NCBI RefSeq assembly: GCF_921293095.1
Contig: NC_060253.1
Span: 71,833,992-71,897,991, forward strand
DNA from: Ischnura elegans
Taxonomy: Eukaryota; Arthropoda; Insecta; Odonata; Coenagrionidae
DNA: 64,000 nucleotides
Direction: 5' to 3'
The notes below the pieces were generated by a model that made no database searches, was not told the origin of the DNA, and saw only the letters and a program-made list of their open reading frames with translations. Each line of letters begins with the position of its first letter. The first letter of the stretch is position 1. Both the position numbers and the translations under genes were made by a program. This document shows, piece by piece, positions 1-64,000 of the stretch.

Positions 1-1237
1 AATACCTATGCTAAACTTTTAGACTAAAAAGCATTCGATAATGAGGTCATACTTGTCCGATTATTCGCCTTAACGTCGTTGAAACTCAGGTAGCTAGTTT
101 CTACTCAGGTAGTTTATCTTCTCAATTCAATTCTAAATTCCTTTAACATCTCCAAAAAAGGATACCTTAACGCTGGTACCATCCCTCCCTGAGGTCATTT
201 CACGGCGTAAAAGGGCCATGAAGGAGCCTTAACAACCCATAACCTCAAAACTGCGTAAAAGCCTTCATACCCCCTTTTAGTGATTCATTGCTCTTAACTG
301 ACCGTGTTGTCTTAATAAGCAGTCGGAGCGAGTCGGCGGATGATAGCCATTCGCAAGGTCATAAACATTTCAATTTGTGTGTATTGTGATGAGTAATCCG
401 CAAAAAAAATATTGCTGTAGTCAGAAGCGTGGAAAAAGCGAGGTGATATTCTTGGAACATTGATAAAATTCTTGGAAGAATCCATCCAGATTACATTCGG
501 ATAAGGTTTGTTATTTCGCGAATGGTTGGGAGAATGGTGGGAACGCGACAGCCTGGAACGTGGTAAAGAGAGAGAGAGAGATCTTTATGTTATCAGTGCT
601 GGGCGAGTAATCATGATTTTCTTTTCGAATGACTTGTATGCCCCTCTCAATTCCCGGAAAAAGCTCTCAGCAATTTTGTAGTACATCCAAAGTTTAACCC
701 TTTAAGGTCCATAAAGAGTGCAGCCATTAGATTGCATAAAAATACGTTTTCAGACTAATATTAACGCGTAGATTCCAAATAAATTTATATGAAAGTGATA
801 TCTCTAATAGTTTATGAGATACAGTCTGGGACGTGAAATAATATCAATTCTCGCTCCCTCATGGTCCATAGGGACATATGTGTCCCATGACATAAAAACA
901 CTAATTTTGTGAAAATTAAAGCAAAATTGCGGAGTTTTTCGTACTAACTCCACAGGGTAGGTACACATAATGGATAAACCGAAATTCTTGTTATAATTAA
1001 CCTTCTCATTGATATGTTATAAAATGTAAAATATCCACTCCGTAAACAGTATTTCAAGTGAAAGTTCTTAACAATGTGGAACTACAATATCTAAAGTATA
1101 TCACAGAAAGAATGTAAAACTAGAAGCCAACAGTCTAATCTTATATAGAACCAATTCTTACATTCATACACCTTCTCATTTAACTTTGTGATAGTTTCAA
1201 AAATTTGGGACATACACCAATGCCATGCATGCCATGT
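1..1237. other. AT-rich non-coding stretch
   Basis: No gene recognised. The only low-complexity feature is a short (AG)n run near 566-581. A TTAA followed by CCCTTTAAGG at about 694-707 and a GGGACATATGTGTCCC palindrome near 873-888 resemble ends of TTAA-type MITEs, but no matching opposite end was found nearby, so no element is called. Confidence 0.6.
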
Positions 1238-1336
1238 TAATCAAGGGCATGGATGTTCGTGTGTGTTTAATTCCTACGTTAAAAAACCCCGATGTGAAAA
1301 GCCAATGGTGCTGTTTGCCGTGGTACAGGAATAAAT
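1238..1336 (+). mobile_element. tRNA-derived SINE, 5'-truncated tail
   Basis: The segment matches the body and tail of the fuller SINE at 6662-6854. It has the GGGCATGG block, a GTGTGT stretch, TTAATTCC, then TGCTGTTTGC and a final AATAAA-like tail. The tRNA-like head is missing or unrecognisable. It is old and diverged. Confidence 0.55.
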
Positions 1337-3130
1337 TTTTTTAAATTTTATCTCCATACGCTACCCGATACGTAGTTGCAAAATCATATAATGAAGCAAA
1401 AAATTTTTTTTGCAATCCGATGCATTATGAATTCATTCAGTGCAAACATAGACGCTACATAACAAGACGAAATTGCCTAATCATAAAGTTTATAGTACAA
1501 GTTACCAACAAAATTTTCGTTGAAGTTATATCTCAGTAAAATTTGAGCAAGAGGCCAAGACATAAATGAATGATTACGGAATCGAAAGCTTTCGTTCTCA
1601 AAATGTTGAAGTTTCAAATTTTCCATCTATCGGAGAAAGAATGAATAACAAGTCAATACATTTAAGGTAACAAAAGTAACTAAGGCATTGGTGGGAGTTT
1701 TCATGGAATCTTAACCATCCGGACCAATATTTCTTTCAATAGGTTCTTCTTACATTCCCATCTCGATTCCTTACACTCTTTACTTCTTTCCAGGGTCAGG
1801 GAAATCGCAACAGAATTTCGTTCCAACAGAGTTATCGCCGGAATACTGCCTATATTTATTTATTCAATGATATCTCCAAGTTCATTTTATTAAACCATCT
1901 CTTTGGTATATGTCGAGAATCACAAACGTACTATTTTTATAAGGATAAGAGTAGACAAAAAATGTAATACTTGATCTAAGCAATAATCAATTACGCACTC
2001 TCACATAGAGGGAAAATGGGTTAATGGCAAGAAGCACTCAATCGATTTGCTGTCCCGTCACCGGATAAGATACAGCTATTAGGATGAAAATTCGCAGTAA
2101 GGCTAGAAAAATTAAGCGCGTTGAAATGAAGCGTGACACATGGTCCTGTTATAACATTAGAGAGCGTTTTTATTTTGTATGTTCATAATCTTACTTCTAT
2201 GAACCAATCTACTAAAAAATAATATTTGAAACAAGATTTATGCAATTCTCCACCAATTATTTTAATGCGAACTAGGTTTTTCAGCTCACCGAACCATCAT
2301 ATAAAATCACCCTGTCCTAATACGTTTTGTACATGATGACGGCTCGGAAAGATGAAATGCGTTTGTAAGCAAAAAAAATATCTATGGAAAAGTGAACGTT
2401 TATAATTTAATGTGAGGAACATCCACGATCTCTCGCATGAACATGTTGATTTTACTAATTTAAAATCATTTCATTTATAATGTATTAGAACATAAATTAA
2501 TTATACATTATCAATAAAGAATAAATTTAATGATTAGCTTAAAAACCTTTCCGTCACATTAGTGATGAGTCCCCTTAATTTTTCACTAACCAAAAATTTA
2601 CATTTTCCTTGGTTTTTGTAATAATATAGGCATGATTCAGGAGTCATTTTGTTCCAATATGGACTTGATACTTCGGTTACCTAGCAGCTAAATCGAGAGG
2701 GAACTTGCTTATATAAACTCTGAAATGTAACAAAGGGGTTTCTCGTTGTTACGATATTGAGTAAAGACTGCTTTCAAGTAATCAAGCGTTGAAACATCTC
2801 ACAGCCAATGAGGATGGAGAAAGCCATTCGACCAAACACGGGCAAAGAAAATAAAATATGAATCGACAAAAAAATAGTGCATAAAAAAGGAGAGATGATT
2901 AGAGCAGCCGGGCGAAGGTAAAACGAAAAGGAGTGTGGCAGGTGATGCGAGGTGCTCGTGCGAAAAGACGACTGAGGGAAGCCGAGGCGTGTGTGAGGGG
3001 GCGTAACCGTCTGCCGACTCTTGGGAGGAACTTTTTCACCCAGAGTCACACGACCAGTTTCCAATTCCGACTCACCCCTTTCGCTCTCAGGGAAAGCTGG
3101 AGGAGAAACAATTGGTTTGTGTCCTGCTTT
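1337..3130. other. AT-rich non-coding stretch
   Basis: No repeat or gene could be supported. From about 2930 to 3060 base composition rises in GC and several overlapping short frames open on both strands, which is typical of GC-rich non-coding DNA. No splice or domain evidence was seen. Confidence 0.55.
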
Positions 3131-3213
3131 GTTAATTCCTCCGCTGTAAAGGCCTCTATGTAGTGTTTACGGGGAAAGTGAAAATAAATAAAATAAATAA
3201 ATAAATGAATAAA
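3131..3213 (+). mobile_element. tRNA-derived SINE tail with (AAATA)n end
   Basis: TTAATTCCTCCGCTGTAAAG, then GTGTTTACGGGG and a run of AAATA/AAAT units match the 3' end of the SINE at 6662-6854 and the copy at 59575-59750. The head is absent. A foldback retroposon has inserted a few bases downstream (duplication starts at 3224). Confidence 0.75.
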
Positions 3214-3223
3214 GCAAATCTAA

Positions 3224-3435
3224 CACGATAAAATCTTTTCACTTTTTCCCGGCGTATGATGGCGGTGAATTCTTCTCGGGTTTCCATCCGGGTGAGCTCC
3301 ATCTCCATCGCTGCCGACGTTTCGATAGAATCCTGATGACGATAGAAAAGGATTCTATCGAAACGTCGGCAGCGATGGAGATGGAGCTCACCCGGATGAA
3401 AACCCGAGAAGAATTCACCGCCACGATAAAATCTT
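3224..3435. repeat. 14-bp target-site duplication pair of foldback A
   Basis: CACGATAAAATCTT occurs exactly at 3224-3237 and 3422-3435, flanking foldback A on both sides. Confidence 0.75.
3238..3421 (+). mobile_element. Foldback (Penelope-like) retroposon A
   Basis: Nearly perfect 73-bp inverted arms (3261-3333 and 3350-3422) surround a 16-bp loop. The element is bounded by 14-bp direct repeats CACGATAAAATCTT at 3224-3237 and 3422-3435, read as a target-site duplication; the last arm base coincides with the duplication. Across loop and right arm runs CCTGATGACGATAG...CTATCGAAACGTCGG, which has the hammerhead-like pieces CTGATGA and GAAAC. Outward from the core the arm can be read as ETSAAM...TREEF, related to the other foldbacks. 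The duplication length points to target-primed retroposition rather than cut-and-paste. The Penelope-like assignment is inference. Confidence 0.75.
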
Positions 3436-4751
3436 CTCTGCTTTGGCACCGGGCAAGGCTGTTTAAGGCCAAAACTTCCCCGAAGTACGTGGGTACTTTT
3501 GACAAGCATTTGTTAAGAAGGTTTTTAGTGATAATGAATGATTTTGTTAAACATTTATACTAATTATTTACTGATGCACTGAACCTTATAATGAAATTAG
3601 CCTAGATAATTTAGCAAAAATTGGGTTTAAAAAATGAGACATTTTAAGTATAGCACACACTGAAATTATCTTTATTCATCACGAAATGATATATTAACTC
3701 TTTTCATTAAAGTACTTACGAGTGACCAAATTTCCAGATGCTACGATAAATTAAGGTCCCAGCTCATGGTTTCCAAAAACTTGGTCAGATGAAAGCGAGA
3801 AAAAATTGAAGGACATAGGAACTGCTACTTCTCATGCGATAATTGTTATTGCCATATCAACTATCAGAAAAATATTTCGGGTAACGTGGCTAATTTAAGC
3901 ATTCAGGATATAACCAAAACTGTTTCAGGCTAAATTAAGTATCGCAGAGTGACATATTTTCATATTTCATTTAAAAATTTGAACAAAGGGATTTTGCATA
4001 GGTAAATTATAAATCGAATAAGACTTTTGGAACTTAAAAAGACCTTTCCAATTTGGCATTCTTTTCACGAAAAGAACTTCATCCATCCACGCATTTGAAA
4101 TTTCTACAGACAATTAGAATACCCCTGAAAAGCGGAGAACGAACGAAAATCATCTATTAAAATCATTACATATTGCATCGAAAGAACTTCAGCGCAACAA
4201 ACAAAGCAATCACTGTCAATATTACCATTGGCCGCGCAATACAATGAAAATTTAATGTATTAATAAAAACCTTGTCATTCCAGATAATTTGGGCAGATAA
4301 GAAATCAAATGTAAGATAGACAAGAAATATAGCAGCTGGAAAGCACTATCGCAGCAAATGCTTCAATCTCCAATATTTCGTTTTTTTACGAGCAACCGGT
4401 ATAAAAGAATTTACGATTATTGTTCTAATTTGCAAATCAGAGGTCAACCACGACTCAGTCCATCAGAATGACTGTATGAAATCAAAAAAGCATTCTGAGA
4501 TCAAATACGTCATTATCACCTGGAGAAAAAATAAAGGAACTCACTTCGGCGTAAGGGGAACGTCTCTTTAAATACCGCCATAAATTCAGAACGTATAAAC
4601 CTTCGATGCGAAGGTCATTTTAATGAAATAGTGCGGGGATTCCACCTCGAGTATAGCGACGCAATACTCAAGATTGAGAATTCTTTGTGGCATTCTACTC
4701 ACGACAGTCACTGAAGCGTCCCTATTATTCAGAGCCAAGGAGGACAACACG
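3436..4751. other. AT-rich non-coding stretch
   Basis: Nothing recognisable on either strand: only short scattered open frames, with no repeat shared with the rest of the window. Confidence 0.6.
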
Positions 4752-4822
4752 GATGAATTGCCGGTTAAAGCAATCGGCACGCATTGCGGGAATCAGGGTT
4801 CAAACCCAAATAAGGCAAATTA
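4752..4822 (+). repeat. tRNA-like SINE head or decayed tRNA pseudogene
   Basis: A consensus-perfect pol III B box, GGTTCAAACCC, lies about 45 bases downstream of an A-box-like TTGCCGGTTAAAGCA. Paired arms are not good enough for a working tRNA, so this is read as a tRNA-derived SINE head or pseudogene. No tail of the 6.6-kb SINE type follows. Confidence 0.45.
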
Positions 4823-5089
4823 TTTCTTACGGTGCATTTCGCCATCTACGAACGTGCAACACTTCACTTTCTTGCTATGCATATTAAATGACAAAATCCA
4901 GGCACCCAACTTTCGTGCCACGGTTTACACTCAAGATTTTGCTGAAGTTCACTGCAGCGGATAAATTTATACTAACTTCATACTCACTAGCGAAACTAGT
5001 TTCCTACAGTCAATCACACATATGTGTCGAAACTAAAGGAAAAATAATAAAATTAAAGGAATCACATAAATTTCACTAGACTCTATGAC

Positions 5090-5212
5090 CTTACTGCCAC
5101 GCTTTCCTTCCTGTGACCTAACACTTGATGCATTACTATTATTACTTGATAAAAATTGACTTCCTGGAATAACTATTTGACTAACTGTAGCAATAAATAA
5201 TTACACCATACC
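5090..5212. repeat. Dispersed repeat, copy 1 (partner at 6508)
   Basis: A core of CTGTGACCTAACACTTGATG with neighbouring ACTGCCAC and TAAAAATT...GACT blocks recurs at 6508-6634 in the same orientation. No terminal inverted repeats were identified, so the class is unknown. Weaker similarity (TTTTTTCTATGAT) continues to about 5235 here and reappears downstream of the SINE at 6880. Confidence 0.6.
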
Positions 5213-5637
5213 AAAGAAATTTTTTCTATGATCATTCGTGCTCAATAAAACGATAAATATAATGTCAATGTTAGTAGCCATACGTATTTGCAGCATGACG
5301 AATTGAATTTTTAGATATAAAATTCTTGGATGGACCCAAACGATAAGTCTATGAAATGTTTGGATCTATTATTGACTGTCTTTTCAAAACTAACAATAAA
5401 AGAGTCACTCCAAAGAGAAATATTGACTACCAGGAAAGCAAATGTGATCATTGTAATCAGTTAACATGTTCTGCGCAGACTGCCTAGGCAATGCCATTCC
5501 ATACCTGGAGAAAAATTCAATTGTCTTACAATAGTTTTTTTCCAAAAATATCAGATTTGTTTATCATTGCCGCTCCTTTCATCCCTTTCCTTTTAAGAAC
5601 CATTGACTCCTAGGTTTCACCAAGTGGGAAATTATAG

Positions 5638-5681
5638 TCAGAAGACAGTTTCGCTGACATTCCAATCAGCGTCTTCTGGTT
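5638..5681 (-). repeat. Decayed hammerhead-like hairpin
   Basis: CAGAAGAC and GTCTTCTG form outer inverted ends around GCTGA...TCAGC. On the minus strand it reads CCAGAAGACGCTGA...TCAGCGAAACTGTC, the same layout as the cores at 38485, 61950 and 63775. The first core residues are mutated (CAGAAGA for CTGAAGA). It is probably a fragment of a Penelope-like foldback without preserved arms. Confidence 0.45.
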
Positions 5682-6507
5682 GCATTCAGTTTTTTTTAGT
5701 CTTACGTAGAATTATTTTAGCGCCAATTTTTCATTTGAGAAGATGATTGGTTGATTTGCCTCTTTCGTTGAACCCTCTTCCAAAAGAGGTGAAGAGCGTA
5801 TCCATCTTCTTTGTTCATATAATTCGGTTTCTTAGTTGTTTCCGTGGCTTCCTTAACCTAGGAGAGGGCGCGCGGCGAAATGTAACATTAGAAGGCAGGT
5901 CGCGTGTCATCGAAAACCCAAAGAAATTATTTTATTCTCTTTCCTTGGAATGATATAGTTATGCTGTTCTTTTTAAATAAGTCTACTGAATTAAAGAGAT
6001 ATTAATAATTATTCTTATTAAATAAAGAAGAACCATGGGGTGATTTACACCCCGCGCACCCTTTCCCGGGTTAATATGTCTTTCACAATATATCCTTCCC
6101 TCAGCAACGATTAGTGGCGCATTAAACGGGAGAAGGTGCGAGCTTCCCCCATAATTTATGGGAAAATTTAAAAAAATCGATCAATAAGGTAGCTCTCCAA
6201 TGACAGTTTTTATATCGCTAGCTTACAAAAAGCAATGTTTAAAAGGTAATTGATGAATCTAAAAGCCATTTGTCCACGCATTTTCAATGATAGTGACTTG
6301 TCAAGCCACTTCAGACGCATTTTCAATGAGAGTCATCACCAAGGCGCCACTAAAAGTGATGAAACTGCCAAAAACAACGACCTTAATCCGCTGCTAAAAT
6401 AGAATTTTGTGGCCGGGTTTGGTTCTCCCCATGTACAGGGCAGGATCAAAAAGAAGTAGGACTGAATTTCTATAAAGCGAACGGAGTTAAAAATCTTTGC
6501 TACGCCA
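5682..6507. other. AT-rich stretch with small hairpins
   Basis: No gene is supported. A short hairpin GGGGTGATTTACACCCC lies near 6038-6054, and the 14-mer CGCATTTTCAATGA is repeated near 6277 and 6317. Two brief GC-rich patches lie near 5850 and 6130. Confidence 0.55.
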
Positions 6508-6892
6508 GTTACTGCCACACTATCTTTCCTGTGACCTAACACTTGATGCATGAATGTAGTATTACTACTTATAAAAATTTACTCCGTGAAATAAACTTTT
6601 GACAAAATTGTTGCTTCTAAAATCTCACAATTACAGTAATTTAACAAATCCCAAATTTTACGTCAGCCTCGGTGGCGGCGGGGTAGAGTCCTCGCCTGCC
6701 AAACCGAAGGTCGCGGGTTCGAGTCCCACCTGGGAAAGTTACCCTTATCCAGGGCATGGGCGTGTGTGAATGTGTTCATTCATTGCTAATTGTTAATTCC
6801 CCATTATAAAAGGCCGTAAATCTGCTGTTTGCGGGGCAATGGAAATAAATAAATTGTAAAGGCATAAGACACATTTTTTTCTATGATGATTT
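6508..6892. repeat. Dispersed repeat, copy 2, split by a SINE
   Basis: 6508-6634 matches 5090-5212, and similarity seems to resume after the SINE at about 6866-6892 (TTTTTTTCTATGATGATTT versus 5220-5240). This suggests the SINE at 6662-6854 entered an existing copy. The downstream match is short and less certain. Confidence 0.5.
6662..6854 (+). mobile_element. tRNA-derived SINE, full-length copy
   Basis: The head is tRNA-like: an A-box region (GGTGGCGGCGGGGTAGAG) and a perfect B box GGTTCGAGTCC at 6716-6726, followed by CCACCTGGGAAAG. The body has GGGCATGGGCGTGTGTGAAT, TTAATTCCCC and TGCTGTTTGCGGGGCAATGG, and it ends in AAATAAATAAA. Related copies are at 1238, 3131, 56206 (minus strand) and 59575. 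Possible weak flanking repeats are AAATTTTA and AAATTGTA. Transcription would be by RNA polymerase III from the internal boxes, with mobilisation by a partner LINE (family knowledge). Confidence 0.85.
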
Positions 6893-7247
6893 TATGCCCT
6901 GCATGTTCCGCAATGGTAGATGAATGGAACTTTGGTCATTCCATATTCCATTCCAAACGCCTCACCAATATACTTACCCTTTGCCTCAAAAACGCAGCAC
7001 TCTGTAGACACCGTGAAGAGTTTTCATCCCATCCCCCAGCAGCTTAACTTTCCAGCCGGCCAGCGCCCCAGCTACTCTTCTCCTCGCTAGCTTTCTTCCG
7101 GTTCCCCTCCGCTGACTCGATGTCGCAACGATGAAAAAATGTCTTCCGAGTGAAAATGGCGAGCGACAACACCTTTCTTCGTCTCGACCCGATCATCCGC
7201 TGTTTCCCTTTTTACGGTCGTGCTTCGTGTCCATTCGCCTTGTCTGC
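6893..7247. other. GC-richer unique stretch before a transposon nest
   Basis: From about 7010 the sequence becomes GC-rich and non-repetitive. It was interrupted by the hAT element at 7256-8021 and continues at 8030-8130. A short frame begins at ATG 7156 (MASDNTFLRLD...) and could be joined across the insertion, but no homolog, splice site or domain was recognised, so no gene is called. Confidence 0.45.
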
Positions 7248-7265
7248 CCGCTGGACAGGGATGCC

Positions 7266-7562
7266 CAGTGGCGCAGCGAGGGGGAGGGTTTTGGGGATAA
7301 AACTCCCCCAGAGCTCAGAGAAATTTTTAATTTTAATCAATTTTACTTATTTGGATCAGTATTACTTATAGAATAGTGATAGGACTAATCAAATATCCCT
7401 CAGGAAGCCGTAAAACTCGCAATTTTGAACCATTATTCTTAAAATTTTTCTGGAGGGCCCCGCAACTCCTGCTTACCCTGGTGGGTATGCAATACCCCCA
7501 CACACGTAAGTATTAGTTGCGCCTAAAACATCCCCTAGCCTTAATTCCTCGCTGCGCCCCTG
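7266..7562 (+). mobile_element. hAT-type MITE (family 1), nested copy
   Basis: Terminal inverted repeats are CAGTGGCGCAGCGAGG and CAGGGGCGCAGCGAGG. The flanking 8-bp repeats GGGATGCC (7258-7265) and GGGATACC (7563-7570) differ by one base. The interior matches copies at 15231-15529 and 58831-59133, both in the opposite orientation. It sits in the first 10 bases of the family-2 hAT element. About 300 bp, no coding capacity. Confidence 0.85.
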
Positions 7563-7647
7563 GGGATACCGACTTACAAAAAATATTGGGGGGGCCCAAA
7601 CCGGGGATCTTGCCCCAGGAAATTTTATAAGCAGTGAATTTTAAGTT

Positions 7648-7830
7648 ATCGGGCTTTCCACCGGGTAATAAAATCCTTATCCGCCGACGTTTCGATGTCC
7701 ATCAGGGGCCACCATTTCGATGTCCCCTGATGGACATCGAAACGTCGGCGGAGAAGGATTTTATTACCCGGTGGAAAGCCCGAGAACTTTTCATCCAACA
7801 CCTAAGCCGGGAAAACACCCGATTATATTT
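7648..7830 (+). mobile_element. Foldback (Penelope-like) retroposon B
   Basis: 59-bp inverted arms (7650-7708 and 7724-7782, one clear mismatch) surround a 15-bp loop and are followed by a 48-bp tail. It is flanked by exact 16-bp repeats CAGTGAATTTTAAGTT at 7632-7647 and 7831-7846. The sister hAT copy at 10038-10287 lacks the insert and has a single target sequence, so the insertion and its duplication are directly visible. The right arm contains CCCTGATGGACATCGAAACG and reads outward as ETSAEKDF...ARELF...SREN, similar to foldbacks A and C. The core is shortened and lacks a normal second stem. Confidence 0.85.
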
Positions 7831-8179
7831 CAGTGAATTTTAAGTTTTTTTAGGCATTTTAGAAGAGTCATATGATCAACATTAGAACCCTGATCACCCG
7901 AATCTCGATATCTGGAAACTTCGGGGGAAATCGACAAGCCTGACACATTTTTTCTTCACACCCATAACGAATTTTTCAGGGGGTTCCGGCCCCCTCGGGC
8001 CCCATGGAGTCGGCGCCACTGCCGCTGGAACAAGCGACCACAGAGAGGGAAGAGGGAGGTACTCCGACAAGGAGTTTTGGTGTGATCAGCGGTGGTTTAG
8101 GGAGGTAGGCTCGCGACCGCGCGATCCAAAACAAATGCTTTTGGCGAACACTTTTTATGACACGGAATGGAAATTTTTG

Positions 8180-8575
8180 TAACTCTTCGTTAAAACTTTC
8201 GCGGGTATTCGTCATGTTAAATAAAAACTTTTGGGCTATGTCGCCGAGTCAATTTTTGGGTTTCCCCAACGTTTCCCGAACCATGGTCGCTTTCTCAAGG
8301 GATTCTGATGAGGTGGGAATTTATAGCCATATATATATATGTACCCGTGTCAAAGGGTGGAGGGAGGGGAGCGGGAGGTTGGAGGAGTAGGTTGTTGATA
8401 GTTTTTCCGGATTACGGGTTGCCAAGTGCTACTTATTTTAAGGCCGGTGTCCCTGTTAAAATTATTCTTCTCCTCTTTAGTTTTTTCTATGGCCTCTCTA
8501 ACCGGCATCGGTCGGGAAACGTTGGCGCCACCCAAAAATTGACGCGGCGACATAGCCCAATAGATTTTATTTAAC
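8180..8575. mobile_element. Foldback (Penelope-like) retroposon E
   Basis: About 75-bp inverted arms (roughly 8212-8284 and 8500-8577) share CGGGAAACGTTGG and GACATAGCCCAA. The interior holds a (TA)n run near 8328-8340 and a G-rich patch near 8357-8390. Probable 13-bp flanking duplications are ATGGAAATTTTTG (8167-8179) and ATGGAAAATTTTG (8576-8588), with one mismatch; the right arm overlaps the duplication by about two bases. The left arm read outward contains NTRESFNEEL, reminiscent of TREEF/TRETF in the other copies. Near-identical peptides (MLNK..WAMSP) appear on both strands because the arms are inverted copies. Confidence 0.65.
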
Positions 8576-8659
8576 ATGGAAAATTTTGGTTCATTTTATA
8601 ATATTACCACCAGATTATTGCTTAAATAAAATGAAAAACATAAAAAAATACTTTTTTTC

Positions 8660-8866
8660 CAAAACACAATAAAAATGTGCTTAAAAAGTAAAAAAATAAG
8701 CTTTTAATCACTCGGAGAATAGGGTGTGAGCGGTGATTAGGTTTATTAAATGAGTGTCGAGGAGGTTAATAGGTGATTAAGGATTGCAACCCATTCTTTA
8801 TTCTCCGAGTGTAGAAAAGCGTATTATTTACTATTTAGTGCATTTTATACTATTTTTGAAAAAACA
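8660..8866. repeat. Palindromic MITE-like element, copy 1
   Basis: A 13-bp perfect inverted pair CACTCGGAGAATA (8709-8721) and its complement (8799-8811) sits inside a longer AT-rich imperfect palindrome containing AAAAAGTAAAAA. A related copy occurs at 46480-46690 with the same outer context (GCTTTTAATCACTCGG). Boundaries are approximate and no target duplication is clear. Confidence 0.6.
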
Positions 8867-10029
8867 AGTTAATTGATATTATTTTATTTATATTTTTCAA
8901 ATATTGTACAAAATATGCGTCATTTCGAAAAAAAAACGTAATTTCCTGTATATCATAGTAATCACGATAAAAATAAAATGTAGGAATATCAAAGTACTAA
9001 CTATTCAGCTATTAGCAAAAAAATCTGGCATTTGAGGTCAAATCTGGTATCCTGAAAATGGCGCTACGATCGGCTCAAGTATCATAAAAATACTTAATTC
9101 ATAAATTAAAAGGTTTGAATTATCCATATTCTTAATACTCTTATCCTACGTTGAAACCTCGATGGATGCTGAGTGAAATTGTATAACATTCACGAAAACT
9201 ATTCGTTTTGAATACCTAGTGTAATCGCGAACTTACCATCTCTAAGCAGTATATGGCGAGTTTTTACAGTACAAACTGCTATTGCCATTTATATTCGATA
9301 GAGAGGAGTCAATATGGTGACACCAGTATGGAGATGTTAGCGGAATGTTTATTTTTTTGCAGAAATTTCATTTTTGGAGTATCAAGCTTGGTCACTGCGT
9401 TCATGATAGTGTACAAAGCCATTATACGCAACACTTCGGAATAAAAGCTTGTCACCAAGATATCCCATAAATTTCACTCTTTCGGCTATGGCCACTCATT
9501 AAACCCCCACCCAACAGGTCTCCCAACGTCATCTCCACTTTATTCACGAGAAGTTTGAAGGCTACGCGGGTGATTCGAAGAATTGCCTGGGCAATAAAAA
9601 ACATGAGGGAGGAAATTCGGATAACCTTCGGATAACCTATCCTCTTCGAACTCAGCATTTTCCTCTTCCCCGGCGAACAAAACCAGCCCCTAGCCGCAAA
9701 AATAAAGAAATATGGGAGGAAATTCTGCCTACTGATTTCTTTAATCCTTTTACAGGAGACTTGGAGAAAAATGACCGTTCTCTTCCGTTAGACAGTACTT
9801 TATGACCAGCTAACTTCAACGCAAGAGTTACAAGAATTACTGTAATGTTTTATAACCATCATTAGTCATCGACCCAAAGATTGGTTTTGACGCAGCTCTC
9901 CATTCCTCTCTCCTGTTCGCTAGTCTTTTCAAAGCGACGTATTTATTCTCTTATACATTCATTATAACCTGTCCTAAGTAACTCATTCGGGGCCATCCCT
10001 TGCCTCTCTTCCCTTCCACTTGTCCTTCT
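8867..10029. other. AT-rich non-coding stretch
   Basis: No gene or repeat with a partner elsewhere in the window was found. The short frames at 9253-9444 and 9452-9658 have no recognisable domains. Confidence 0.6.
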
Positions 10030-10037
10030 ACACGACT

Positions 10038-10287
10038 CAGTAGCGCCGACTCCATGGGGCCCGAGCCCCCTCAAAAATTCGTTATGGGTGTGAGGAAAAA
10101 TGTGCCAGACTGGTCGATTTTCCCCGGAGTGTCCAGATATCGAGATTCGAGTTATCAGGGTTCTAATGTTGATCATATGACTCTTCTAAAATGCTTAAAA
10201 AACTTAAAACTCACTACTTATAAAATTTTCCGGGGCAAGATCCCCGCATTGGGCCCCCCCAATATTTTTTGCAAGTCGGCGTCCCTG
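10038..10287 (+). mobile_element. hAT-type MITE (family 2), copy A, empty of insertions
   Basis: Ends CAGTAGCGCCGACTCC and CAGGGACGCCGAC (complement) are flanked by ACACGACT (10030-10037) and ATACGACT (10288-10295), an 8-bp duplication with one mismatch. It is the uninterrupted sister of the element at 7256-8021 and gives the pre-insertion state for both nested elements there. About 250 bp, non-coding. Confidence 0.85.
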
Positions 10288-10295
10288 ATACGACT

Positions 10296-13200
10296 GTTTT
10301 CATAGGACCATCATGCCTCATATTTTAATTATATAATATTGTTTATATTAACGATACATACAAGTATTTACAACAAGGATGAATGAAGATAAGAGGGTGA
10401 TATATCCAGAATCAACCAATAATTGATTTAAAATACGTTGATAAACTCAAATATTTCAATATATTTTATCGGTTTTGCATAATTCAATTACAACAATTTC
10501 AATAGTGTAATTATAATTCGCAGAAGATCCTTCAAAAGGTAAAATTTCTTGGATTTCTAAAATCTGCTTTGCTGCTCTCTTACCTAATGATGATTGAAGT
10601 TTTTTAAACTTACGAAAAGATTAAATAACTACGAATAGCAATCAGCATAATCGGAACTAATACTTATGATTAAATGTAATATCATGGAATGGGAGATAGA
10701 TCTGGGAGATATTTTCGGAGATAATTTAAATTAAGAATCGAACTCAAAGCTGGGTCACAGAAATCCTGACACAGGCCAAAACACCAATAGGTGAGAGATA
10801 AACAGATATTCATAACTTATCGGGAACACAGGAGACGATAAAAGGATATGAGCGATGCTTCCGCACAATTGATAAATGATGAGCTCCACAATCATCTAAC
10901 ATCCTAGTTTTCGGAAAGTCAATATCAGCTCCCTTAAGAATTATTACTAAGTTCCCGAAATCAAAGTCCCTGACTTTTTCCCTGACAGAATCTTCATTTG
11001 CCAAAAATTTCACCCTCTCCTTTCGTTCATTTTATTAAATATTTGAACAAGAAGAGTAAAATAAATTAAATAAATTCTCTAATAAATTTATATAAAGTAT
11101 TAGAACAAATAAAAATTGTCCTAAAGCCAAGAATATAATGGATTTATGCCATAATAATTTATTCATTAAGCCCATTGTACACTTTGTGAAACGTGAAAGG
11201 CTTCAACCAGCTGATTGTTCCTTTCATTCGGCCGTCATGACAAATTTTACCTTGAGTTTTCCCAGACCTGTCTAGCCCTACCATTCCATCCAAGGCAGCA
11301 ACTCTTTCTCAGGGGGTATAATATATCTTCGCGTCACTTGGACCACTTACTAGTACTACTTCCCTTGATAACCTTATCATTATTATTAATCGGACCGTTA
11401 CGCTGACCAATTAGACCAGACTTTCGAAATAAACTTTATGTTTCTCATGCTAGGTATCGATTTAATCTGAATTAATGGATCCATTTTTCTTTCTTCCGAA
11501 GATAGATATCCAGTTTCTAGCTATTCCCGCGAGGTGTTTATGTAGATTTGGTGTGTACATAAATTACTTTAATCTGATCAAATAAATACGTATTTTGTAT
11601 ATAAAATTTTAATTTACGAAAAGCAATTTATTTTACAGAAAATATGGCTTCAACTGGAGCTTTATAATCCAGTTTGCTATCAAGTCAAATTTATGGCATT
11701 ACTGATGAGAAATTATCCATTACTGGGAAACTGTGTGGGCTATCCCTGGATAGTCCGCGGTATTCAACTGAATAATCAGTCAACATAATACTTTTGTAAG
11801 GTGATAAAGAGTGCATTTAAGGATATTCCGCCACGACTGAGCAATAATTGTGAATATACATCACCACATTTTTAATGCATCTTGTAAAGGTTTCTGTTTT
11901 CAATGTTACACCCTTTTATGCTGACCAGCAAACACCGAATACTTGAAATGAGGACGACCCCATGAAATTGTACTACATCTATATCACTATTTCAGCTACC
12001 TCACCGCTAATTTCAATTATTTAACATCTTTTGACTTCGATTGCCACATTAACTTGGTGATTACTCCAGGAGAGTCGTGGGGTGATGAGAAAAAAATTGT
12101 ACTTCGACGTCCTCTTAGTCTTGTGGCGCGCTGTGTCTAGCATAGGTATTTTTTTGCCAAAACGACATTTTTGCTTGTTGTAATTTGCGTTTCTTAGACA
12201 CACTGAAATACATATACTTTAAAGCCTTTAGAAAATTTAAAAGTTTAAAACAACAATTCAGACCATCAGAAGTTCACCGTGGAAATTCCATTTTATAACG
12301 GTAATAGGTAAAGTATATAAGATCGTGGATAAATTTTTCTCGAGATTTGAACCAGATGATAGGGTCCATTTCGAGGCCCGAATACTTCTTCGCTATCAAG
12401 GTAAGTAAGCACCCGAATGATGAGATATTATCGAACCTGAAAACGGACCATATCAGCTAGTACAAATACAGATAAAATAAAAACCTAGCGTAAATCGCCG
12501 CAATATTATCTGTTTCTTTTCCTTGTTAGGCATCAGGTTGGTAATTAGGAGATCATATTTTGACTTTTTTCACGAAATTGACGCATGAATTCGTTCCTCG
12601 ATGTAACCACCAACAAAGAAACTTGCCTCGAACTCGCGAGGAAAGTTAGCTCCTTGCGATATCCACAATTCTATTGGGAAGAGCGATTAGAGGAAGGTGG
12701 GGTGTGGAAGTAAGTGATGTGAGAAAGCAAAGGTGCCAGAAACAGGTGCCGGCCTTAGGAGGAAGGAATTCAGAGTTGAACAAGAGTTGAAGAAGGGTTT
12801 CATTGATTCGAAAGAAATCGGAAATGGAATAGCGGAAACGATAGGAAGCGAGGCAACATCAGGGGGTCAGTTTTCCTTCAGCCCTTCCCTATTAGCAGAA
12901 AGGGCTCAGGCGAAGAGTGCATACCACCAAAATAAAGGTCTACGAAAGCGTTCGTTTTCATATGTCTATTTCGATTAGAATTTTTTTCAATTAAATTTAT
13001 AGCTCATGGAGTTGGAGTAAGATGAAAATAATATCTATTGATGTTATAGATAATAATTTAAATAATATATATTCTTGTCATCAATAATAAATTTAAAAAC
13101 TAATATTTTTATCAATAGCATGCGTCCATATACTACGATTGAAGTTAGGGCTTCCGTGTAGGCCTCGGCTTTTGGCTAACTCGCAGCCAACTAGGGTGCT

Positions 13201-15110
13201 CTTTTATTTCTTATCATGAGGTCTCAACACAAAAGTCGGTATTCATAGGTGAGAATATTTTCACAGTAGCGGAGCCTTCCTTTTCCTGGGCCACTTTGCA
13301 CTTCGAGGATTGCATTGCTTGAGACCGTGAAAAGAATTTGAGTCTGGGAACCTTTGGTCACACACAGAGCGCTCATTAGTCTACTCCCATCTTTACTTCC
13401 GTAAACAGGCGAATTTTGTGGACCTATCACTCAACTCTGGCTGCTATTTTATAGATATTCAAATATACGAGCGTGCTGCACCCGCTCCCAGCGGGCTTCC
13501 CCCGCTCTTTTCAATGCAGGTACACAGAGGGATAGGTGCGTTTCTAATTTTAAAATGTAGAAAAAAAGGCAAGGTCTTATGTACAAATTTAATTGGAATG
13601 TTCATGTACAAATTGAGGTCAGAGGACCTCTTTAAACACAACATTGGAAGTAATTACAATATCCTCTGTTAAACGCACATGATGACTCATACTTACGTAT
13701 CAACAGGAGACTTGAATGTGGAATCAGCCGCATTTTGATAAAAGTTATTTAAAGAATGCGAGATATTGTTGCAAATGAACAAATGTATCAGTTTGTGCGC
13801 CGTTAACGTCAGGAATATTTACCGGTTTTTTTAATTATTTAAAAACCAATTTTAGGAAACAGCAATATTTAGGAAGTAAGATATGCCTTCGCATGTTCTC
13901 TGATAAATTCTGTGCATTTTGGTACCTCATTTGTAGAGTTTGGTTGCGTATAAGTTGAGAAAAAGGTATCTGTACAGTAGAAATAATATAGAAGATTATA
14001 CGCCCGAGTTCTGGATGCTGAAATTACCAACCACACAGTATTCGAACCTGCAACATAGATTTGTGCAGCCAAAGAAGTACTCCACTGCCACTTGGGCTGG
14101 CAACTCCTCAGGATGCTCTGAAGCATACGATCTTAAATAATTATTGTGGTCATGCAGTGGGGTTGGTAATATTTAAAAACTCTCGCTATGGTTCAAAGCG
14201 TACACACTGTTTTTATAATATATCATCTCATAATAAATGCGATTCGTGTACAGCGTATTTCCCACAAGAAGGTATAAATCATCAAAAATTTGCGACGCGT
14301 CGTCAACAGAATATTATAATAATAATAATTCCTTGGTCTCAAGGAAACTCCGGGGAAAATTCTCTAAAAATTGCAAAAAATTCACCTACGTAAACTAATA
14401 TCGCTATGAATATTATAGCTATGTATACCAATAGTTACATTAGGCAAAAAAACAAACTTCATTTTACAATCGACTTTCAAAATTTCAACGGTAATTAAGG
14501 CGAAAACTCATACATGTCATTCTTCGCCACAATGTACGTCAATAAAAACTACATTGTAATTGATAGGCCTGAAAAGTTTATAGCTTCTGCTACACAATTA
14601 AAGAGAAACATACATTCACGCCTTGAATAGCACGTTATTCTCTAGCATACTCTTTGTTAATTTCCAGATCTCCTTCACGCCGAACGAATGTACAATTCCC
14701 TCTTCCATATTCCTAAACCCGCAGAATTGCGTAACAAAATCGTTTCAATCACTTCATCAAGCAGGCCGCTCGTATTTCAAGATCTCTTTTCCCACGCTAT
14801 CCTGATCTCACCATTGCAGTCTAAGGATGCTGAATGGCAAGGTTATCACCCTTGTTTTCCGTAGTACCCATCGTTCTTCGAAAGGGAACGACCTTAAGAG
14901 TAAGTTCAAGTGTTGTACGAATCGTGTGCAGCAAATTAAAAGACGAGGTTGCAGCAATGACGACTTAGGGACCCGCTGAAATACGCTGGGCGATTTACGA
15001 ATGCTAACCGATAGAAAGTTTTCAACAAAATTTTAATCTACTAAGATAGAATGAAAGGGAGTAGGCCTTTTTATGGATCAAATAATATTGTACATGAAGG
15101 GAGGGGAGAC
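10296..15110. other. Long AT-rich stretch with no recognised gene
   Basis: Nothing was supported over almost 5 kb except short AAT-rich tracts such as 14311-14331. Frames such as 12733-12978 and 14061-14393 are short, lack domains and lie in AT-rich sequence. A small CCCGCTCCCAGCGGG hairpin lies near 13481. Confidence 0.6.
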
Positions 15111-15196
15111 TACCAGAATACTTCTTCAATACTCCATGTAAACTTACCTTAATCGGAAGAATACTTTAACAATACAAGACTTGATCGTAATAAGAC
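15111..15196. repeat. Dispersed repeat (CTTAATCGGAAGAATAC), copy 1
   Basis: About 86 bp, from TACCAGAATACTTCTTCAAT through GACTTGATCGTAATAAG, recur nearly unchanged at 16001-16088 in the same orientation. A weaker match (ACTCCATGGAAACCTACCTT) occurs at about 26670-26725. Class unknown. Confidence 0.65.
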
Positions 15197-15230
15197 GTGC
15201 TCATACATACATTAATAAGCTATTTACTAA

Positions 15231-15529
15231 CAGGGGCGCAGCTTAGAATTAAGGCTGGGGGGTTTTTAGGCACAACTAATACTGGGGTGTCTGGGGGTGT
15301 GGAATACCCGCCAGGGTAAGCGGGAGGTGCGGGGGCTCTCCTCTAGAAAATTTTCAAGATAAACGGTACAAAGTGGTGAGTTTTACTGCTTTCGGAGGGA
15401 TATTATATTAATATTTACACTATTCTGTAAGTAATATTAATCCAATTAATTAAAATGGATTAAACTTTAAAAAATTTCTGAGCTCTGGGGGGAGTTTATC
15501 CCCCCAAAACCCCCCTCGCTGCGCCACTG
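15231..15529 (-). mobile_element. hAT-type MITE (family 1)
   Basis: Ends CAGGGGCGCAGC and CAGTGGCGCAGCGAGG (complement). The interior matches 58831-59133 closely and 7266-7562 in reverse. Flanks TTTACTAA (15223-15230) and ATTACTTA (15530-15537) agree at six of eight positions, a decayed duplication. No coding capacity. Confidence 0.8.
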
Positions 15530-15537
15530 ATTACTTA

Positions 15538-16000
15538 CAACAAGTCGGGATACCCGAGTTCGAAGTGTCGTAAACCGGTAAATACTCCATCTTTTCTAAT
15601 AAATAAACTAGAAATCAAAAGAAAATAATGTCTATGTTTCCGTAGCATCGCCAGCAACTCATCCTTAAGTACAATAACAAGTAGCAGTTTTCGAGGTATC
15701 GCTGCTCCGCTGACTTATTAAAAAATCGCCCTTGTTAACAATTGCTACGATAAGCATAGTAGTAGGACTGAATTAATTAGGACTTCAGAATAGGAAAGTC
15801 TAACCGATCGAAGGGAAAAATTTAGAATAAATATTTTACAGCAAAGTAGAATACCACTTGTCTGATGTTCAAGATATTTTGAGAGAGCCTAATTATTATG
15901 ATAGAAACTACAACATAGAATACTACAAGATTAAGGTAATAGACTGTTGAACCGATAGATTTAAGATGTCTTTTTCCGCGTACAACAAAGGGACCATAAT
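15538..16000. other. AT-rich non-coding stretch between two direct repeats
   Basis: Together with the hAT MITE at 15231 this lies between the 86-bp direct repeats at 15111 and 16001. No gene or further element was recognised. Confidence 0.55.
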
Positions 16001-16088
16001 ACTACCAGAATACTTCTTCAATACTCCATGCAAACCTACCTTAATCGGAAGAATACTGTAAAAACACAAGACTTGATCGTAATAAGAG
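16001..16088. repeat. Dispersed repeat (CTTAATCGGAAGAATAC), copy 2
   Basis: Nearly identical to 15111-15196, differing by a few substitutions. It could be an LTR-like or segmental duplication, but no primer-binding site or polypurine tract was seen between the pair. Confidence 0.65.
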
Positions 16089-16386
16089 TTCGATAAGACC
16101 TACGATAGTTCAACTGTAGGATAGCTTGACTCGGGCTAAGTAAAATCTTTGTATGCATAGTTAATAACTTATTGCATTAGTAAATAAGAATTATCGACAT
16201 GCATTTTTTGCATGTTATAACTAATGTATGAATCACTAAATTTTCGTTTTTCTATTAGTAACTAATAGTTTTATTGGTATGGTAGTATTTTCGTGTCCTT
16301 AACAATTTTCTATTTTTTGGTCTGACCGCGTGTCGTTGTCCTGTGTGCTCGGCCTGTGTCCGGCAAGCGAGCGCGTGTCTGATTAA

Positions 16387-16606
16387 CCCATTATAACTCA
16401 ATGTTGCGTCTGAGCAACTTCAAAATGTATACATTTTCCGCTCTATTCAAGAAATATCTAAACTACGCACTATTTTGTGGTGTAAATTGTAATGTCGAAA
16501 TATTTAGCTGCCACGATAATTATGATTGAGTGCAAAATTTTCAAGTTTTCAAAATGAAAAATCTTGAGATTTGATTTCTCCTAGAAGTATCTCTGGGTTA
16601 GAAAGG
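16387..16606 (+). mobile_element. piggyBac-like MITE, copy 1
   Basis: It starts after TTAA (16383-16386) with CCCATTATAACTCAATG and ends GGGTTAGAAAGGG before GTAA, a one-base decay of TTAA. An inverted second copy at 47154-47374 is similar over the whole length. A small internal hairpin GTTGCGTCTGAGCAAC follows the left end. TTAA boundaries suggest piggyBac-type mobilisation (inference). About 220 bp, non-coding. Confidence 0.65.
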
Positions 16607-16629
16607 GTAAGGCTAGGATGAGTGCTGCA

Positions 16630-16902
16630 CAGTGGCGTAGCCAGAATTTTGAAATGGGAGAGGTTTACCGGAGAGTTCGGAGCTCTTCGGGGTGTATGGA
16701 GAACAACTCAGGGCCAAGGGTACTAGGGGCCCTCCTCCGAAAATTTTGGGGTTTTTTGATGTTGAAAACGTGATTTTTAAAAACATTAATTTAGCACGAG
16801 TATTTATTAAAATAAAGAATATAAATTGGATGAAGTAAAAGCTAAAAAGGCTCAAGGGGGGGGTTTTAACCCAGAAAACCCCTCCCCGTGGCTGCGCCAA
16901 TG
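16630..16902 (+). mobile_element. hAT-type MITE (family 3)
   Basis: Terminal repeats CAGTGGCGTAGCCAGAA and CATTGGCGCAGCCACGG lie between a perfect 8-bp duplication GTGCTGCA (16622-16629 and 16903-16910). It differs internally from families 1 and 2. A long minus-strand frame (16613-17170) runs through it and the neighbouring foldback and is not a gene. Confidence 0.85.
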
Positions 16903-16949
16903 GTGCTGCATGCCTGGTTTCGAATCGCCCCGTGCCACACACCCTGGAG

Positions 16950-17167
16950 TTGATGTATGATCTTAGGTTTTCCCGGCGCATCAGTTGCAGAAAAGTTTCT
17001 CGGGTTTTCCACCGGTTGATGTCGTCCATGTCTCCCGACGTTTCGATCCGCGACTTGCTGATAATCCTGATTCGGAAGATCCCCTGAGGATGATCAGCAA
17101 GTCGCGGATCGAAACGTCGGGAGACATGGACGACATAAACCGGTGGAAAACCCGAGAAACTTTTCTG
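16950..17167 (+). mobile_element. Foldback (Penelope-like) retroposon C
   Basis: Almost perfect 75-bp inverted arms (16988-17062 and 17093-17167) enclose a 30-bp loop, preceded by a leader GATCTTAGGTTTTCCCGGCG. Flanking 10-bp repeats are CACCCTGGAG at 16940-16949 and 17168-17177. The core reads CCCTGAGGATGATC...GGATCGAAACGTC, a CTGANGA...GAAAC layout with a four-pair GATC stem and one unpaired base. Outward reading gives ETSGDMDD..RWKTRETF; on the minus strand this continues into MRRENLRSYI. Closest relative in the window is foldback D. Confidence 0.8.
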
Positions 17168-17177
17168 CACCCTGGAG

Positions 17178-18420
17178 GTGGCTATTTAGTTCATGGATTA
17201 CATTTTTCTGTGCCGAATCTCATGCTTGCCGCGTACTCGAGCTACGACCTACCTTTACCTTCTCATCCGAAACCCTTTTCACAACAGGCTTTACGAATTT
17301 TTTCAGAATTATTCAGAGCTCTGACACAAATATTACTTGTGTCACCTACAACAGGTTCATACCAAAGAGGAAAGCAATCCCTCAATGAGAAAAATATTTG
17401 ACAGTTAAAGAAAATGCTGTTTGAATCATCAAAATGTTTTATAATCATCGAGATAAAAATCGACCATACTTTTGTCCCTAGGAATAGAATTAGTAACTCC
17501 AGTAAAAGTGATCTTTACGTTTCGCTATATTATGCCGTCCCAATGGCGGTCCGAATTTCCCTATGGGGAATCGTGGTGTTTATCCCCTCGAGACCATATT
17601 TGCCTCATTCTTCCCCAATTTCCAGCTCCTTCAGAACATTCAGGGCAATTAGTCCATTGACGCATTAAGTCAGCTTCTGGATCGCAACCTCGCAGGATCG
17701 TAAGACTCGGTTTCACCAACAATATAATATAAAAATCAAAATACAAACAGCACCTAAAGAAATTAATTTAAAAAATCAAACAATTCATTTGTTCCACATA
17801 CAAATCACATGGAAATGAAAAAAAAGAGAATATTAAAAAAATCCAATTAACCAAAAACCCGCTAATCAAACCATTAAAATGCTTTTCTAAATTTATTTCC
17901 GTGCGGCAGAACTGTCCTCATCTCCTAGTAATTTACAGATAAGGTATATTTATGCATAGCAACACATTACGTTTATACTTCTCTTCCATTTAGGCTGGAG
18001 ACGGAATGTATACCAGCTTTCTATCTTCGACTTCCCTGACTTTGTATAAATGGCAAATCATTCGTATGCTTCCCGACCCCACTTACTGAAATAGAATAAA
18101 AATAGCACCAGAAACTGACCACTGACACTGCACTTGAGAAGGACTTAAAAGTTGAAACGCTTGGTACGCTACGCAATTAATTTTAGGAAAAGGTCATATA
18201 TTTTTCGCAATTTCACTATGTCCTTCCACCGAATATATATACACAATTACTTTTATTTTTAGTTGAATTCCGTGAATTCAAGATCCTACACAAGAGTGGC
18301 CGCCACGTCCTATCAATTCCGAAAACATAAATCGAGCGAAGAAGTAGCTTATCATGACGTGGCACCTGACGAACCCCAGTAAACCCATAGGGGATGTGGT
18401 GTAGCAAGGTGAAGTAAGGG
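17178..18420. other. AT-rich stretch
   Basis: No gene is supported. Near 18130-18160 a weak CTTGAGAAGGACTT...GTTGAAACG motif resembles the foldback cores but has no arms or stem worth calling. A TATAAAT-like word lies near 18046. Confidence 0.5.
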
Positions 18421-18479
18421 AAGCTGCGAGAGGGAGGTAAAGGAACATGAAGGCTCATAAGTATGGAGGGAGGGTTGCT

Positions 18480-18760
18480 CGTGAGGGGTGGGTGAGTACG
18501 GGGGACGTATAGGAGGAGATGGGCATTTGGCACCGGCGGGAGGTGGCGGCAGGAGGGGAAAGAGGAGAGGGGGAGGAGGGGAGGGAGGGGGAGTTCCGGC
18601 GCCGTTGATTGGCTGGTTGGGTGGTTACGAGGAGGCCGTTCCCTCTCACTATCTCCTGCCACATACCTCCCTTCCCCTACTCGCGGGCCTCACCTCCACA
18701 CACAAACAGCCACCTAGCCACAGTTGCGGCGTAAGGTCGGTGTTCGCCTGGTCACAACAA
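18480..18760. promoter_or_regulatory. GC/CpG-rich island with G-rich strand, possible promoter
   Basis: The sequence switches sharply from AT-rich to GC-rich. G-runs at 18554-18595 (GGGGG-AGGA-GGGG-A-GGG-A-GGGGG) form a canonical G-quadruplex motif on the plus strand, and an inverted CCAAT box (ATTGG) lies at 18608-18612. CpGs are frequent up to about 19200. In an AT-rich animal genome this is the best promoter candidate of the window. No initiator or TATA box is convincing, so direction and start site are unknown. Confidence 0.35.
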
Positions 18761-18963
18761 ACACCTCAATCCCACCGAAAGGAACTCAACGGAGACGGAG
18801 CGCGGCAGGTGCTTCAATTGTTCCGAAAACAACCCCCTAAAACGTTTACCGCCGTAGAACGGGAGATCCCGTGTGAACAGTTTTGATTCATACAGTGCTA
18901 CGAACGCTTCCAATTTTAAACGTGTTATCTCGCATTTTTTTAACCGTTTCTCCGTGGGAGTGA

Positions 18964-19160
18964 CGGGAAACTGCCGGACATAACTCGCAGACCGCGGTCC
19001 TTCCCTGCGCCCTATCGGGTGCAGCGCGGGCCCTGATCCGTCCGTGCAAGGACGGAGACTGTAGCCGTCGGCGGAGGACTATTATTGCGGCAGGTGTCCA
19101 TCCAGAGGAGGAAGACGAGTTTCGTGGTGAGATGACCAACGTCCGGAGAACCGTTATCAA
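18964..19160 (+). CDS. Candidate exon (first coding or internal), uncertain
   Basis: One frame is open from after TGA 18961-18963 to 19160, where it meets a strong splice-donor sequence GTGAGT (19161-19166). The only ATG in that frame is 19132, giving MTNVRRTVI and a split codon (phase 2), with G at -3. Alternatively it is an internal exon starting after the acceptor-like TAACTCGCAG at 18981-18990. The frame is charged (CKDGDC, RRRR, PEEEDEF). No family is recognised. Other frames, including the minus strand, are also open here because of GC content, so support is weak. If real, its next exon was not found in this window. Confidence 0.22.
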
Positions 19161-19260
19161 GTGAGTAGCCGCTGCTTTTTTTAATGACTCCGCGACCGGC
19201 TTTTCTCGTTCGCCCGATAGATCTCGCATTCTTCCTGTCAATTCCCACCAGCTTATTCAG

Positions 19261-19566
19261 ACCAAAATTTAATCATAAGGGCGGGTGCGTAAACTCAGGA
19301 TGGCCAGATAATATCAAGATGATATTACCATGCTTTTCAGGCTTTTTAGGCTGAAATACCAACTATCCAGCTTATTTTGTAAAAATATAACCCTACCGAA
19401 TATTCATATTTAGACTAACGTTTAGCCATAAGGGCGGCATCATAAACTCAGGATGGCCTATTAATATCTAAATGATTTTCCAAACTTTTTCCGGCTTTCC
19501 AGATTGATATTGCAATTATCCAGAGTTTCATTACATGTACCTAACCAAATATTCATATTTATGGCT
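19261..19566 (+). repeat. Two-unit tandem repeat, ~153 bp period
   Basis: ATAAGGGCGG...TAAACTCAGGATGGCC at 19275 recurs at 19428, and each unit ends with AATATTCATATTTA. The units have diverged substantially. No coding content. It lies directly downstream of the GC-rich island. Confidence 0.75.
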
Positions 19567-19917
19567 GAAAAATGCGGTGGAGTGAGGTGGAATATTAGCG
19601 TTAAACAAATTAAGTAAAATCACAGCTATAAAATGCACTTTCTCACTCATGAAACACCTTCTGAATTAAAACCTAACAGCTAATAAAGCTAATAAAACCT
19701 CAACCGTTTCCTTTATACGTCAACCGGTTTTTCTTAATCTGTGGTCTGACTTCCGTTTAATTTATTTGGGCTCCAGGACGAATAAATCACCATTTTATTT
19801 TTGAAATCATCTTCGCGCCATTCCATCGACAGCCGTAGTATTGTAGGATGTGATTCTTTCCTTGCGAGTATAAAGAATGAATTCTTCCAGGGTTGACAGC
19901 CGTGCAAGAATACCTAA

Positions 19918-19956
19918 CTTGATGAGATGGCCGAGCAAGCCATCGAAACGTAAGAG
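19918..19956 (+). repeat. Hammerhead-like hairpin with perfect second stem
   Basis: ACTTGATGA is followed by GATGGC-CGAGCAA-GCCATC and then GAAACG. This matches the hammerhead core layout (CTGANGA, stem II, GAAA) with a perfect 6-bp stem directly abutting both core strands, better than in the other cores of the window. The first core C is T here, and the sequence after GAAAC (GTAAGAGG) lacks a clear NUH cleavage triplet. TACCT upstream can pair with AGGTA downstream as a weak stem I. It is probably a decayed Penelope-like ribozyme. Confidence 0.4.
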
Positions 19957-22513
19957 GTAAAACTTCTCACTCGACTGTCATCCAGAGAAGAAAGCATTCA
20001 ACCGCAGCATTTCTCCACAAACCGATACCCTCTTCCTCCGATATGAATCGTAGTTTCAAATGAAAATTTCAATTTCAATAGCTCTGGATTCCCGAGGAAG
20101 TTTTTTCATATAACTATATTTTCAATAAAAGGTCAAGGTATAGGAAACTGTGACATCCGCAAACTTAAATTACCACTTTCGCATTCAATCAACCATCACA
20201 AGCGTCACTTCGTGGAATTTTTCCGTATTCATGCTGATATGTTTATTATTCTACAACATGACATCTGGTGTTGAGGTTTAGGAAAATGGAGCAAGATGCA
20301 AATATTTATTAAGGCTCTGAATGGAAAGATTTAGGAGGTTGGTCCCAATATAATTTCCAGAATGTTATAGAAATTTTTAATTCAAGGAGAAATCTCGCCA
20401 GAACAGCCGTATTCTAACTTTCGCTGGAATACAGTTCGAGGATTGTCGCGTTTTTCTAATTACGAGGTTTAAAAGTAAGGTATACAAATTTTGTGGAACA
20501 GTACATAAAAAACTTGAATAGAACATTGTATTGTCACAGTTTAAATTTGAGTGAAACTCTTGCTACAGAATGTTGGTTACCCTTATCGGAATTAGGTATT
20601 TTAATACATTACCGGCTCGAATAACTTGTGAAAGGGGACTCGGGAATAACAAATTATTCGATATTTCATATTTATTATGCTTATTTTACCATTTGTAATA
20701 GAATTTAGAAATAGTCTCAATTTCTAGAGCAATCGTAACGGTATTCATAACTGAGATAAGCGGTGTCCATAAAAAGCAGAATTAATCAATGAACTAAGTT
20801 GGCCCTTTCTGTATAAAAGTAATTTAGATGTGAAATCAAAGACGAAATCAAAGAACGACCACAAATAACCAGTTTTTGCCATTTTCGGGACGAGAAAATG
20901 CCTTAAACTTAATGCAAAATTCGACATGCTCGATATGAAACCATGTCAACTTTGAGTTTGTAACGAAACTGGTCTTCTCGCTTCATATCGTACCATGCCT
21001 CAATAATGTAGCTCTTCTCAAATGCTGTTAAGCTTTGAGTTAAGCAGTTAAAATGGTTCAGATACGAGAGAAGTTTTTGTTATAAATTTATCAAATGCCG
21101 GGTGTTATGCTTCGAGTTAAGTAAGATTTGATTATCATACTCTGACGCTCAACTGTTATCGCATATCAACTCCTCCGAGGCATTCCGTGGGAATTTCCCG
21201 CAGTTTTCGTCTCAAAGGTTTCTCGTTTAATTTTAAAAGTATTTTCTCACAGAAACAGGAAGAATTGCAGCCATCATGTCAATGCCCTTGGTTTATATAT
21301 CCGCCTTTCTCCATAACTTTAAGAATATCAGACAATTGACAAACTCAGCCGCACTAATCACTTACTGCTGGAATAGCGCTGATGTTTCTTCAAATGTGCT
21401 GTAATTTAACTTTATTTGCAATTTTATCTCTTTACCATGGCGTCAAATTCTCGATATGGGTTGAATTTAAAGTGTGTATACTGAGTTGATGCCAATCAGT
21501 AACAATCGTAGGGGCCATAAAAAAAGATAACACCGACCACGTTTTCAGTGCCAGTGAATTACCAGAATTATAATGCGAAAAAATTAATTAGGTATACTTC
21601 GGATGTGGCATTGTCTAGAATGCAGTGTTTTTGACCTAATGAATTTTCATTTTGCCGCAAAAGTGGAAGACGAACATATGTACCCTATAATTAACTGAGA
21701 AACTCATGTTAGCATACCCCTAAAAAGATATTCCAGCTATGGATGATTATGCGGCTTATCTTCGGGACTTAGGAAGAGTCTAGCGCAAATTACAGATACC
21801 AGTTGGTGTTGGCTAATTGAAGATATTATTACTGAACCACAACTTTTTGCTCTTTTAAGGAGTCAAAATACTCAGGTCAGAAAACTTCTTTATCATATTC
21901 CATAGCAACGTTCGTGGTAGAGATGAATCCGAAGATAATCACCACTCAGTAGTGCTTTACATCATATCAATAACCTCATCTCGTGACCTAGCTGCCTTTA
22001 ACTTGCTTAAGAAGCGCGACTATCAGCAGGCGTACTTGGGAGCTCCAACGTAATTATTTGCTTTGAGTCTCATCAGGAGAGGCAAGAAAAAGGCCACGCT
22101 TATGCGCAGCAATTTGCTTCTTCCGCAGGAATATAAACTGAGAGGCCCAATAGGAAGAAATTTTGACCTTCATAATCTCCCCAGTCATTTTCAGAACGTA
22201 TTCCCTTACTTATACAAGAAAACGTCGAAAATAGTTTACTGTGAATATCTTGCATATTTCCACCTGAAGCTATAATGTTAAAGGCAATAATTTGTCGGAA
22301 TTAAATACTTAATACGATAGTTCGAAAGGGTTCAATGTAGCTTAAGCTATGTAAATTCTTAGTTCTAAAACTACAGTAGGTTTGGTACAGGAGTTGTTGG
22401 GCTACTTCCACTTGGGCTGTTCCAATTTCAAGTTTTACTGACAACATTTTTTCATGAGGTCCAAGTTATTTCCAAGCTAATTACAAATAAAATCACATAC
22501 GCCTGACGCAAAA
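19957..22513. other. AT-rich non-coding stretch
   Basis: Nothing recognisable; frames are short and domainless (for example 20745-20927 and 22063-22275), and no repeat is shared with other parts of the window. Confidence 0.6.
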
Positions 22514-22670
22514 TGGAATGAAGGCCGAAAACACATGGAAATTTTTCACCTGAACCGGGAATAACTCTGGATAGCTCGGTGGTCTGAGCATCTGCCCGGA
22601 AAGCAGAAGGTCCGTGGTTCGATTTCCGGTTCGGGTGAAATTTTTCCATTTGTTTTCGGCCTTCATTCCA
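22514..22670. repeat. Inverted repeat with tRNA-like SINE head in its loop
   Basis: 47-bp arms (22514-22560 and 22624-22670, about five mismatches) share GGCCGAAAACA and the TGGAATGAAG end. The loop and right-arm start carry a tRNA-like head: A box TAGCTCGGTGG, anticodon-arm-like TCTGC...GCAGA and B-box-like GGTTCGATTTCC (22568-22640). The body that normally follows a tRNA head is therefore also present upstream in inverted orientation. Confidence 0.7.
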
Positions 22671-25600
22671 TCTCCACGCCACAGTGTGTCATCGTCCTGT
22701 ATTTATGTTTCTGTCTCTTTGTTTCAATTTCTATCTGTTATTATTATTGTATATTCGCCTGTGGCGACTTGTGTGATTGTGAAGTTGTATGAAAAGTATA
22801 TATTTTAATACATAAGTGTAGCCCAATGTTTATATTAAGCAAGTGCGAAAAATGATTTTTTGCTAATATTAAACTAATACCCCGTTTTAATTTGATACCT
22901 GGGGATATGGCCATCATAGAGGTGTGGGCGTATGGATGCTTAATTGGAATTTTCAAGAAATTGGCAATTTATGAGTATTCTTCCCCATTGAAAAGATTCC
23001 CACAGCTTCGGCACGTTTACTTCTACGCGACCTGAAAATCAGAGATCAACAATGACGTTTCCTCGCGCTCTTAAGGGACGCCTACACGCCAGGTGGTTTT
23101 TTTCCACGCTTGTTTGTGATGGGCCATTCGTCTGTCAGTCGAGACGGAACTTAGCAAACCCAAGCAGAAACGTAACATTTCTTCCACTCCCTTTTCAAAG
23201 CGCATGCGGAAAATAAAACGGAAGTTTCTCATGAAATATATATTACGATTATTTGATTAAATATTGATGATAAGTATCCTCGCATCCAAGATTAATTTTG
23301 CACAATTTTAATACCTAGAAAAAAGATTCATTTAAGTTGAACATTTTATTTTTAAATTGAATATCATCTGAAAACGACAAACGAACTCTTCATTTTAACA
23401 AGAAAGAACATTTTAAAAATGCACATATTTTTTTATTTGACGGACTTCAGCATGTGTGCAAACTGCATAATGGAAATAACAAAAACCAATTATATCGGAA
23501 AAATTAAAAACTGTGGACTTGAAAAAAAAAGATTTTTTTGTGATGAGCATCCTATATTACCACAAGCTCTCGTCTGCCACTTCCAAAATGAGATCTCTTT
23601 GCCCGAGACGTCATTTTATACATCAATACAATCGCTCAAGACGGCAATTTCCTGTAACTCCCAGCTAAAGCGATGCATACAATGCCGTCAAACAATCCGC
23701 TTCAGAAACCGGTTGAGAAATAATTACGCTTGTACAAATGACAGATGATGGAGTACGTTATTCATCATAAACGGCAAATTCGTTTGTTGGCTCATTTTGT
23801 CATGGACTTGAGGGATGTAGGCCGATTATAACATTGCATGCATGATGTTTCTTGCGCTTCGGTGATCGTGAGGGTCACGGTCAGTAGAGAGGCACAATAC
23901 AGCCTGAAGGCACATTTTCGCGGCCTCAAGGCCGTTTAACACAATGATTTTTAGCGTACGTTCTGATATACATGGATGCAATGAAAAGTACATAAAGCAA
24001 TTGGAATTTTATTTTGGAATAATCGACTGAGTACCTACATTAAACTTTATGAGCATTGACTTTATTCTCATTCTTTCTCAGACCCACAGAACCGCGCTTG
24101 TATTTCAGATTTGAATGAGTAGTATTTTTTCAAGTAGCTTTTAATGACTTTTTTAAAATTAGTTAATCGCTAACTGGGTTTTTTATTTTTCTATTTTCAA
24201 TACACCAGACGAAGAAATGGGAGATGTTTTCATTAAAAAATCAGATCGCAAGAAGAGTAGGTAATTGGTATAATTTTTTCCACTAACAGCTCAAGAAAAT
24301 TGAATATCTTAATTAACTCTACTTGGATATACTTAACATTAAACTCGGGAAACCTAACAACTCTTACAAGGTTTTAGGTACAGTGTGAGATTACATCCAC
24401 AAAATATTTGTCTAAAAATGATAGCAATCAATTTACATACACGGATACTGCCTCACTGAAACATAATCGATGATAAAAACGATGAAATTATCCACAAGGG
24501 ACGATAGAAGCAAATATCTCCGAAGGTCTCCAGCGTTCACCTGAAATAAGAGATACAGTGAGACGATTGCAATACAACCTGCCGCAGCAATCCAAGCACA
24601 GTCGCCAGTGATGACGTTCAGCTTACGTACACTTAGGTATTTGGCAGCGTTGTATTTCTATCGCATGTCGTCACATATTTATCCGTGTCGCCACAGTATG
24701 CTGAGCACGGCATTCTTCAAGGCTGATTATAGGCGAATATGAAGGGAAATTCCGGGACTTTATTTCGAAGTTCTGCTGCTCTTTAATTAGAAAATAAAAT
24801 TGTGCTTTTAATTTTATGCGTTTGTCAGTCTCCCCGAGAGGTCACGAAAATGGAATTTTAAAGCGATATTTTATGGAGTGCCAGGTAACTATCACAGAAT
24901 ATCATTATAATGTGTTTACATATACGGCCGAACAAGACTTCGTAATGCAATAGACATGCACTACCTACGTCCTTTTCCAGAAAGGTTATGCTTTCATTTT
25001 TGCTGAAATATACATACAATATCCGGAAAGTGAAAGATGGGGGAGTTGAAAGGGGTAAAAAGAAAAGCAAACAGGTGCATAATTAGTGGAGGGGGAACTA
25101 ATCTTTTATTACTTATTTACTTGCGCATTTAGAGGACGCGTTATTCCCACTAAAACAGTCTTTTTACGCGACCAATCACTCGTTTCGACCAAACCTTATC
25201 CTCTCGATTTTTTTTAAGGTATACTGAGTTGAGCCTCGCCAATTGCTGGTATCTTAAATTTGAAAATTTTGCCTCAGTAATTTCACAAAAAGTTTGCACA
25301 TTAACATTCAGGAAAATGTGGAAAAGGTCTTCTTTTTATGTCCCGAAAGTTTCCAATTATCACCAGTGATATACAAATTCCCCACCTTGCGTCATAATGT
25401 ACATTTTATACAAAAACACGCTTTAAAATGGAAGTGCTCGACAAAATAAAAACTTTTAAAACTGCTCGTAAGAAATTCACATTCCCTAGAAAGGTAAGAC
25501 ACGGATATTAGATCAATATTGCCAATTTCGCACAATGCGTTTTATTCAATGCTAGTCACTTTATATATGAAATTATAAGTTGATGAATAAGTGTAGGAGG

Positions 25601-26200
25601 CAAATAAAATTTAAAAAATGTAATAACAAAGTATTTTGTTATAACTAACTCATAAGTTTCAACTGTATCCAACACTAGAAATATCACAGGCATAAGGTAT
25701 AGCCTTCGGTGATCCACCAGTAAGTCGCAGAAATTAGCAACTTACTATGGATTTCAAGGCAGTCAGTTTTTTTATTTTATAAACGTTCTCGACTCATAAA
25801 TTTTTATTGAAATTTCGTTCTTTAGTAGTACCTAATTCAATCCTCTGACCGGTATAATGAACCCCTAAATTTCCCCATTCCCAAGCTAGTTTTTGATGCT
25901 CTTCCTCCTGAATTTATTATTAACTATTGAATCCACCCTGAAATTTCATTCCAAGTCGCTTACTCATAAGATGAACTGTCATGGAAGTTAAGATTTTTGG
26001 TAGCCGAGATACCAGGATACCATGCACATTGAACCCTAATATGTTCCGTATTAGCTGAATATGCACTGACTTAAGGTGCGTTCTAAGGATCACCAAGAAA
26101 CTGCAGATTTGATTCCCAATATTGGACCATTATTTTCAAGGTTTCTGCTTAAATTACACACGCATAATCTACTTATTAAATTTTATTTAAATTCATCATT
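22671..26200. other. AT-rich non-coding stretch
   Basis: No gene supported. The frame 23419-23748 (109 codons, with MCANC and CIQC) has a few cysteine pairs but no recognisable domain and AT-driven composition. Short phrases like CACCAG.AAG..GCAGAAATT near 25715, 26095 and 26805 may be worn repeat pieces. Confidence 0.55.
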
Positions 26201-26204
26201 GACT

Positions 26205-26457
26205 ACGAAGTGCTGGAGATGGTGGGTGAGGAGAGGCAGCTTTTAGATGAGATACAGAGGAGACAGAAGATATGGATGGGGCGAGTACTTATCGGCGAGG
26301 GGATGTTGAAAATAGTGTTAGAGGGTAGAATTTCGCGTAAACGAGGGATAGGAAGGAAGAGAATAGGGTTTTTAGATATAATGAAAGGGAATATGCCTTA
26401 TAGTAAATTGAAGAGGGAAGTGTTTGAAGTAAGGGGAGGTTCCCCTAATGCTTATCC
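26205..26457 (+). mobile_element. Non-LTR retrotransposon (LINE) C-terminal tail, 5'-truncated
   Basis: The frame reads EVLEMVGEERQLLDEI, then RRQKIWMGRVL, GEGMLK, LEGR, KRGIGRKRIGFLD and KLKREVFEV. These are the conserved phrases found after the reverse-transcriptase domain in many arthropod LINEs (R-x-W-x-G-x-V-L type). The frame is intact over about 80 codons but the transcriptase and endonuclease are missing, as expected of a 5'-truncated insertion. The same subfamily is at 60704-61207 on the minus strand. No clear poly tail or target duplication. Confidence 0.8.
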
Positions 26458-26659
26458 TCCTTGGTCCTGGCGTATTGTATACAATACATTGACGTTTGAA
26501 TTTTTTTCTCGCTTGGCTAAGTGAAATGTCGTTAATGCAACTTGTTCAATGCTTTCTGACAGATTAAAACATCATACAGATGCACATAAATAGATAATGT
26601 TGTTTTTTAGCATCTAATTAACCATGAAATTCAGATAAGAAATAACGGCATACGTCCCG

Positions 26660-26870
26660 GGACTGAGGAGGTTATAAAGAACTCCATGGAAACCTACCTT
26701 AATCGGTAGAAAACTTGAATAATAATAATCATTTACTTCAGTCCAGATATTTCTATATATCTGGTACTTTCTGAAAAATCGACATGCAAAGGAATATTCC
26801 ATTGGCAAATCACCAGGAAGCTACAGAAATTATCGAAATTGCGAGACGGTTTTCAAGGTCGGAGTTTGAC
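26660..26870. repeat. Worn dispersed repeat related to 15111/16001
   Basis: AACTCCATGGAAACCTACCTTAATCGG matches the middle of the 15111 and 16001 repeats in part; similarity ends after about 40-60 bp. Class and limits unknown. Confidence 0.4.
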
Positions 26871-27710
26871 CCACGTGAATCCAGCTTTTGTTTTTCCCAT
26901 CCCCCAAAGTCGGAGCCATCCATCGCTGCTAAGTGACGCCGCTTTCACCTGTTGACGCGGCCTCCTCTTCAGAGCGGGTGAAGCAACGTATACAACGTAC
27001 ACGACTTTGGGGATATTTTTAGGCGCGACGGCGGCTCTGTGCTAATCCTCCATCCGTCGCGAGCTATTTGCTCTCCCTCATCCGTCTCGAACATCGCGGC
27101 GAGTAAGAACGAATTATGAGGGGGAATTCCGACGCACAATCCGCTGCGGTCACACCTTCGCACCATCTTACCCATTCTCAGGAAAATAGCCAAGGACAAA
27201 TCGTTCGATAAAAATTCGATCAAAAAGATTCGATCTTAGAATGAAAAATCACGGAAGAAGTGAAATAAATGAAAAACGGGGAACTTGAGATCTACGGCCT
27301 CAAAGATGCAACATGGAATAAAATATCATTGTCAAAGTTCCGCCTAGCGTTTATTGAAGCCATTTATAGTTCGGAGAGAAAACGAATTCCCATATAAATT
27401 CTTTCCGCAAAATATCCCTCTTAATTTTTGTTATTGTCGGACCTGACAATATAGTACGGTAGTAAAATGATGTTCTCCGCATCGGTCTTAAAGACATCTA
27501 TTCTCAATTGCTCAAGCAATCTAAGAAATCAGATGATTGATAAATTTTGGTTTAAATCAATACGGCGTTTTAGGGATTTTTCCCGTCATGTGCCTGTCTG
27601 GCTCACCGCACCCCGATATTGAGTCCCGCACCGCCCCCTATGCAAGGTTAAGGTAAGGTTTGAAAGAAATTTTCTCCACGCCATCATTCCTGTGTATCAA
27701 AGTCGGTAAA
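26871..27710. other. Mixed stretch with a short GC-rich patch
   Basis: 26890-27180 is GC-richer with CpGs and short frames on both strands; no domain or splice structure recognised. The rest is AT-rich. Confidence 0.5.
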
Positions 27711-28351
27711 TAGGGTGGTTTCCTATTATTTTTTTGTTAGCTAAATCGAAACATTATTACTCCTGGAGTACGCATTTAAGGTTTTTAGATTTTTAAATGA
27801 CGATATCTATTTTTCGCGATTAAATGAAAAGTGAAAAATTTCAAGCGCGCGAAAACGCGACGGGTAACTATGAATGCCGCGAAAAGCCCGTGTGACGTCA
27901 TTATGATTCCCGCTGCCGCAAAGTGAGGTGACCTTGGGGCGATGAATTTTAGCGCTAATACGACGCAGGCTGCTAGCAGGTAGCGCTTGGCTTAAAATAG
28001 GCTTATAAATACCTTATCAAACGAAGGAAACTTTCCGACCATATGCATTTTAATGGGTGATTATTAAGAGATGTTTCCCTGAGCTCTGTGCCTCACGCAT
28101 GCATTGGTAACCTCAGACGATGTATAACTCCTATCCTCTCGTGTAGAAACTAGGTCCCTGTGACGTCATGCGGAGTGGAATCGCATGGGCGCCAATCTGG
28201 CCTTTTTCAAATGAGGATAAAATTGACCATGGCCATTCGTCTAAACTGGGAATTTTAAAACCAAATAATTTGTATATTATGGATACACTTATGGTGGGTA
28301 ACGAATCGCAATCAATGCCTTTCATTTTCTTTGATGAAGGAAACTACCCTA
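27711..28351 (+). mobile_element. 650-bp MITE with TA-bounded ends, copy 1
   Basis: It starts TAGGGTGGTTTCCT and ends AGGAAACTACCCTA, a 14-bp inverted pair with one mismatch that begins and ends in TA. Internal landmarks GCGCGAAAACGCGAC, GACGCAGGCTGCTAGCAGG and GGATACACTTATGGTGGG are shared with copies at 32588, 44914 and 55455. This copy lacks a 23-bp segment present in copies 2-4, lost between two short direct repeats. The TA ends would fit Tc1/mariner-type duplication (inference). No transposase. Confidence 0.85.
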
Positions 28352-28750
28352 TTTAAGGGAATCCCAGTAGGGAGTCATAGGCGTCAATACTGATAGAGTC
28401 ATAGGCGTCCTGAATCTCAGCATGTTTCCTCTGACTAAGAGGTTGGAAGGGATGGGGAGGGGCGTGGAAGAGTCAGCCGGCGGAAACGGCTGCCCCCATT
28501 TCCGTTTCGGATCTCCCTGAAACGTTTCTTCACAAGGTTCATGCACAACTGGACGGGGCCGCCGCGGAAGTGACGAATGTGGCTCGCCCGCACGGAGCCA
28601 CGAAGAACCACATCGCTTGTCCGACATCGACGCGAATCTCACCCATGCCGTGATGTGGGTTGGCGAAGGACATCGATAAAGGACATTGGTCCGAGAAACG
28701 ATTTGTAAATTTTAATCACGGAAATTAATAAAATGATTATCTAATTGTCA
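28352..28750. other. GC-rich patch of unknown nature
   Basis: 28440-28680 is CpG-rich with open frames on the minus strand (28349-28642); no domain recognised. It lies between a MITE and a LINE tail and may be unique sequence. Confidence 0.45.
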
Positions 28751-29036
28751 CAGAAGAATGATGACGATCAAATGGATCGACCGAGTTAGTAATGAGGAAG
28801 TCCTAAGCAGAGTGGAGAATAGAGAAGCCTCAGAAGACGAAAGAACCTAATAGGCCATATTTTAAGAAATATTGGCCTGATGAAACCATCGTCGAGGGAC
28901 AAGTGGATGACAAGAACGGAAAAGGAAGACTTCGAATATAATAAGAAGGATGTGAAAGGGAAGAAATACATGGGTGTGAAAAGATAAGCTGACATGAGAA
29001 TTGAGTGAAGAGCTGCGTCAAACCGATCTTAGAATT
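28751..29036 (+). mobile_element. LINE C-terminal tail, decayed
   Basis: Conceptual reading gives RRMMTIKWIDRVSNEEVL, then after frame breaks HILR, DETIVEGQV, KNGKGRLRI, KKYMGVKR, ADMRIE and RAASNRS before a stop. This is the typical end of arthropod LINE polyproteins (DRVSNEEVL...GHVLR...MKRLADDR..WRAASNQS). Several stops and shifts mark it as dead. Foldback D inserted at its 3' end. Confidence 0.75.
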
Positions 29037-29215
29037 TACGATCTTAGGTTTTCCCGGCGTTTCAGGTGCAGAAAGGTTTCTCGGGTTTTCCACCGGTTGA
29101 TGTTTTCCATGTCTCACGACGGAAGGTCCCCTGAGGATGAACAGCAAGTCGCTGCTCGAAACGTCGGGAGACATGGAAAACATCAACTGTTGGAAAACCC
29201 GAGAAACTTTTCCGT
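29037..29215 (+). mobile_element. Foldback (Penelope-like) retroposon D
   Basis: Leader GATCTTAGGTTTTCCCGGCG and arms (about 29070-29120 and 29163-29212) match foldback C, but the inner left arm (the GTTTCGATC...GCTGAT part) is deleted, leaving a 42-bp loop. The core CCCTGAGGATGAACAG...CTGCTCGAAACGTC is kept. Flanks TCTTAGAATT (29027-29036) and TCTTAGGATT (29216-29225) are a likely 10-bp duplication with one mismatch. Reading outward: ETSGDMEN...WKTRETF. Confidence 0.7.
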
Positions 29216-29225
29216 TCTTAGGATT

Positions 29226-30221
29226 GTTGACCAGTGATGATGATCTAATTGTATCTCAGCCATGGTCACAAAAAAAAGGCTTTCCGAGGTTTAAGCTCTG
29301 GAAATTGACCTTAAAAATACGCATTTATTATACAGGATTATGCAAGTAGAATCTGCAATACTTCAGAAGAGACAGTTTTAAGCATTTTTTCCATAAACAT
29401 GTGGCTGAAACTCCTTAGTTACTAAGCTATGGCAACGCAAACATTATTTCGGATACACTTGGTAGTTGCCATGAAAACTGTTTTTCTTTTCGATACCAAC
29501 GCCTTTTCGACATTTTATTTGACACTCTAGATTTCTAAGGATATTAAATAATTAAGGTTGAACGAAAATCTGCGATTATAATTGTCTGAAACAATTAATA
29601 TCAATATGGGAGAGATTGCGCAATCGTATTTTTGATACTCATTCAAAGCTCTCGTTCAATTAAGCTCACAGATTAATTGTGAAGTTCCTACCACCTTCTG
29701 AAGTATTACAAATTCTTCCTGAAATACCTTGTATATAATAATGCATACAGTTTGCCTCTTCTCTCTTACGAAAGATGGGCTTCATCCAATCAAACATCAT
29801 TTCAAAAGTCACACCGCAAGAGTCACGATAAAAATAAAATTCTGGCTAAGTACCGGAAATCTTATCATATTGAGTAATTAGACTATGAGTAAAATAATTT
29901 AAGTCAAATAACGATGGTTAGATCAAAACAGTGGGGTAAAATTGGAGAATGCGTGAACCAAATATTTTGGGAGTTTGATCCCTTAGAAACTCCATCGGTA
30001 ACTACTATGGATTCGAGGGAAGTTCCTTCCATGCCGCTCGGATTTGGCCTATAATTAGGCAAACTAGTCAAGAAAACGGGAAGGGATTAGCTGGATTTGT
30101 TCAATACAAATTTTCTCAGGTATGACGTAAGTAAGGACTCACTCAATAAGGGAGAAATAAGCTTTTGTGATATTTGTGTACCGGAATCAATCTCGAAATA
30201 TTCCAGCACATTCTCTTACGA
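29226..30221. other. AT-rich non-coding stretch
   Basis: Nothing recognisable; only short chance frames. Confidence 0.6.
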
Positions 30222-30290
30222 CAGGGATTAAACCTGGGGTACCGGAATGGGAAGCCGTTACCATGAGCAGCAGATTAATCCGTGGCGTGC
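30222..30290 (-). repeat. tRNA-like SINE head, minus strand
   Basis: On the minus strand TTAATCTGCTGCTCATGG and AACGGCTTCCCATTCCGG precede a B-box-like AGGTTTAATCCC. Spacing is tRNA-like but arms are imperfect. No matching tail was seen, so it may be a tRNA pseudogene or old SINE. Confidence 0.4.
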
Positions 30291-32587
30291 AACCACCCCT
30301 TCATTAGGTAATTCTTCCAAAATTTCTCCACTTATGAAGCAAATAACCTCGGGCTCACGGTCGCCTCCCTAAATTAACAGCCGACTCGACACCGTTATTC
30401 CGCCCGTAACGGAAATATTCATGAATCTGGAGGCGTTACCACCTGCCGTCCCTATCAAGGATAGTTTAGCCAAACACTCGGGTTCTCTACATGGACGATA
30501 AATGGATCTAAGATAATTCTTTGAGTAACCTTTTGCTATTTTTGGTTAAGAAAGTGAATGGGCTCGTTATTGCAGTATTCATTACATACCTCCACACAGT
30601 TTCAAGCTTTTCTGGTAAAAATTTATGAAAATCTAATATTACGCACAGTAATCATATATTCATTCAACGCCTACCAATTACTGGTAAAAAGAATGCTCGT
30701 ACATAAACCAATCACAATCGCGGTTAAAAGTAATGGAATCTGTAATATAATTCATAAAAAGTGCAATTTACAGGATGACTTGCTGTACTTCAGGTTTTGG
30801 TATGCTGATAATTTCCTTCGATATAAAATGGTATCGCATATTATTTCGTCAACATTACCACCTTCAAAAAGAAAATAATAAGATTATCGAATTAAATTCT
30901 CGGAGATATATGCCCAGTATAACTTCGAAAAAATGTGAAAAGTGAATCCTAGATTAGAGAAGATTATGAAAGAGAAATTTTCTCACTATACGTAAGGTAG
31001 GCACCCCATCGTTCACACCAAAAAATATAGAAATTATCACGGGCTAAACCATAAGCGACTACATACACATTGCGAAAACGCGATTAGCTTATAGAGAAGC
31101 ATACAGGGTCAAAAACATAACATTTGGAAACGCTACAACACGAATACTTTCCATCTCCATCATTAGCATTTCAGAAGGCGTCATTTCCTCGTCTCCAGCT
31201 CGTCATAACTTGGGCTGATCCAAACAAAATCGATCGAAGAAAAACATCGCTGTACAGGAAGCAAGTTGACCTCCACCAACAGTTCGACCGAGCTAGGTTC
31301 CGACTATGTCCGGCCTTTGACATTCGACAGTTAGTTATGTGGCGCGCTCCAAATAGTGGCCGGGGGTGGGGAGGCAAAGATCGACCCTGTCTACTACGCC
31401 GCCCAGACTCGCTCATTCTCACTTCTTTTGTTTCGCCGAAGCCAAGGCAGTCTATTTTCGCGCTCCCTCCAACATCAACGGTCCCAGCATGATATACGCT
31501 CATCTGCCCAGCGCACCTTTCAGGCTAGTTCCCAGCGTAGGGGTGGACGAATGAAGTCCATTCAATGACTCAAATCTGCTCAAGAGGGCTCTTTCCCACA
31601 CACGCTGTAAACAACTTCATTGATAATGTGCATTAGGAGAATTCCAATATATATGCTTTTCTGCCGCCATTCGAACTCTCCTCTGAGGGTAGTCATAAAC
31701 AATCCGAAAGATAGACCACACGAATGTCGAAATTATATTTTAGAAGGCGGGACGTTATCCGGTGACACAGAAAGTTCCCACTTCAACGTTTAAACCGAAC
31801 CGGTCAATACGCCGCACTGCTAATATGAGACAAATGTGAGGACAGGTAATCATGCAGTCTTAGAAAATAATCAAAAACTGTACTTACCCCAAAGTTGTGA
31901 AGCTATTGTTTTTTTTCTAGGAGATGAATTTATGTCTTCGCTAACTTTTACGTATGGGATAAGGACAACGTGAAGTGGAACATGGTGTAAGCCGTAACTA
32001 GGAAAAAAAACATTAGAGTGGGACACTAGAGGGTTAATTTCCAACATCCTTACATCTGGTTTAGATATTTCATGTCTTTAACAATGTTGCCTGGCGTTTT
32101 CTTTCGGACAGACTTTTTTACCAATACCACTGATTATTACACGTTTCTCGATGAAAAAATATTGATAACGACGGACAAAATACGGTGAATTAATGCCTAA
32201 AACTATAAAATGTATCCAAAGAAATGTTGTCAATTTATTAAATATGGGCTGATATACCAGGTAATCGTTTGATACAGAGTAAATAAATATCAGAAAGCGG
32301 AGAGCGTTCGAATTTTATAATCGAAATTCGATGGCAGTGAATTACGATCTTTTAGATACTATTACAGCCAAAAAGTGAATACACTTTTTTTCTACAAATT
32401 GATTTAATATTTTCCAGGCTCACGAATAACACCTTCGCCCGCGGCTTGCGATTGTAGGGAAGAGTGCCCTTGTGGTTTTCTTTAGTAACTATGGTCGTTA
32501 ACCCCTCTGCACAGGTCAAACCATCACATAAACCGAAGGGAGAGGAGGTGATTCGTTTTGCTTCGCGGCAATCCTACACGTTTCCAA
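30291..32587. other. Non-coding stretch with GC-richer island 31160-31560
   Basis: 31160-31560 is GC- and CpG-richer with overlapping frames on both strands (up to 122 codons) that match nothing recognisable; it could be a regulatory region or an unrecognised exon. A TTAA-flanked GAGGGTTAA near 32027 resembles a piggyBac-type end without a partner. Confidence 0.5.
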
Positions 32588-33251
32588 TAGGGTGGTTTCC
32601 TATTATTTTTTTATTGCTTTAGTCGAAAGATTATTACTCCTGGAGTACGTATTTCACGCTTTCAGATTTTTAAATGACGATACCTATTTTTCGCGATTAA
32701 ATGAAAAGTGAAAATTTTCAAGCGTGCGAAAACGCGACGGGTAAGTATGAATGCCGGGAAAAGCCCGTGTGACGTCATTCTGATTCCCGCTGCCGCAAAG
32801 TGAGGTGGCCTTGGGGCGATGAATTTTAGCGCTGATACGACGCAGGCTGCTAGCAGGTAGCAGAGTACCCTGCTAGCACGTAGCGCTTGGCTTAAAATAG
32901 GCTTATAAATACCTTATCAAACGAAGGAAACTTTCCGACCATATGCATTTTAATGGGTGATTATTAAGAGATGTTTCCCTGAGCTCTGTGCCTCATGCAT
33001 GCATTGGTAGTCTCAGACGATGTAAAACTCCTATCTACTCGTATAGAAACTAGGTACCTGTGATGTCACGTGGAGTGGCATCGCATAGGCGCCAATCTGG
33101 CCTTTTTCAAATGAGGATAAAATTGACCATGGCCATTCGTCTAAACTGGGAATTCTAAAACCAAATAATTTGTATATTATGGATACACTTATGGTGGGTA
33201 ACGAATCGCAATCAATGCCTTTCGTTTTCTTTGATGAAGGAAACTACCCTA
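32588..33251 (+). mobile_element. 650-bp MITE with TA-bounded ends, copy 2
   Basis: Same ends and interior as copy 1, very similar throughout, but keeping the extra 23-bp segment near 32860-32885. The 3' part can be read as MDTLMVGNESQSMPF in all four copies, but nucleotide identity is equally high there, so no coding selection is implied. Confidence 0.85.
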
Positions 33252-36200
33252 TTCCGTATTGCAAGACCAATGAAGTCATCTTTAGTCGGTTATGTAAAGT
33301 TCTTTCACGTCGTTACCTGCAGGCGGACCTAGTTGTCCAACGCTGTATGAAAAACCAACTGCGCACGATGGCGATGAAGTAATAAGCGAGAAGGGTAGAC
33401 TAAGACGGTGAATAGCTCTGGGCATGATTATAAATGCCCACATGAGTCCTCGCAAGGATCACTGCGTCTATAAGTGATAGGGGAGCGAGAAACACTAGGA
33501 ATGGTGACTAGAGATGACTGATAAAATGAATCAGACGACGCGTCTGTTATTGGGCTCCATTCATTCCTAAATCCTCAATCTCTTGGTCCCTATTCGGTTA
33601 AGCTTCAAAATTTTCCCGCCATCAAAATTGAAGTGATTTCAAGTTCTAAATTACCGTTCACTACAGCTAAACTTGGTGCTGCTCCATTTATTGTGAACGA
33701 GACCTTCTAATGACATATTCCTTCAATTACAGCACCAGCACAAGTGCGTCGTTCACCATGAATTCGATCAAGAAACAAAACTTACATTAATTTTTAAATA
33801 CATTTTGATGATCTACGATTATTCTTTGTCCATCAATAGGAGAAATATCTTCCTATGTGCAGCTTTATTTCAAGAGAAATTTGAACATTTCTAACTTACC
33901 ACTATCTCAAGTCAAGTAAATCCATTATTTATTGATCTTAAAAAACATGCGCTATTTTTAAGCTTCCAACTTCATCATTGCGGCAAGTTAAGTCTAAGTA
34001 AATTGCTACTAACAAGGTTGAAATTCCTCAAAATTCATAATAAACAACTTGAAGTAGTGAAATAATCTTGTTACTATGGAGGCTGAGTTATTAGCGATAA
34101 AACAGTAACGAAATAGCGAGCGAAATTCCTCAAGCGTAGATGAGATTCATTTTTATGTGTTTTCTACCAAAAAACTTCATTTTTCATTGCCGCATAGGGT
34201 CATTAACATTTCTGAATAGTAATATAACCGCAAGGAAAGACATCCCCCGAGACAATATGATTGTTTGCAATCACCGCCGTGACATCATAGCTCTCCGAAA
34301 GAAAATATCTGACCTTGGAATTTTTTCACCACGAAATTGCTGAGTACCATCAATGACGATATTTTGAAGCTATATCAGCACATTCTTAATTCTGTAAAAT
34401 CTGTCGCCTATCATGTATTTTGTAACCTCAATATTTCTGAAGAAGGGCATACCAATTATTTCGTCAATACACACCGTCCAGATTTCCTTCACTAGCGCAT
34501 AATACGATAATGCTACCACAAGACCATGAGGAATTCACCTCGCCCGAGGATTAAAAAAGCGATTTGTTTTCCTCGTACCACCTCTCAGATCGCTTCATAT
34601 ACCATGGTTTCAAACTCTACCTACTTAGAATGTAGTGTTCAAGTTGTGCTCAGCCAAGATTATTACTTCAAGAAATTCATACGTGAACTTCCTCCGGATA
34701 TCATGACTGAGTTCATTCATTCAGGGTAAAAACATACCAAAGAACACATCGGTTTCGGCTCATGCGACCAAGATTGAAATGGAAAAATCCGAGGTCACCA
34801 GTTGGGTCTGCCAACTTGACTGACTGACCACGACGATGCATTTATTTTAATGTACTCAATTTCGATTTGAAATTTTATTTCCAAGAAACTTATAAGCAGG
34901 ATGACCGAGAAGTGTCAGGAATTTAATAAGATTCATTCATAAGTAAATAATTTGCTTTTTCTAGTTTCCATAACAGTACTGAAGTTGAGACATTGATATT
35001 GGCCTCGCCTTATGGTTAATGAACAGCCATGTTAAGTCTTGGATATGTTTTCCGTAGGCTCATGCATATAAAATTCAGAAAAAATGTCTATCACCGTCAC
35101 AGAGAAATATTTTCTCTATCGACATTCACAGATTGAATTGCGCCCGATTTGAATTATGGATGTCGGCTTTATTAACTAATTATCACCGATAAAATTTAAT
35201 ACCATGATTACGTGTCCCTCTTCTCTCCTCGTTATTTTGATCTGTCTAGTTGAAGTTCCTTCTAATTCTAATCGGAAGCTATTCTATTCTTACGACGGCT
35301 TCCTAGTGTGTTCTTAAAATAATAGCCACATGACTAGTACTACCGTGTGACTAGTGTCGCAAGGCGTTTGACGTATATTGCCACCGCTTCCTTCGCCTAC
35401 ATTGAAAATCTTCGTCACCAAGGCACGTCATCAAAGTAGTCATCAAAGTATTCGGAATAAAATGGGATTGTTTAGGTCAATAGCAATTAGTAATAAGGTT
35501 ACCATGAATAATAAGTGCTGTCGTAGGATTTAGCATTCAAACATGAAATGAGTCACTAGAAGATTTTGCAATTCTCTTCGTGCAGCTAATTCGTCGCACG
35601 AAAATTCGAAGTCATATTAAACACAATAAAAATAATAACGAATCAGGATTTTAACAATAAACGTTGCCACTTTTTCATAAAGTAATAGTTAAACAATTTT
35701 TTTAACAATACATAAAATTGCCACTTCTCTTCGATTAACTTCGCAATCGCGGCATGATGGCCAATACTTTAATTGGGCGTTAATGACATCTTCTGGATAA
35801 TTTCCAATATTTTCCGTTGACAATTAATGCAACCACCAAGACTACGACTTCAAAATTCAAGCTCATTATTTACACTATGTTCAAATCACATTGCTGAGTG
35901 ATTAACGTCACATTAAAATAACTGATATATCTTTCGAACGTTACCAGCGGCATTATAATAAAATAATCATGAAAGAGTTGGACTAAAAAGCAGTCATCAA
36001 TATCCAACCTCTTATTTTCCATTAGCTACAATGTAATGGATTAATTTTAACAATATGAATGAATTTAACCTTCAATAACACCCCATCCTTAGATTTTCAC
36101 GTTAAATGCAATCGATAATTTGTACGAACTACGTGTGATTCCACATCAGCTATAAACGCAACGCAAAAAGGTGGAATTATCAACCCGATCCTCTCGGTTT

Positions 36201-37476
36201 CCTTAGAAATGTCGCATATTTAGTGGCCTCTACTAGTTAAAAAGATCTAATTTCTCCAGTTTCACAAAACATAATGGGGTGAGAAGCCAAAAAGTACAAG
36301 TGATTGTCCTTTACAGAAATTGGTAGAAGAAAAATATAAAAACTTGGTGGCCAAGGGATACGACTGAATCTCTGTTCTGTACTGGAATCGAGTAGAAAAT
36401 CAAATGCACTACTAAATATCTAGTTGATCTTGTTTGTTTCCTTTACCTAATTTGTGTACCTAACTATGTGTAGAGACAAAAATCACTTGTACCTCTTGGC
36501 GGCTTCCCATCCCCTCATAAAACAAAGCTACAGAACGCAAGAGCTGAGACGTTCCGTAAAAGTTATTTGAAGCTTTGCACGTTCAGTTCGCTGAACTCTC
36601 GTGTCCTTTCGAAGAATAAATCTTTCCCTAAGGTGTATTGACCTCCCATTTCGAGAAACTAAACCGAAGGCCAACTGGTTTCGAGCGAACGAAGATTATA
36701 TAATCTTTTTTTGGCGGTGTTGGCCACAGCCCAAATCGTTCTGAATTTTTTTGCAAATCAAAACGGTATCATTTATGACCGCCAGAGGGGGAAGGTAAAT
36801 ATTTCGTCGGAGAATAAAAAGCTGGGCGTTGAGGTTCGAGTTTCACAAGGCTCACGGCCTCCAACTGAATCAACTTCATTTCATCTAATGAAAGTTGTAT
36901 GAAACTAAGCCATTGAGGTCACCCGTGTAAACCATCCACTACATTCATGGGTCCTGATTTTAACCTGAAGCGCATTTCGGACGATAATATATTATAAAAT
37001 ACAAGATCTAGCATAGTACATTTACGATAAAATTAGATTTTCTTCTGCATACCAAGAAACCAAGTGCTTTACAGTACTTAGAAAGCACTGTTTTATACGT
37101 GGCACGTAACTGCGCATCTTCGAGCTTCGTCTTATTTCTCAATCGGGGGTGAAATCATTTTATAATTAGAGAAGGGGTCACTTGGCCATATTTCTTTCAT
37201 GCATTTGTATGCATATGTTCGCGCAATTCACCTCCGCTCGGGAATAAGATTGTGCAATTATGTGCCTCATGCAAAACGGGCCTAATAGCACCAAGAAGGC
37301 TTCCAGCAATACCAGGTTACTGTCAACCAATCCCAATAGCTTTCACAGAAACCATGGGATCTTTAGTTAGCCATGAGCTGTTCAAGCCATCAAGTTGTTC
37401 CTTGTTATAAAAAACAAACTCGTAGTAAATTTGAGATTTTTCAGAATTAATAATTTTGTGATGCTCGAGTTTCTTT
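33252..37476. other. Long AT-rich stretch
   Basis: No gene, RNA gene or shared repeat recognised. 36240-36900 has slightly higher GC. Short frames (34140-34343, 34526-34729, 36711-36902) have no domains. Confidence 0.6.
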
Positions 37477-37760
37477 CATGCCGTTCCCGTTACGAATGAT
37501 GTCCATGGGCTCGGTTTCAAATCCAGACAGGGGCAGAGAATTTTCAGAGATTGCCCGATCCATGCTTGCATGTTGCGTTGAAGGCATTTTAAGCGCAACA
37601 TTCCATCCGTGGGATGGGACGTTGCGCTTGCGATGGGCGGTCCCCTTGGCGCCTTTTCCTTCTTCCGGGTTTCCACCCTTCCTTCCATACCCTTCCCTCA
37701 TGGCGTAAATGACCTTAGCTGTCTGTCGTGTTCTCCAAATACCATACCATACCTTACATT
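37477..37760. repeat. GC-rich block with strong hairpin, possible dispersed repeat
   Basis: An 18-bp stem with a very short loop lies at 37591-37629 (AAGCGCAAC...GTTGCGCTT), with one mismatch and one G-T pair. The block ends with a purine/pyrimidine-biased tract and a tandem ATACC motif (about 37739-37757). Both strands have frames of 70-84 codons without domains. It may be a SINE or MITE, but no second copy is in the window. Confidence 0.4.
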
Positions 37761-38427
37761 AAAATGATCCTACTACACTCTCTTTGGGTGAACGGTTACC
37801 GATGAAATATAAGAAGAGAACTAACGATTTATTGCTATGAGAATTAATTTCTACGAGGCTAAGTTCTAAATTTTCACTCATCCATCGAAATTTAGTCAAC
37901 TAGAGCAAAAAATTCACGATTCCTCGCCTCCAGTGACACCCTAAGAAGGAGTGAAAATATAATCAGTATGGAAAAGCACGAAGACAGCATTTAACTACAA
38001 GCAATACCTTATTTTATAAAGCCATCATTAAGAGCAATAATTCAACACACAAACGAGAACGAGAGGTATACAACTATTCTTAAGTATTGGCTCAATATAT
38101 CACCAATGACGGGAACTTACAAATATGTCAGGAGTAATAAGTGATACAAGTCATAATAATATTATTCCTTATGATGAATGAGTAAAACAAGTTTTTCACG
38201 ATACAAGATCCAATAAAAGATCAAGGAGAGAGCAGGCACATGTTATTGAGGGCAGGACCCAGATCGCTTTAATCCATCCCAGAGGGTATCACACGATTGA
38301 ACCTCTGCTAATTTCATGCACTGTTAAGAGTAGAAAAAAACGAACACACTGTGATTGCGAGAATGAAAGAGATTGGTCGACTTGCTGAGTAGCCCTAGAG
38401 AAAGTTAGATCTAAGGTTTCCGCGGCG
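37761..38427. other. AT-rich non-coding stretch
   Basis: No feature recognised before the left arm of the split hairpin element. Confidence 0.55.
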
Positions 38428-39227
38428 TTCCTCCACATGAGTCTCGGCTTTCGGGCGTTCCTTCGCGTTGAAATGTCCATAGGTGACGACAGTTTCTCCA
38501 GCCGTCCTGCTTGCGTCTTCAGGTCAGAAGTAGCGATGATTAAATTTGGCCGTCTTAAGCCTGAATCACACGATCATTTTTTTTCGTCGCGAAAGTGATC
38601 ACTATCGCGAGCACTGCGCAAAATGATCGTCGGCGGCAATTGTTTTTCGCGATGGCGATCGCGATGTGGATTCCCATCGCTATTTTTCATCACTCGTCCG
38701 GTCGCTTTTTCCGTCGCTAAAACCGTCACTAAAACCCCATATTAACCAATCAGATAGCATGACCGTATGGTGTGATTGCAGCGCCACGTTTGACAAATGT
38801 GGGAACGGCATAAATAAACAAACACGCTATATAATTTCGTGATGTGGGTCCTATGACAACGAGCTGTGATATTGGAAATGATGCGAAAAGCGACGGCGGG
38901 AGTGACCGTGTGATTCCGAAAAATGATCACGAGAGCGATTGCTTTTCGCGACGGGATAAGTGATCTCGATAGTGATTACTTTCGCGACGAAAAAAAATGA
39001 TCGTGTGATTCAGGCTTTATGTAGGTACTTTGGAGATCGGAGGTCGGTTCTGATTGGTTGGTTCTCAGGTGGGCTCTGATTGGTCATTGATTTTGAAGAC
39101 CCTTTTCCATGTGTTGGCTAATGTGTAGCCGTCTTTTGGAGACGGCTCTAAGAGGGCTCTAAGACTAAGGTGCTATGGACATTTCAACGCGGAAGAACGC
39201 CCGAAAGGCGAGACTCCTCAAGGGAGT
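38428..39227. mobile_element. Penelope-like hairpin element split by a MITE
   Basis: About 55-bp inverted arms (38428-38483 and 39170-39227) share GGACATTTCAACGCGG (right) and its complement, plus GCCCGAAAG. Next to the left arm on the minus strand is ACCTGAAGACGCAAG...GGAGAAACTGTCGTC, the same core layout as foldbacks at 61.9 and 63.7 kb. The interior is expanded by a Harbinger-like MITE (38558-39016). The right arm reads outward as MDISTRKNARKARLL. No convincing target duplication (only AGAGATT at 38368 and 39232). Confidence 0.7.
38558..39016. mobile_element. Harbinger-like MITE with TTA duplication
   Basis: 53-bp terminal inverted repeats (38558-38610 and 38964-39016, two mismatches) start AGCCTGAATCACACGATCA. 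TTA flanks both ends (38555-38557 and 39017-39019), the 3-bp TWA duplication known for PIF/Harbinger elements. Subterminal repeats of AAAATGATC and TTTTCGCGA recur inside. 459 bp, no transposase. It is younger than the hairpin element it splits. Confidence 0.75.
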
Positions 39228-41763
39228 TATCAGAGATTATATACGCCGACAATTAAGAATTCAAATACCTCAGCGAGTGTGATAGCTAGACAGCATACTC
39301 AATCTTTTCACCACGATTATGTAAGGCTATGAGTCAAACGAGTCATTTCAATGTTGCACTTGATCAATTTCGCTCAATATGAGGTCAAGGTAAACTCATG
39401 GTTTCATTCTATCAATCGGGAAAATGCCATTTTTATTTCTTGTTTTATATTGGTATATTTAAGCTGTACATTAGGTTCCAATTAATCAAGCTTGAACCCA
39501 ATGAGAGTAGCCTATAGATGAAAAATGAAATACGTGTATAAGTTTACCGATTTTCGAGAAACTTCAAGATCTTATCTCCACTTTTAGATTGATGGAAAAG
39601 ATCGTGGTCAGTCATTTGCAGCCGGTAATCAGTTCTTAAGGACAATACGACTTTTTGCTTTCATATTCCCCACGGATGATTTGTAAGATTGGTAATAGAC
39701 TTTGAAGGTCAATATGTTTACCTAGGATAGCAGCCCAATTAGATCGGGAGGTAATCGTGAGGGGATGAAGAGAGGACATTATTTTCATAGTTAGACTCTT
39801 ATTTCGTTGGCCACTAGCTGTTCATTCAACACGCCTAGTTTACAGACAACGTTTGATTACATAAGATTAGGGTAAAAAAATCACAATGAATCATTTTCCA
39901 AAACTTTATGAAAGGATACAGAGCATGATGAAGCCTGACTTCATAATTCCTCGAGTAGATTTCCCATTAAGACATCGAAGCCTTATATCATGTGTGACCA
40001 GAGAGCTATGGTATATACTGTACAGTAAAGTATCAACCATTAACCAGGTTAAATTATGGCAATAAGTGAGAAAAATTGTTAACCCCGGCTTTAACGCCGT
40101 GCGTAAGTTTGGCCATGTATTATAAAACTGTCCCTCAACATAGTATTCCACCAACGAAATCCAATCTTTGGAGGACTTTTCTCATGCTTTCAGTGAATTT
40201 CAATTTAATACTTACATTGTTTAAGCCTATCGGCTATTTACATTTGTATAGCCTTAATTTTCAGATCTAGTTAAAAATATACAACGCGAAAAAAGTTATT
40301 CGGAACACATTTATTTTAAAATACGTTCCCACTCATTTCCATAACCACCCGAAGGTTGGTTCGGACATGTAAGAGTAAATATAAACACAGAATAAACCAT
40401 AGACCTGTGAATTTATCCCATTCAAGATACTAGGCGGCGGAATTACTTTCCCAGAATCGTCTACAAATGCGAGGGTTTTCATTCAGGGGTGTCAATAAGC
40501 TTCGACCAGATTTTTAATCCTGGAACCCTCAAGCCCCAACTGGCCACTACATTCCCATTCATGGAATACAGAGGCTCAAAAATCAAAAGTAATGTAATAA
40601 AAATAAAAATGCAATTAATAAGACAATAAGTACTAGAGAACTTACAGCAGCAAACCAATATCTTATTTAAGAGAAAGTTCGGAGAAAAAGTATTTCCTTA
40701 CACCAAGGGCGGGCTATTTTGCGAGGAAGAAAATTACAGACAAACCAGGAGTGCCTCTTTCGCTGCGCAAACATTCTCCACGAATTACTCTCTTTTTTTT
40801 GTCCCACTTGATACATCGAAAAATATCCAAAGGTATGACTTTTATTTCACACTCTTATTGGTCAGTTACAGGATGATATTTTATTCTAAAACCAAACCTA
40901 AAACAACTATACCGTATATATCTTCAGCACTAAGTAATCGTAGTATGATACAGATAGGCACACCGAGTATAGTGCTTCAATATCAATGATCTAGGTACTC
41001 CGTCCTTAATACTCGTAACAACTCGTCCGCGACTGTGTGGTTTCACCAGCCATAACCTTGATCCAGTTTTACGAGTTCAAATGAGAGGGGCACTTCATTA
41101 CCACTAGTTTAGCCAAGTCATCTTCACCAAAGCAGCCATGAATGGAACAATTAAATGAATGAAAGTATCAATTAATGATATAGTGCTATGAAAAGAGACA
41201 ATGCGGAAAATGCTATATTGGAAATCAGTCTTGAGGAAGATGTTTCTGCTACAGGTGCTGGTGGAAACTTTTCCATGGGAATATTTAGTCCATTAGTTTA
41301 TTTCTGTAACAGCTGAGAAGATTGATGACTAATTTCTCACTTTACTGATATTCACCTGTAGCTTTCTTTCAATACAAAGCAAAAATATTTTAGGTAACGT
41401 TCTTCTCGAGGAAAACAAAATTGCCGTGCGTGAAAACGTATATTTTTTTAGGAATAATACATCCCAGTATCTTATAGATCTTAAAAGAGTGATTTAATTA
41501 AAATTTATGTAAAAAATTAGCGCCATTTTCTCCTAAAAAGAGGGATGGGAATTTGTCTGATAGTATTTAAGACACCAAAAATAACGAAAAGAGGTCAAGA
41601 TAGTGAGCAACACTTCAAAAAACACGTTTTTTTTAGTATTCCCGAAGTATCGCCACCGTCTTCTATCATCTATTTTAATAATAATCCCACCACCTTTTTT
41701 TATCCATCCATCTGGTCCGGTGTAGTCCAAAATTTTCCCTAGAGGGGAAAGACGGTAGCTAAA
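39228..41763. other. AT-rich non-coding stretch
   Basis: Nothing recognised on either strand. Confidence 0.6.
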
Positions 41764-41832
41764 CTAGCTAAAGTACCCGACAGGAAATTAGGAGATCCGG
41801 CTTCGAATCCCGATAAAGGCGAATGATTTTTT
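41764..41832 (+). repeat. tRNA-like SINE head or tRNA pseudogene
   Basis: A-box-like TAGCTAAACTAGCTAAAGTA and B-box-like GCTTCGAATCC are spaced as in a tRNA, followed by CGATAAAGGCGAA. Arm pairing is too poor for a functional tRNA. Confidence 0.45.
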
Positions 41833-44800
41833 TCCTCAGTGAAAGTTTCTCAAAATTTGTGCATTGCGCTTAAATCCGTAAAGTTTTCACCGCGGCAAGT
41901 CCCTGTATACTTTAAAAAAATCCATCTTTTTCTCCGCTTGGGAGTTCATAAAGGCCCTCGATGCTTGGCTGGACCTTATAGTTCCCCTCTCCTCGCGTGC
42001 GAAACCTTCTGAGTATGATGCAAGAGAAAGAGAACTCCAAAGGTGATCTCCACCGCATCAAGCTCACGAAAACCTTGGAAGTCCAAGCAGATTGAATCAC
42101 GAACAGAGATGATCACCGACGAGTACATTCGCCCTTGCAAAACCCTCCCACACCCAACCGACAACCGCTTTTTTATGACCGACTCCTTTACCATTCCACC
42201 GCAGCCCGTTTAAATCCTCAGGAAATAACTTCAGAAATAACGATGGCGAATTAAAGAACGAAAACTCTCATAAAAATTACACTTACGGCGTTAATGACAC
42301 CATAGAACTAGCAAATGCAATTCCAAGCCCATGAATATCGCAATAGCGGATTCTCCGATCGACCGCTACTGCACTTACCAAGAGTTACGAGACTCGAGTT
42401 TGAACGTTAATCAAAGCCATACCCTTTATGTCTTCATATTCATGATATTCGCACCATTACTTTTCTTGTTATATTGCGCTTTGATTAAAACGATCGAAAA
42501 AAGTTTTATCCGGCAAGTAAAAATATAGATATTACCGCATAAACTAAAATTGGTCAAAAACATTACACAGTTGCATTGGAAACTGTCATCAGTTTTAGGA
42601 GTCCTCGGCAATAATTTTAAAACATCACGGCTCATTCGCTGCCCCTAATGAACCTTCTCCGGTTACATCAGAGGTTCTAGCTATAGACCGAACATAAGCA
42701 ACCACAAATTATGACAGCATGCATTGACTAACATGAGTGTAATAATTTCTTCTAATTAGCGTCCCCTTTGCTAAGCTGTCGCTCCTGAATATTTTCCTGG
42801 GCTCTTGATTTCCTTGATGCGAGGTTTCTTAAAACGTTCTAATCACCGAGAAGACATCAAATGTCGCAGTAAGTGAAGGAAATTGGCAGATTAGTACATA
42901 GTACATACATAGTATTTCATACAGCTTCTTTCACTTATATTCTAGGTAAGTCTTGATTGACGGGTAAATTATTTATTTTGTCGCAATTAAATTTTATTTG
43001 ATCACTTACAAGTACAAAAGAGATCCTCGTTGAAATATTGGTGTACGACGAGGATGGAAAACATAACCGGAATTTAGCACGTGAGCGATTTTTCAAATCG
43101 CATGGGTGGGCGCTCACATACATAAAAGTTTGGTATAAATTTTGCCAAAAATTCATAGACCGCCATGCCACAAAGGTTTATGCCTTAAAATAAATCTATT
43201 GCATAAAAAAGGTATTTGTGACTCCAGCGCTAGCATAAATATCTCGAATCAACATAATTCATGCAGCGTAGATAGATTAATTGTAACTTTTTCCCCACGC
43301 TTAAAAACCTCATCACATCGATGAGCGAATATTGCTGATTAACCGCGGAAGTGGGATTAAGAAATGAGGTATTAAATTATTTCATGGTGGTACTTTGAGC
43401 TACGAAGTGCTCATTAGTAGCCATTTCGTTAAAAGAAATACAAATTGATCGTAGGGTACTCTCCGGCTGTCGTTTTAAATTAAAATGGGATGCTCACGTA
43501 ATATTTTTGGATAGGGAATTAAAATAAAATATTCATAGACTTCTAATTTCATGTTTATAAAGCGTAGAATAAATGTATGAATTAGGTACAATGATAAAAT
43601 AAGCGTCGATTTGGCAAAAAATAACGAAAAGAGTACCTCGATGTAATAGTCAACACCGATTAATGAAAATATGACCATGTGATCTGCTACAAGCTCACGA
43701 CACACTAATAACATACATAACAATTTTTCATTACAAATTAAGCAATAATGCAGTGATTGAAGGTGGCATTATTATTATAAAATGCATGCTGAGAGTACAA
43801 TATTCTAAAAAAAATAAGTAAATGAAAATAGCACGACAGCTGGCTTCAGAAATGGGAAAGAGTTCATTTTGATAGAAATGCACAGCGCATCTTTTTCTTT
43901 GTTTCTTCTACGAAGGCATTATTTAATTAGAGACTGAGTTGAAGACAAAATGAAGGATTCATTTTACATTGCATGGAGGCTAATTTAGTATCGAGCTTAA
44001 AGAATGAGTATAATAAATGGGTTTACATGAGTTCCATGACGGTTTCCACTGACATCTTATGTACCCGCATAGATAACTACATAGCCCATATGCCCAAATA
44101 TATACATTCAAAATTTTCGTTTTGTTGAGTGACATTGAGGCCTAATGCACATCTACCCAAATTCTCAATTTCAACCATGTAAATTTTCATCTGTCGGCCG
44201 CGAATAACATTATTTTGACCTTGAAAACAGAGAACATCTCTCCCAAATTAACTCGGAGAGAGCAAGATGCAGACAGCGGTGCGTGTTTTCATAAACACCG
44301 ACACCTCCTCGCTTCATTAAGCGAGAGGAACTTCACAATTAGAACAAACAGAATGCGTGCGACTTAATCTCGTCATAAAATGTCCCCGCGTCTCAAAAAA
44401 TATACTAGTGATGACACTCCTTCGCTATGCTTGTTCTCGCGCACCTCATTGCGAGTATAAAACACGTTAACCTTGTATCTGCGTCGGAGCGCACAAATCT
44501 GCCGTTGGTGACAGCGGAGTGAATAATTTATACGCTGGACATGGCTTTAGTGAGAGGGAACAAATGAAATGCTCATTCTAAAAGGAAAATAACAAGGTCC
44601 TCGTGCTCAATGCTCCTCGCCATTTCGCACACTGAAGGAAGGGTCGATGATTAATATTAGAATTTATGAAGCACACAACACGTTAAGCTAATGCAATAAC
44701 ATGGCCACCGAACTTGTCTGAATACTATGATATGCGTCATCAACGACGGAAGGTTGACCATTAGTGGAGGAATGGCACACGAGTGATGTGTTTTCCTTGC

Positions 44801-44863
44801 AACGCATTTACTATTGCATTGTTTCCTAGACTTAACTTATCAAGTTCCACCACAAATCGATAC
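41833..44863. other. AT-rich stretch with one GC-richer patch
   Basis: 41930-42200 is GC-richer with frames on both strands and no recognised domain. A hairpin CTCGCTT-CATT-AAGCGAG lies at 44308-44325, and a TATAAAA word at 44456-44462 is followed by GC-richer sequence; no initiator supports a promoter. Confidence 0.5.
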
Positions 44864-45639
44864 TGCATAAACGCTCAACAATCGCCCACTGAATCAAATC
44901 CGCTCATCTAGTATATGGTGGTTTCCTATTATTTTTTTATTGCCTAAATCGAAAGATTATTACTCCTGGAGTTCTTATTTCACGCTTCTAAATTTTTAAA
45001 TGACGATATCTATTTTTCACGATTAAATGAAAAGTGAAATATTTCAAGCGCGCGAAAACGCGACGGCTAAGTAGGAATGATGGGAAAAGTTCGTGTGACG
45101 TATTTCTGATTCCAGCTGTCGGCGTGTGAGGTGACCTTGGGGCGAGGCTTTGAGCGCTGATACGACGCAGGCTGCTAGCAGGTAGCTGAGTACCCTGCTA
45201 GCAGGTAGCGCTTGGCTTAAATAAGGGTTATTAATCCCCTATCAAACGAAGGAAACTTTCCGACCTTAGGTATTTTTAATGTGTGATTATTAAGAGATGT
45301 TTCCCTGAGCTCTGTGCCTAATGCATGCATTAGTAATCTCAGGCAATGTAAAACTCCTATCCTCTCGTGTAGAAACTAGGTCCCTGTGAAGTCACGTGGA
45401 GTGGAATCGCATGGGCGCCAATCTGGCCTTTTTCATTAAATGGTAAAAATTGACCGTTGACATTCGTCTAAACTGGGATTTCTAAAACCAAATAATTTGT
45501 ATATTATGGATACACTTATGGTGGGTAACGAATCGCAATCAATGCCTTTCGTTTTCTTTGATGAAGGGAACTACCCTATTGTAAGGGCTATGTATATGAG
45601 CGGATTTCATTCGGTGGGCGATCGTTGAGCGTTTATGCA
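44864..45639. repeat. 47-bp inverted repeat pair hosting a MITE
   Basis: Arms 44864-44910 and 45593-45639 match with about four mismatches, starting and ending TGCATAAACGCTCAAC. Similarity probably extends outward (ATCGATAC near 44857 versus GGTATCGAAA near 45646). Without the MITE at 44914-45578 the loop would be under 20 bases, so a small foldback element was the target of the MITE insertion. Confidence 0.8.
44914..45578 (+). mobile_element. 650-bp MITE with TA-bounded ends, copy 3
   Basis: The left end is slightly decayed (TATGGTGGTTTCC), the right end intact (GGGAACTACCCTA). The interior matches the other three copies with more substitutions than copies 1 and 2. It carries the double CTGCTAGCAGGTAGC segment. 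Confidence 0.82.
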
Positions 45640-45987
45640 CCGGAGGTATCGAAATACATCTCGAAGTATAGTCGGTGTGAGTTTTCCAGATTTCTAAATA
45701 TAGCTGGAATGGAAATATTCATATTCTTAATATAATTGAACCACCGCACCCTCAAAAGAAATCAGGGATGGTAAGATTAATGCATGATCAAAAGGTATTA
45801 ATCACGCTTGTTTCCGCCTGATAATGAATGCAATTATCATTCCTTGATAAAATCATAATTTAGAGACCTAATCAACCATACCACTTGAGGAAAAATTGCG
45901 AAGAATTCCTTTTCCCAATATTTCGGTTATGAAATTTCGTAAGTAGCCCGCGATCTGCAGTTTCCCAGCCGCTGGCTTTTATGACGG

Positions 45988-46056
45988 AGAGCCTTGGAGT
46001 GCTTGGCTGCTGTCCTAAGAGCACCGGGTTAAAATCCCAGGTGAAGCCACCAGCCA
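45988..46056 (+). repeat. tRNA-like SINE head or tRNA pseudogene
   Basis: GAGAGCCTTGGAGTGCTTGG followed by GAGCACCGGGTTAAAATCCC gives A- and B-box-like blocks with tRNA-like spacing; GGTTAAAATCC departs from the B-box consensus at one base. Confidence 0.4.
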
Positions 46057-46479
46057 CTCGAGAAAAATCCTTGAATTGCAAGAGAGGAAAAAGTCCACTA
46101 ACTGTGTGAAATTGACAGGATTGTGGCATAGTCCAGCGTGAACTCTACCCTCACTTATCCAAACCAATCTCTGTGATGAATCACTGAGATTGTGTGGGTT
46201 TTATGATGCGGGCCATCATTCTACCGTATTTTCATCTAACAATAAGAGAGGCCATTTTTAAATTGTGTGAGCGGAGAGGGCATAAGGTTGCTGGAAGCAT
46301 ATCGGAGGTAGAGATAATTGAACTTGGATTTTTACCTGTTTCTCGTACTCAACGCTCGCTAAGTGAATGGAAATACAATGCATGTGCTCTGGACCCTCCT
46401 TCGAGAGAAACGATGAATAGAAAAAAATTTTAAAAATTAGTACTGTACTAAAAATTTAGAACATTTAATACTGTTCCCA
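46057..46479. other. Non-coding stretch
   Basis: A short frame 46194-46433 has no domain. Nothing else recognised. Confidence 0.5.
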
Positions 46480-46690
46480 AAACAGTATTATATGCTCTAA
46501 AAAGTAAAAAAACTAGGCTTTTAATCACTCGGGGAATAAAGAGCGGGAATCGATAAAGGTGTAGGTTTACTAGAAATGAATGTAGAAGAGCCTGATAGAT
46601 GATAAGGATTGGATCCCACGCTCTATTGTCCCGGTGATGAAAAATATTTTTTACTTTTAGTGTATTTTAGATTGGTTTAGTAAAAAATCG
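46480..46690. repeat. Palindromic MITE-like element, copy 2
   Basis: Imperfect 22-bp inverted pair CACTCGGGGAATAAAGAGCG (46527-46548) and complement at 46616-46637, flanked by the same GTAAAAAAACT/GCTTTTAAT context as the copy at 8660-8866. Limits approximate. Confidence 0.6.
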
Positions 46691-47153
46691 TGTTTTTAAA
46701 TATTTTCATTTTTTACTCGTACATCTTCTCGGCTCACAACCTGATGGTGGAATGTAAAAAAGTTAAAATTTGAAAAACAAAATTTCGGAGTGGACTGGAA
46801 TTTATTTATTATTCGGGCTAAAAACGTTCCCCTCCACTATACCACGTTCGACTATAAGTACCTCTCAAATATACTGTGCATTCTTATTCCCCATTGAAAT
46901 AATCCTGCTCACTCTTTCATCTTCTCCCTCATCCCTTCATCAGCTATTAACGCACCTTCCCAAATGTATAGACTTGTAGTATATTCATAATTCTCAAATT
47001 ATTCTCAGATTTCTAGAAGAATGTTTAACATCTTTTAATTGTAATAGTGTAAATGATAGATAACGGAAAAATAATGCATTTTTATTCTCCAATAGGCTTC
47101 TCTGCTACATTTCAACATCCATTTACGTACATTTACGAAATGCTTCGGATTAA
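46691..47153. other. AT-rich non-coding stretch
   Basis: No feature recognised. Confidence 0.55.
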
Positions 47154-47374
47154 CCTTTCTAACCCAGAGCTACTTTTGGGAGAATTCAAATTTCAAGATT
47201 CATCATCATGAAAACTTGACATTTTTTCAATCAATCATAATAATCGTGGCAGCTGAATATTTCGTCATCACAATTAACTACACAAAATAATGCGTAGTTT
47301 AGATATTCCCTAAACAGAGAATATAATATGCACATTTTTGATGTTGCTTGGAAGCAACATTGGGTTATAACGGG
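47154..47374 (-). mobile_element. piggyBac-like MITE, copy 2
   Basis: Inverted copy of 16387-16606. It is bounded by TTAA (47150-47153) and TCAA (47375-47378, one-base decay). Near the right end GTTGCTTGGAAGCAAC forms a perfect small hairpin. Non-coding. Confidence 0.65.
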
Positions 47375-47814
47375 TCAATGAGAGGAGGTTCCGCTCCCGC
47401 GGTCGCGTGCGTGTGTGCATTTTTTCAATTCCTCCGCAAAAGGGAGAGGCTGTGAGTGGATATTTTCCCTCCGGGGATGTATACAAAACAAGCGCCCCAA
47501 GGTTCAGGGAGCAGAAATGAGTACAACGATCTTTCGCGGTTCACGTCCGAGGCTTGAACGCTGAAAGTGGGACTGCACTTAAAGGAGAGTAAAAATAAAC
47601 AGGCGGGTGAAGGGGTTTCCGGCGTATTGTAGTATATAGCTAGTAGTACGCGGTCTTCTGATGCGCCGCAGGAAAGAGAAAAAAAAATTTTACCGCTGCG
47701 GTTGACTCACTTTCGCGGCAGTGCCAGCCATTACAATCCGATCTAAGAAAAGAATGCACTGCACCAATGGAAAATATGGGAATGAGGTCGATTTTTTTTG
47801 GGGGACATATTATT
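47375..47814. other. Non-coding stretch
   Basis: GC-richer to about 47640, then AT-rich. No gene recognised; the minus frame 47640-47981 runs into the tandem array and has no domain. Confidence 0.5.
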
Positions 47815-49075
47815 TTCAGTGAAATTTCCTGCTCTGAATTCGCACAATTTTCGAACTTTATTGAGCCATAAACAGTTTCTAAGCATATGCTAAGGTACTT
47901 AGGACGATGTAGAGGAACTATTCCATTATCACTGGTGTAGAACATTTCCATAAAAAGTGGGAAAATGAGGAGAGTTTCCAAAAGAAGTGGAAATTTAAAT
48001 GTTATTCATCGGGAGACGATGCAGTAAACTTAAGAATTTGTATAGCACACAATCTCTGCTTTCTTTTTGTGAAACTTTCTGCTCTGACTTCGCCCAATTT
48101 TCGAACTTTATGAAGTCATGAACCGTTTCTAAACATATGCTAAGGTACTTAGGTCGATGTCGAGCAACTGCTCCATCATCTGATGATACTTATAATTTTC
48201 CATAAAAAGGGGGAAAGTGTGGAAGTTCCCATAAGAAAAGGAAATTCAAATTTGATTCACCAGGAACAAATTTTAGCAGCCGTAAATTTAAGCATTTTCA
48301 TAGCACACAATGGTGCATCTCTGCTCTCCTTTCCTGAAAATTTCTTTTCTGTATTCTTACAATTGTCGAACTTTATTAAGGCATAAACCGTTTCTAAACA
48401 AATGCTGAGGTACTTTGGAGGGAATGCCGTCGAGGAACTACTCCATCATCCACTGATGCAAACAATTTTCGATAAAAATTGGGAAAACGAAATAAGTTCC
48501 ATAAAGAGGAAACTTGAATTTTATTCCCAAGGAAACTAGTAGCTCCTGAGGTAGTAATACATTAAATTTTAGCATTTGCATATTGTCTGTTCTGATTTCG
48601 CACAATTTTCGAACTTAATTAAGGCATGAACAGCTTCTAAACATATGCTAAGGTACTTAGGTCGATGAACTGCTCCATCATCTACTGATGCATATAACTT
48701 TCTATGAAAAGTAGGAAATGCAGGTTAGTTTCTACAAGAAGAGGAAAATTAAATTTTATTCACTATGAGACGAGTAGTTCCCGAGGAAGTACTGTAGTAC
48801 ATTATATGATTTGCACGGCCCATACTAATACGTATCTGCTCTAGATTTTATCATCGAAATGTACCAAAATCTCTATCAATGTATCTATAATAATGTTACT
48901 GAAAAGTTTTTCTATTCGGCAGACTTTTTTCGATCTTGATTTCAACTTTTTTCAATGAAATCGTCTGCTGTGCATTCTTACGAATTTCGCACTTCTTTCA
49001 GAACTGTTTCTACACATAGAGCACTAAATTTAAGCATTCGTAAGGCACCAAGCGATACCCTTATCTCTGTTTCCG
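47815..49075 (+). repeat. Degenerate tandem array, about five units of ~250 bp
   Basis: The phrase CACAATTTTCGAACTTTATT with a following TTTCTAAACATATGCTAAGG recurs at about 47843, 48093, 48358 and 48601, and a partial unit lies near 48965. Each unit also carries a TCCATAAAAAG(T)GGGAAA block and AGCACACAAT. Units differ by substitutions and small indels, so the array is old. Not a satellite of long extent, and no coding frame is kept across units. Confidence 0.8.
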
Positions 49076-49602
49076 AAGTTATCCAGTAAATAAATCTAAA
49101 TTTCAAATTATCGTTTCTGGAGAGGTGTGAGCTTTGTTAGCTTCGCAGGGAAGACTTTTTTATGGTCCATATATCAAAGGTGTATGCGACCATCTGGAGA
49201 AAAATGATTTTTTATAATTTTTTATGAATTAAATCCTACAATTTTGCTTATAAATTAAAAATGCAGCTTGAGAGCAAAATAATAAGTAGGAAGTTCGAAA
49301 CGTTTGTTCAAGATTTCCTTAGAATGAAAATTTTCATACATATACGAGCAATTTTTTTATCACATTAAATATAAAGTTAAAAATAATTAAGCATTTTGGA
49401 GAATAAACTTTGCTTACAATGAGAGTTGATTTTTGATACGAATTTGAAGCAATATTTTATCAGTTAATGGAGAAATATCAAACGGCTTCACCTAATCAAT
49501 GGCCGGTTAAATCATGTCACTCGTGCACTCGGAACAAGATGAATTATCAGTTACCTAAGCAGAAAGGAGGATGATCGTTGAATTATGGAATCTAGGGTTC
49601 CC
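49076..49602. other. AT-rich non-coding stretch
   Basis: Nothing recognised beyond weak echoes of the preceding array. Confidence 0.5.
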
Positions 49603-49645
49603 AGCCTGATGAGATGGTCCATCGTCCACGAAGTTTCGCCCCGGC
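49603..49645 (+). repeat. Worn hammerhead-like motif
   Basis: CCTGATGAGATGGTCCATC resembles the core and stem II of the 19918 motif, but the required GAAA strand is replaced by GTCCACGAAGTTTCG. It may be a decayed fragment of the same element type or chance. Confidence 0.25.
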
Positions 49646-52600
49646 ACTGCCCATTTCTTTGGGGATTCTGATGCCACACTAGAACAGAGTAATAATCAAG
49701 GGGTGTTTTTAAAATTGGAGCGATTATTATCCACGGTTTTTATTTGCAGCAAAATTGGTATCGTAAATCGACTTCAAAAAAGGCCCTGCACATTAGTGTA
49801 TTTTAGAAAATGATTCACCATATTGTAAACATTAACCGAAACCGTATATTATACACCAGTAGCAGCACCTAATTTTGAGATTGAAAATCATATTATTCTA
49901 TATTTAAATTCTTCTGAAAATATTCTTTGTCATGCACGTAAAATTACTTAATTTTGTGAAGTCGTTTATTCCATCTTAACATATGTGAAAGCTCTTTTAG
50001 TTAGTCCATAGACGCTTGAGAGCAATACGCTTATCATATAAATCTTGGCATTGAGAAAATTTTCCGGAACCACCACTTGATTTCTTCCGGCTAACTATAT
50101 AAATTAAATTTACAGGAGCTTATTGTAATAATATCAAGAAAGAGAAAAGTTATTGCGGACTCAATACTCTCAGAAATTAACTTTTTCTGCAGCCTTTTCA
50201 TGTTTCGCGAGTTTTCTTTCGTATAACATCTATCTGCAGTGAGTTAAATATAGCGGCAATATAAAAAAATCATCGCAATCGACCCACTAATTCGGCCCCT
50301 CCCTATAACTGCAGGAACACGCTTAACTTGTAACAGAAAAAGAAAAAAATATTATAAGACTATTTATAAAAATACAGCCAAGGATCCGTGAACTATGACA
50401 AAGGATATAAACGTTAATTCATCCTAAAGCATTTCACCTCACACCTTTAGTAGTATGCAGAGAAGAGGTGAGGAATTTAATCTAACAGAAAATTTCTGAG
50501 GACAATGCATAACGATACAATGAAAGAGGAAAATATCCATGTATCCCGAGAACGACAGAGATTTTTTTAAAATCGTAAATTCCAACTGCAAAAGTTAGAG
50601 AAGATTCATGAAATTTCGCGAGAATCGTGCACAATTCACATTCCATTAAGAACTTAATCAATGAATTTTTTAATACAAGGAATTTTGTCATTTTTTATTT
50701 AAAGAACGATGGATGATGGCCAATGGAAATTACGTACGCCATGCTCCACTGAGTCTGTTATTGGTCCTTCATATGAGTCGGAAGCGTGGGCGGCCTCTAT
50801 GAATGGATTCCGATCGAACCAATGAGAGAGGAGCTGTTGTTTTGTGCTCGTGTGGGCTGCTGCCCGTTTGAATGAATCTCGACTACGGGAGACAAGAGAG
50901 GAAGACTCATGAATGAAACGCTGGCTGGAACACAGGGGGCCGGGGAGGGAGTTATGATTTTCGAAAAATAAAATAAGAACGGACGACGAATAATGAATAA
51001 GGGAAACAAAGTCCACGAGAGGACGTTTTTCAATTTTTTTTCTCCCTTCATTTCGAATCAGCGATGCGAAAGAAGTAAACAAATGAATGGAGGAAAAAAA
51101 TGAGGGAGCCGGATGAAACGCAGGCGAATGGAATTTTCACTCCATACCGAAACGCTGTCCGGTCGGGAAGTACGCAATTTTGCTCGCTCTTCCGCTGTAC
51201 ATAGGCGTTCGAGTGACGGCAATGGGATGCAGAGCTGTGGGAGAACATACAGCTATCCTATGCCATTCGATATTAACTCGCAAGGGGAGAAATGTGTGGC
51301 ATATAATTTGGGACGTTCCCTCAGAAAAATGGATTGAATTCAATAAGTGCCATTGAGATCTTCACACTTGTTCAAGCAGCAGAGTCATTGCTAAGGATTC
51401 CTGATTTTTTGAGCGCAAAAATGTTTTTTGCTTCAGATTATTTGCAATTTTTCAGACGATTTATAAATTTCGTGCTGCTTTTTCCGATTATTTAGTGTTC
51501 CGACTTCACTACTATTTTTAAAAAACTGAGGATGATGAGACCGCGATCACTCGAGGTTGCGAAAAACATCCCCTTTTCATTACTTGTAAAAAAAACTTAA
51601 GCAATAATCTTGAAATTTACAGGGCACACTATATAGATGACGCGGATTATAACTTTTCTGCACCTCAAATTTGTTTCTTTTGTAAAAGCATTTTCGTAGG
51701 TGTAGGCTTTTAATATTTGAGATGCAGGCAAATGCTGATAAATATCTATTCGATATACCTAGAAAATAGATAAATTAATGATAGCTTAAGTGAAAACTTA
51801 GGAAAGCTTTACTAAAACAGTCAAAATATGTCAAATAGAGAGGAAACGATGCAAACTTCGTTTATAACTTACCCTATTACCGTGAAATAATCAGAGTATC
51901 AACTAAACCATTATCAACGTTTTTCAGACGCTCAGGTATAAAAATATTACCACAGAATTTTCTAGAGGGTTCAGTTTTTACCTTTGAGATACATTAAGAC
52001 GTTAACAAGGGTTGCGTTATCGCGTTGAAGTAAATTCGATACCTCAGGGCAACATTTCAATTTGACGCTTTTGCTACGACATGATGCGCCTAGCGACATT
52101 TCGTATATTTACGAGAAACACGAATATTCGTATAATGAAGTCTTTTTGCTATCTAAGTGCTATATTCGTGGCCGAAGTTTTAAAAAACTTGCACAAAAGA
52201 AGGTCTTATATTATGGGAGACTAGAGACAAACAGTACAGCATAATATGAAAAAATGAAAAAAAAACAAATACAGATATAAGGTCGTGAATGTATTAAGTC
52301 CAGAAACTTTCATTGTGTGGCCACCGGAACGAATAAGCGAAGGCATTGACAAAATACGTATATTAATTAGCCAACACCTCACAGAAATATGCCACTTTGA
52401 TACCACAGAATCTAATGAATGGCATATTGTTGATGTAACTGTATCCGCCGATATTCATTCATCTACACAATAATTCATCAGCGTACATCCACGCATATTT
52501 TAAGAAGGAAAATTTTCAAATGAAAGATCAAAAATCAATTTATTCGTCATTTACATCTCTGAATTAAATTATTATCACCGAGAGAAAAAAAATGAAATTA

Positions 52601-55454
52601 CCCTTAATAGACCTTTTTCAAGCAGGTAATGTCTCAGCAGAGAAATAAAAGGGGAAAATGGCTTCTTTTACTTTAAAACTCAATTTCATTCCATCAATGG
52701 TAAATGAAATTAGATTTCACAGAACGGATTCCTTCAATAACAGTTGTCAGGGCAACCTCCGCAAAAACCAAGGCTTTTTTGCTCGTTCACCTTCGCATTG
52801 TTTCAAGAGATTTTACTCGAGACATTAAATGGATTAATGAAAATAAGAGTGCATTACCACCTCATGTCTCAGCATAGTCAAAGGTAAACGATAATATCCT
52901 TAACAAGCGAGAACATTTGCTAACTACCTTCAGAAGAAAATAAATCCACCAGTTGCAAATCTATGATTAATTACTTGAGCAGAGTCGGAAATAGCAACGC
53001 TTGCGATTTTAATGCTACCGAAAACTCCCGCACTTAAATACGATTTATATGTAAGGATAACGTTCAATAGTTTTTGGAATCTGCCATAAACAAGTCATAC
53101 TAAAAGCTATGAAAAACAAGTACCTAATTGAATGATAACGGTATAAAGGGTAAAAAAAGATATTCGTGGGGTTCAAAGCCTCGTAGCTACAATGTGGTTT
53201 CATAATTTTCACATTAATTGCGGATAGAATGAAAACATCGACAATAATTGTTTCAAGTTGAAATTTCTTTGGCAAGACGTCGGAATTTTGCGACAGGGTA
53301 CTGAGCAACAAATTCAGGTAGAGATTCCGATGTAATATCTAAGAGGTGACAGAAAAGTTTTCAATGGTAATCGGAGTGCAATGCTAAGTGCTCATAAACT
53401 CACTATCACCAATCGAGATATTTTACTAAGTTCCCTTGCCGACCTTTTTTTGGCTAGGCAGACATTTTATAGCAGCATTAATACTTCATCAATTTTTTTG
53501 AATTTAAAAACTAAATGGACATTTCATAACTTTTTTACTCTCTCCGGGAAAAAAAACCGAATGAATAGTGTAAGAAACTAAATGGGGAGAAATCAGGTCG
53601 TGAACATCAATGATTATTTTACGATTCGTATTTGAAAGAACTAATTCTAAAAATCTGGCCTGAAAAGTAAACAAACGAGCTCAAATGAGCATCACGTGGT
53701 GTTCTTACAAAAACTGTAAGACTCATTTAACCCACATGTAAGCTATAAAAAGTTGCAGTATTTTTACGTGCGAGCATGGTTATAGTAAGTAGGTACGTTG
53801 CCTTATTTTTACTTTAAAATTTTCGGACAATTTCAATTTAACTGTAAAACCTGGAGTCGCTCACTCATAATCAGATTTTTTCAAGTTTTCAATAGCTCCG
53901 ACAGAATTCGCATATTAAGTCATCAACCCATGGGCTTTAAAATTCTTTCAGGAAAGTAAGATGGAAAATATTCCGAACAATGGATAGGACTTTAATATGT
54001 TACTTTAATTATGGTTTACGTCACGATTAAGCTAATGCTTCAGCAATAACTAATCCGGAATCATCCCCACACATTTATCATTTATTGGAGGGGCTGAGGA
54101 TACATCAACCCTCTTTGAGCGTATTTACTTGTACATAAATTCAAAAACACATTGAAAATCTATATAAACATTACCATCGATTCACTCGAGGCGTGGAACG
54201 AATACCACGATTGCATATTTGAAAAATTCGTCAGTTGATTTAGGTAAACGTTGCATCACAAGACGGATAAACCCAATGATATTTTCGACCAAGCACTAAC
54301 ATTGAACTTGCATCACTGACCGAAAAAAGGATCTACACCTCATTATGATTCGAGGAAAGTCCTCTGGCCGCATCGCAATATCCTTGACGCGTGCGCACCG
54401 GATAGACGTCGATACTTTGTAATTTCGCAATTTTCCTCAATGCTTAAAATTCAATGGCCATCGTTTCGCCCTTTCCCATGGAACAGATAATTTTATTGCC
54501 CTATGTATTATTTATCGAGCATTCGCTTGTGGTTGTTCTCCCATTTCGAAGCCTATTCTGCCAGCTGTAATCAGAACATTTCAGACACAGAAGTTGGAAC
54601 GTTTCTTGAGCGTACAGAAAAATATGCATTTTAGGACCTAATTAATGGAGTCATGCCTTCCATACGGCGTGATTCATGAACGTATAGGCTTTTTGAGGAC
54701 GTTGGGAAAGTTGGTAAATAGATTTAAACAGTACTTACTTACATGCATAATAATAAATTGAACTGTAATTAGAAATAGCAATTAATTGCGGAACGAGGTA
54801 CTAATTCGTCAAAAATGACTAGCTACAAGTTAAATTTTCAGTTATGATTTGCACCATGTCACTAGACCATTACGTACGATTGTTTTTAGATTACCTACAC
54901 GAACTCAATGCGAAATGCAGTACATTTTTTTATTATTCTTTTCTCGACTGTTGAAAATCAACTGGCGGTTCCGGTAGTCTATTACGAACTTTAAAGCCCC
55001 CTAAGGTACCCTTTTGCGTAAAAGGCAAGAGATACAGTGATTTTCATCTGTTGATTCTTATTTTGTTTTCTGTATGATAGACCGCCGCCGGTAAAATGAA
55101 ACTTGATTCCATGAAAGGGCATGTCTATCTGAGTGAGAATTCGCACGGATATTCATGAAAGGAAGTCAGCCTGCTATTATTTTGATAGCACCAGATTTCT
55201 CCATGTTATGATACTTTTCCTGTGATTTCGACGGCCCGTGATGAGTTTTTGCCCTCCGGCAAAATCCTCCACAATGTTTGGATTCAGGGCATTTGTCTGT
55301 TCATTCCGAGAAAATAACATGCTTCTCGATATCAGTTTTGAAAATCCGAGCCAGCCGCGGTCTATACGTCTAAATTCCAAAATTCAGAAATCCGATAACC
55401 TCATAAGATGTAGCTATCGCTCTCAATTTTCCAAATTACAGAAGCAGCAGAAAA
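49646..55454. other. Long AT-rich stretch with GC-richer 50700-51340
   Basis: 50700-51340 is GC-richer, with CCAAT words near 50720 and 50819 and an inverted one near 50760, and frames on both strands up to 127 codons without domains. The rest (51350-55450) shows nothing recognisable. Confidence 0.5.
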
Positions 55455-56108
55455 TAGGGTGGTTTCCTATTATTTTTTTATTGCCTATATCGGAAGATTA
55501 TTACTCATGGAGTACGTATTTCACGCTTTTAGATTTTTAAATGACGATATCTATTTTTCGCGATTAAATGAAAAGTGAAAATTTTCAAGCGCGCGAAAAC
55601 GCGACGGGTAAGGAAATCTCTCCGTGTGACGTATTTCTGGTTCCCCCTCCCGCCTTGTGAGGTGACCTTGATCGAGGCTCTGAGCGCTGATAGGACGCAG
55701 GATGCTAGAGGGTAGCTGAGTACCTTGCTGTCTGGTAGCGCTTGGCTTAAAAAAGGTTTATTAATACCTTATCAAACGAAGAAAACTTTCCGACCTTAGC
55801 CAGTTTTAATAGGTGATTATTAAGACATGTTTCCCTGAGCTCTGCGCCTCATGCATGCATTGGTAATCTCAGACGATGTATAACTCCTATCTTCTCCTAT
55901 AGAAACTAGGTCCCTGTGACGTCACGTGGAGAGGCATCGCATGGGCGCCAATCTGGCCCTTTTCAAATGAGGATAAAAATGGACCATTGCCATTCGTCTA
56001 AACCGGTATTTCTAAAACGAAATAATTTGTATATTATGAATACAGTAATTGTGGGTAACAAATCGCAATCAATGCCTTTCGATTTCTTTGATGAAGGAAA
56101 CTACCCTA
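55455..56108 (+). mobile_element. 650-bp MITE with TA-bounded ends, copy 4
   Basis: Ends TAGGGTGGTTTCCT and AGGAAACTACCCTA as in copies 1 and 2. It diverges from them near 55608-55640, where the GTATGAATGCCGGGAAAAGC segment is replaced or shortened, and keeps the double direct-repeat segment in mutated form. Confidence 0.83.
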
Positions 56109-56205
56109 TTCGGTGGAAGCACTGAAGCTCTATCTGAATGAAATTTTGGGGTTGGGAAGTTCTAATATCGAAGATATACCGATGCGTAATAACAATAATT
56201 TTGCC

Positions 56206-56358
56206 TTTATTTATCAATAGAATTAAGGACAATACAGTCCTTTCTCACAATTCAGTTGATGAACACGCACATGCCCTAGATGGGAGAAAATCCACCCAGG
56301 TGGGATTCGAACCCGCGACCCCTGAATTAGCAGGCGAGGTTGATGCCGATGCCTAAGG
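56206..56358 (-). mobile_element. tRNA-derived SINE, minus strand
   Basis: On the minus strand the head has TCGCGGGTTCGAATCCCACCTG with a perfect B box (56303-56313 on the plus strand), then TAGGGCATGTGCGTG and an end near GATAAATAAAGG. Same family as 6662-6854, somewhat shortened in the body. Confidence 0.75.
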
Positions 56359-57424
56359 GATAAAGGTGAAAATAACCATATGACTTTTACAGCCAACGTA
56401 TTAGACTCTTTTATTTATTAGATTTTCCAAGACTTATTTGTTACTTTTACCAACATTCCATGAGTTCCAGATGCAATAAAATCCCATGACTTAAGGGTTT
56501 TCCAGAGGATTGGACGCCCTATAAATACAGCTTTATGATTTTCTATGCCACAGAAACCCTCCTCCTTTTTGCACTTAAACTCGAGGAGAATTCACGTCAT
56601 TCGAGGCTAATCCACTCCCATTCAACCGAGTACGCTATCCTTAGAGGCGAGGTATTACCGACGATTTTCATACCACAGACCTTGCCACGTAGTTTAGTGT
56701 GAATGCCTTGTCATTCTTAAGATTATCGCCGGCGAAGCTGCCTGAATTTTCCTCCTTTATGCCCTTTCCTGGAGACGGATTTATCACTCCCGACCCTGAG
56801 AATAACGACGCAATATCCGTCCCTTGAAAATATGAAAATGTGATCACGTAACTCGTGAATTAAAGGAGGGGCTCCCACTCTCTTTCCTATCCATTTCTTT
56901 TTCGTTAAAAAGAAAATAATTCTTCCGCCGCTAAAAGTCGTCATCGGGCTTTCAATCGGTTGCGTTAAGAGTATTCACTCATGCTCGACCGGTCTTTTTT
57001 CGTGGCATAACACTCGTGTTAAACTTATTCCATATCCTAGACATTTCCGGGGTGTATTATGCCATTGTCATCATTTTTCTGTATCCTCATATAATAAAAT
57101 ATTCATATTAATGCTTTCAAAATTGAGACACTCTCACATTCGAGGCACAGAAAAATGCTATCTAAGGCCTATTCTGTAGGCATTGAAAATTTAAAGGTTA
57201 TACCATGAGTTTAAAACTAGCAATTTGCCGCGAAAAGAGGAAAATTACGATAGATCAATAACGACAACATGACGCAATTCAATCGATGGCGTAAGGAGCA
57301 TCTACGTTTCGCGTCGGCATACGATTTTTATTTCTATAAGTTCGATAATAAAGTTAAATGGCTATATTTATGCTAATTAGTTATTAAAATTAATTAATAA
57401 ATAACATGAGGCAAATATCCACCA
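56359..57424. other. Non-coding stretch
   Basis: No gene recognised. Slightly GC-richer at 56560-56960, with a short minus frame and no domain. Confidence 0.5.
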
Positions 57425-57500
57425 TGAGAGACTCCCGAGCGACCGAGTAAGTAATGAGGAAATGCTGAAAAGAATCGGAGAAAAGAAAAAACTAATTTTA
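57425..57500 (+). mobile_element. Short LINE fragment
   Basis: Reads SDRVSNEEMLKRIGEKKKLI, the conserved phrase that follows the YGAETWTL region in many arthropod LINE polyproteins (compare the 28751 copy, DRVSNEEVL). Only about 25 codons are recognisable; both sides are unrelated or decayed. Confidence 0.6.
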
Positions 57501-58822
57501 GGATTGTTTACTAATGCTAATGAGAAACTCCCAATTATGCGATTTAATGTTGTAAATAAAGTAGATACGCAAGCGCGTGGCGCTAGCTTCCATTCGAATA
57601 CTTTACATACCATTGAAAGCTTAAAGCAGTGATCATTAATCATACAAATTAAGCTAAACGATATAAATTCCTTTCTTTTTAGTCCCCGAAAAATTACCAT
57701 TTCTTACCTCCTCAAATAGAATACATTTGGAAGGCCTTATATTACGAACTTCCAATCCTTTTAAGCGGTAATTCATTCTGGAGGTGACTGTTGAGGAGGC
57801 AGCGCTCAAAAGTGCCGTTAGCTATCCCCCGAAAGGCCATTCAACCTTAACTGACTCTCAAGTTTTACATAACAAGAAGGTTTAAAGGGGCGACGCCCAA
57901 GCATGGCCAAGGATACAGAATGTAACCTCTGTAACAATCTTGCGATGCAAACAATGCAGAGGAAGGCATTCTATTTCCCAAAGGTTGCAGTTCCAGATTC
58001 TATGCTTGACCAGTAAAATCGGAAGGTGCAATTATAGGGGAAGTCGGTGTTCATCTTTTTTGAACCATTATAGTAAGTAATTTTTTGCCAGCATCAAAAG
58101 ATTACATATCCTTATAAGTAAACGCTTATGATTTCTGTCGCTCCGTCCATTTCTTCCAAGGGTGGTTACTATTTATCTTTGTTTTGTACCCAATTTGCAT
58201 TTTTTCTCACAGGTAAATGCTTGTTAACTTACTTCTCTATTCATGCTTAATACTTTAAAATTTATACATGATACTTCTTATTATGCCTCATATGTAATCT
58301 CGGAAAATTGACCTTGAAATATGCCTATTCGGTAGTTACTTGCAAAACTGCCTTAACGATCGAGTTCAACTAAAAAAAAGCGTGATCCCGAAGTTTTTAC
58401 CACCCTGATTTAATGAACCTTATCAACAAAATAACTCCTAAAAAATTGTGGCAAACCCGTCATTTCACTTTTTAAAAAATTGACTCGATGAGAAAGGGAG
58501 AAAGCTATCTCATGTTTGTTAAAGTGGTGTAACACTCGTCCACACAAGTTAAATATGTTAGATGAATATCGCTTCGTTAAAAGCGGAATATTAAAAATTA
58601 AGTATAAAACACTAAGCTGTTTTGGATCGTGTGTTCAGGATGATTAATAGGGCTAGTGACGCTAGTGGTCCAGGAGAAGCTTCCCATGACTTCTCATGAA
58701 AAAGCTTGGCTGGGACCATGACCCTTATATACCTGTATGGCTGAGACCAATATTTTTCCCTAGCAACGCACGTAGTCTCTCCGTGGCGGAAGGAAGGGTC
58801 TCATGGCGACTGAAACGAGGCT
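57501..58822. other. AT-rich non-coding stretch
   Basis: Nothing recognised. A GC-richer patch lies around 57770-57960. Confidence 0.55.
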
Positions 58823-58830
58823 ATGACATT

Positions 58831-59133
58831 CAGGGCAGCTAGGAATTAAGGCTGGGGGGGTCTAGGTGCAACTATTACCGAGGTGTGTGGGGGTGTGGAA
58901 TACCCACCAGGATAAGCGGCAGGTGCGAGATTAATAAATTGCGGAATTTTAAGATACACGGTTCAAAATGGTGAGTTTTACGGCTTTCTGAGAGATATTT
59001 TATTAATTCTTACACTATTCTATTAGTAATATCAATCCAATTAAGTAAAATGGATTAAACTTAAAAATTTATCTGAGCTCTGGGGGGGGGGGGTTTAACC
59101 CCCAACCCCCCCCCCCCCCTCGCTGCGCCACTG
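58831..59133 (-). mobile_element. hAT-type MITE (family 1) with perfect duplication
   Basis: Flanked by exact 8-bp repeats ATGACATT (58823-58830 and 59134-59141). The right end is CAGTGGCGCAGCGAGG (complement); the left end is decayed (CAGGGCAGC). Interior closely matches 15231-15529. Near the right end a run of 12 G (59082-59093) faces a long C run (to about 59119), a hairpin-forming homopolymer expansion unique to this copy. Confidence 0.87.
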
Positions 59134-59141
59134 ATGACATT

Positions 59142-59574
59142 TATTCTCGTCGTAAGAGGCCCGATGGTGGGTGGCTCATGATAACAAAATAAAGACTATA
59201 AATTACGCCCCAGCCTCATTCCCTCCCACAAAAAGCAAAACTTTGGCCACTTTCCGGGAGATGATTCTTGCCGGGCAACGAAGTCACAGACCTGACCGCT
59301 CAATCCGTAACCGACGAAGCGGAAAGAGACGACCGCTGAAACTGGATCGCTCCAGCTGCCATCATCATCATTTCAGTTCGCAGAAATGTGTCTCGGGTTC
59401 TGCGGAGAGAAAAAAAGGGATGGGAAAAGGAATCACTTTAATAGCTGCATCAAAAGGATAACATAGAAATCAAACTGTAGATAAGGAAAATGATCCGTGA
59501 TAGTGGTTTCCAAGTAACTCTTAAGAGACCAATCCTGAGATGGATAGGAGAGGGTGGACACAGGAGTACTAACT
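59142..59574. other. Non-coding stretch
   Basis: A 96-codon frame at 59171-59461 has no recognisable domain. It is GC-moderate and basic in composition; no start context or splice support. Confidence 0.45.
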
Positions 59575-59750
59575 GCCGGCCTCGGTGTCTGCCGCTTGTC
59601 TACCCTGTTTGGAGTCCCCCCTGGGTAGGTTGTCCCTCTGCAAGACAGGGGTGTTTGTGATCGTTCGTTCGTTCATTATTATTCGTTAAAGTCCTCCGCT
59701 GTAAAGGGCTTATATGCCCTGTTTTCGGGGTAATGAAGATAAATAAATAA
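59575..59750 (+). mobile_element. tRNA-derived SINE
   Basis: The head is damaged (CCGGCCTCGGTG...GGAGTCCCCCCTGGG), with the body CTCCGCTGTAAAGGGCTTAT, CCTGTTTTCGGGG and an end ATAAATAAATAA. A short GTTCGTTCGTTC run lies near 59663. Related to 6662-6854 and closest in the tail to 3131-3213. Confidence 0.7.
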
Positions 59751-59881
59751 TCATTGGACGCCGCCTCAAGTGAAAATACGATATGGGTATACAATGGTAC
59801 TCGGTACTACAATAAAACATAACTATCCAATCGAATTTTGTGTACCTTTTGATCTTTTAACTCAATTTTTAAATGTTAAAT

Positions 59882-60090
59882 CGGACCGGTTCGCGCCGGA
59901 AAGACCGTCGGCGTGGACGCAGGAGCGCGCCGCTGCCTTAAAAATGCGCCCGCCGCAATTTTAATTATTGTTTTTGCACTCCTTAGTCTTTGGAGCTAGA
60001 TTTTTTAATATTTAGGGACAAATTCGCGCCGTTAAAGTCCATCGGCGTGGACGCCAGAGCGCGCCGCACCGCTAACAGTTCACCCGAACG
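59882..60090 (+). repeat. GC-rich tandem duplication, ~133 bp period
   Basis: TTCGCGCCGGAAAGACC and GCGTGGACGC.AGAGCGCGCC at 59889-59930 recur at 60023-60066, each followed by a second CGCCGCC-containing block. CpG-dense in an otherwise AT-rich region. Confidence 0.7.
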
Positions 60091-60691
60091 CCGCCGCCAA
60101 CGAATTTTTCCTTTTGGTGCCTACGTCTAGCAAGAAGTGCCCTCACGGCGTGCTCAACACTCTATCCACCACCCAGTCCGATGCCCGTCTAGTCTACGTC
60201 ACCGTCCCGTGAACTCTACTGCATCCCGGCCAGTCTCTCTGCCTTTCGCCTTATCCCTCGTTCTAGCTTCAGCTCGGCTCACCTAACGTTGCCCTCTCAC
60301 AAGCCACGTTCTCTCCCAAACCGGAATCCCTCTCCTCCCGCGGAAGAAGAGCGGGACGATGGCTCTCTTCTGACCCATCCTCTCTGCCTTGTTGCTACCC
60401 CGCGTCCTCCGCGGTGCTGTGGCCTGGGACTTCGAGTGAGAGCGTTGACCGCATGCCCTGACCTCAACGTGTCCGCCCTGCTCTTTCTCCGTTTTATTCC
60501 CTCTTCTTCTTCTTTATTATTGGACCCGAATCGGCCATCCGATACCGACTCACCACTACTCCGAACGAGTTAACCCGTCCACAGGTCGAATTAAATAGGT
60601 CGAAAAACCAGAATGATGATGGAAAAGAGCAATAAAAGGTATGGAGGAATTTGGGAAAATAATAATATCAAACATATATTATCGTGAACTC
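60091..60691. other. GC-rich, pyrimidine-rich block
   Basis: Continues the CpG-dense sequence to about 60560. A plus-strand frame (60289-60573, 94 codons, proline/serine/leucine-rich) looks compositional rather than coding. It might be a CpG island or an unrecognised repeat. Followed by AT-rich sequence. Confidence 0.4.
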
Positions 60692-60703
60692 ATTGGTTCT
60701 TTT

Positions 60704-61207
60704 TTATTATTATTATCTTAGCATTCTGGCAACCTCGCCTTCCTTTATGTACTTCCCTCTTCAATTCACAGTAAGGCCAACCCCTTTCGTTTGATCTAAA
60801 ACTCCTATTCTCTTTCTTCCTTTCCCTCGTTTACCCCACATTCTACCCTATGACACTGTTTTCAACATTCCCTCCCCTCTAAGTACTCGCTCCATCCATA
60901 CCTTCTATCTCCTCCGTATTTCATTTAGAAGCTGCTTCTCCTCCCCACCATGTCTATCACTTCATCGTTCCTTCTCTTCTCCGTTCACTTCGCCTTCTCC
61001 ATTCTTCGCAACACCCACATCTCGAACGCCTCCAATCTTATCTCGTCCTCCATTATAAGTGTTCATGTTTCCGCACCGTAGAGAGCTACACTCTATATCA
61101 GACTCTTCACTCTTTTTCTTTAAACTCTTACATAACGATCCTCTCATAAGCTCCTTCCTGTTCATGAGCGCCTCCTTTGCTAACGAAATTCTCTTTCTGA
61201 TGTCCTT
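60704..61207 (-). mobile_element. 5'-truncated LINE, C-terminal part, minus strand
   Basis: Read on the minus strand: DIRKRISLAKEALMNRKELM, then (shifted) SVALYGAET, RLEAFEMWVLRRMEKA, VGEEKQLLNEIRRR, KVWMERVLRGEGMLK and KRGKGRKRIGVLD, ending with a (TAA)n-like tail at about 60700-60716. These phrases are the post-transcriptase region of arthropod LINEs. Stops and frameshifts make it dead. Candidate flanking repeats are ATTGGTTCTTTT (60692-60703) and ATTGGTCCTTTA (61208-61219), ten of twelve matching. Same subfamily as 26205-26457. Confidence 0.85.
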
Positions 61208-61219
61208 ATTGGTCCTTTA

Positions 61220-61892
61220 GACATTGATAAATGAACAACAAAAAATAATGTATTTACGTAATCAACGAATAAATAAAACAATAAAAAATGGATATGTAAT
61301 AATGGATGATTTGTTGAAAACTAACGACTGAATAACAAACGGTGGTCCTACTCTTCCCCCCAAATATTCGTTCGCTCCACAACCCCCTGGAGAATATCAC
61401 GACCCGCTCCTAACGGACCCGCTACAGAGCGCTCCATGATACAACGGAGTTTATTTCTTCCTTTTCCAACTTAAATTCCCCCTTTCGCTTATGTTAGTGT
61501 ATGCGCTGCAGGCGGATGCCGAAGTGAGATAAAATTGGTAGATTAAGTGGGAAGCGAAGGCATTATAAGAAGAGGAAAAAAAGGGAGTGTTGCTCATGAA
61601 AGGCGTGGGGAATGACCCCAGCGGACTGAGCAGGAGCCTGTGATATAACGGGTCCATTAAATGAACAATGGAAGGGAAGTGGGAGGAGAAGTTCCAAAAT
61701 TCCACAGAAAAAACAGGCTAATTGAACTGAGATGAATGTAATAAACGAAATAATTATCGAGGGAAAGGAAATTGACATTGGATAGGCAACAAATACGGCT
61801 CTAGCAGTAGTGAACTACTCATGACTGTGTGTGTGACAACTATACACAAAGGTTAAGCCTCATGATGTTGCAATAAGTACGGTACCACGTAA
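61220..61892. other. Non-coding stretch
   Basis: No gene recognised; minus frames at 61451-61778 have no domains. Confidence 0.5.
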
Positions 61893-61903
61893 AATAATCG
61901 CTT

Positions 61904-62122
61904 TTGGGCGCAACTAGGTTTCCGAGTTGTCCTCCGCGTCATCTCTGTGATGCAAGTTTCGCCGGCGTCGCATCGGGCGTCTTCAGGTTTGAAATGTTTA
62001 CTTCAAACCAGACGACGCCTGCTGCAACGCCGGCGAAACTGTCGTCACGAAGATGAATCGACGCGGCGGACAACCTGGAAACCTAGCTACGCCTACTGCA
62101 CCACTTCGTGGAAGCCTCCATC
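61904..62122 (+). mobile_element. Foldback (Penelope-like) retroposon, 61.9-kb copy
   Basis: About 90-bp imperfect inverted arms (61906-61993 and 62001-62093) around a tiny loop. It is flanked by exact 11-bp repeats AATAATCGCTT at 61893-61903 and 62123-62133. Both arms carry CGCCGGCGAAACT, and the left arm on the minus strand has the fuller ACCTGAAGACGCC core. The right arm reads outward as AGETVVTKMNRRGGQPGNLA and ends in PLRGSLHQ, close to the 63.7-kb copy's PHRESLHK. A defined 3' end next to the duplication supports retroposition. Confidence 0.8.
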
Positions 62123-62133
62123 AATAATCGCTT

Positions 62134-63711
62134 GTATCATATAGAGCAATTCATGCCATTTTTTTCTAATATTTTCATTTTTTTCATTCTCTACAGAGCC
62201 TCGAAAGCGTCATTTTTATGTGGTTAAATGTTATTCTGGTTACACCGTCCAACATTCTGAAAATCGATAGTCTTATCAAAGAAAATCAAACAATAGAAAT
62301 TTAAGACTGCTGACCTTATCTTTCTTCATTGGCAAAATACGTATGATAACACATTAATCCAACCCAAGCATCATATTTCAAGTGCGAATCAGTCATTCCA
62401 AAATTTCGTATTTAAATTAATGTGGGAAAATACGCTCCTCTTGCGAGGAAATCCATCAAGGTTTACCGCTGGCTAGTCCGTTTTCGTTTCCAAACGCCGT
62501 TATGACATTAAAATGATGAATTTTTGCCTCCGCATGGCATTTTCCCCGAGTCATTTCTTCCCTGTTATTCTCATTTTACAGTATTGACTCAATTTCATTT
62601 ATTTTCGTACGCTTCATTTACTTCGTCATCTTCTGAAAATACTTCTCTTTGTAACCTTTTTCCTTATTAATTCCTATACACCGATTAGGTGAGCAATGAA
62701 TGCAACACGAGATAGCAGCAAGAAACGTACTCTTGATTAACACCTTGATTTACCAACATTACCGGCAAATTAAAAGCAATTTTTTAGGAGAAAAAAATCA
62801 TACAAAGCACATTTAATTATCAGTACTTTTCTAAGGATTTATCTAAGGATTTCCTTAAGCAGGATTGAGTAACAGAGTAAAATCAAGATACATAAAAAAT
62901 ATGATCTTCGAATAAATATCTCATTAGAAAGAAAAGGATACCTTAAATTTTATGACGAAACTCGTGTGTTTATCGCAGGCATGCTATGAACTGCGCCATA
63001 ACGGATTTTTTTACGTGCGCCGGGAACTGATGAGAAGGCAGGTTCAAGTATGGTAGATTGACAGTACAACACCCCAGGATACTTCCACTCTCACAATACT
63101 AAAAGAAGACGGCTGAAAGGGAGAGTCCAGATTAAAATGAACGAGGATTTTCTATTCGGCACCTAAATATGCATTCTGGTCGCCGTTATATCTAAGACTG
63201 TCATCAGAGTCTCATGAAATAAAAAAAGTTCTAGCCAACCAATTGAAAATAAGATTTTTAAGCTAATTTATTTCAGCCTAATTTTTTCCTGCGTAAATAC
63301 AAGAAGGCTATTTTTCACGTAATAGTAAAATATTCTCAAAATGATAAGACGTAAAAACGTCATCCTGCCATGAAAATTTTACTCTGTCTAAGATATTGTA
63401 ATATGAAGGTGTATTACATCGCATGAATCTTAGAATTTGTGAACATGTATTCATGCTACGGAAAAAAAATAAAATTGAACAGTCGAAGAGTCAATAATAT
63501 TCATTCACAGCTTCAAAATTCTCACTCAAGAGACGTGATTTATGTATATTTTTTAATGATAAGTAACCGATATCCTACATTTCGTGCGCCTTTGTTTAAA
63601 TATCTTAAAATGAAAAATTATACGTCAATACAAGAATATCACCCAGCCAATGATCTGAAGTTACACTTATGGTAGCAAAATTTTCATGATAAGATAAAAT
63701 AAAAAGTAAAT
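62134..63711. other. AT-rich non-coding stretch
   Basis: Nothing recognised. The frame 63439-63675 has no domain. Confidence 0.55.
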
Positions 63712-63722
63712 ATCTAAATAAA

Positions 63723-63938
63723 GTTTCAGCAGACTGGTTTTCGGGATTACTACCGCGTAGATTCACCTCTGCAGACGACAGTTTCGCCGGCATTGCAGCA
63801 GGCTTCTTCAGGTCAATGAAGTGGAGATCCGTGGTGTCGCCCGTCTCTAATATCGCCCCGTCGGAGGCCGGTTTCGCGGTATTAATCCCGAAAGCCAGTC
63901 TGCTGAATCCTCACCACACCGCGAAAGCCTACACAAGG
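63723..63938 (+). mobile_element. Foldback (Penelope-like) retroposon, 63.7-kb copy
   Basis: Outer inverted arms (63723-63757 and 63875-63910) share GCAGACTGG.TTTCGGGATTA. The element is bounded by exact 11-bp repeats ATCTAAATAAA at 63712-63722 and 63939-63949. On the minus strand at 63774-63816 is ACCTGAAGAAGCC...GGCGAAACTGTCGTC, the clearest CTGAAGA...GAAAC core of this subtype. The interior of about 58 bp between core and right arm is GC-rich and not duplicated in the left half. The right end reads NPESQSAESSPHRESLHK. Confidence 0.8.
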
Positions 63939-64000
63939 ATCTAAATAAATTTTTAGCCCTCCAAAGTCGGAGGTAATTTGTTAACATTGTGACTCGACGA

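Follow-up and report, generated by a model that had tools for sequence, protein, structure and literature searches.

The window, a stretch of 64,000 nt from chromosome 8 of the damselfly Ischnura elegans (NC_060253.1), contains eight palindromes with arms of 33-83 bp that are 82-98% complementary, and all eight hairpins with inverted arms named in a preliminary description of this DNA were found again. Their positions and parts are as follows (target-site duplications are given as left and right copies).

3224..3237 and 3422-3435: target-site duplication of hairpin 1, CACGATAAAATCTT, 14 bp exact, with 0/60 random right flanks as good
3238..3421, + strand: hairpin 1, tail arm left (reads -), tail-less arm right (reads +), palindrome 3260-3423
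3333..3364, + strand: hammerhead-like core (CTGATGA..CGAAAC) in the tail-less arm of hairpin 1
7632..7647 and 7831-7846: target-site duplication of hairpin 2, CAGTGAATTTTAAGTT, 16 bp exact
7648..7830, + strand: hairpin 2, tail right at ~7790-7830
8167..8179 and 8576-8588: target-site duplication of hairpin 3, 13 bp with 1 mismatch
8180..8575, + strand: hairpin 3, old, arms 8213-8285 and 8506-8578, tail left, core decayed
16940..16949 and 17168-17177: target-site duplication of hairpin 4, CACCCTGGAG, 10 bp exact
16950..17167, + strand: hairpin 4, tail arm left (tail ~16950-16985), tail-less arm right
17084..17115, + strand: hammerhead-like core in the tail-less arm of hairpin 4
29023..29036 and 29212-29225: target-site duplication of hairpin 5, 14 bp with 2 mismatches
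29037..29211, + strand: hairpin 5, tail left, related to hairpin 4 (76% identical)
29131..29162, + strand: hammerhead-like core of hairpin 5
38408..39218 (approximate borders), + strand: hairpin 6, arms 38439-38482 and 39173-39216, probable tail left
38557..39017: unrelated 461-bp inverted-repeat (MITE-like) element with 59-bp arms (95%), interrupting hairpin 6
61893..61903 and 62123-62133: target-site duplication of hairpin 7, AATAATCGCTT, 11 bp exact
61904..62122, + strand: hairpin 7, tail right at ~62094-62122
61956..61986, - strand: hammerhead-like core of hairpin 7
63712..63722 and 63939-63949: target-site duplication of hairpin 8, ATCTAAATAAA, 11 bp exact
63723..63938, + strand: hairpin 8, tail right at ~63908-63938
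63781..63811, - strand: hammerhead-like core of hairpin 8

Seven of the hairpins had been described as flanked by repeats of 10-16 bp, and on re-measurement these repeats span the same range, each scoring above all 60 random right flanks; the weakest belongs to hairpin 5 (29037; score 8 versus a best random score of 7), and at hairpin 8 our script extended the exact 11 bp to 19 bp with 2 mismatches. The best repeat around hairpin 6 (38428), 9 bp with 2 mismatches, is at chance level, being equalled by 11 of 60 random flanks. The core reported earlier is likewise present, since the window has 5 copies of the motif CTGANGA(8-25 nt)CGAAAC versus 0.09 expected from 100 shuffles; by eye it is degenerate in hairpins 2 and 6 (7648 and 38428) and decayed, as had been stated, in hairpin 3 (8180). 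In the seven duplication-flanked hairpins the insertion continues beyond the palindrome by 22-41 nt on one side and by -5 to 3 nt on the other. This uneven overhang was missing from the features listed previously. A similar one-sided overhang can be seen in the sequence of hairpin 6, whose ends are unfixed in that no duplication anchors its borders. The outer ends of hairpin 1 lie at ref 135 (tail arm) and ref 112 (tail-less arm).

The arms combine the hammerhead-like core with the opening ~100-130 nt of a Penelope-like element (PLE) ORF, which supports the Penelope link suggested for them. Hairpin-like ends adjoin EN domains at loci L051 and L056 (74-82% alike over the longest matches), the arm at L155 continues into an ORF matching the N-terminus of an anole PLE, and in two further PLEs from this genome (L095 and L093) the ORFs score above the cut-offs for both RVT_1 and GIY-YIG. 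For the window's own lineages the link to PLEs, through EN plus the ends, is a probable one. The outward-reading TREEF/TRETF phrases noted earlier represent the N-terminus of the PLE ORF rather than a product of the hairpin; on this reading the two coexisting subtypes are 5' ends that come from distinct PLE lineages sharing a genome. A placement of the arms at the C-terminal end of the ORF was dropped, the same motif being put at the ORF start in the available part of PMC11167929. Even with permissive thresholds, Rfam matched no hammerhead in the window and none in six loci, and the minimal PLE version of this ribozyme is said in the accessible portion of PMC6155905 to lack helix III. We took the Rfam microRNA hits to be palindrome artefacts. 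At the DNA level, similarity to Poseidon of Anolis carolinensis (PAc) does not reach significance in family 3238 and is weak in some of the other families, the number of 500 single-letter shuffles scoring as well being 68 (3238), 12 (61904), 6 (16950), 1 (7648), 1 (29037) and 0 (63723).

Genome searches, which among the eight hairpins covered 1, 2, 4, 7 and 8, yielded 271 to 1,552 first-look candidates per query, 40 of which were scored each time; with queries 3238 and 16950 the best 40 of 1235 and of 1127 candidates were scored and all matched. Close reading covered two families (A and B) plus long inverted pairs. Duplications of at least 11 bp in the two families measure 11-16 bp with a mode of 13 (n=74), and in a control where right flanks were swapped between copies, repeats of at least 10 bp arose in 1/400 and 0/400 cases. 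These 74 duplications are 70% AT in a genome with a GC content of ~38.5%, so that the AT excess is modest. Such variable-length duplications at AT-rich sites are as expected of a Penelope-like element and sustain the target-primed origin proposed for them; fixed-length or absent duplications, named beforehand as contrary evidence, were not seen over the genome copies.

A tail of ~30 nt was found on exactly one arm in 105 of 105 resolvable pairs. These comprise 39/39 and 21/21 in the hairpin-query sets of the two families (A1 and B1, which are biased toward the query's shape), 10/10 and 17/17 among 40 loci chosen by tail-arm sequence alone (4 further loci being single-armed and 9 ambiguous), 13/13 by eye among 15 long inverted pairs chosen by GIY-YIG (L078 and L092 being ambiguous by eye, with a string count giving one tail in 15/15), and 5/5 further window hairpins with a duplication. 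Zero-tail dimers may escape queries that contain the tail, and only the 20 one-tail pairs selected independently of it, namely the 13 long pairs and 7 window hairpins, bear on them. The tail at one end, of 30-40 bp, is again Penelope-like. In family A the arms start at a distal site (+121 to +129) and a proximal one (+88 to +102), and in family B at +123 to +133 and +96 to +108 with a single exception at +64, the two sites being ~30 nt apart with one arm of a pair at each; the outer end of the tail arm is sharper than that of the tail-less arm. Four of the 40 tail-selected loci (L125, L129, L153 and L157) have a single arm with an apparent duplication, from which we conclude that two cDNAs are usual and not obligatory.

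Most likely, the hairpins are not a transposon family of their own, and each is a separate PLE insertion event. In the two families read closely and the long pairs, each insertion is a head-to-head pair of 3'-anchored copies of an RNA stretch, which extends from near the inferred mRNA start through the hammerhead-like core and takes in the opening ~100-130 nt of the ORF. We consider it probable that such a pair forms when the two ends of a staggered break both prime on a single RNA, after which the products are end-joined. The GIY-YIG/RT protein would cut a staggered break leaving ~13-nt 3' overhangs, both 3' ends would prime on one RNA, one at each of the adjacent internal start sites, and each reverse transcriptase would continue to the RNA 5' end or fall off early. 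The two cDNAs would then be end-joined with a polymerase-theta-like signature. Inner ends are indeed joined by microhomology or short fillers: among filler-free junctions, microhomology of at least 3 nt occurs in 18/29 (A) and 2/7 (B) against 0.07 and 0.05 expected, figures from exact trimming that supersede the arm overlaps of 20/33 and 3/12 given by untrimmed alignments. Filler-free junctions are scarce in family B (7/37), and the microhomology evidence comes mainly from family A; 7/16 fillers look templated, multiple tests being uncorrected. Whether Penelope integration in general is a symmetric single-RNA reaction, in which every two-armed insertion has exactly one tail, seems to us evenly balanced. 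If true, this form of target-primed reverse transcription would differ from those of LINEs and R2, with the tail as its obligatory signature and the cDNAs growing side by side on one template.

It is rather unlikely that two independent RNAs enter each insertion and that each 3' end chooses its start site freely, as such free choice would give one-tail dimers in at most half of the cases, whereas they were seen in 13/13 long pairs and 7/7 window hairpins. The anole PLE lends this alternative some weight, since in the accessible part of PMC11167929 both strands are extended from two adjacent internal sites and the start site is alike on both strands in vitro; the absent strand difference does not predict a strict one-each rule and counts against the single-RNA model. 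The arms, on the other hand, carry common haplotypes: eight loci of long pairs hold 5 haplotypes and the arms of each locus are always equal (0/5000 permutations, with four discordant cells at the two outermost columns excluded as target-adjacent), while family I by itself, with 2 haplotypes, gives P = 0.10. Gene conversion acting afterwards between the arms of a palindrome could also leave them with matching haplotypes, as could two RNAs transcribed from a single locus, and such same-locus RNAs combined with an asymmetric RNP would be compatible with the data. In short hairpins no variant occurs in both arms of a copy (0 versus 28 and 25 in one arm), and the arm-variant test is for that reason unable to separate one RNA from two.

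Self-priming, in which the cDNA (or an antisense RNA) folds back and is copied, the copy stopping ~30 nt short and thus having no tail, is very improbable. The palindromic centres with short inverted microhomology, the identical haplotypes of both arms and the sharper outer end of the tail arm all accord with it, but it needs one arm to lie inside the other, and in 48 of 85 dimers the tail-less arm reaches at least 5 nt further 5' while the tail is on the other arm. These non-contained pairs contradict self-priming or snapback as the general mechanism, although it may explain part of the 19 dimers whose tail arm is the one reaching further inward and of the 18 in which the arms end within 4 nt of each other. 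The three counts are unchanged with exactly trimmed ends, and at L022, L036 and L042 it is visible by eye that neither arm is contained in the other. The set of 85 pairs omits L045, L047, L135, L151 and L156 by name, and script limits also excluded L121, L155 and loci without a second arm. Among tail-selected loci the tail-less arm is further 5' in 11/26 and the tail arm in 7; given the bias of sets A1 and B1, we do not conclude that the tail-less arm generally outreaches its partner.

That the hairpins are foldback or SINE-like families transcribed and re-inserted whole, much as the preliminary description had them multiplying as foldback retroposons, is extremely improbable: copy number is high, with all of the best 40 candidates matching for 3238 and 16950, and L012, L018, L019 and L027 have one junction in common, but that junction sits at a 4-nt microhomology, nearly every copy in the two families read closely has a centre of its own, and a hairpin would lack what it needs to regenerate itself, namely the ORF and the internal 5' context. 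The differing centres led us to reject self-propagating units and make each hairpin a separate insertion, a by-product of an autonomous element. A DNA-transposon foldback, with a fixed duplication and units propagating intact, fails to fit as well, both duplications and centres being variable.

In LINE twin priming, the second primer pairs with an internal stretch of the same RNA, whose 5' part becomes inverted. The damselfly hairpins are similar in having two primers at one break and an inverted product, and differ in that each arm has its anchor at one of two neighbouring dedicated start sites. The kind of element is already known, and the evidence is informative about the insertion mechanism. 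As in PAc (available text of PMC11167929), there is a hammerhead-like core at the ORF start, an LYGE motif in the N-terminal part of the ORF, AT-rich targets, and a pair of neighbouring internal RT start sites within the 5' portion of the ORF with the 30-40-bp 'tail' between them. The genomic arrangement of PAc is tandem there and the tail optional in a fraction of copies, in contrast to the damselfly, where we find head-to-head dimers that have exactly one tail whenever the case is resolvable and that often consist of nothing but the 5' RNA end. In Adineta vaga, Pen2a_Av and others have an inverted pLTR with a 31-bp tail at one inverted pLTR, a 9-bp target duplication and head-to-head as the commonest arrangement (PMC3846280, in part), and the damselfly insertions share the inverted pLTR, one-sided tail, duplication and head-to-head order; the self-priming on an antisense template proposed in that source is contradicted by our data as a general route. 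Retrozymes are also small non-coding retroelements with hammerhead motifs, although theirs, in the portion of PMC7229834 available, are canonical hammerheads with circular RNAs, unlike inverted dimers of the 5' end of a PLE mRNA, and the structure of the damselfly insertions gives no hint of a circular RNA intermediate bounded by full hammerheads. The mode of PLE insertion is poorly understood, with later steps termed 'yet to be validated' in PMC11167929, and the accessible part of PMC12910113, on Penelope, holds nothing regarding insertion structure. Very short and complete insertion records, in which the two ends, the two duplications and the centre can all be seen, are numerous in this genome; they contradict general self-priming, assign one start site to each arm and suggest that each insertion used a single RNA.

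In family B, 13/20 and 11/18 arms end near +1, which lies 31 nt below the TATA box TATATATA, and this cluster is likely the transcription start; in set B1 the counts are 4/21 for tail arms and 13/21 for the others. Family A arms end near +1 in 8/40 and 15/39 (A1) and in 3/20 and 4/13 (A2). The 5'-end cluster is sharp in family B only, which weakens the inferred RNA start. An mRNA from the pLTR promoter would yield cDNAs of only ~100-130 nt and hence hairpins, and longer inverted dimers carrying the ORF would derive from read-through RNA that begins in an upstream tandem copy. Initiation at internal sites close to the ORF start, with such short cDNAs as the only product of a plain mRNA, may explain why PLEs need tandem copies. 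At two loci only, L121 and L151, translations reveal ORF-like C-terminal sequence upstream of the promoter, so that the pLTR is preceded there by the ORF of an upstream copy, as in tandem read-through.

All eight hairpins of the preliminary description proved to be real palindromes within the window, which is placed as follows:

Contig positions 71833992-71897991, chromosome 8, Ischnura elegans ioIscEleg1.1

The hammerhead-like core claimed for them also lies far above chance (5 motif matches in the window versus 0.09 expected), and the seven hairpins credited with target duplications each scored better than 60/60 random flanks. Hairpin 38428 resembles the other seven by sequence, its ends cannot be bounded, and its target duplication does not beat 60 random flanks. 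The seven duplication-bearing hairpins extend past the palindrome by 22-41 nt on one side and by -5 to 3 nt on the other, and by eye the longer overhang of the window hairpins often includes TTTTCCCGGCG or a relative.

The 1.72-Gb assembly (110 contigs) was searched with window queries 3224-3700 (family A, the relatives of hairpin 3238; 40 scored of 1235 candidates), 16959-17174 (family B, the relatives of hairpin 16950; 40 of 1127), 7646-7835 (40 of 271, with longer pairs among them besides hairpins), 61904-62126 (40 of 1552) and 63724-63940 (40 of 1433). A further 39 copies of family A and 20 of family B were read closely (sets A1 and B1, found with the hairpin queries), plus 20 loci of each family for which the outer portion of the tail arm was the sole criterion, a choice thus independent of the second arm. 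The tail is the ~30-nt stretch between two adjacent internal reverse transcription (RT) start sites. Target duplications are of variable length, as had been proposed, and their tabulated lengths run from 11 to 16 bp (n=74: 11 bp, 3; 12, 15; 13, 29; 14, 18; 15, 6; 16, 3; duplications of 7-10 bp are also present and were left out of this count) at 70% AT. Shuffled flank pairs gave 10 bp or more in 1/400 and 0/400 cases. Duplication and element end overlap by a mean of 1.4 nt on the tail side and 1.9 nt on the other (n=72), values inflated by the longest-match search, versus 0.33 expected for one free extension.

Families A and B combine constant outer ends with variable centres. The left and right copies meet at a different point in nearly all loci, which speaks against the earlier notion of foldback units multiplying as hairpins, and in only a few (L012, L018, L019 and L027) do they meet at the same place, the 4-nt microhomology ATCG. 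These loci resemble separate insertions, each of 5'-truncated copies, rather than copied hairpins.

Each of the 105 resolvable dimers (head-to-head pairs of arms) carries one tail, a total in which tail-containing queries are unable to exclude zero-tail dimers; 20 were chosen without regard to the tail, namely 13 long pairs and the seven duplication-bearing window hairpins. Counting along the arm from the inferred RNA start (+1), the outer ends lie at +121 to +129 in the tail arm and +92 to +102 in the second arm in 39/39 family A dimers whose second arm falls within the stretch (L047 left out), and at +123 to +132 and +97 to +107 in 21/21 of family B. The 40 tail-selected loci comprise 27 resolvable dimers, 4 single-arm loci and 9 outside the count. 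One tail was present in 10/10 of the resolvable dimers of family A (second arm +88 to +100) and 17/17 of family B (+96 to +108, with L130 at +64), and the single-arm loci (L125, L129, L153, L157; 4/40) have one tail arm, separated from the duplication by 4-30 nt of other sequence. Long inverted pairs found via the GIY-YIG endonuclease (n=15) have exactly one tail in the 13/13 resolvable by eye, a tail string count gives one in each of the 15, and five further window hairpins have one apiece. Two loci contain runs of A between the target duplication and the tail-cDNA start (19 A at L090:1237-1255, 31 A at L091:1147-1177) that are absent from the opposite target copy, and that may be untemplated additions prior to the start of reverse transcription.

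Inner arm ends cluster as well. In tail-selected family B, 13/20 tail arms and 11/18 others end -3 to +4 of the A in GGCATTCGG, as do 4/21 and 13/21 in B1. This motif lies 31 nt downstream of TATATATA in L121, and L047 of family A has TATATAAA at equal distance. The cluster is looser in family A (3/20 and 4/13 tail-selected; 8/40 and 15/39 in A1). We infer a putative transcription start with run-off cDNAs. The arms of L121 and L151 that extend further upstream run into ORF-like C-terminal sequence, as expected if they derive from read-through from an upstream tandem copy.

In the anole Penelope-like element (PLE), Frangieh et al. (PMC11167929) place the hammerhead at the pLTR-ORF junction and RT starts at two adjacent sites within the 5' part of the ORF, separated by the 'tail', and describe cutting and extension of both target strands. 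The damselfly arms share this anatomy, a CTGANGA..GAAAC core being followed in frame by MTIEKDSIETSAAMEMELTRM(E/K)TREEF.., whereas at the DNA level similarity to the anole PLE RNA is weak and, for family A, not significant. One arm of L155 extends past the tail and enters an ORF (..REKVKSYITSLYGEDIYRSTQEFA) alignable to the anole PLE N-terminus (score 45; 1/1000 shuffles as good). The genome holds at least 149 GIY-YIG matches (150 scored of 2199 candidates), the ORFs of L095 and L093 possess both RVT_1 and GIY-YIG, and L051 and L056 have endonuclease domains and downstream ends similar to window hairpins (longest matches 74-82% over 43-103 nt). Arm anatomy, the L155 ORF, these RVT_1 and GIY-YIG ORFs and the L051/L056 ends support the Penelope link proposed earlier and argue that the hairpins come from PLEs, the ORFs with RVT_1 and GIY-YIG themselves belonging to other PLEs of this genome. 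Another PLE-type hairpin of a different lineage (L094:5292-5486) lies <10 kb from a long GIY-YIG open frame. On contig C9 of the assembly, at about 104.88-105.57 Mb, GIY-YIG matches repeat 442.6 to 442.9 kb apart, a pattern suggestive of a segmental duplication or assembly duplicate.

Self-priming has been proposed to produce palindromes (PMC3846280). Of 85 dimers, 48 have a tail-less arm whose inner end extends 5 nt or more beyond that of the tail arm, 19 show the reverse, and in 18 the two inner ends lie within 4 nt (identical with exactly trimmed ends). Because the hairpin queries skew A1 and B1 towards their own shape, 48 versus 19 allows no conclusion; the tail-selected loci (n=26) give 11, 7 and 8. 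However, each arm of the 48 holds sequence absent from its partner, so that neither is a fold-back copy of the other, contradicting self-priming as a general route. Short arms offered no informative variants for a test of source, and long pairs were compared at 13 loci over no more than the final 700 nt of each arm. Locus-shared variants agree in both arms in 33/37 locus-instances, the 4 exceptions falling at two outermost, target-adjacent columns. With outermost and gapped columns removed, the 8 loci of family II carry 5 haplotypes, with arms equal throughout (0/5000 permutations as good), and the 5 loci of family I carry 2 (P = 0.10). Such agreement could also stem from gene conversion between arms, but 17 private one-arm variants persist.

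We propose that a Penelope RNP would make a staggered break, that both 3' ends would prime at two neighbouring sites, probably on one RNA, and that the two cDNAs would then be joined head to head, mini-hairpins arising from plain mRNA and long inverted dimers from read-through RNA. The elements themselves are already known in kind; strict start-site pairing and one-RNA evidence were found neither in the available parts of the cited papers nor in the open-access literature searched.

As to the joining step, filler-free junctions with exact ends show microhomology of at least 3 nt in 18/29 (A) and 2/7 (B), or 20/33 and 3/12 by a looser measure, against 0.07 and 0.05 expected for random junctions. 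Seven of 16 fillers of 8-70 nt match nearby sequence (uncorrected p ≤ 0.03), the longest, in L133, at 22 nt. Microhomology with templated fillers is a signature of polymerase-theta-type end joining, which the centres look like; RT template jumps would leave the same appearance. The 60-nt filler between the cDNAs of L134 has no significant match to element or flanks, and may reflect template switching to another RNA.

Elsewhere in the window, hairpin 38428, the sixth, contains a 461-bp inverted-repeat element (38557-39017; 59-bp arms, 95%) that looks like a MITE, and a tRNA-like match at 22565-22637 (35 bits, exceeding the Rfam gathering score) is possibly a tRNA-derived SINE.
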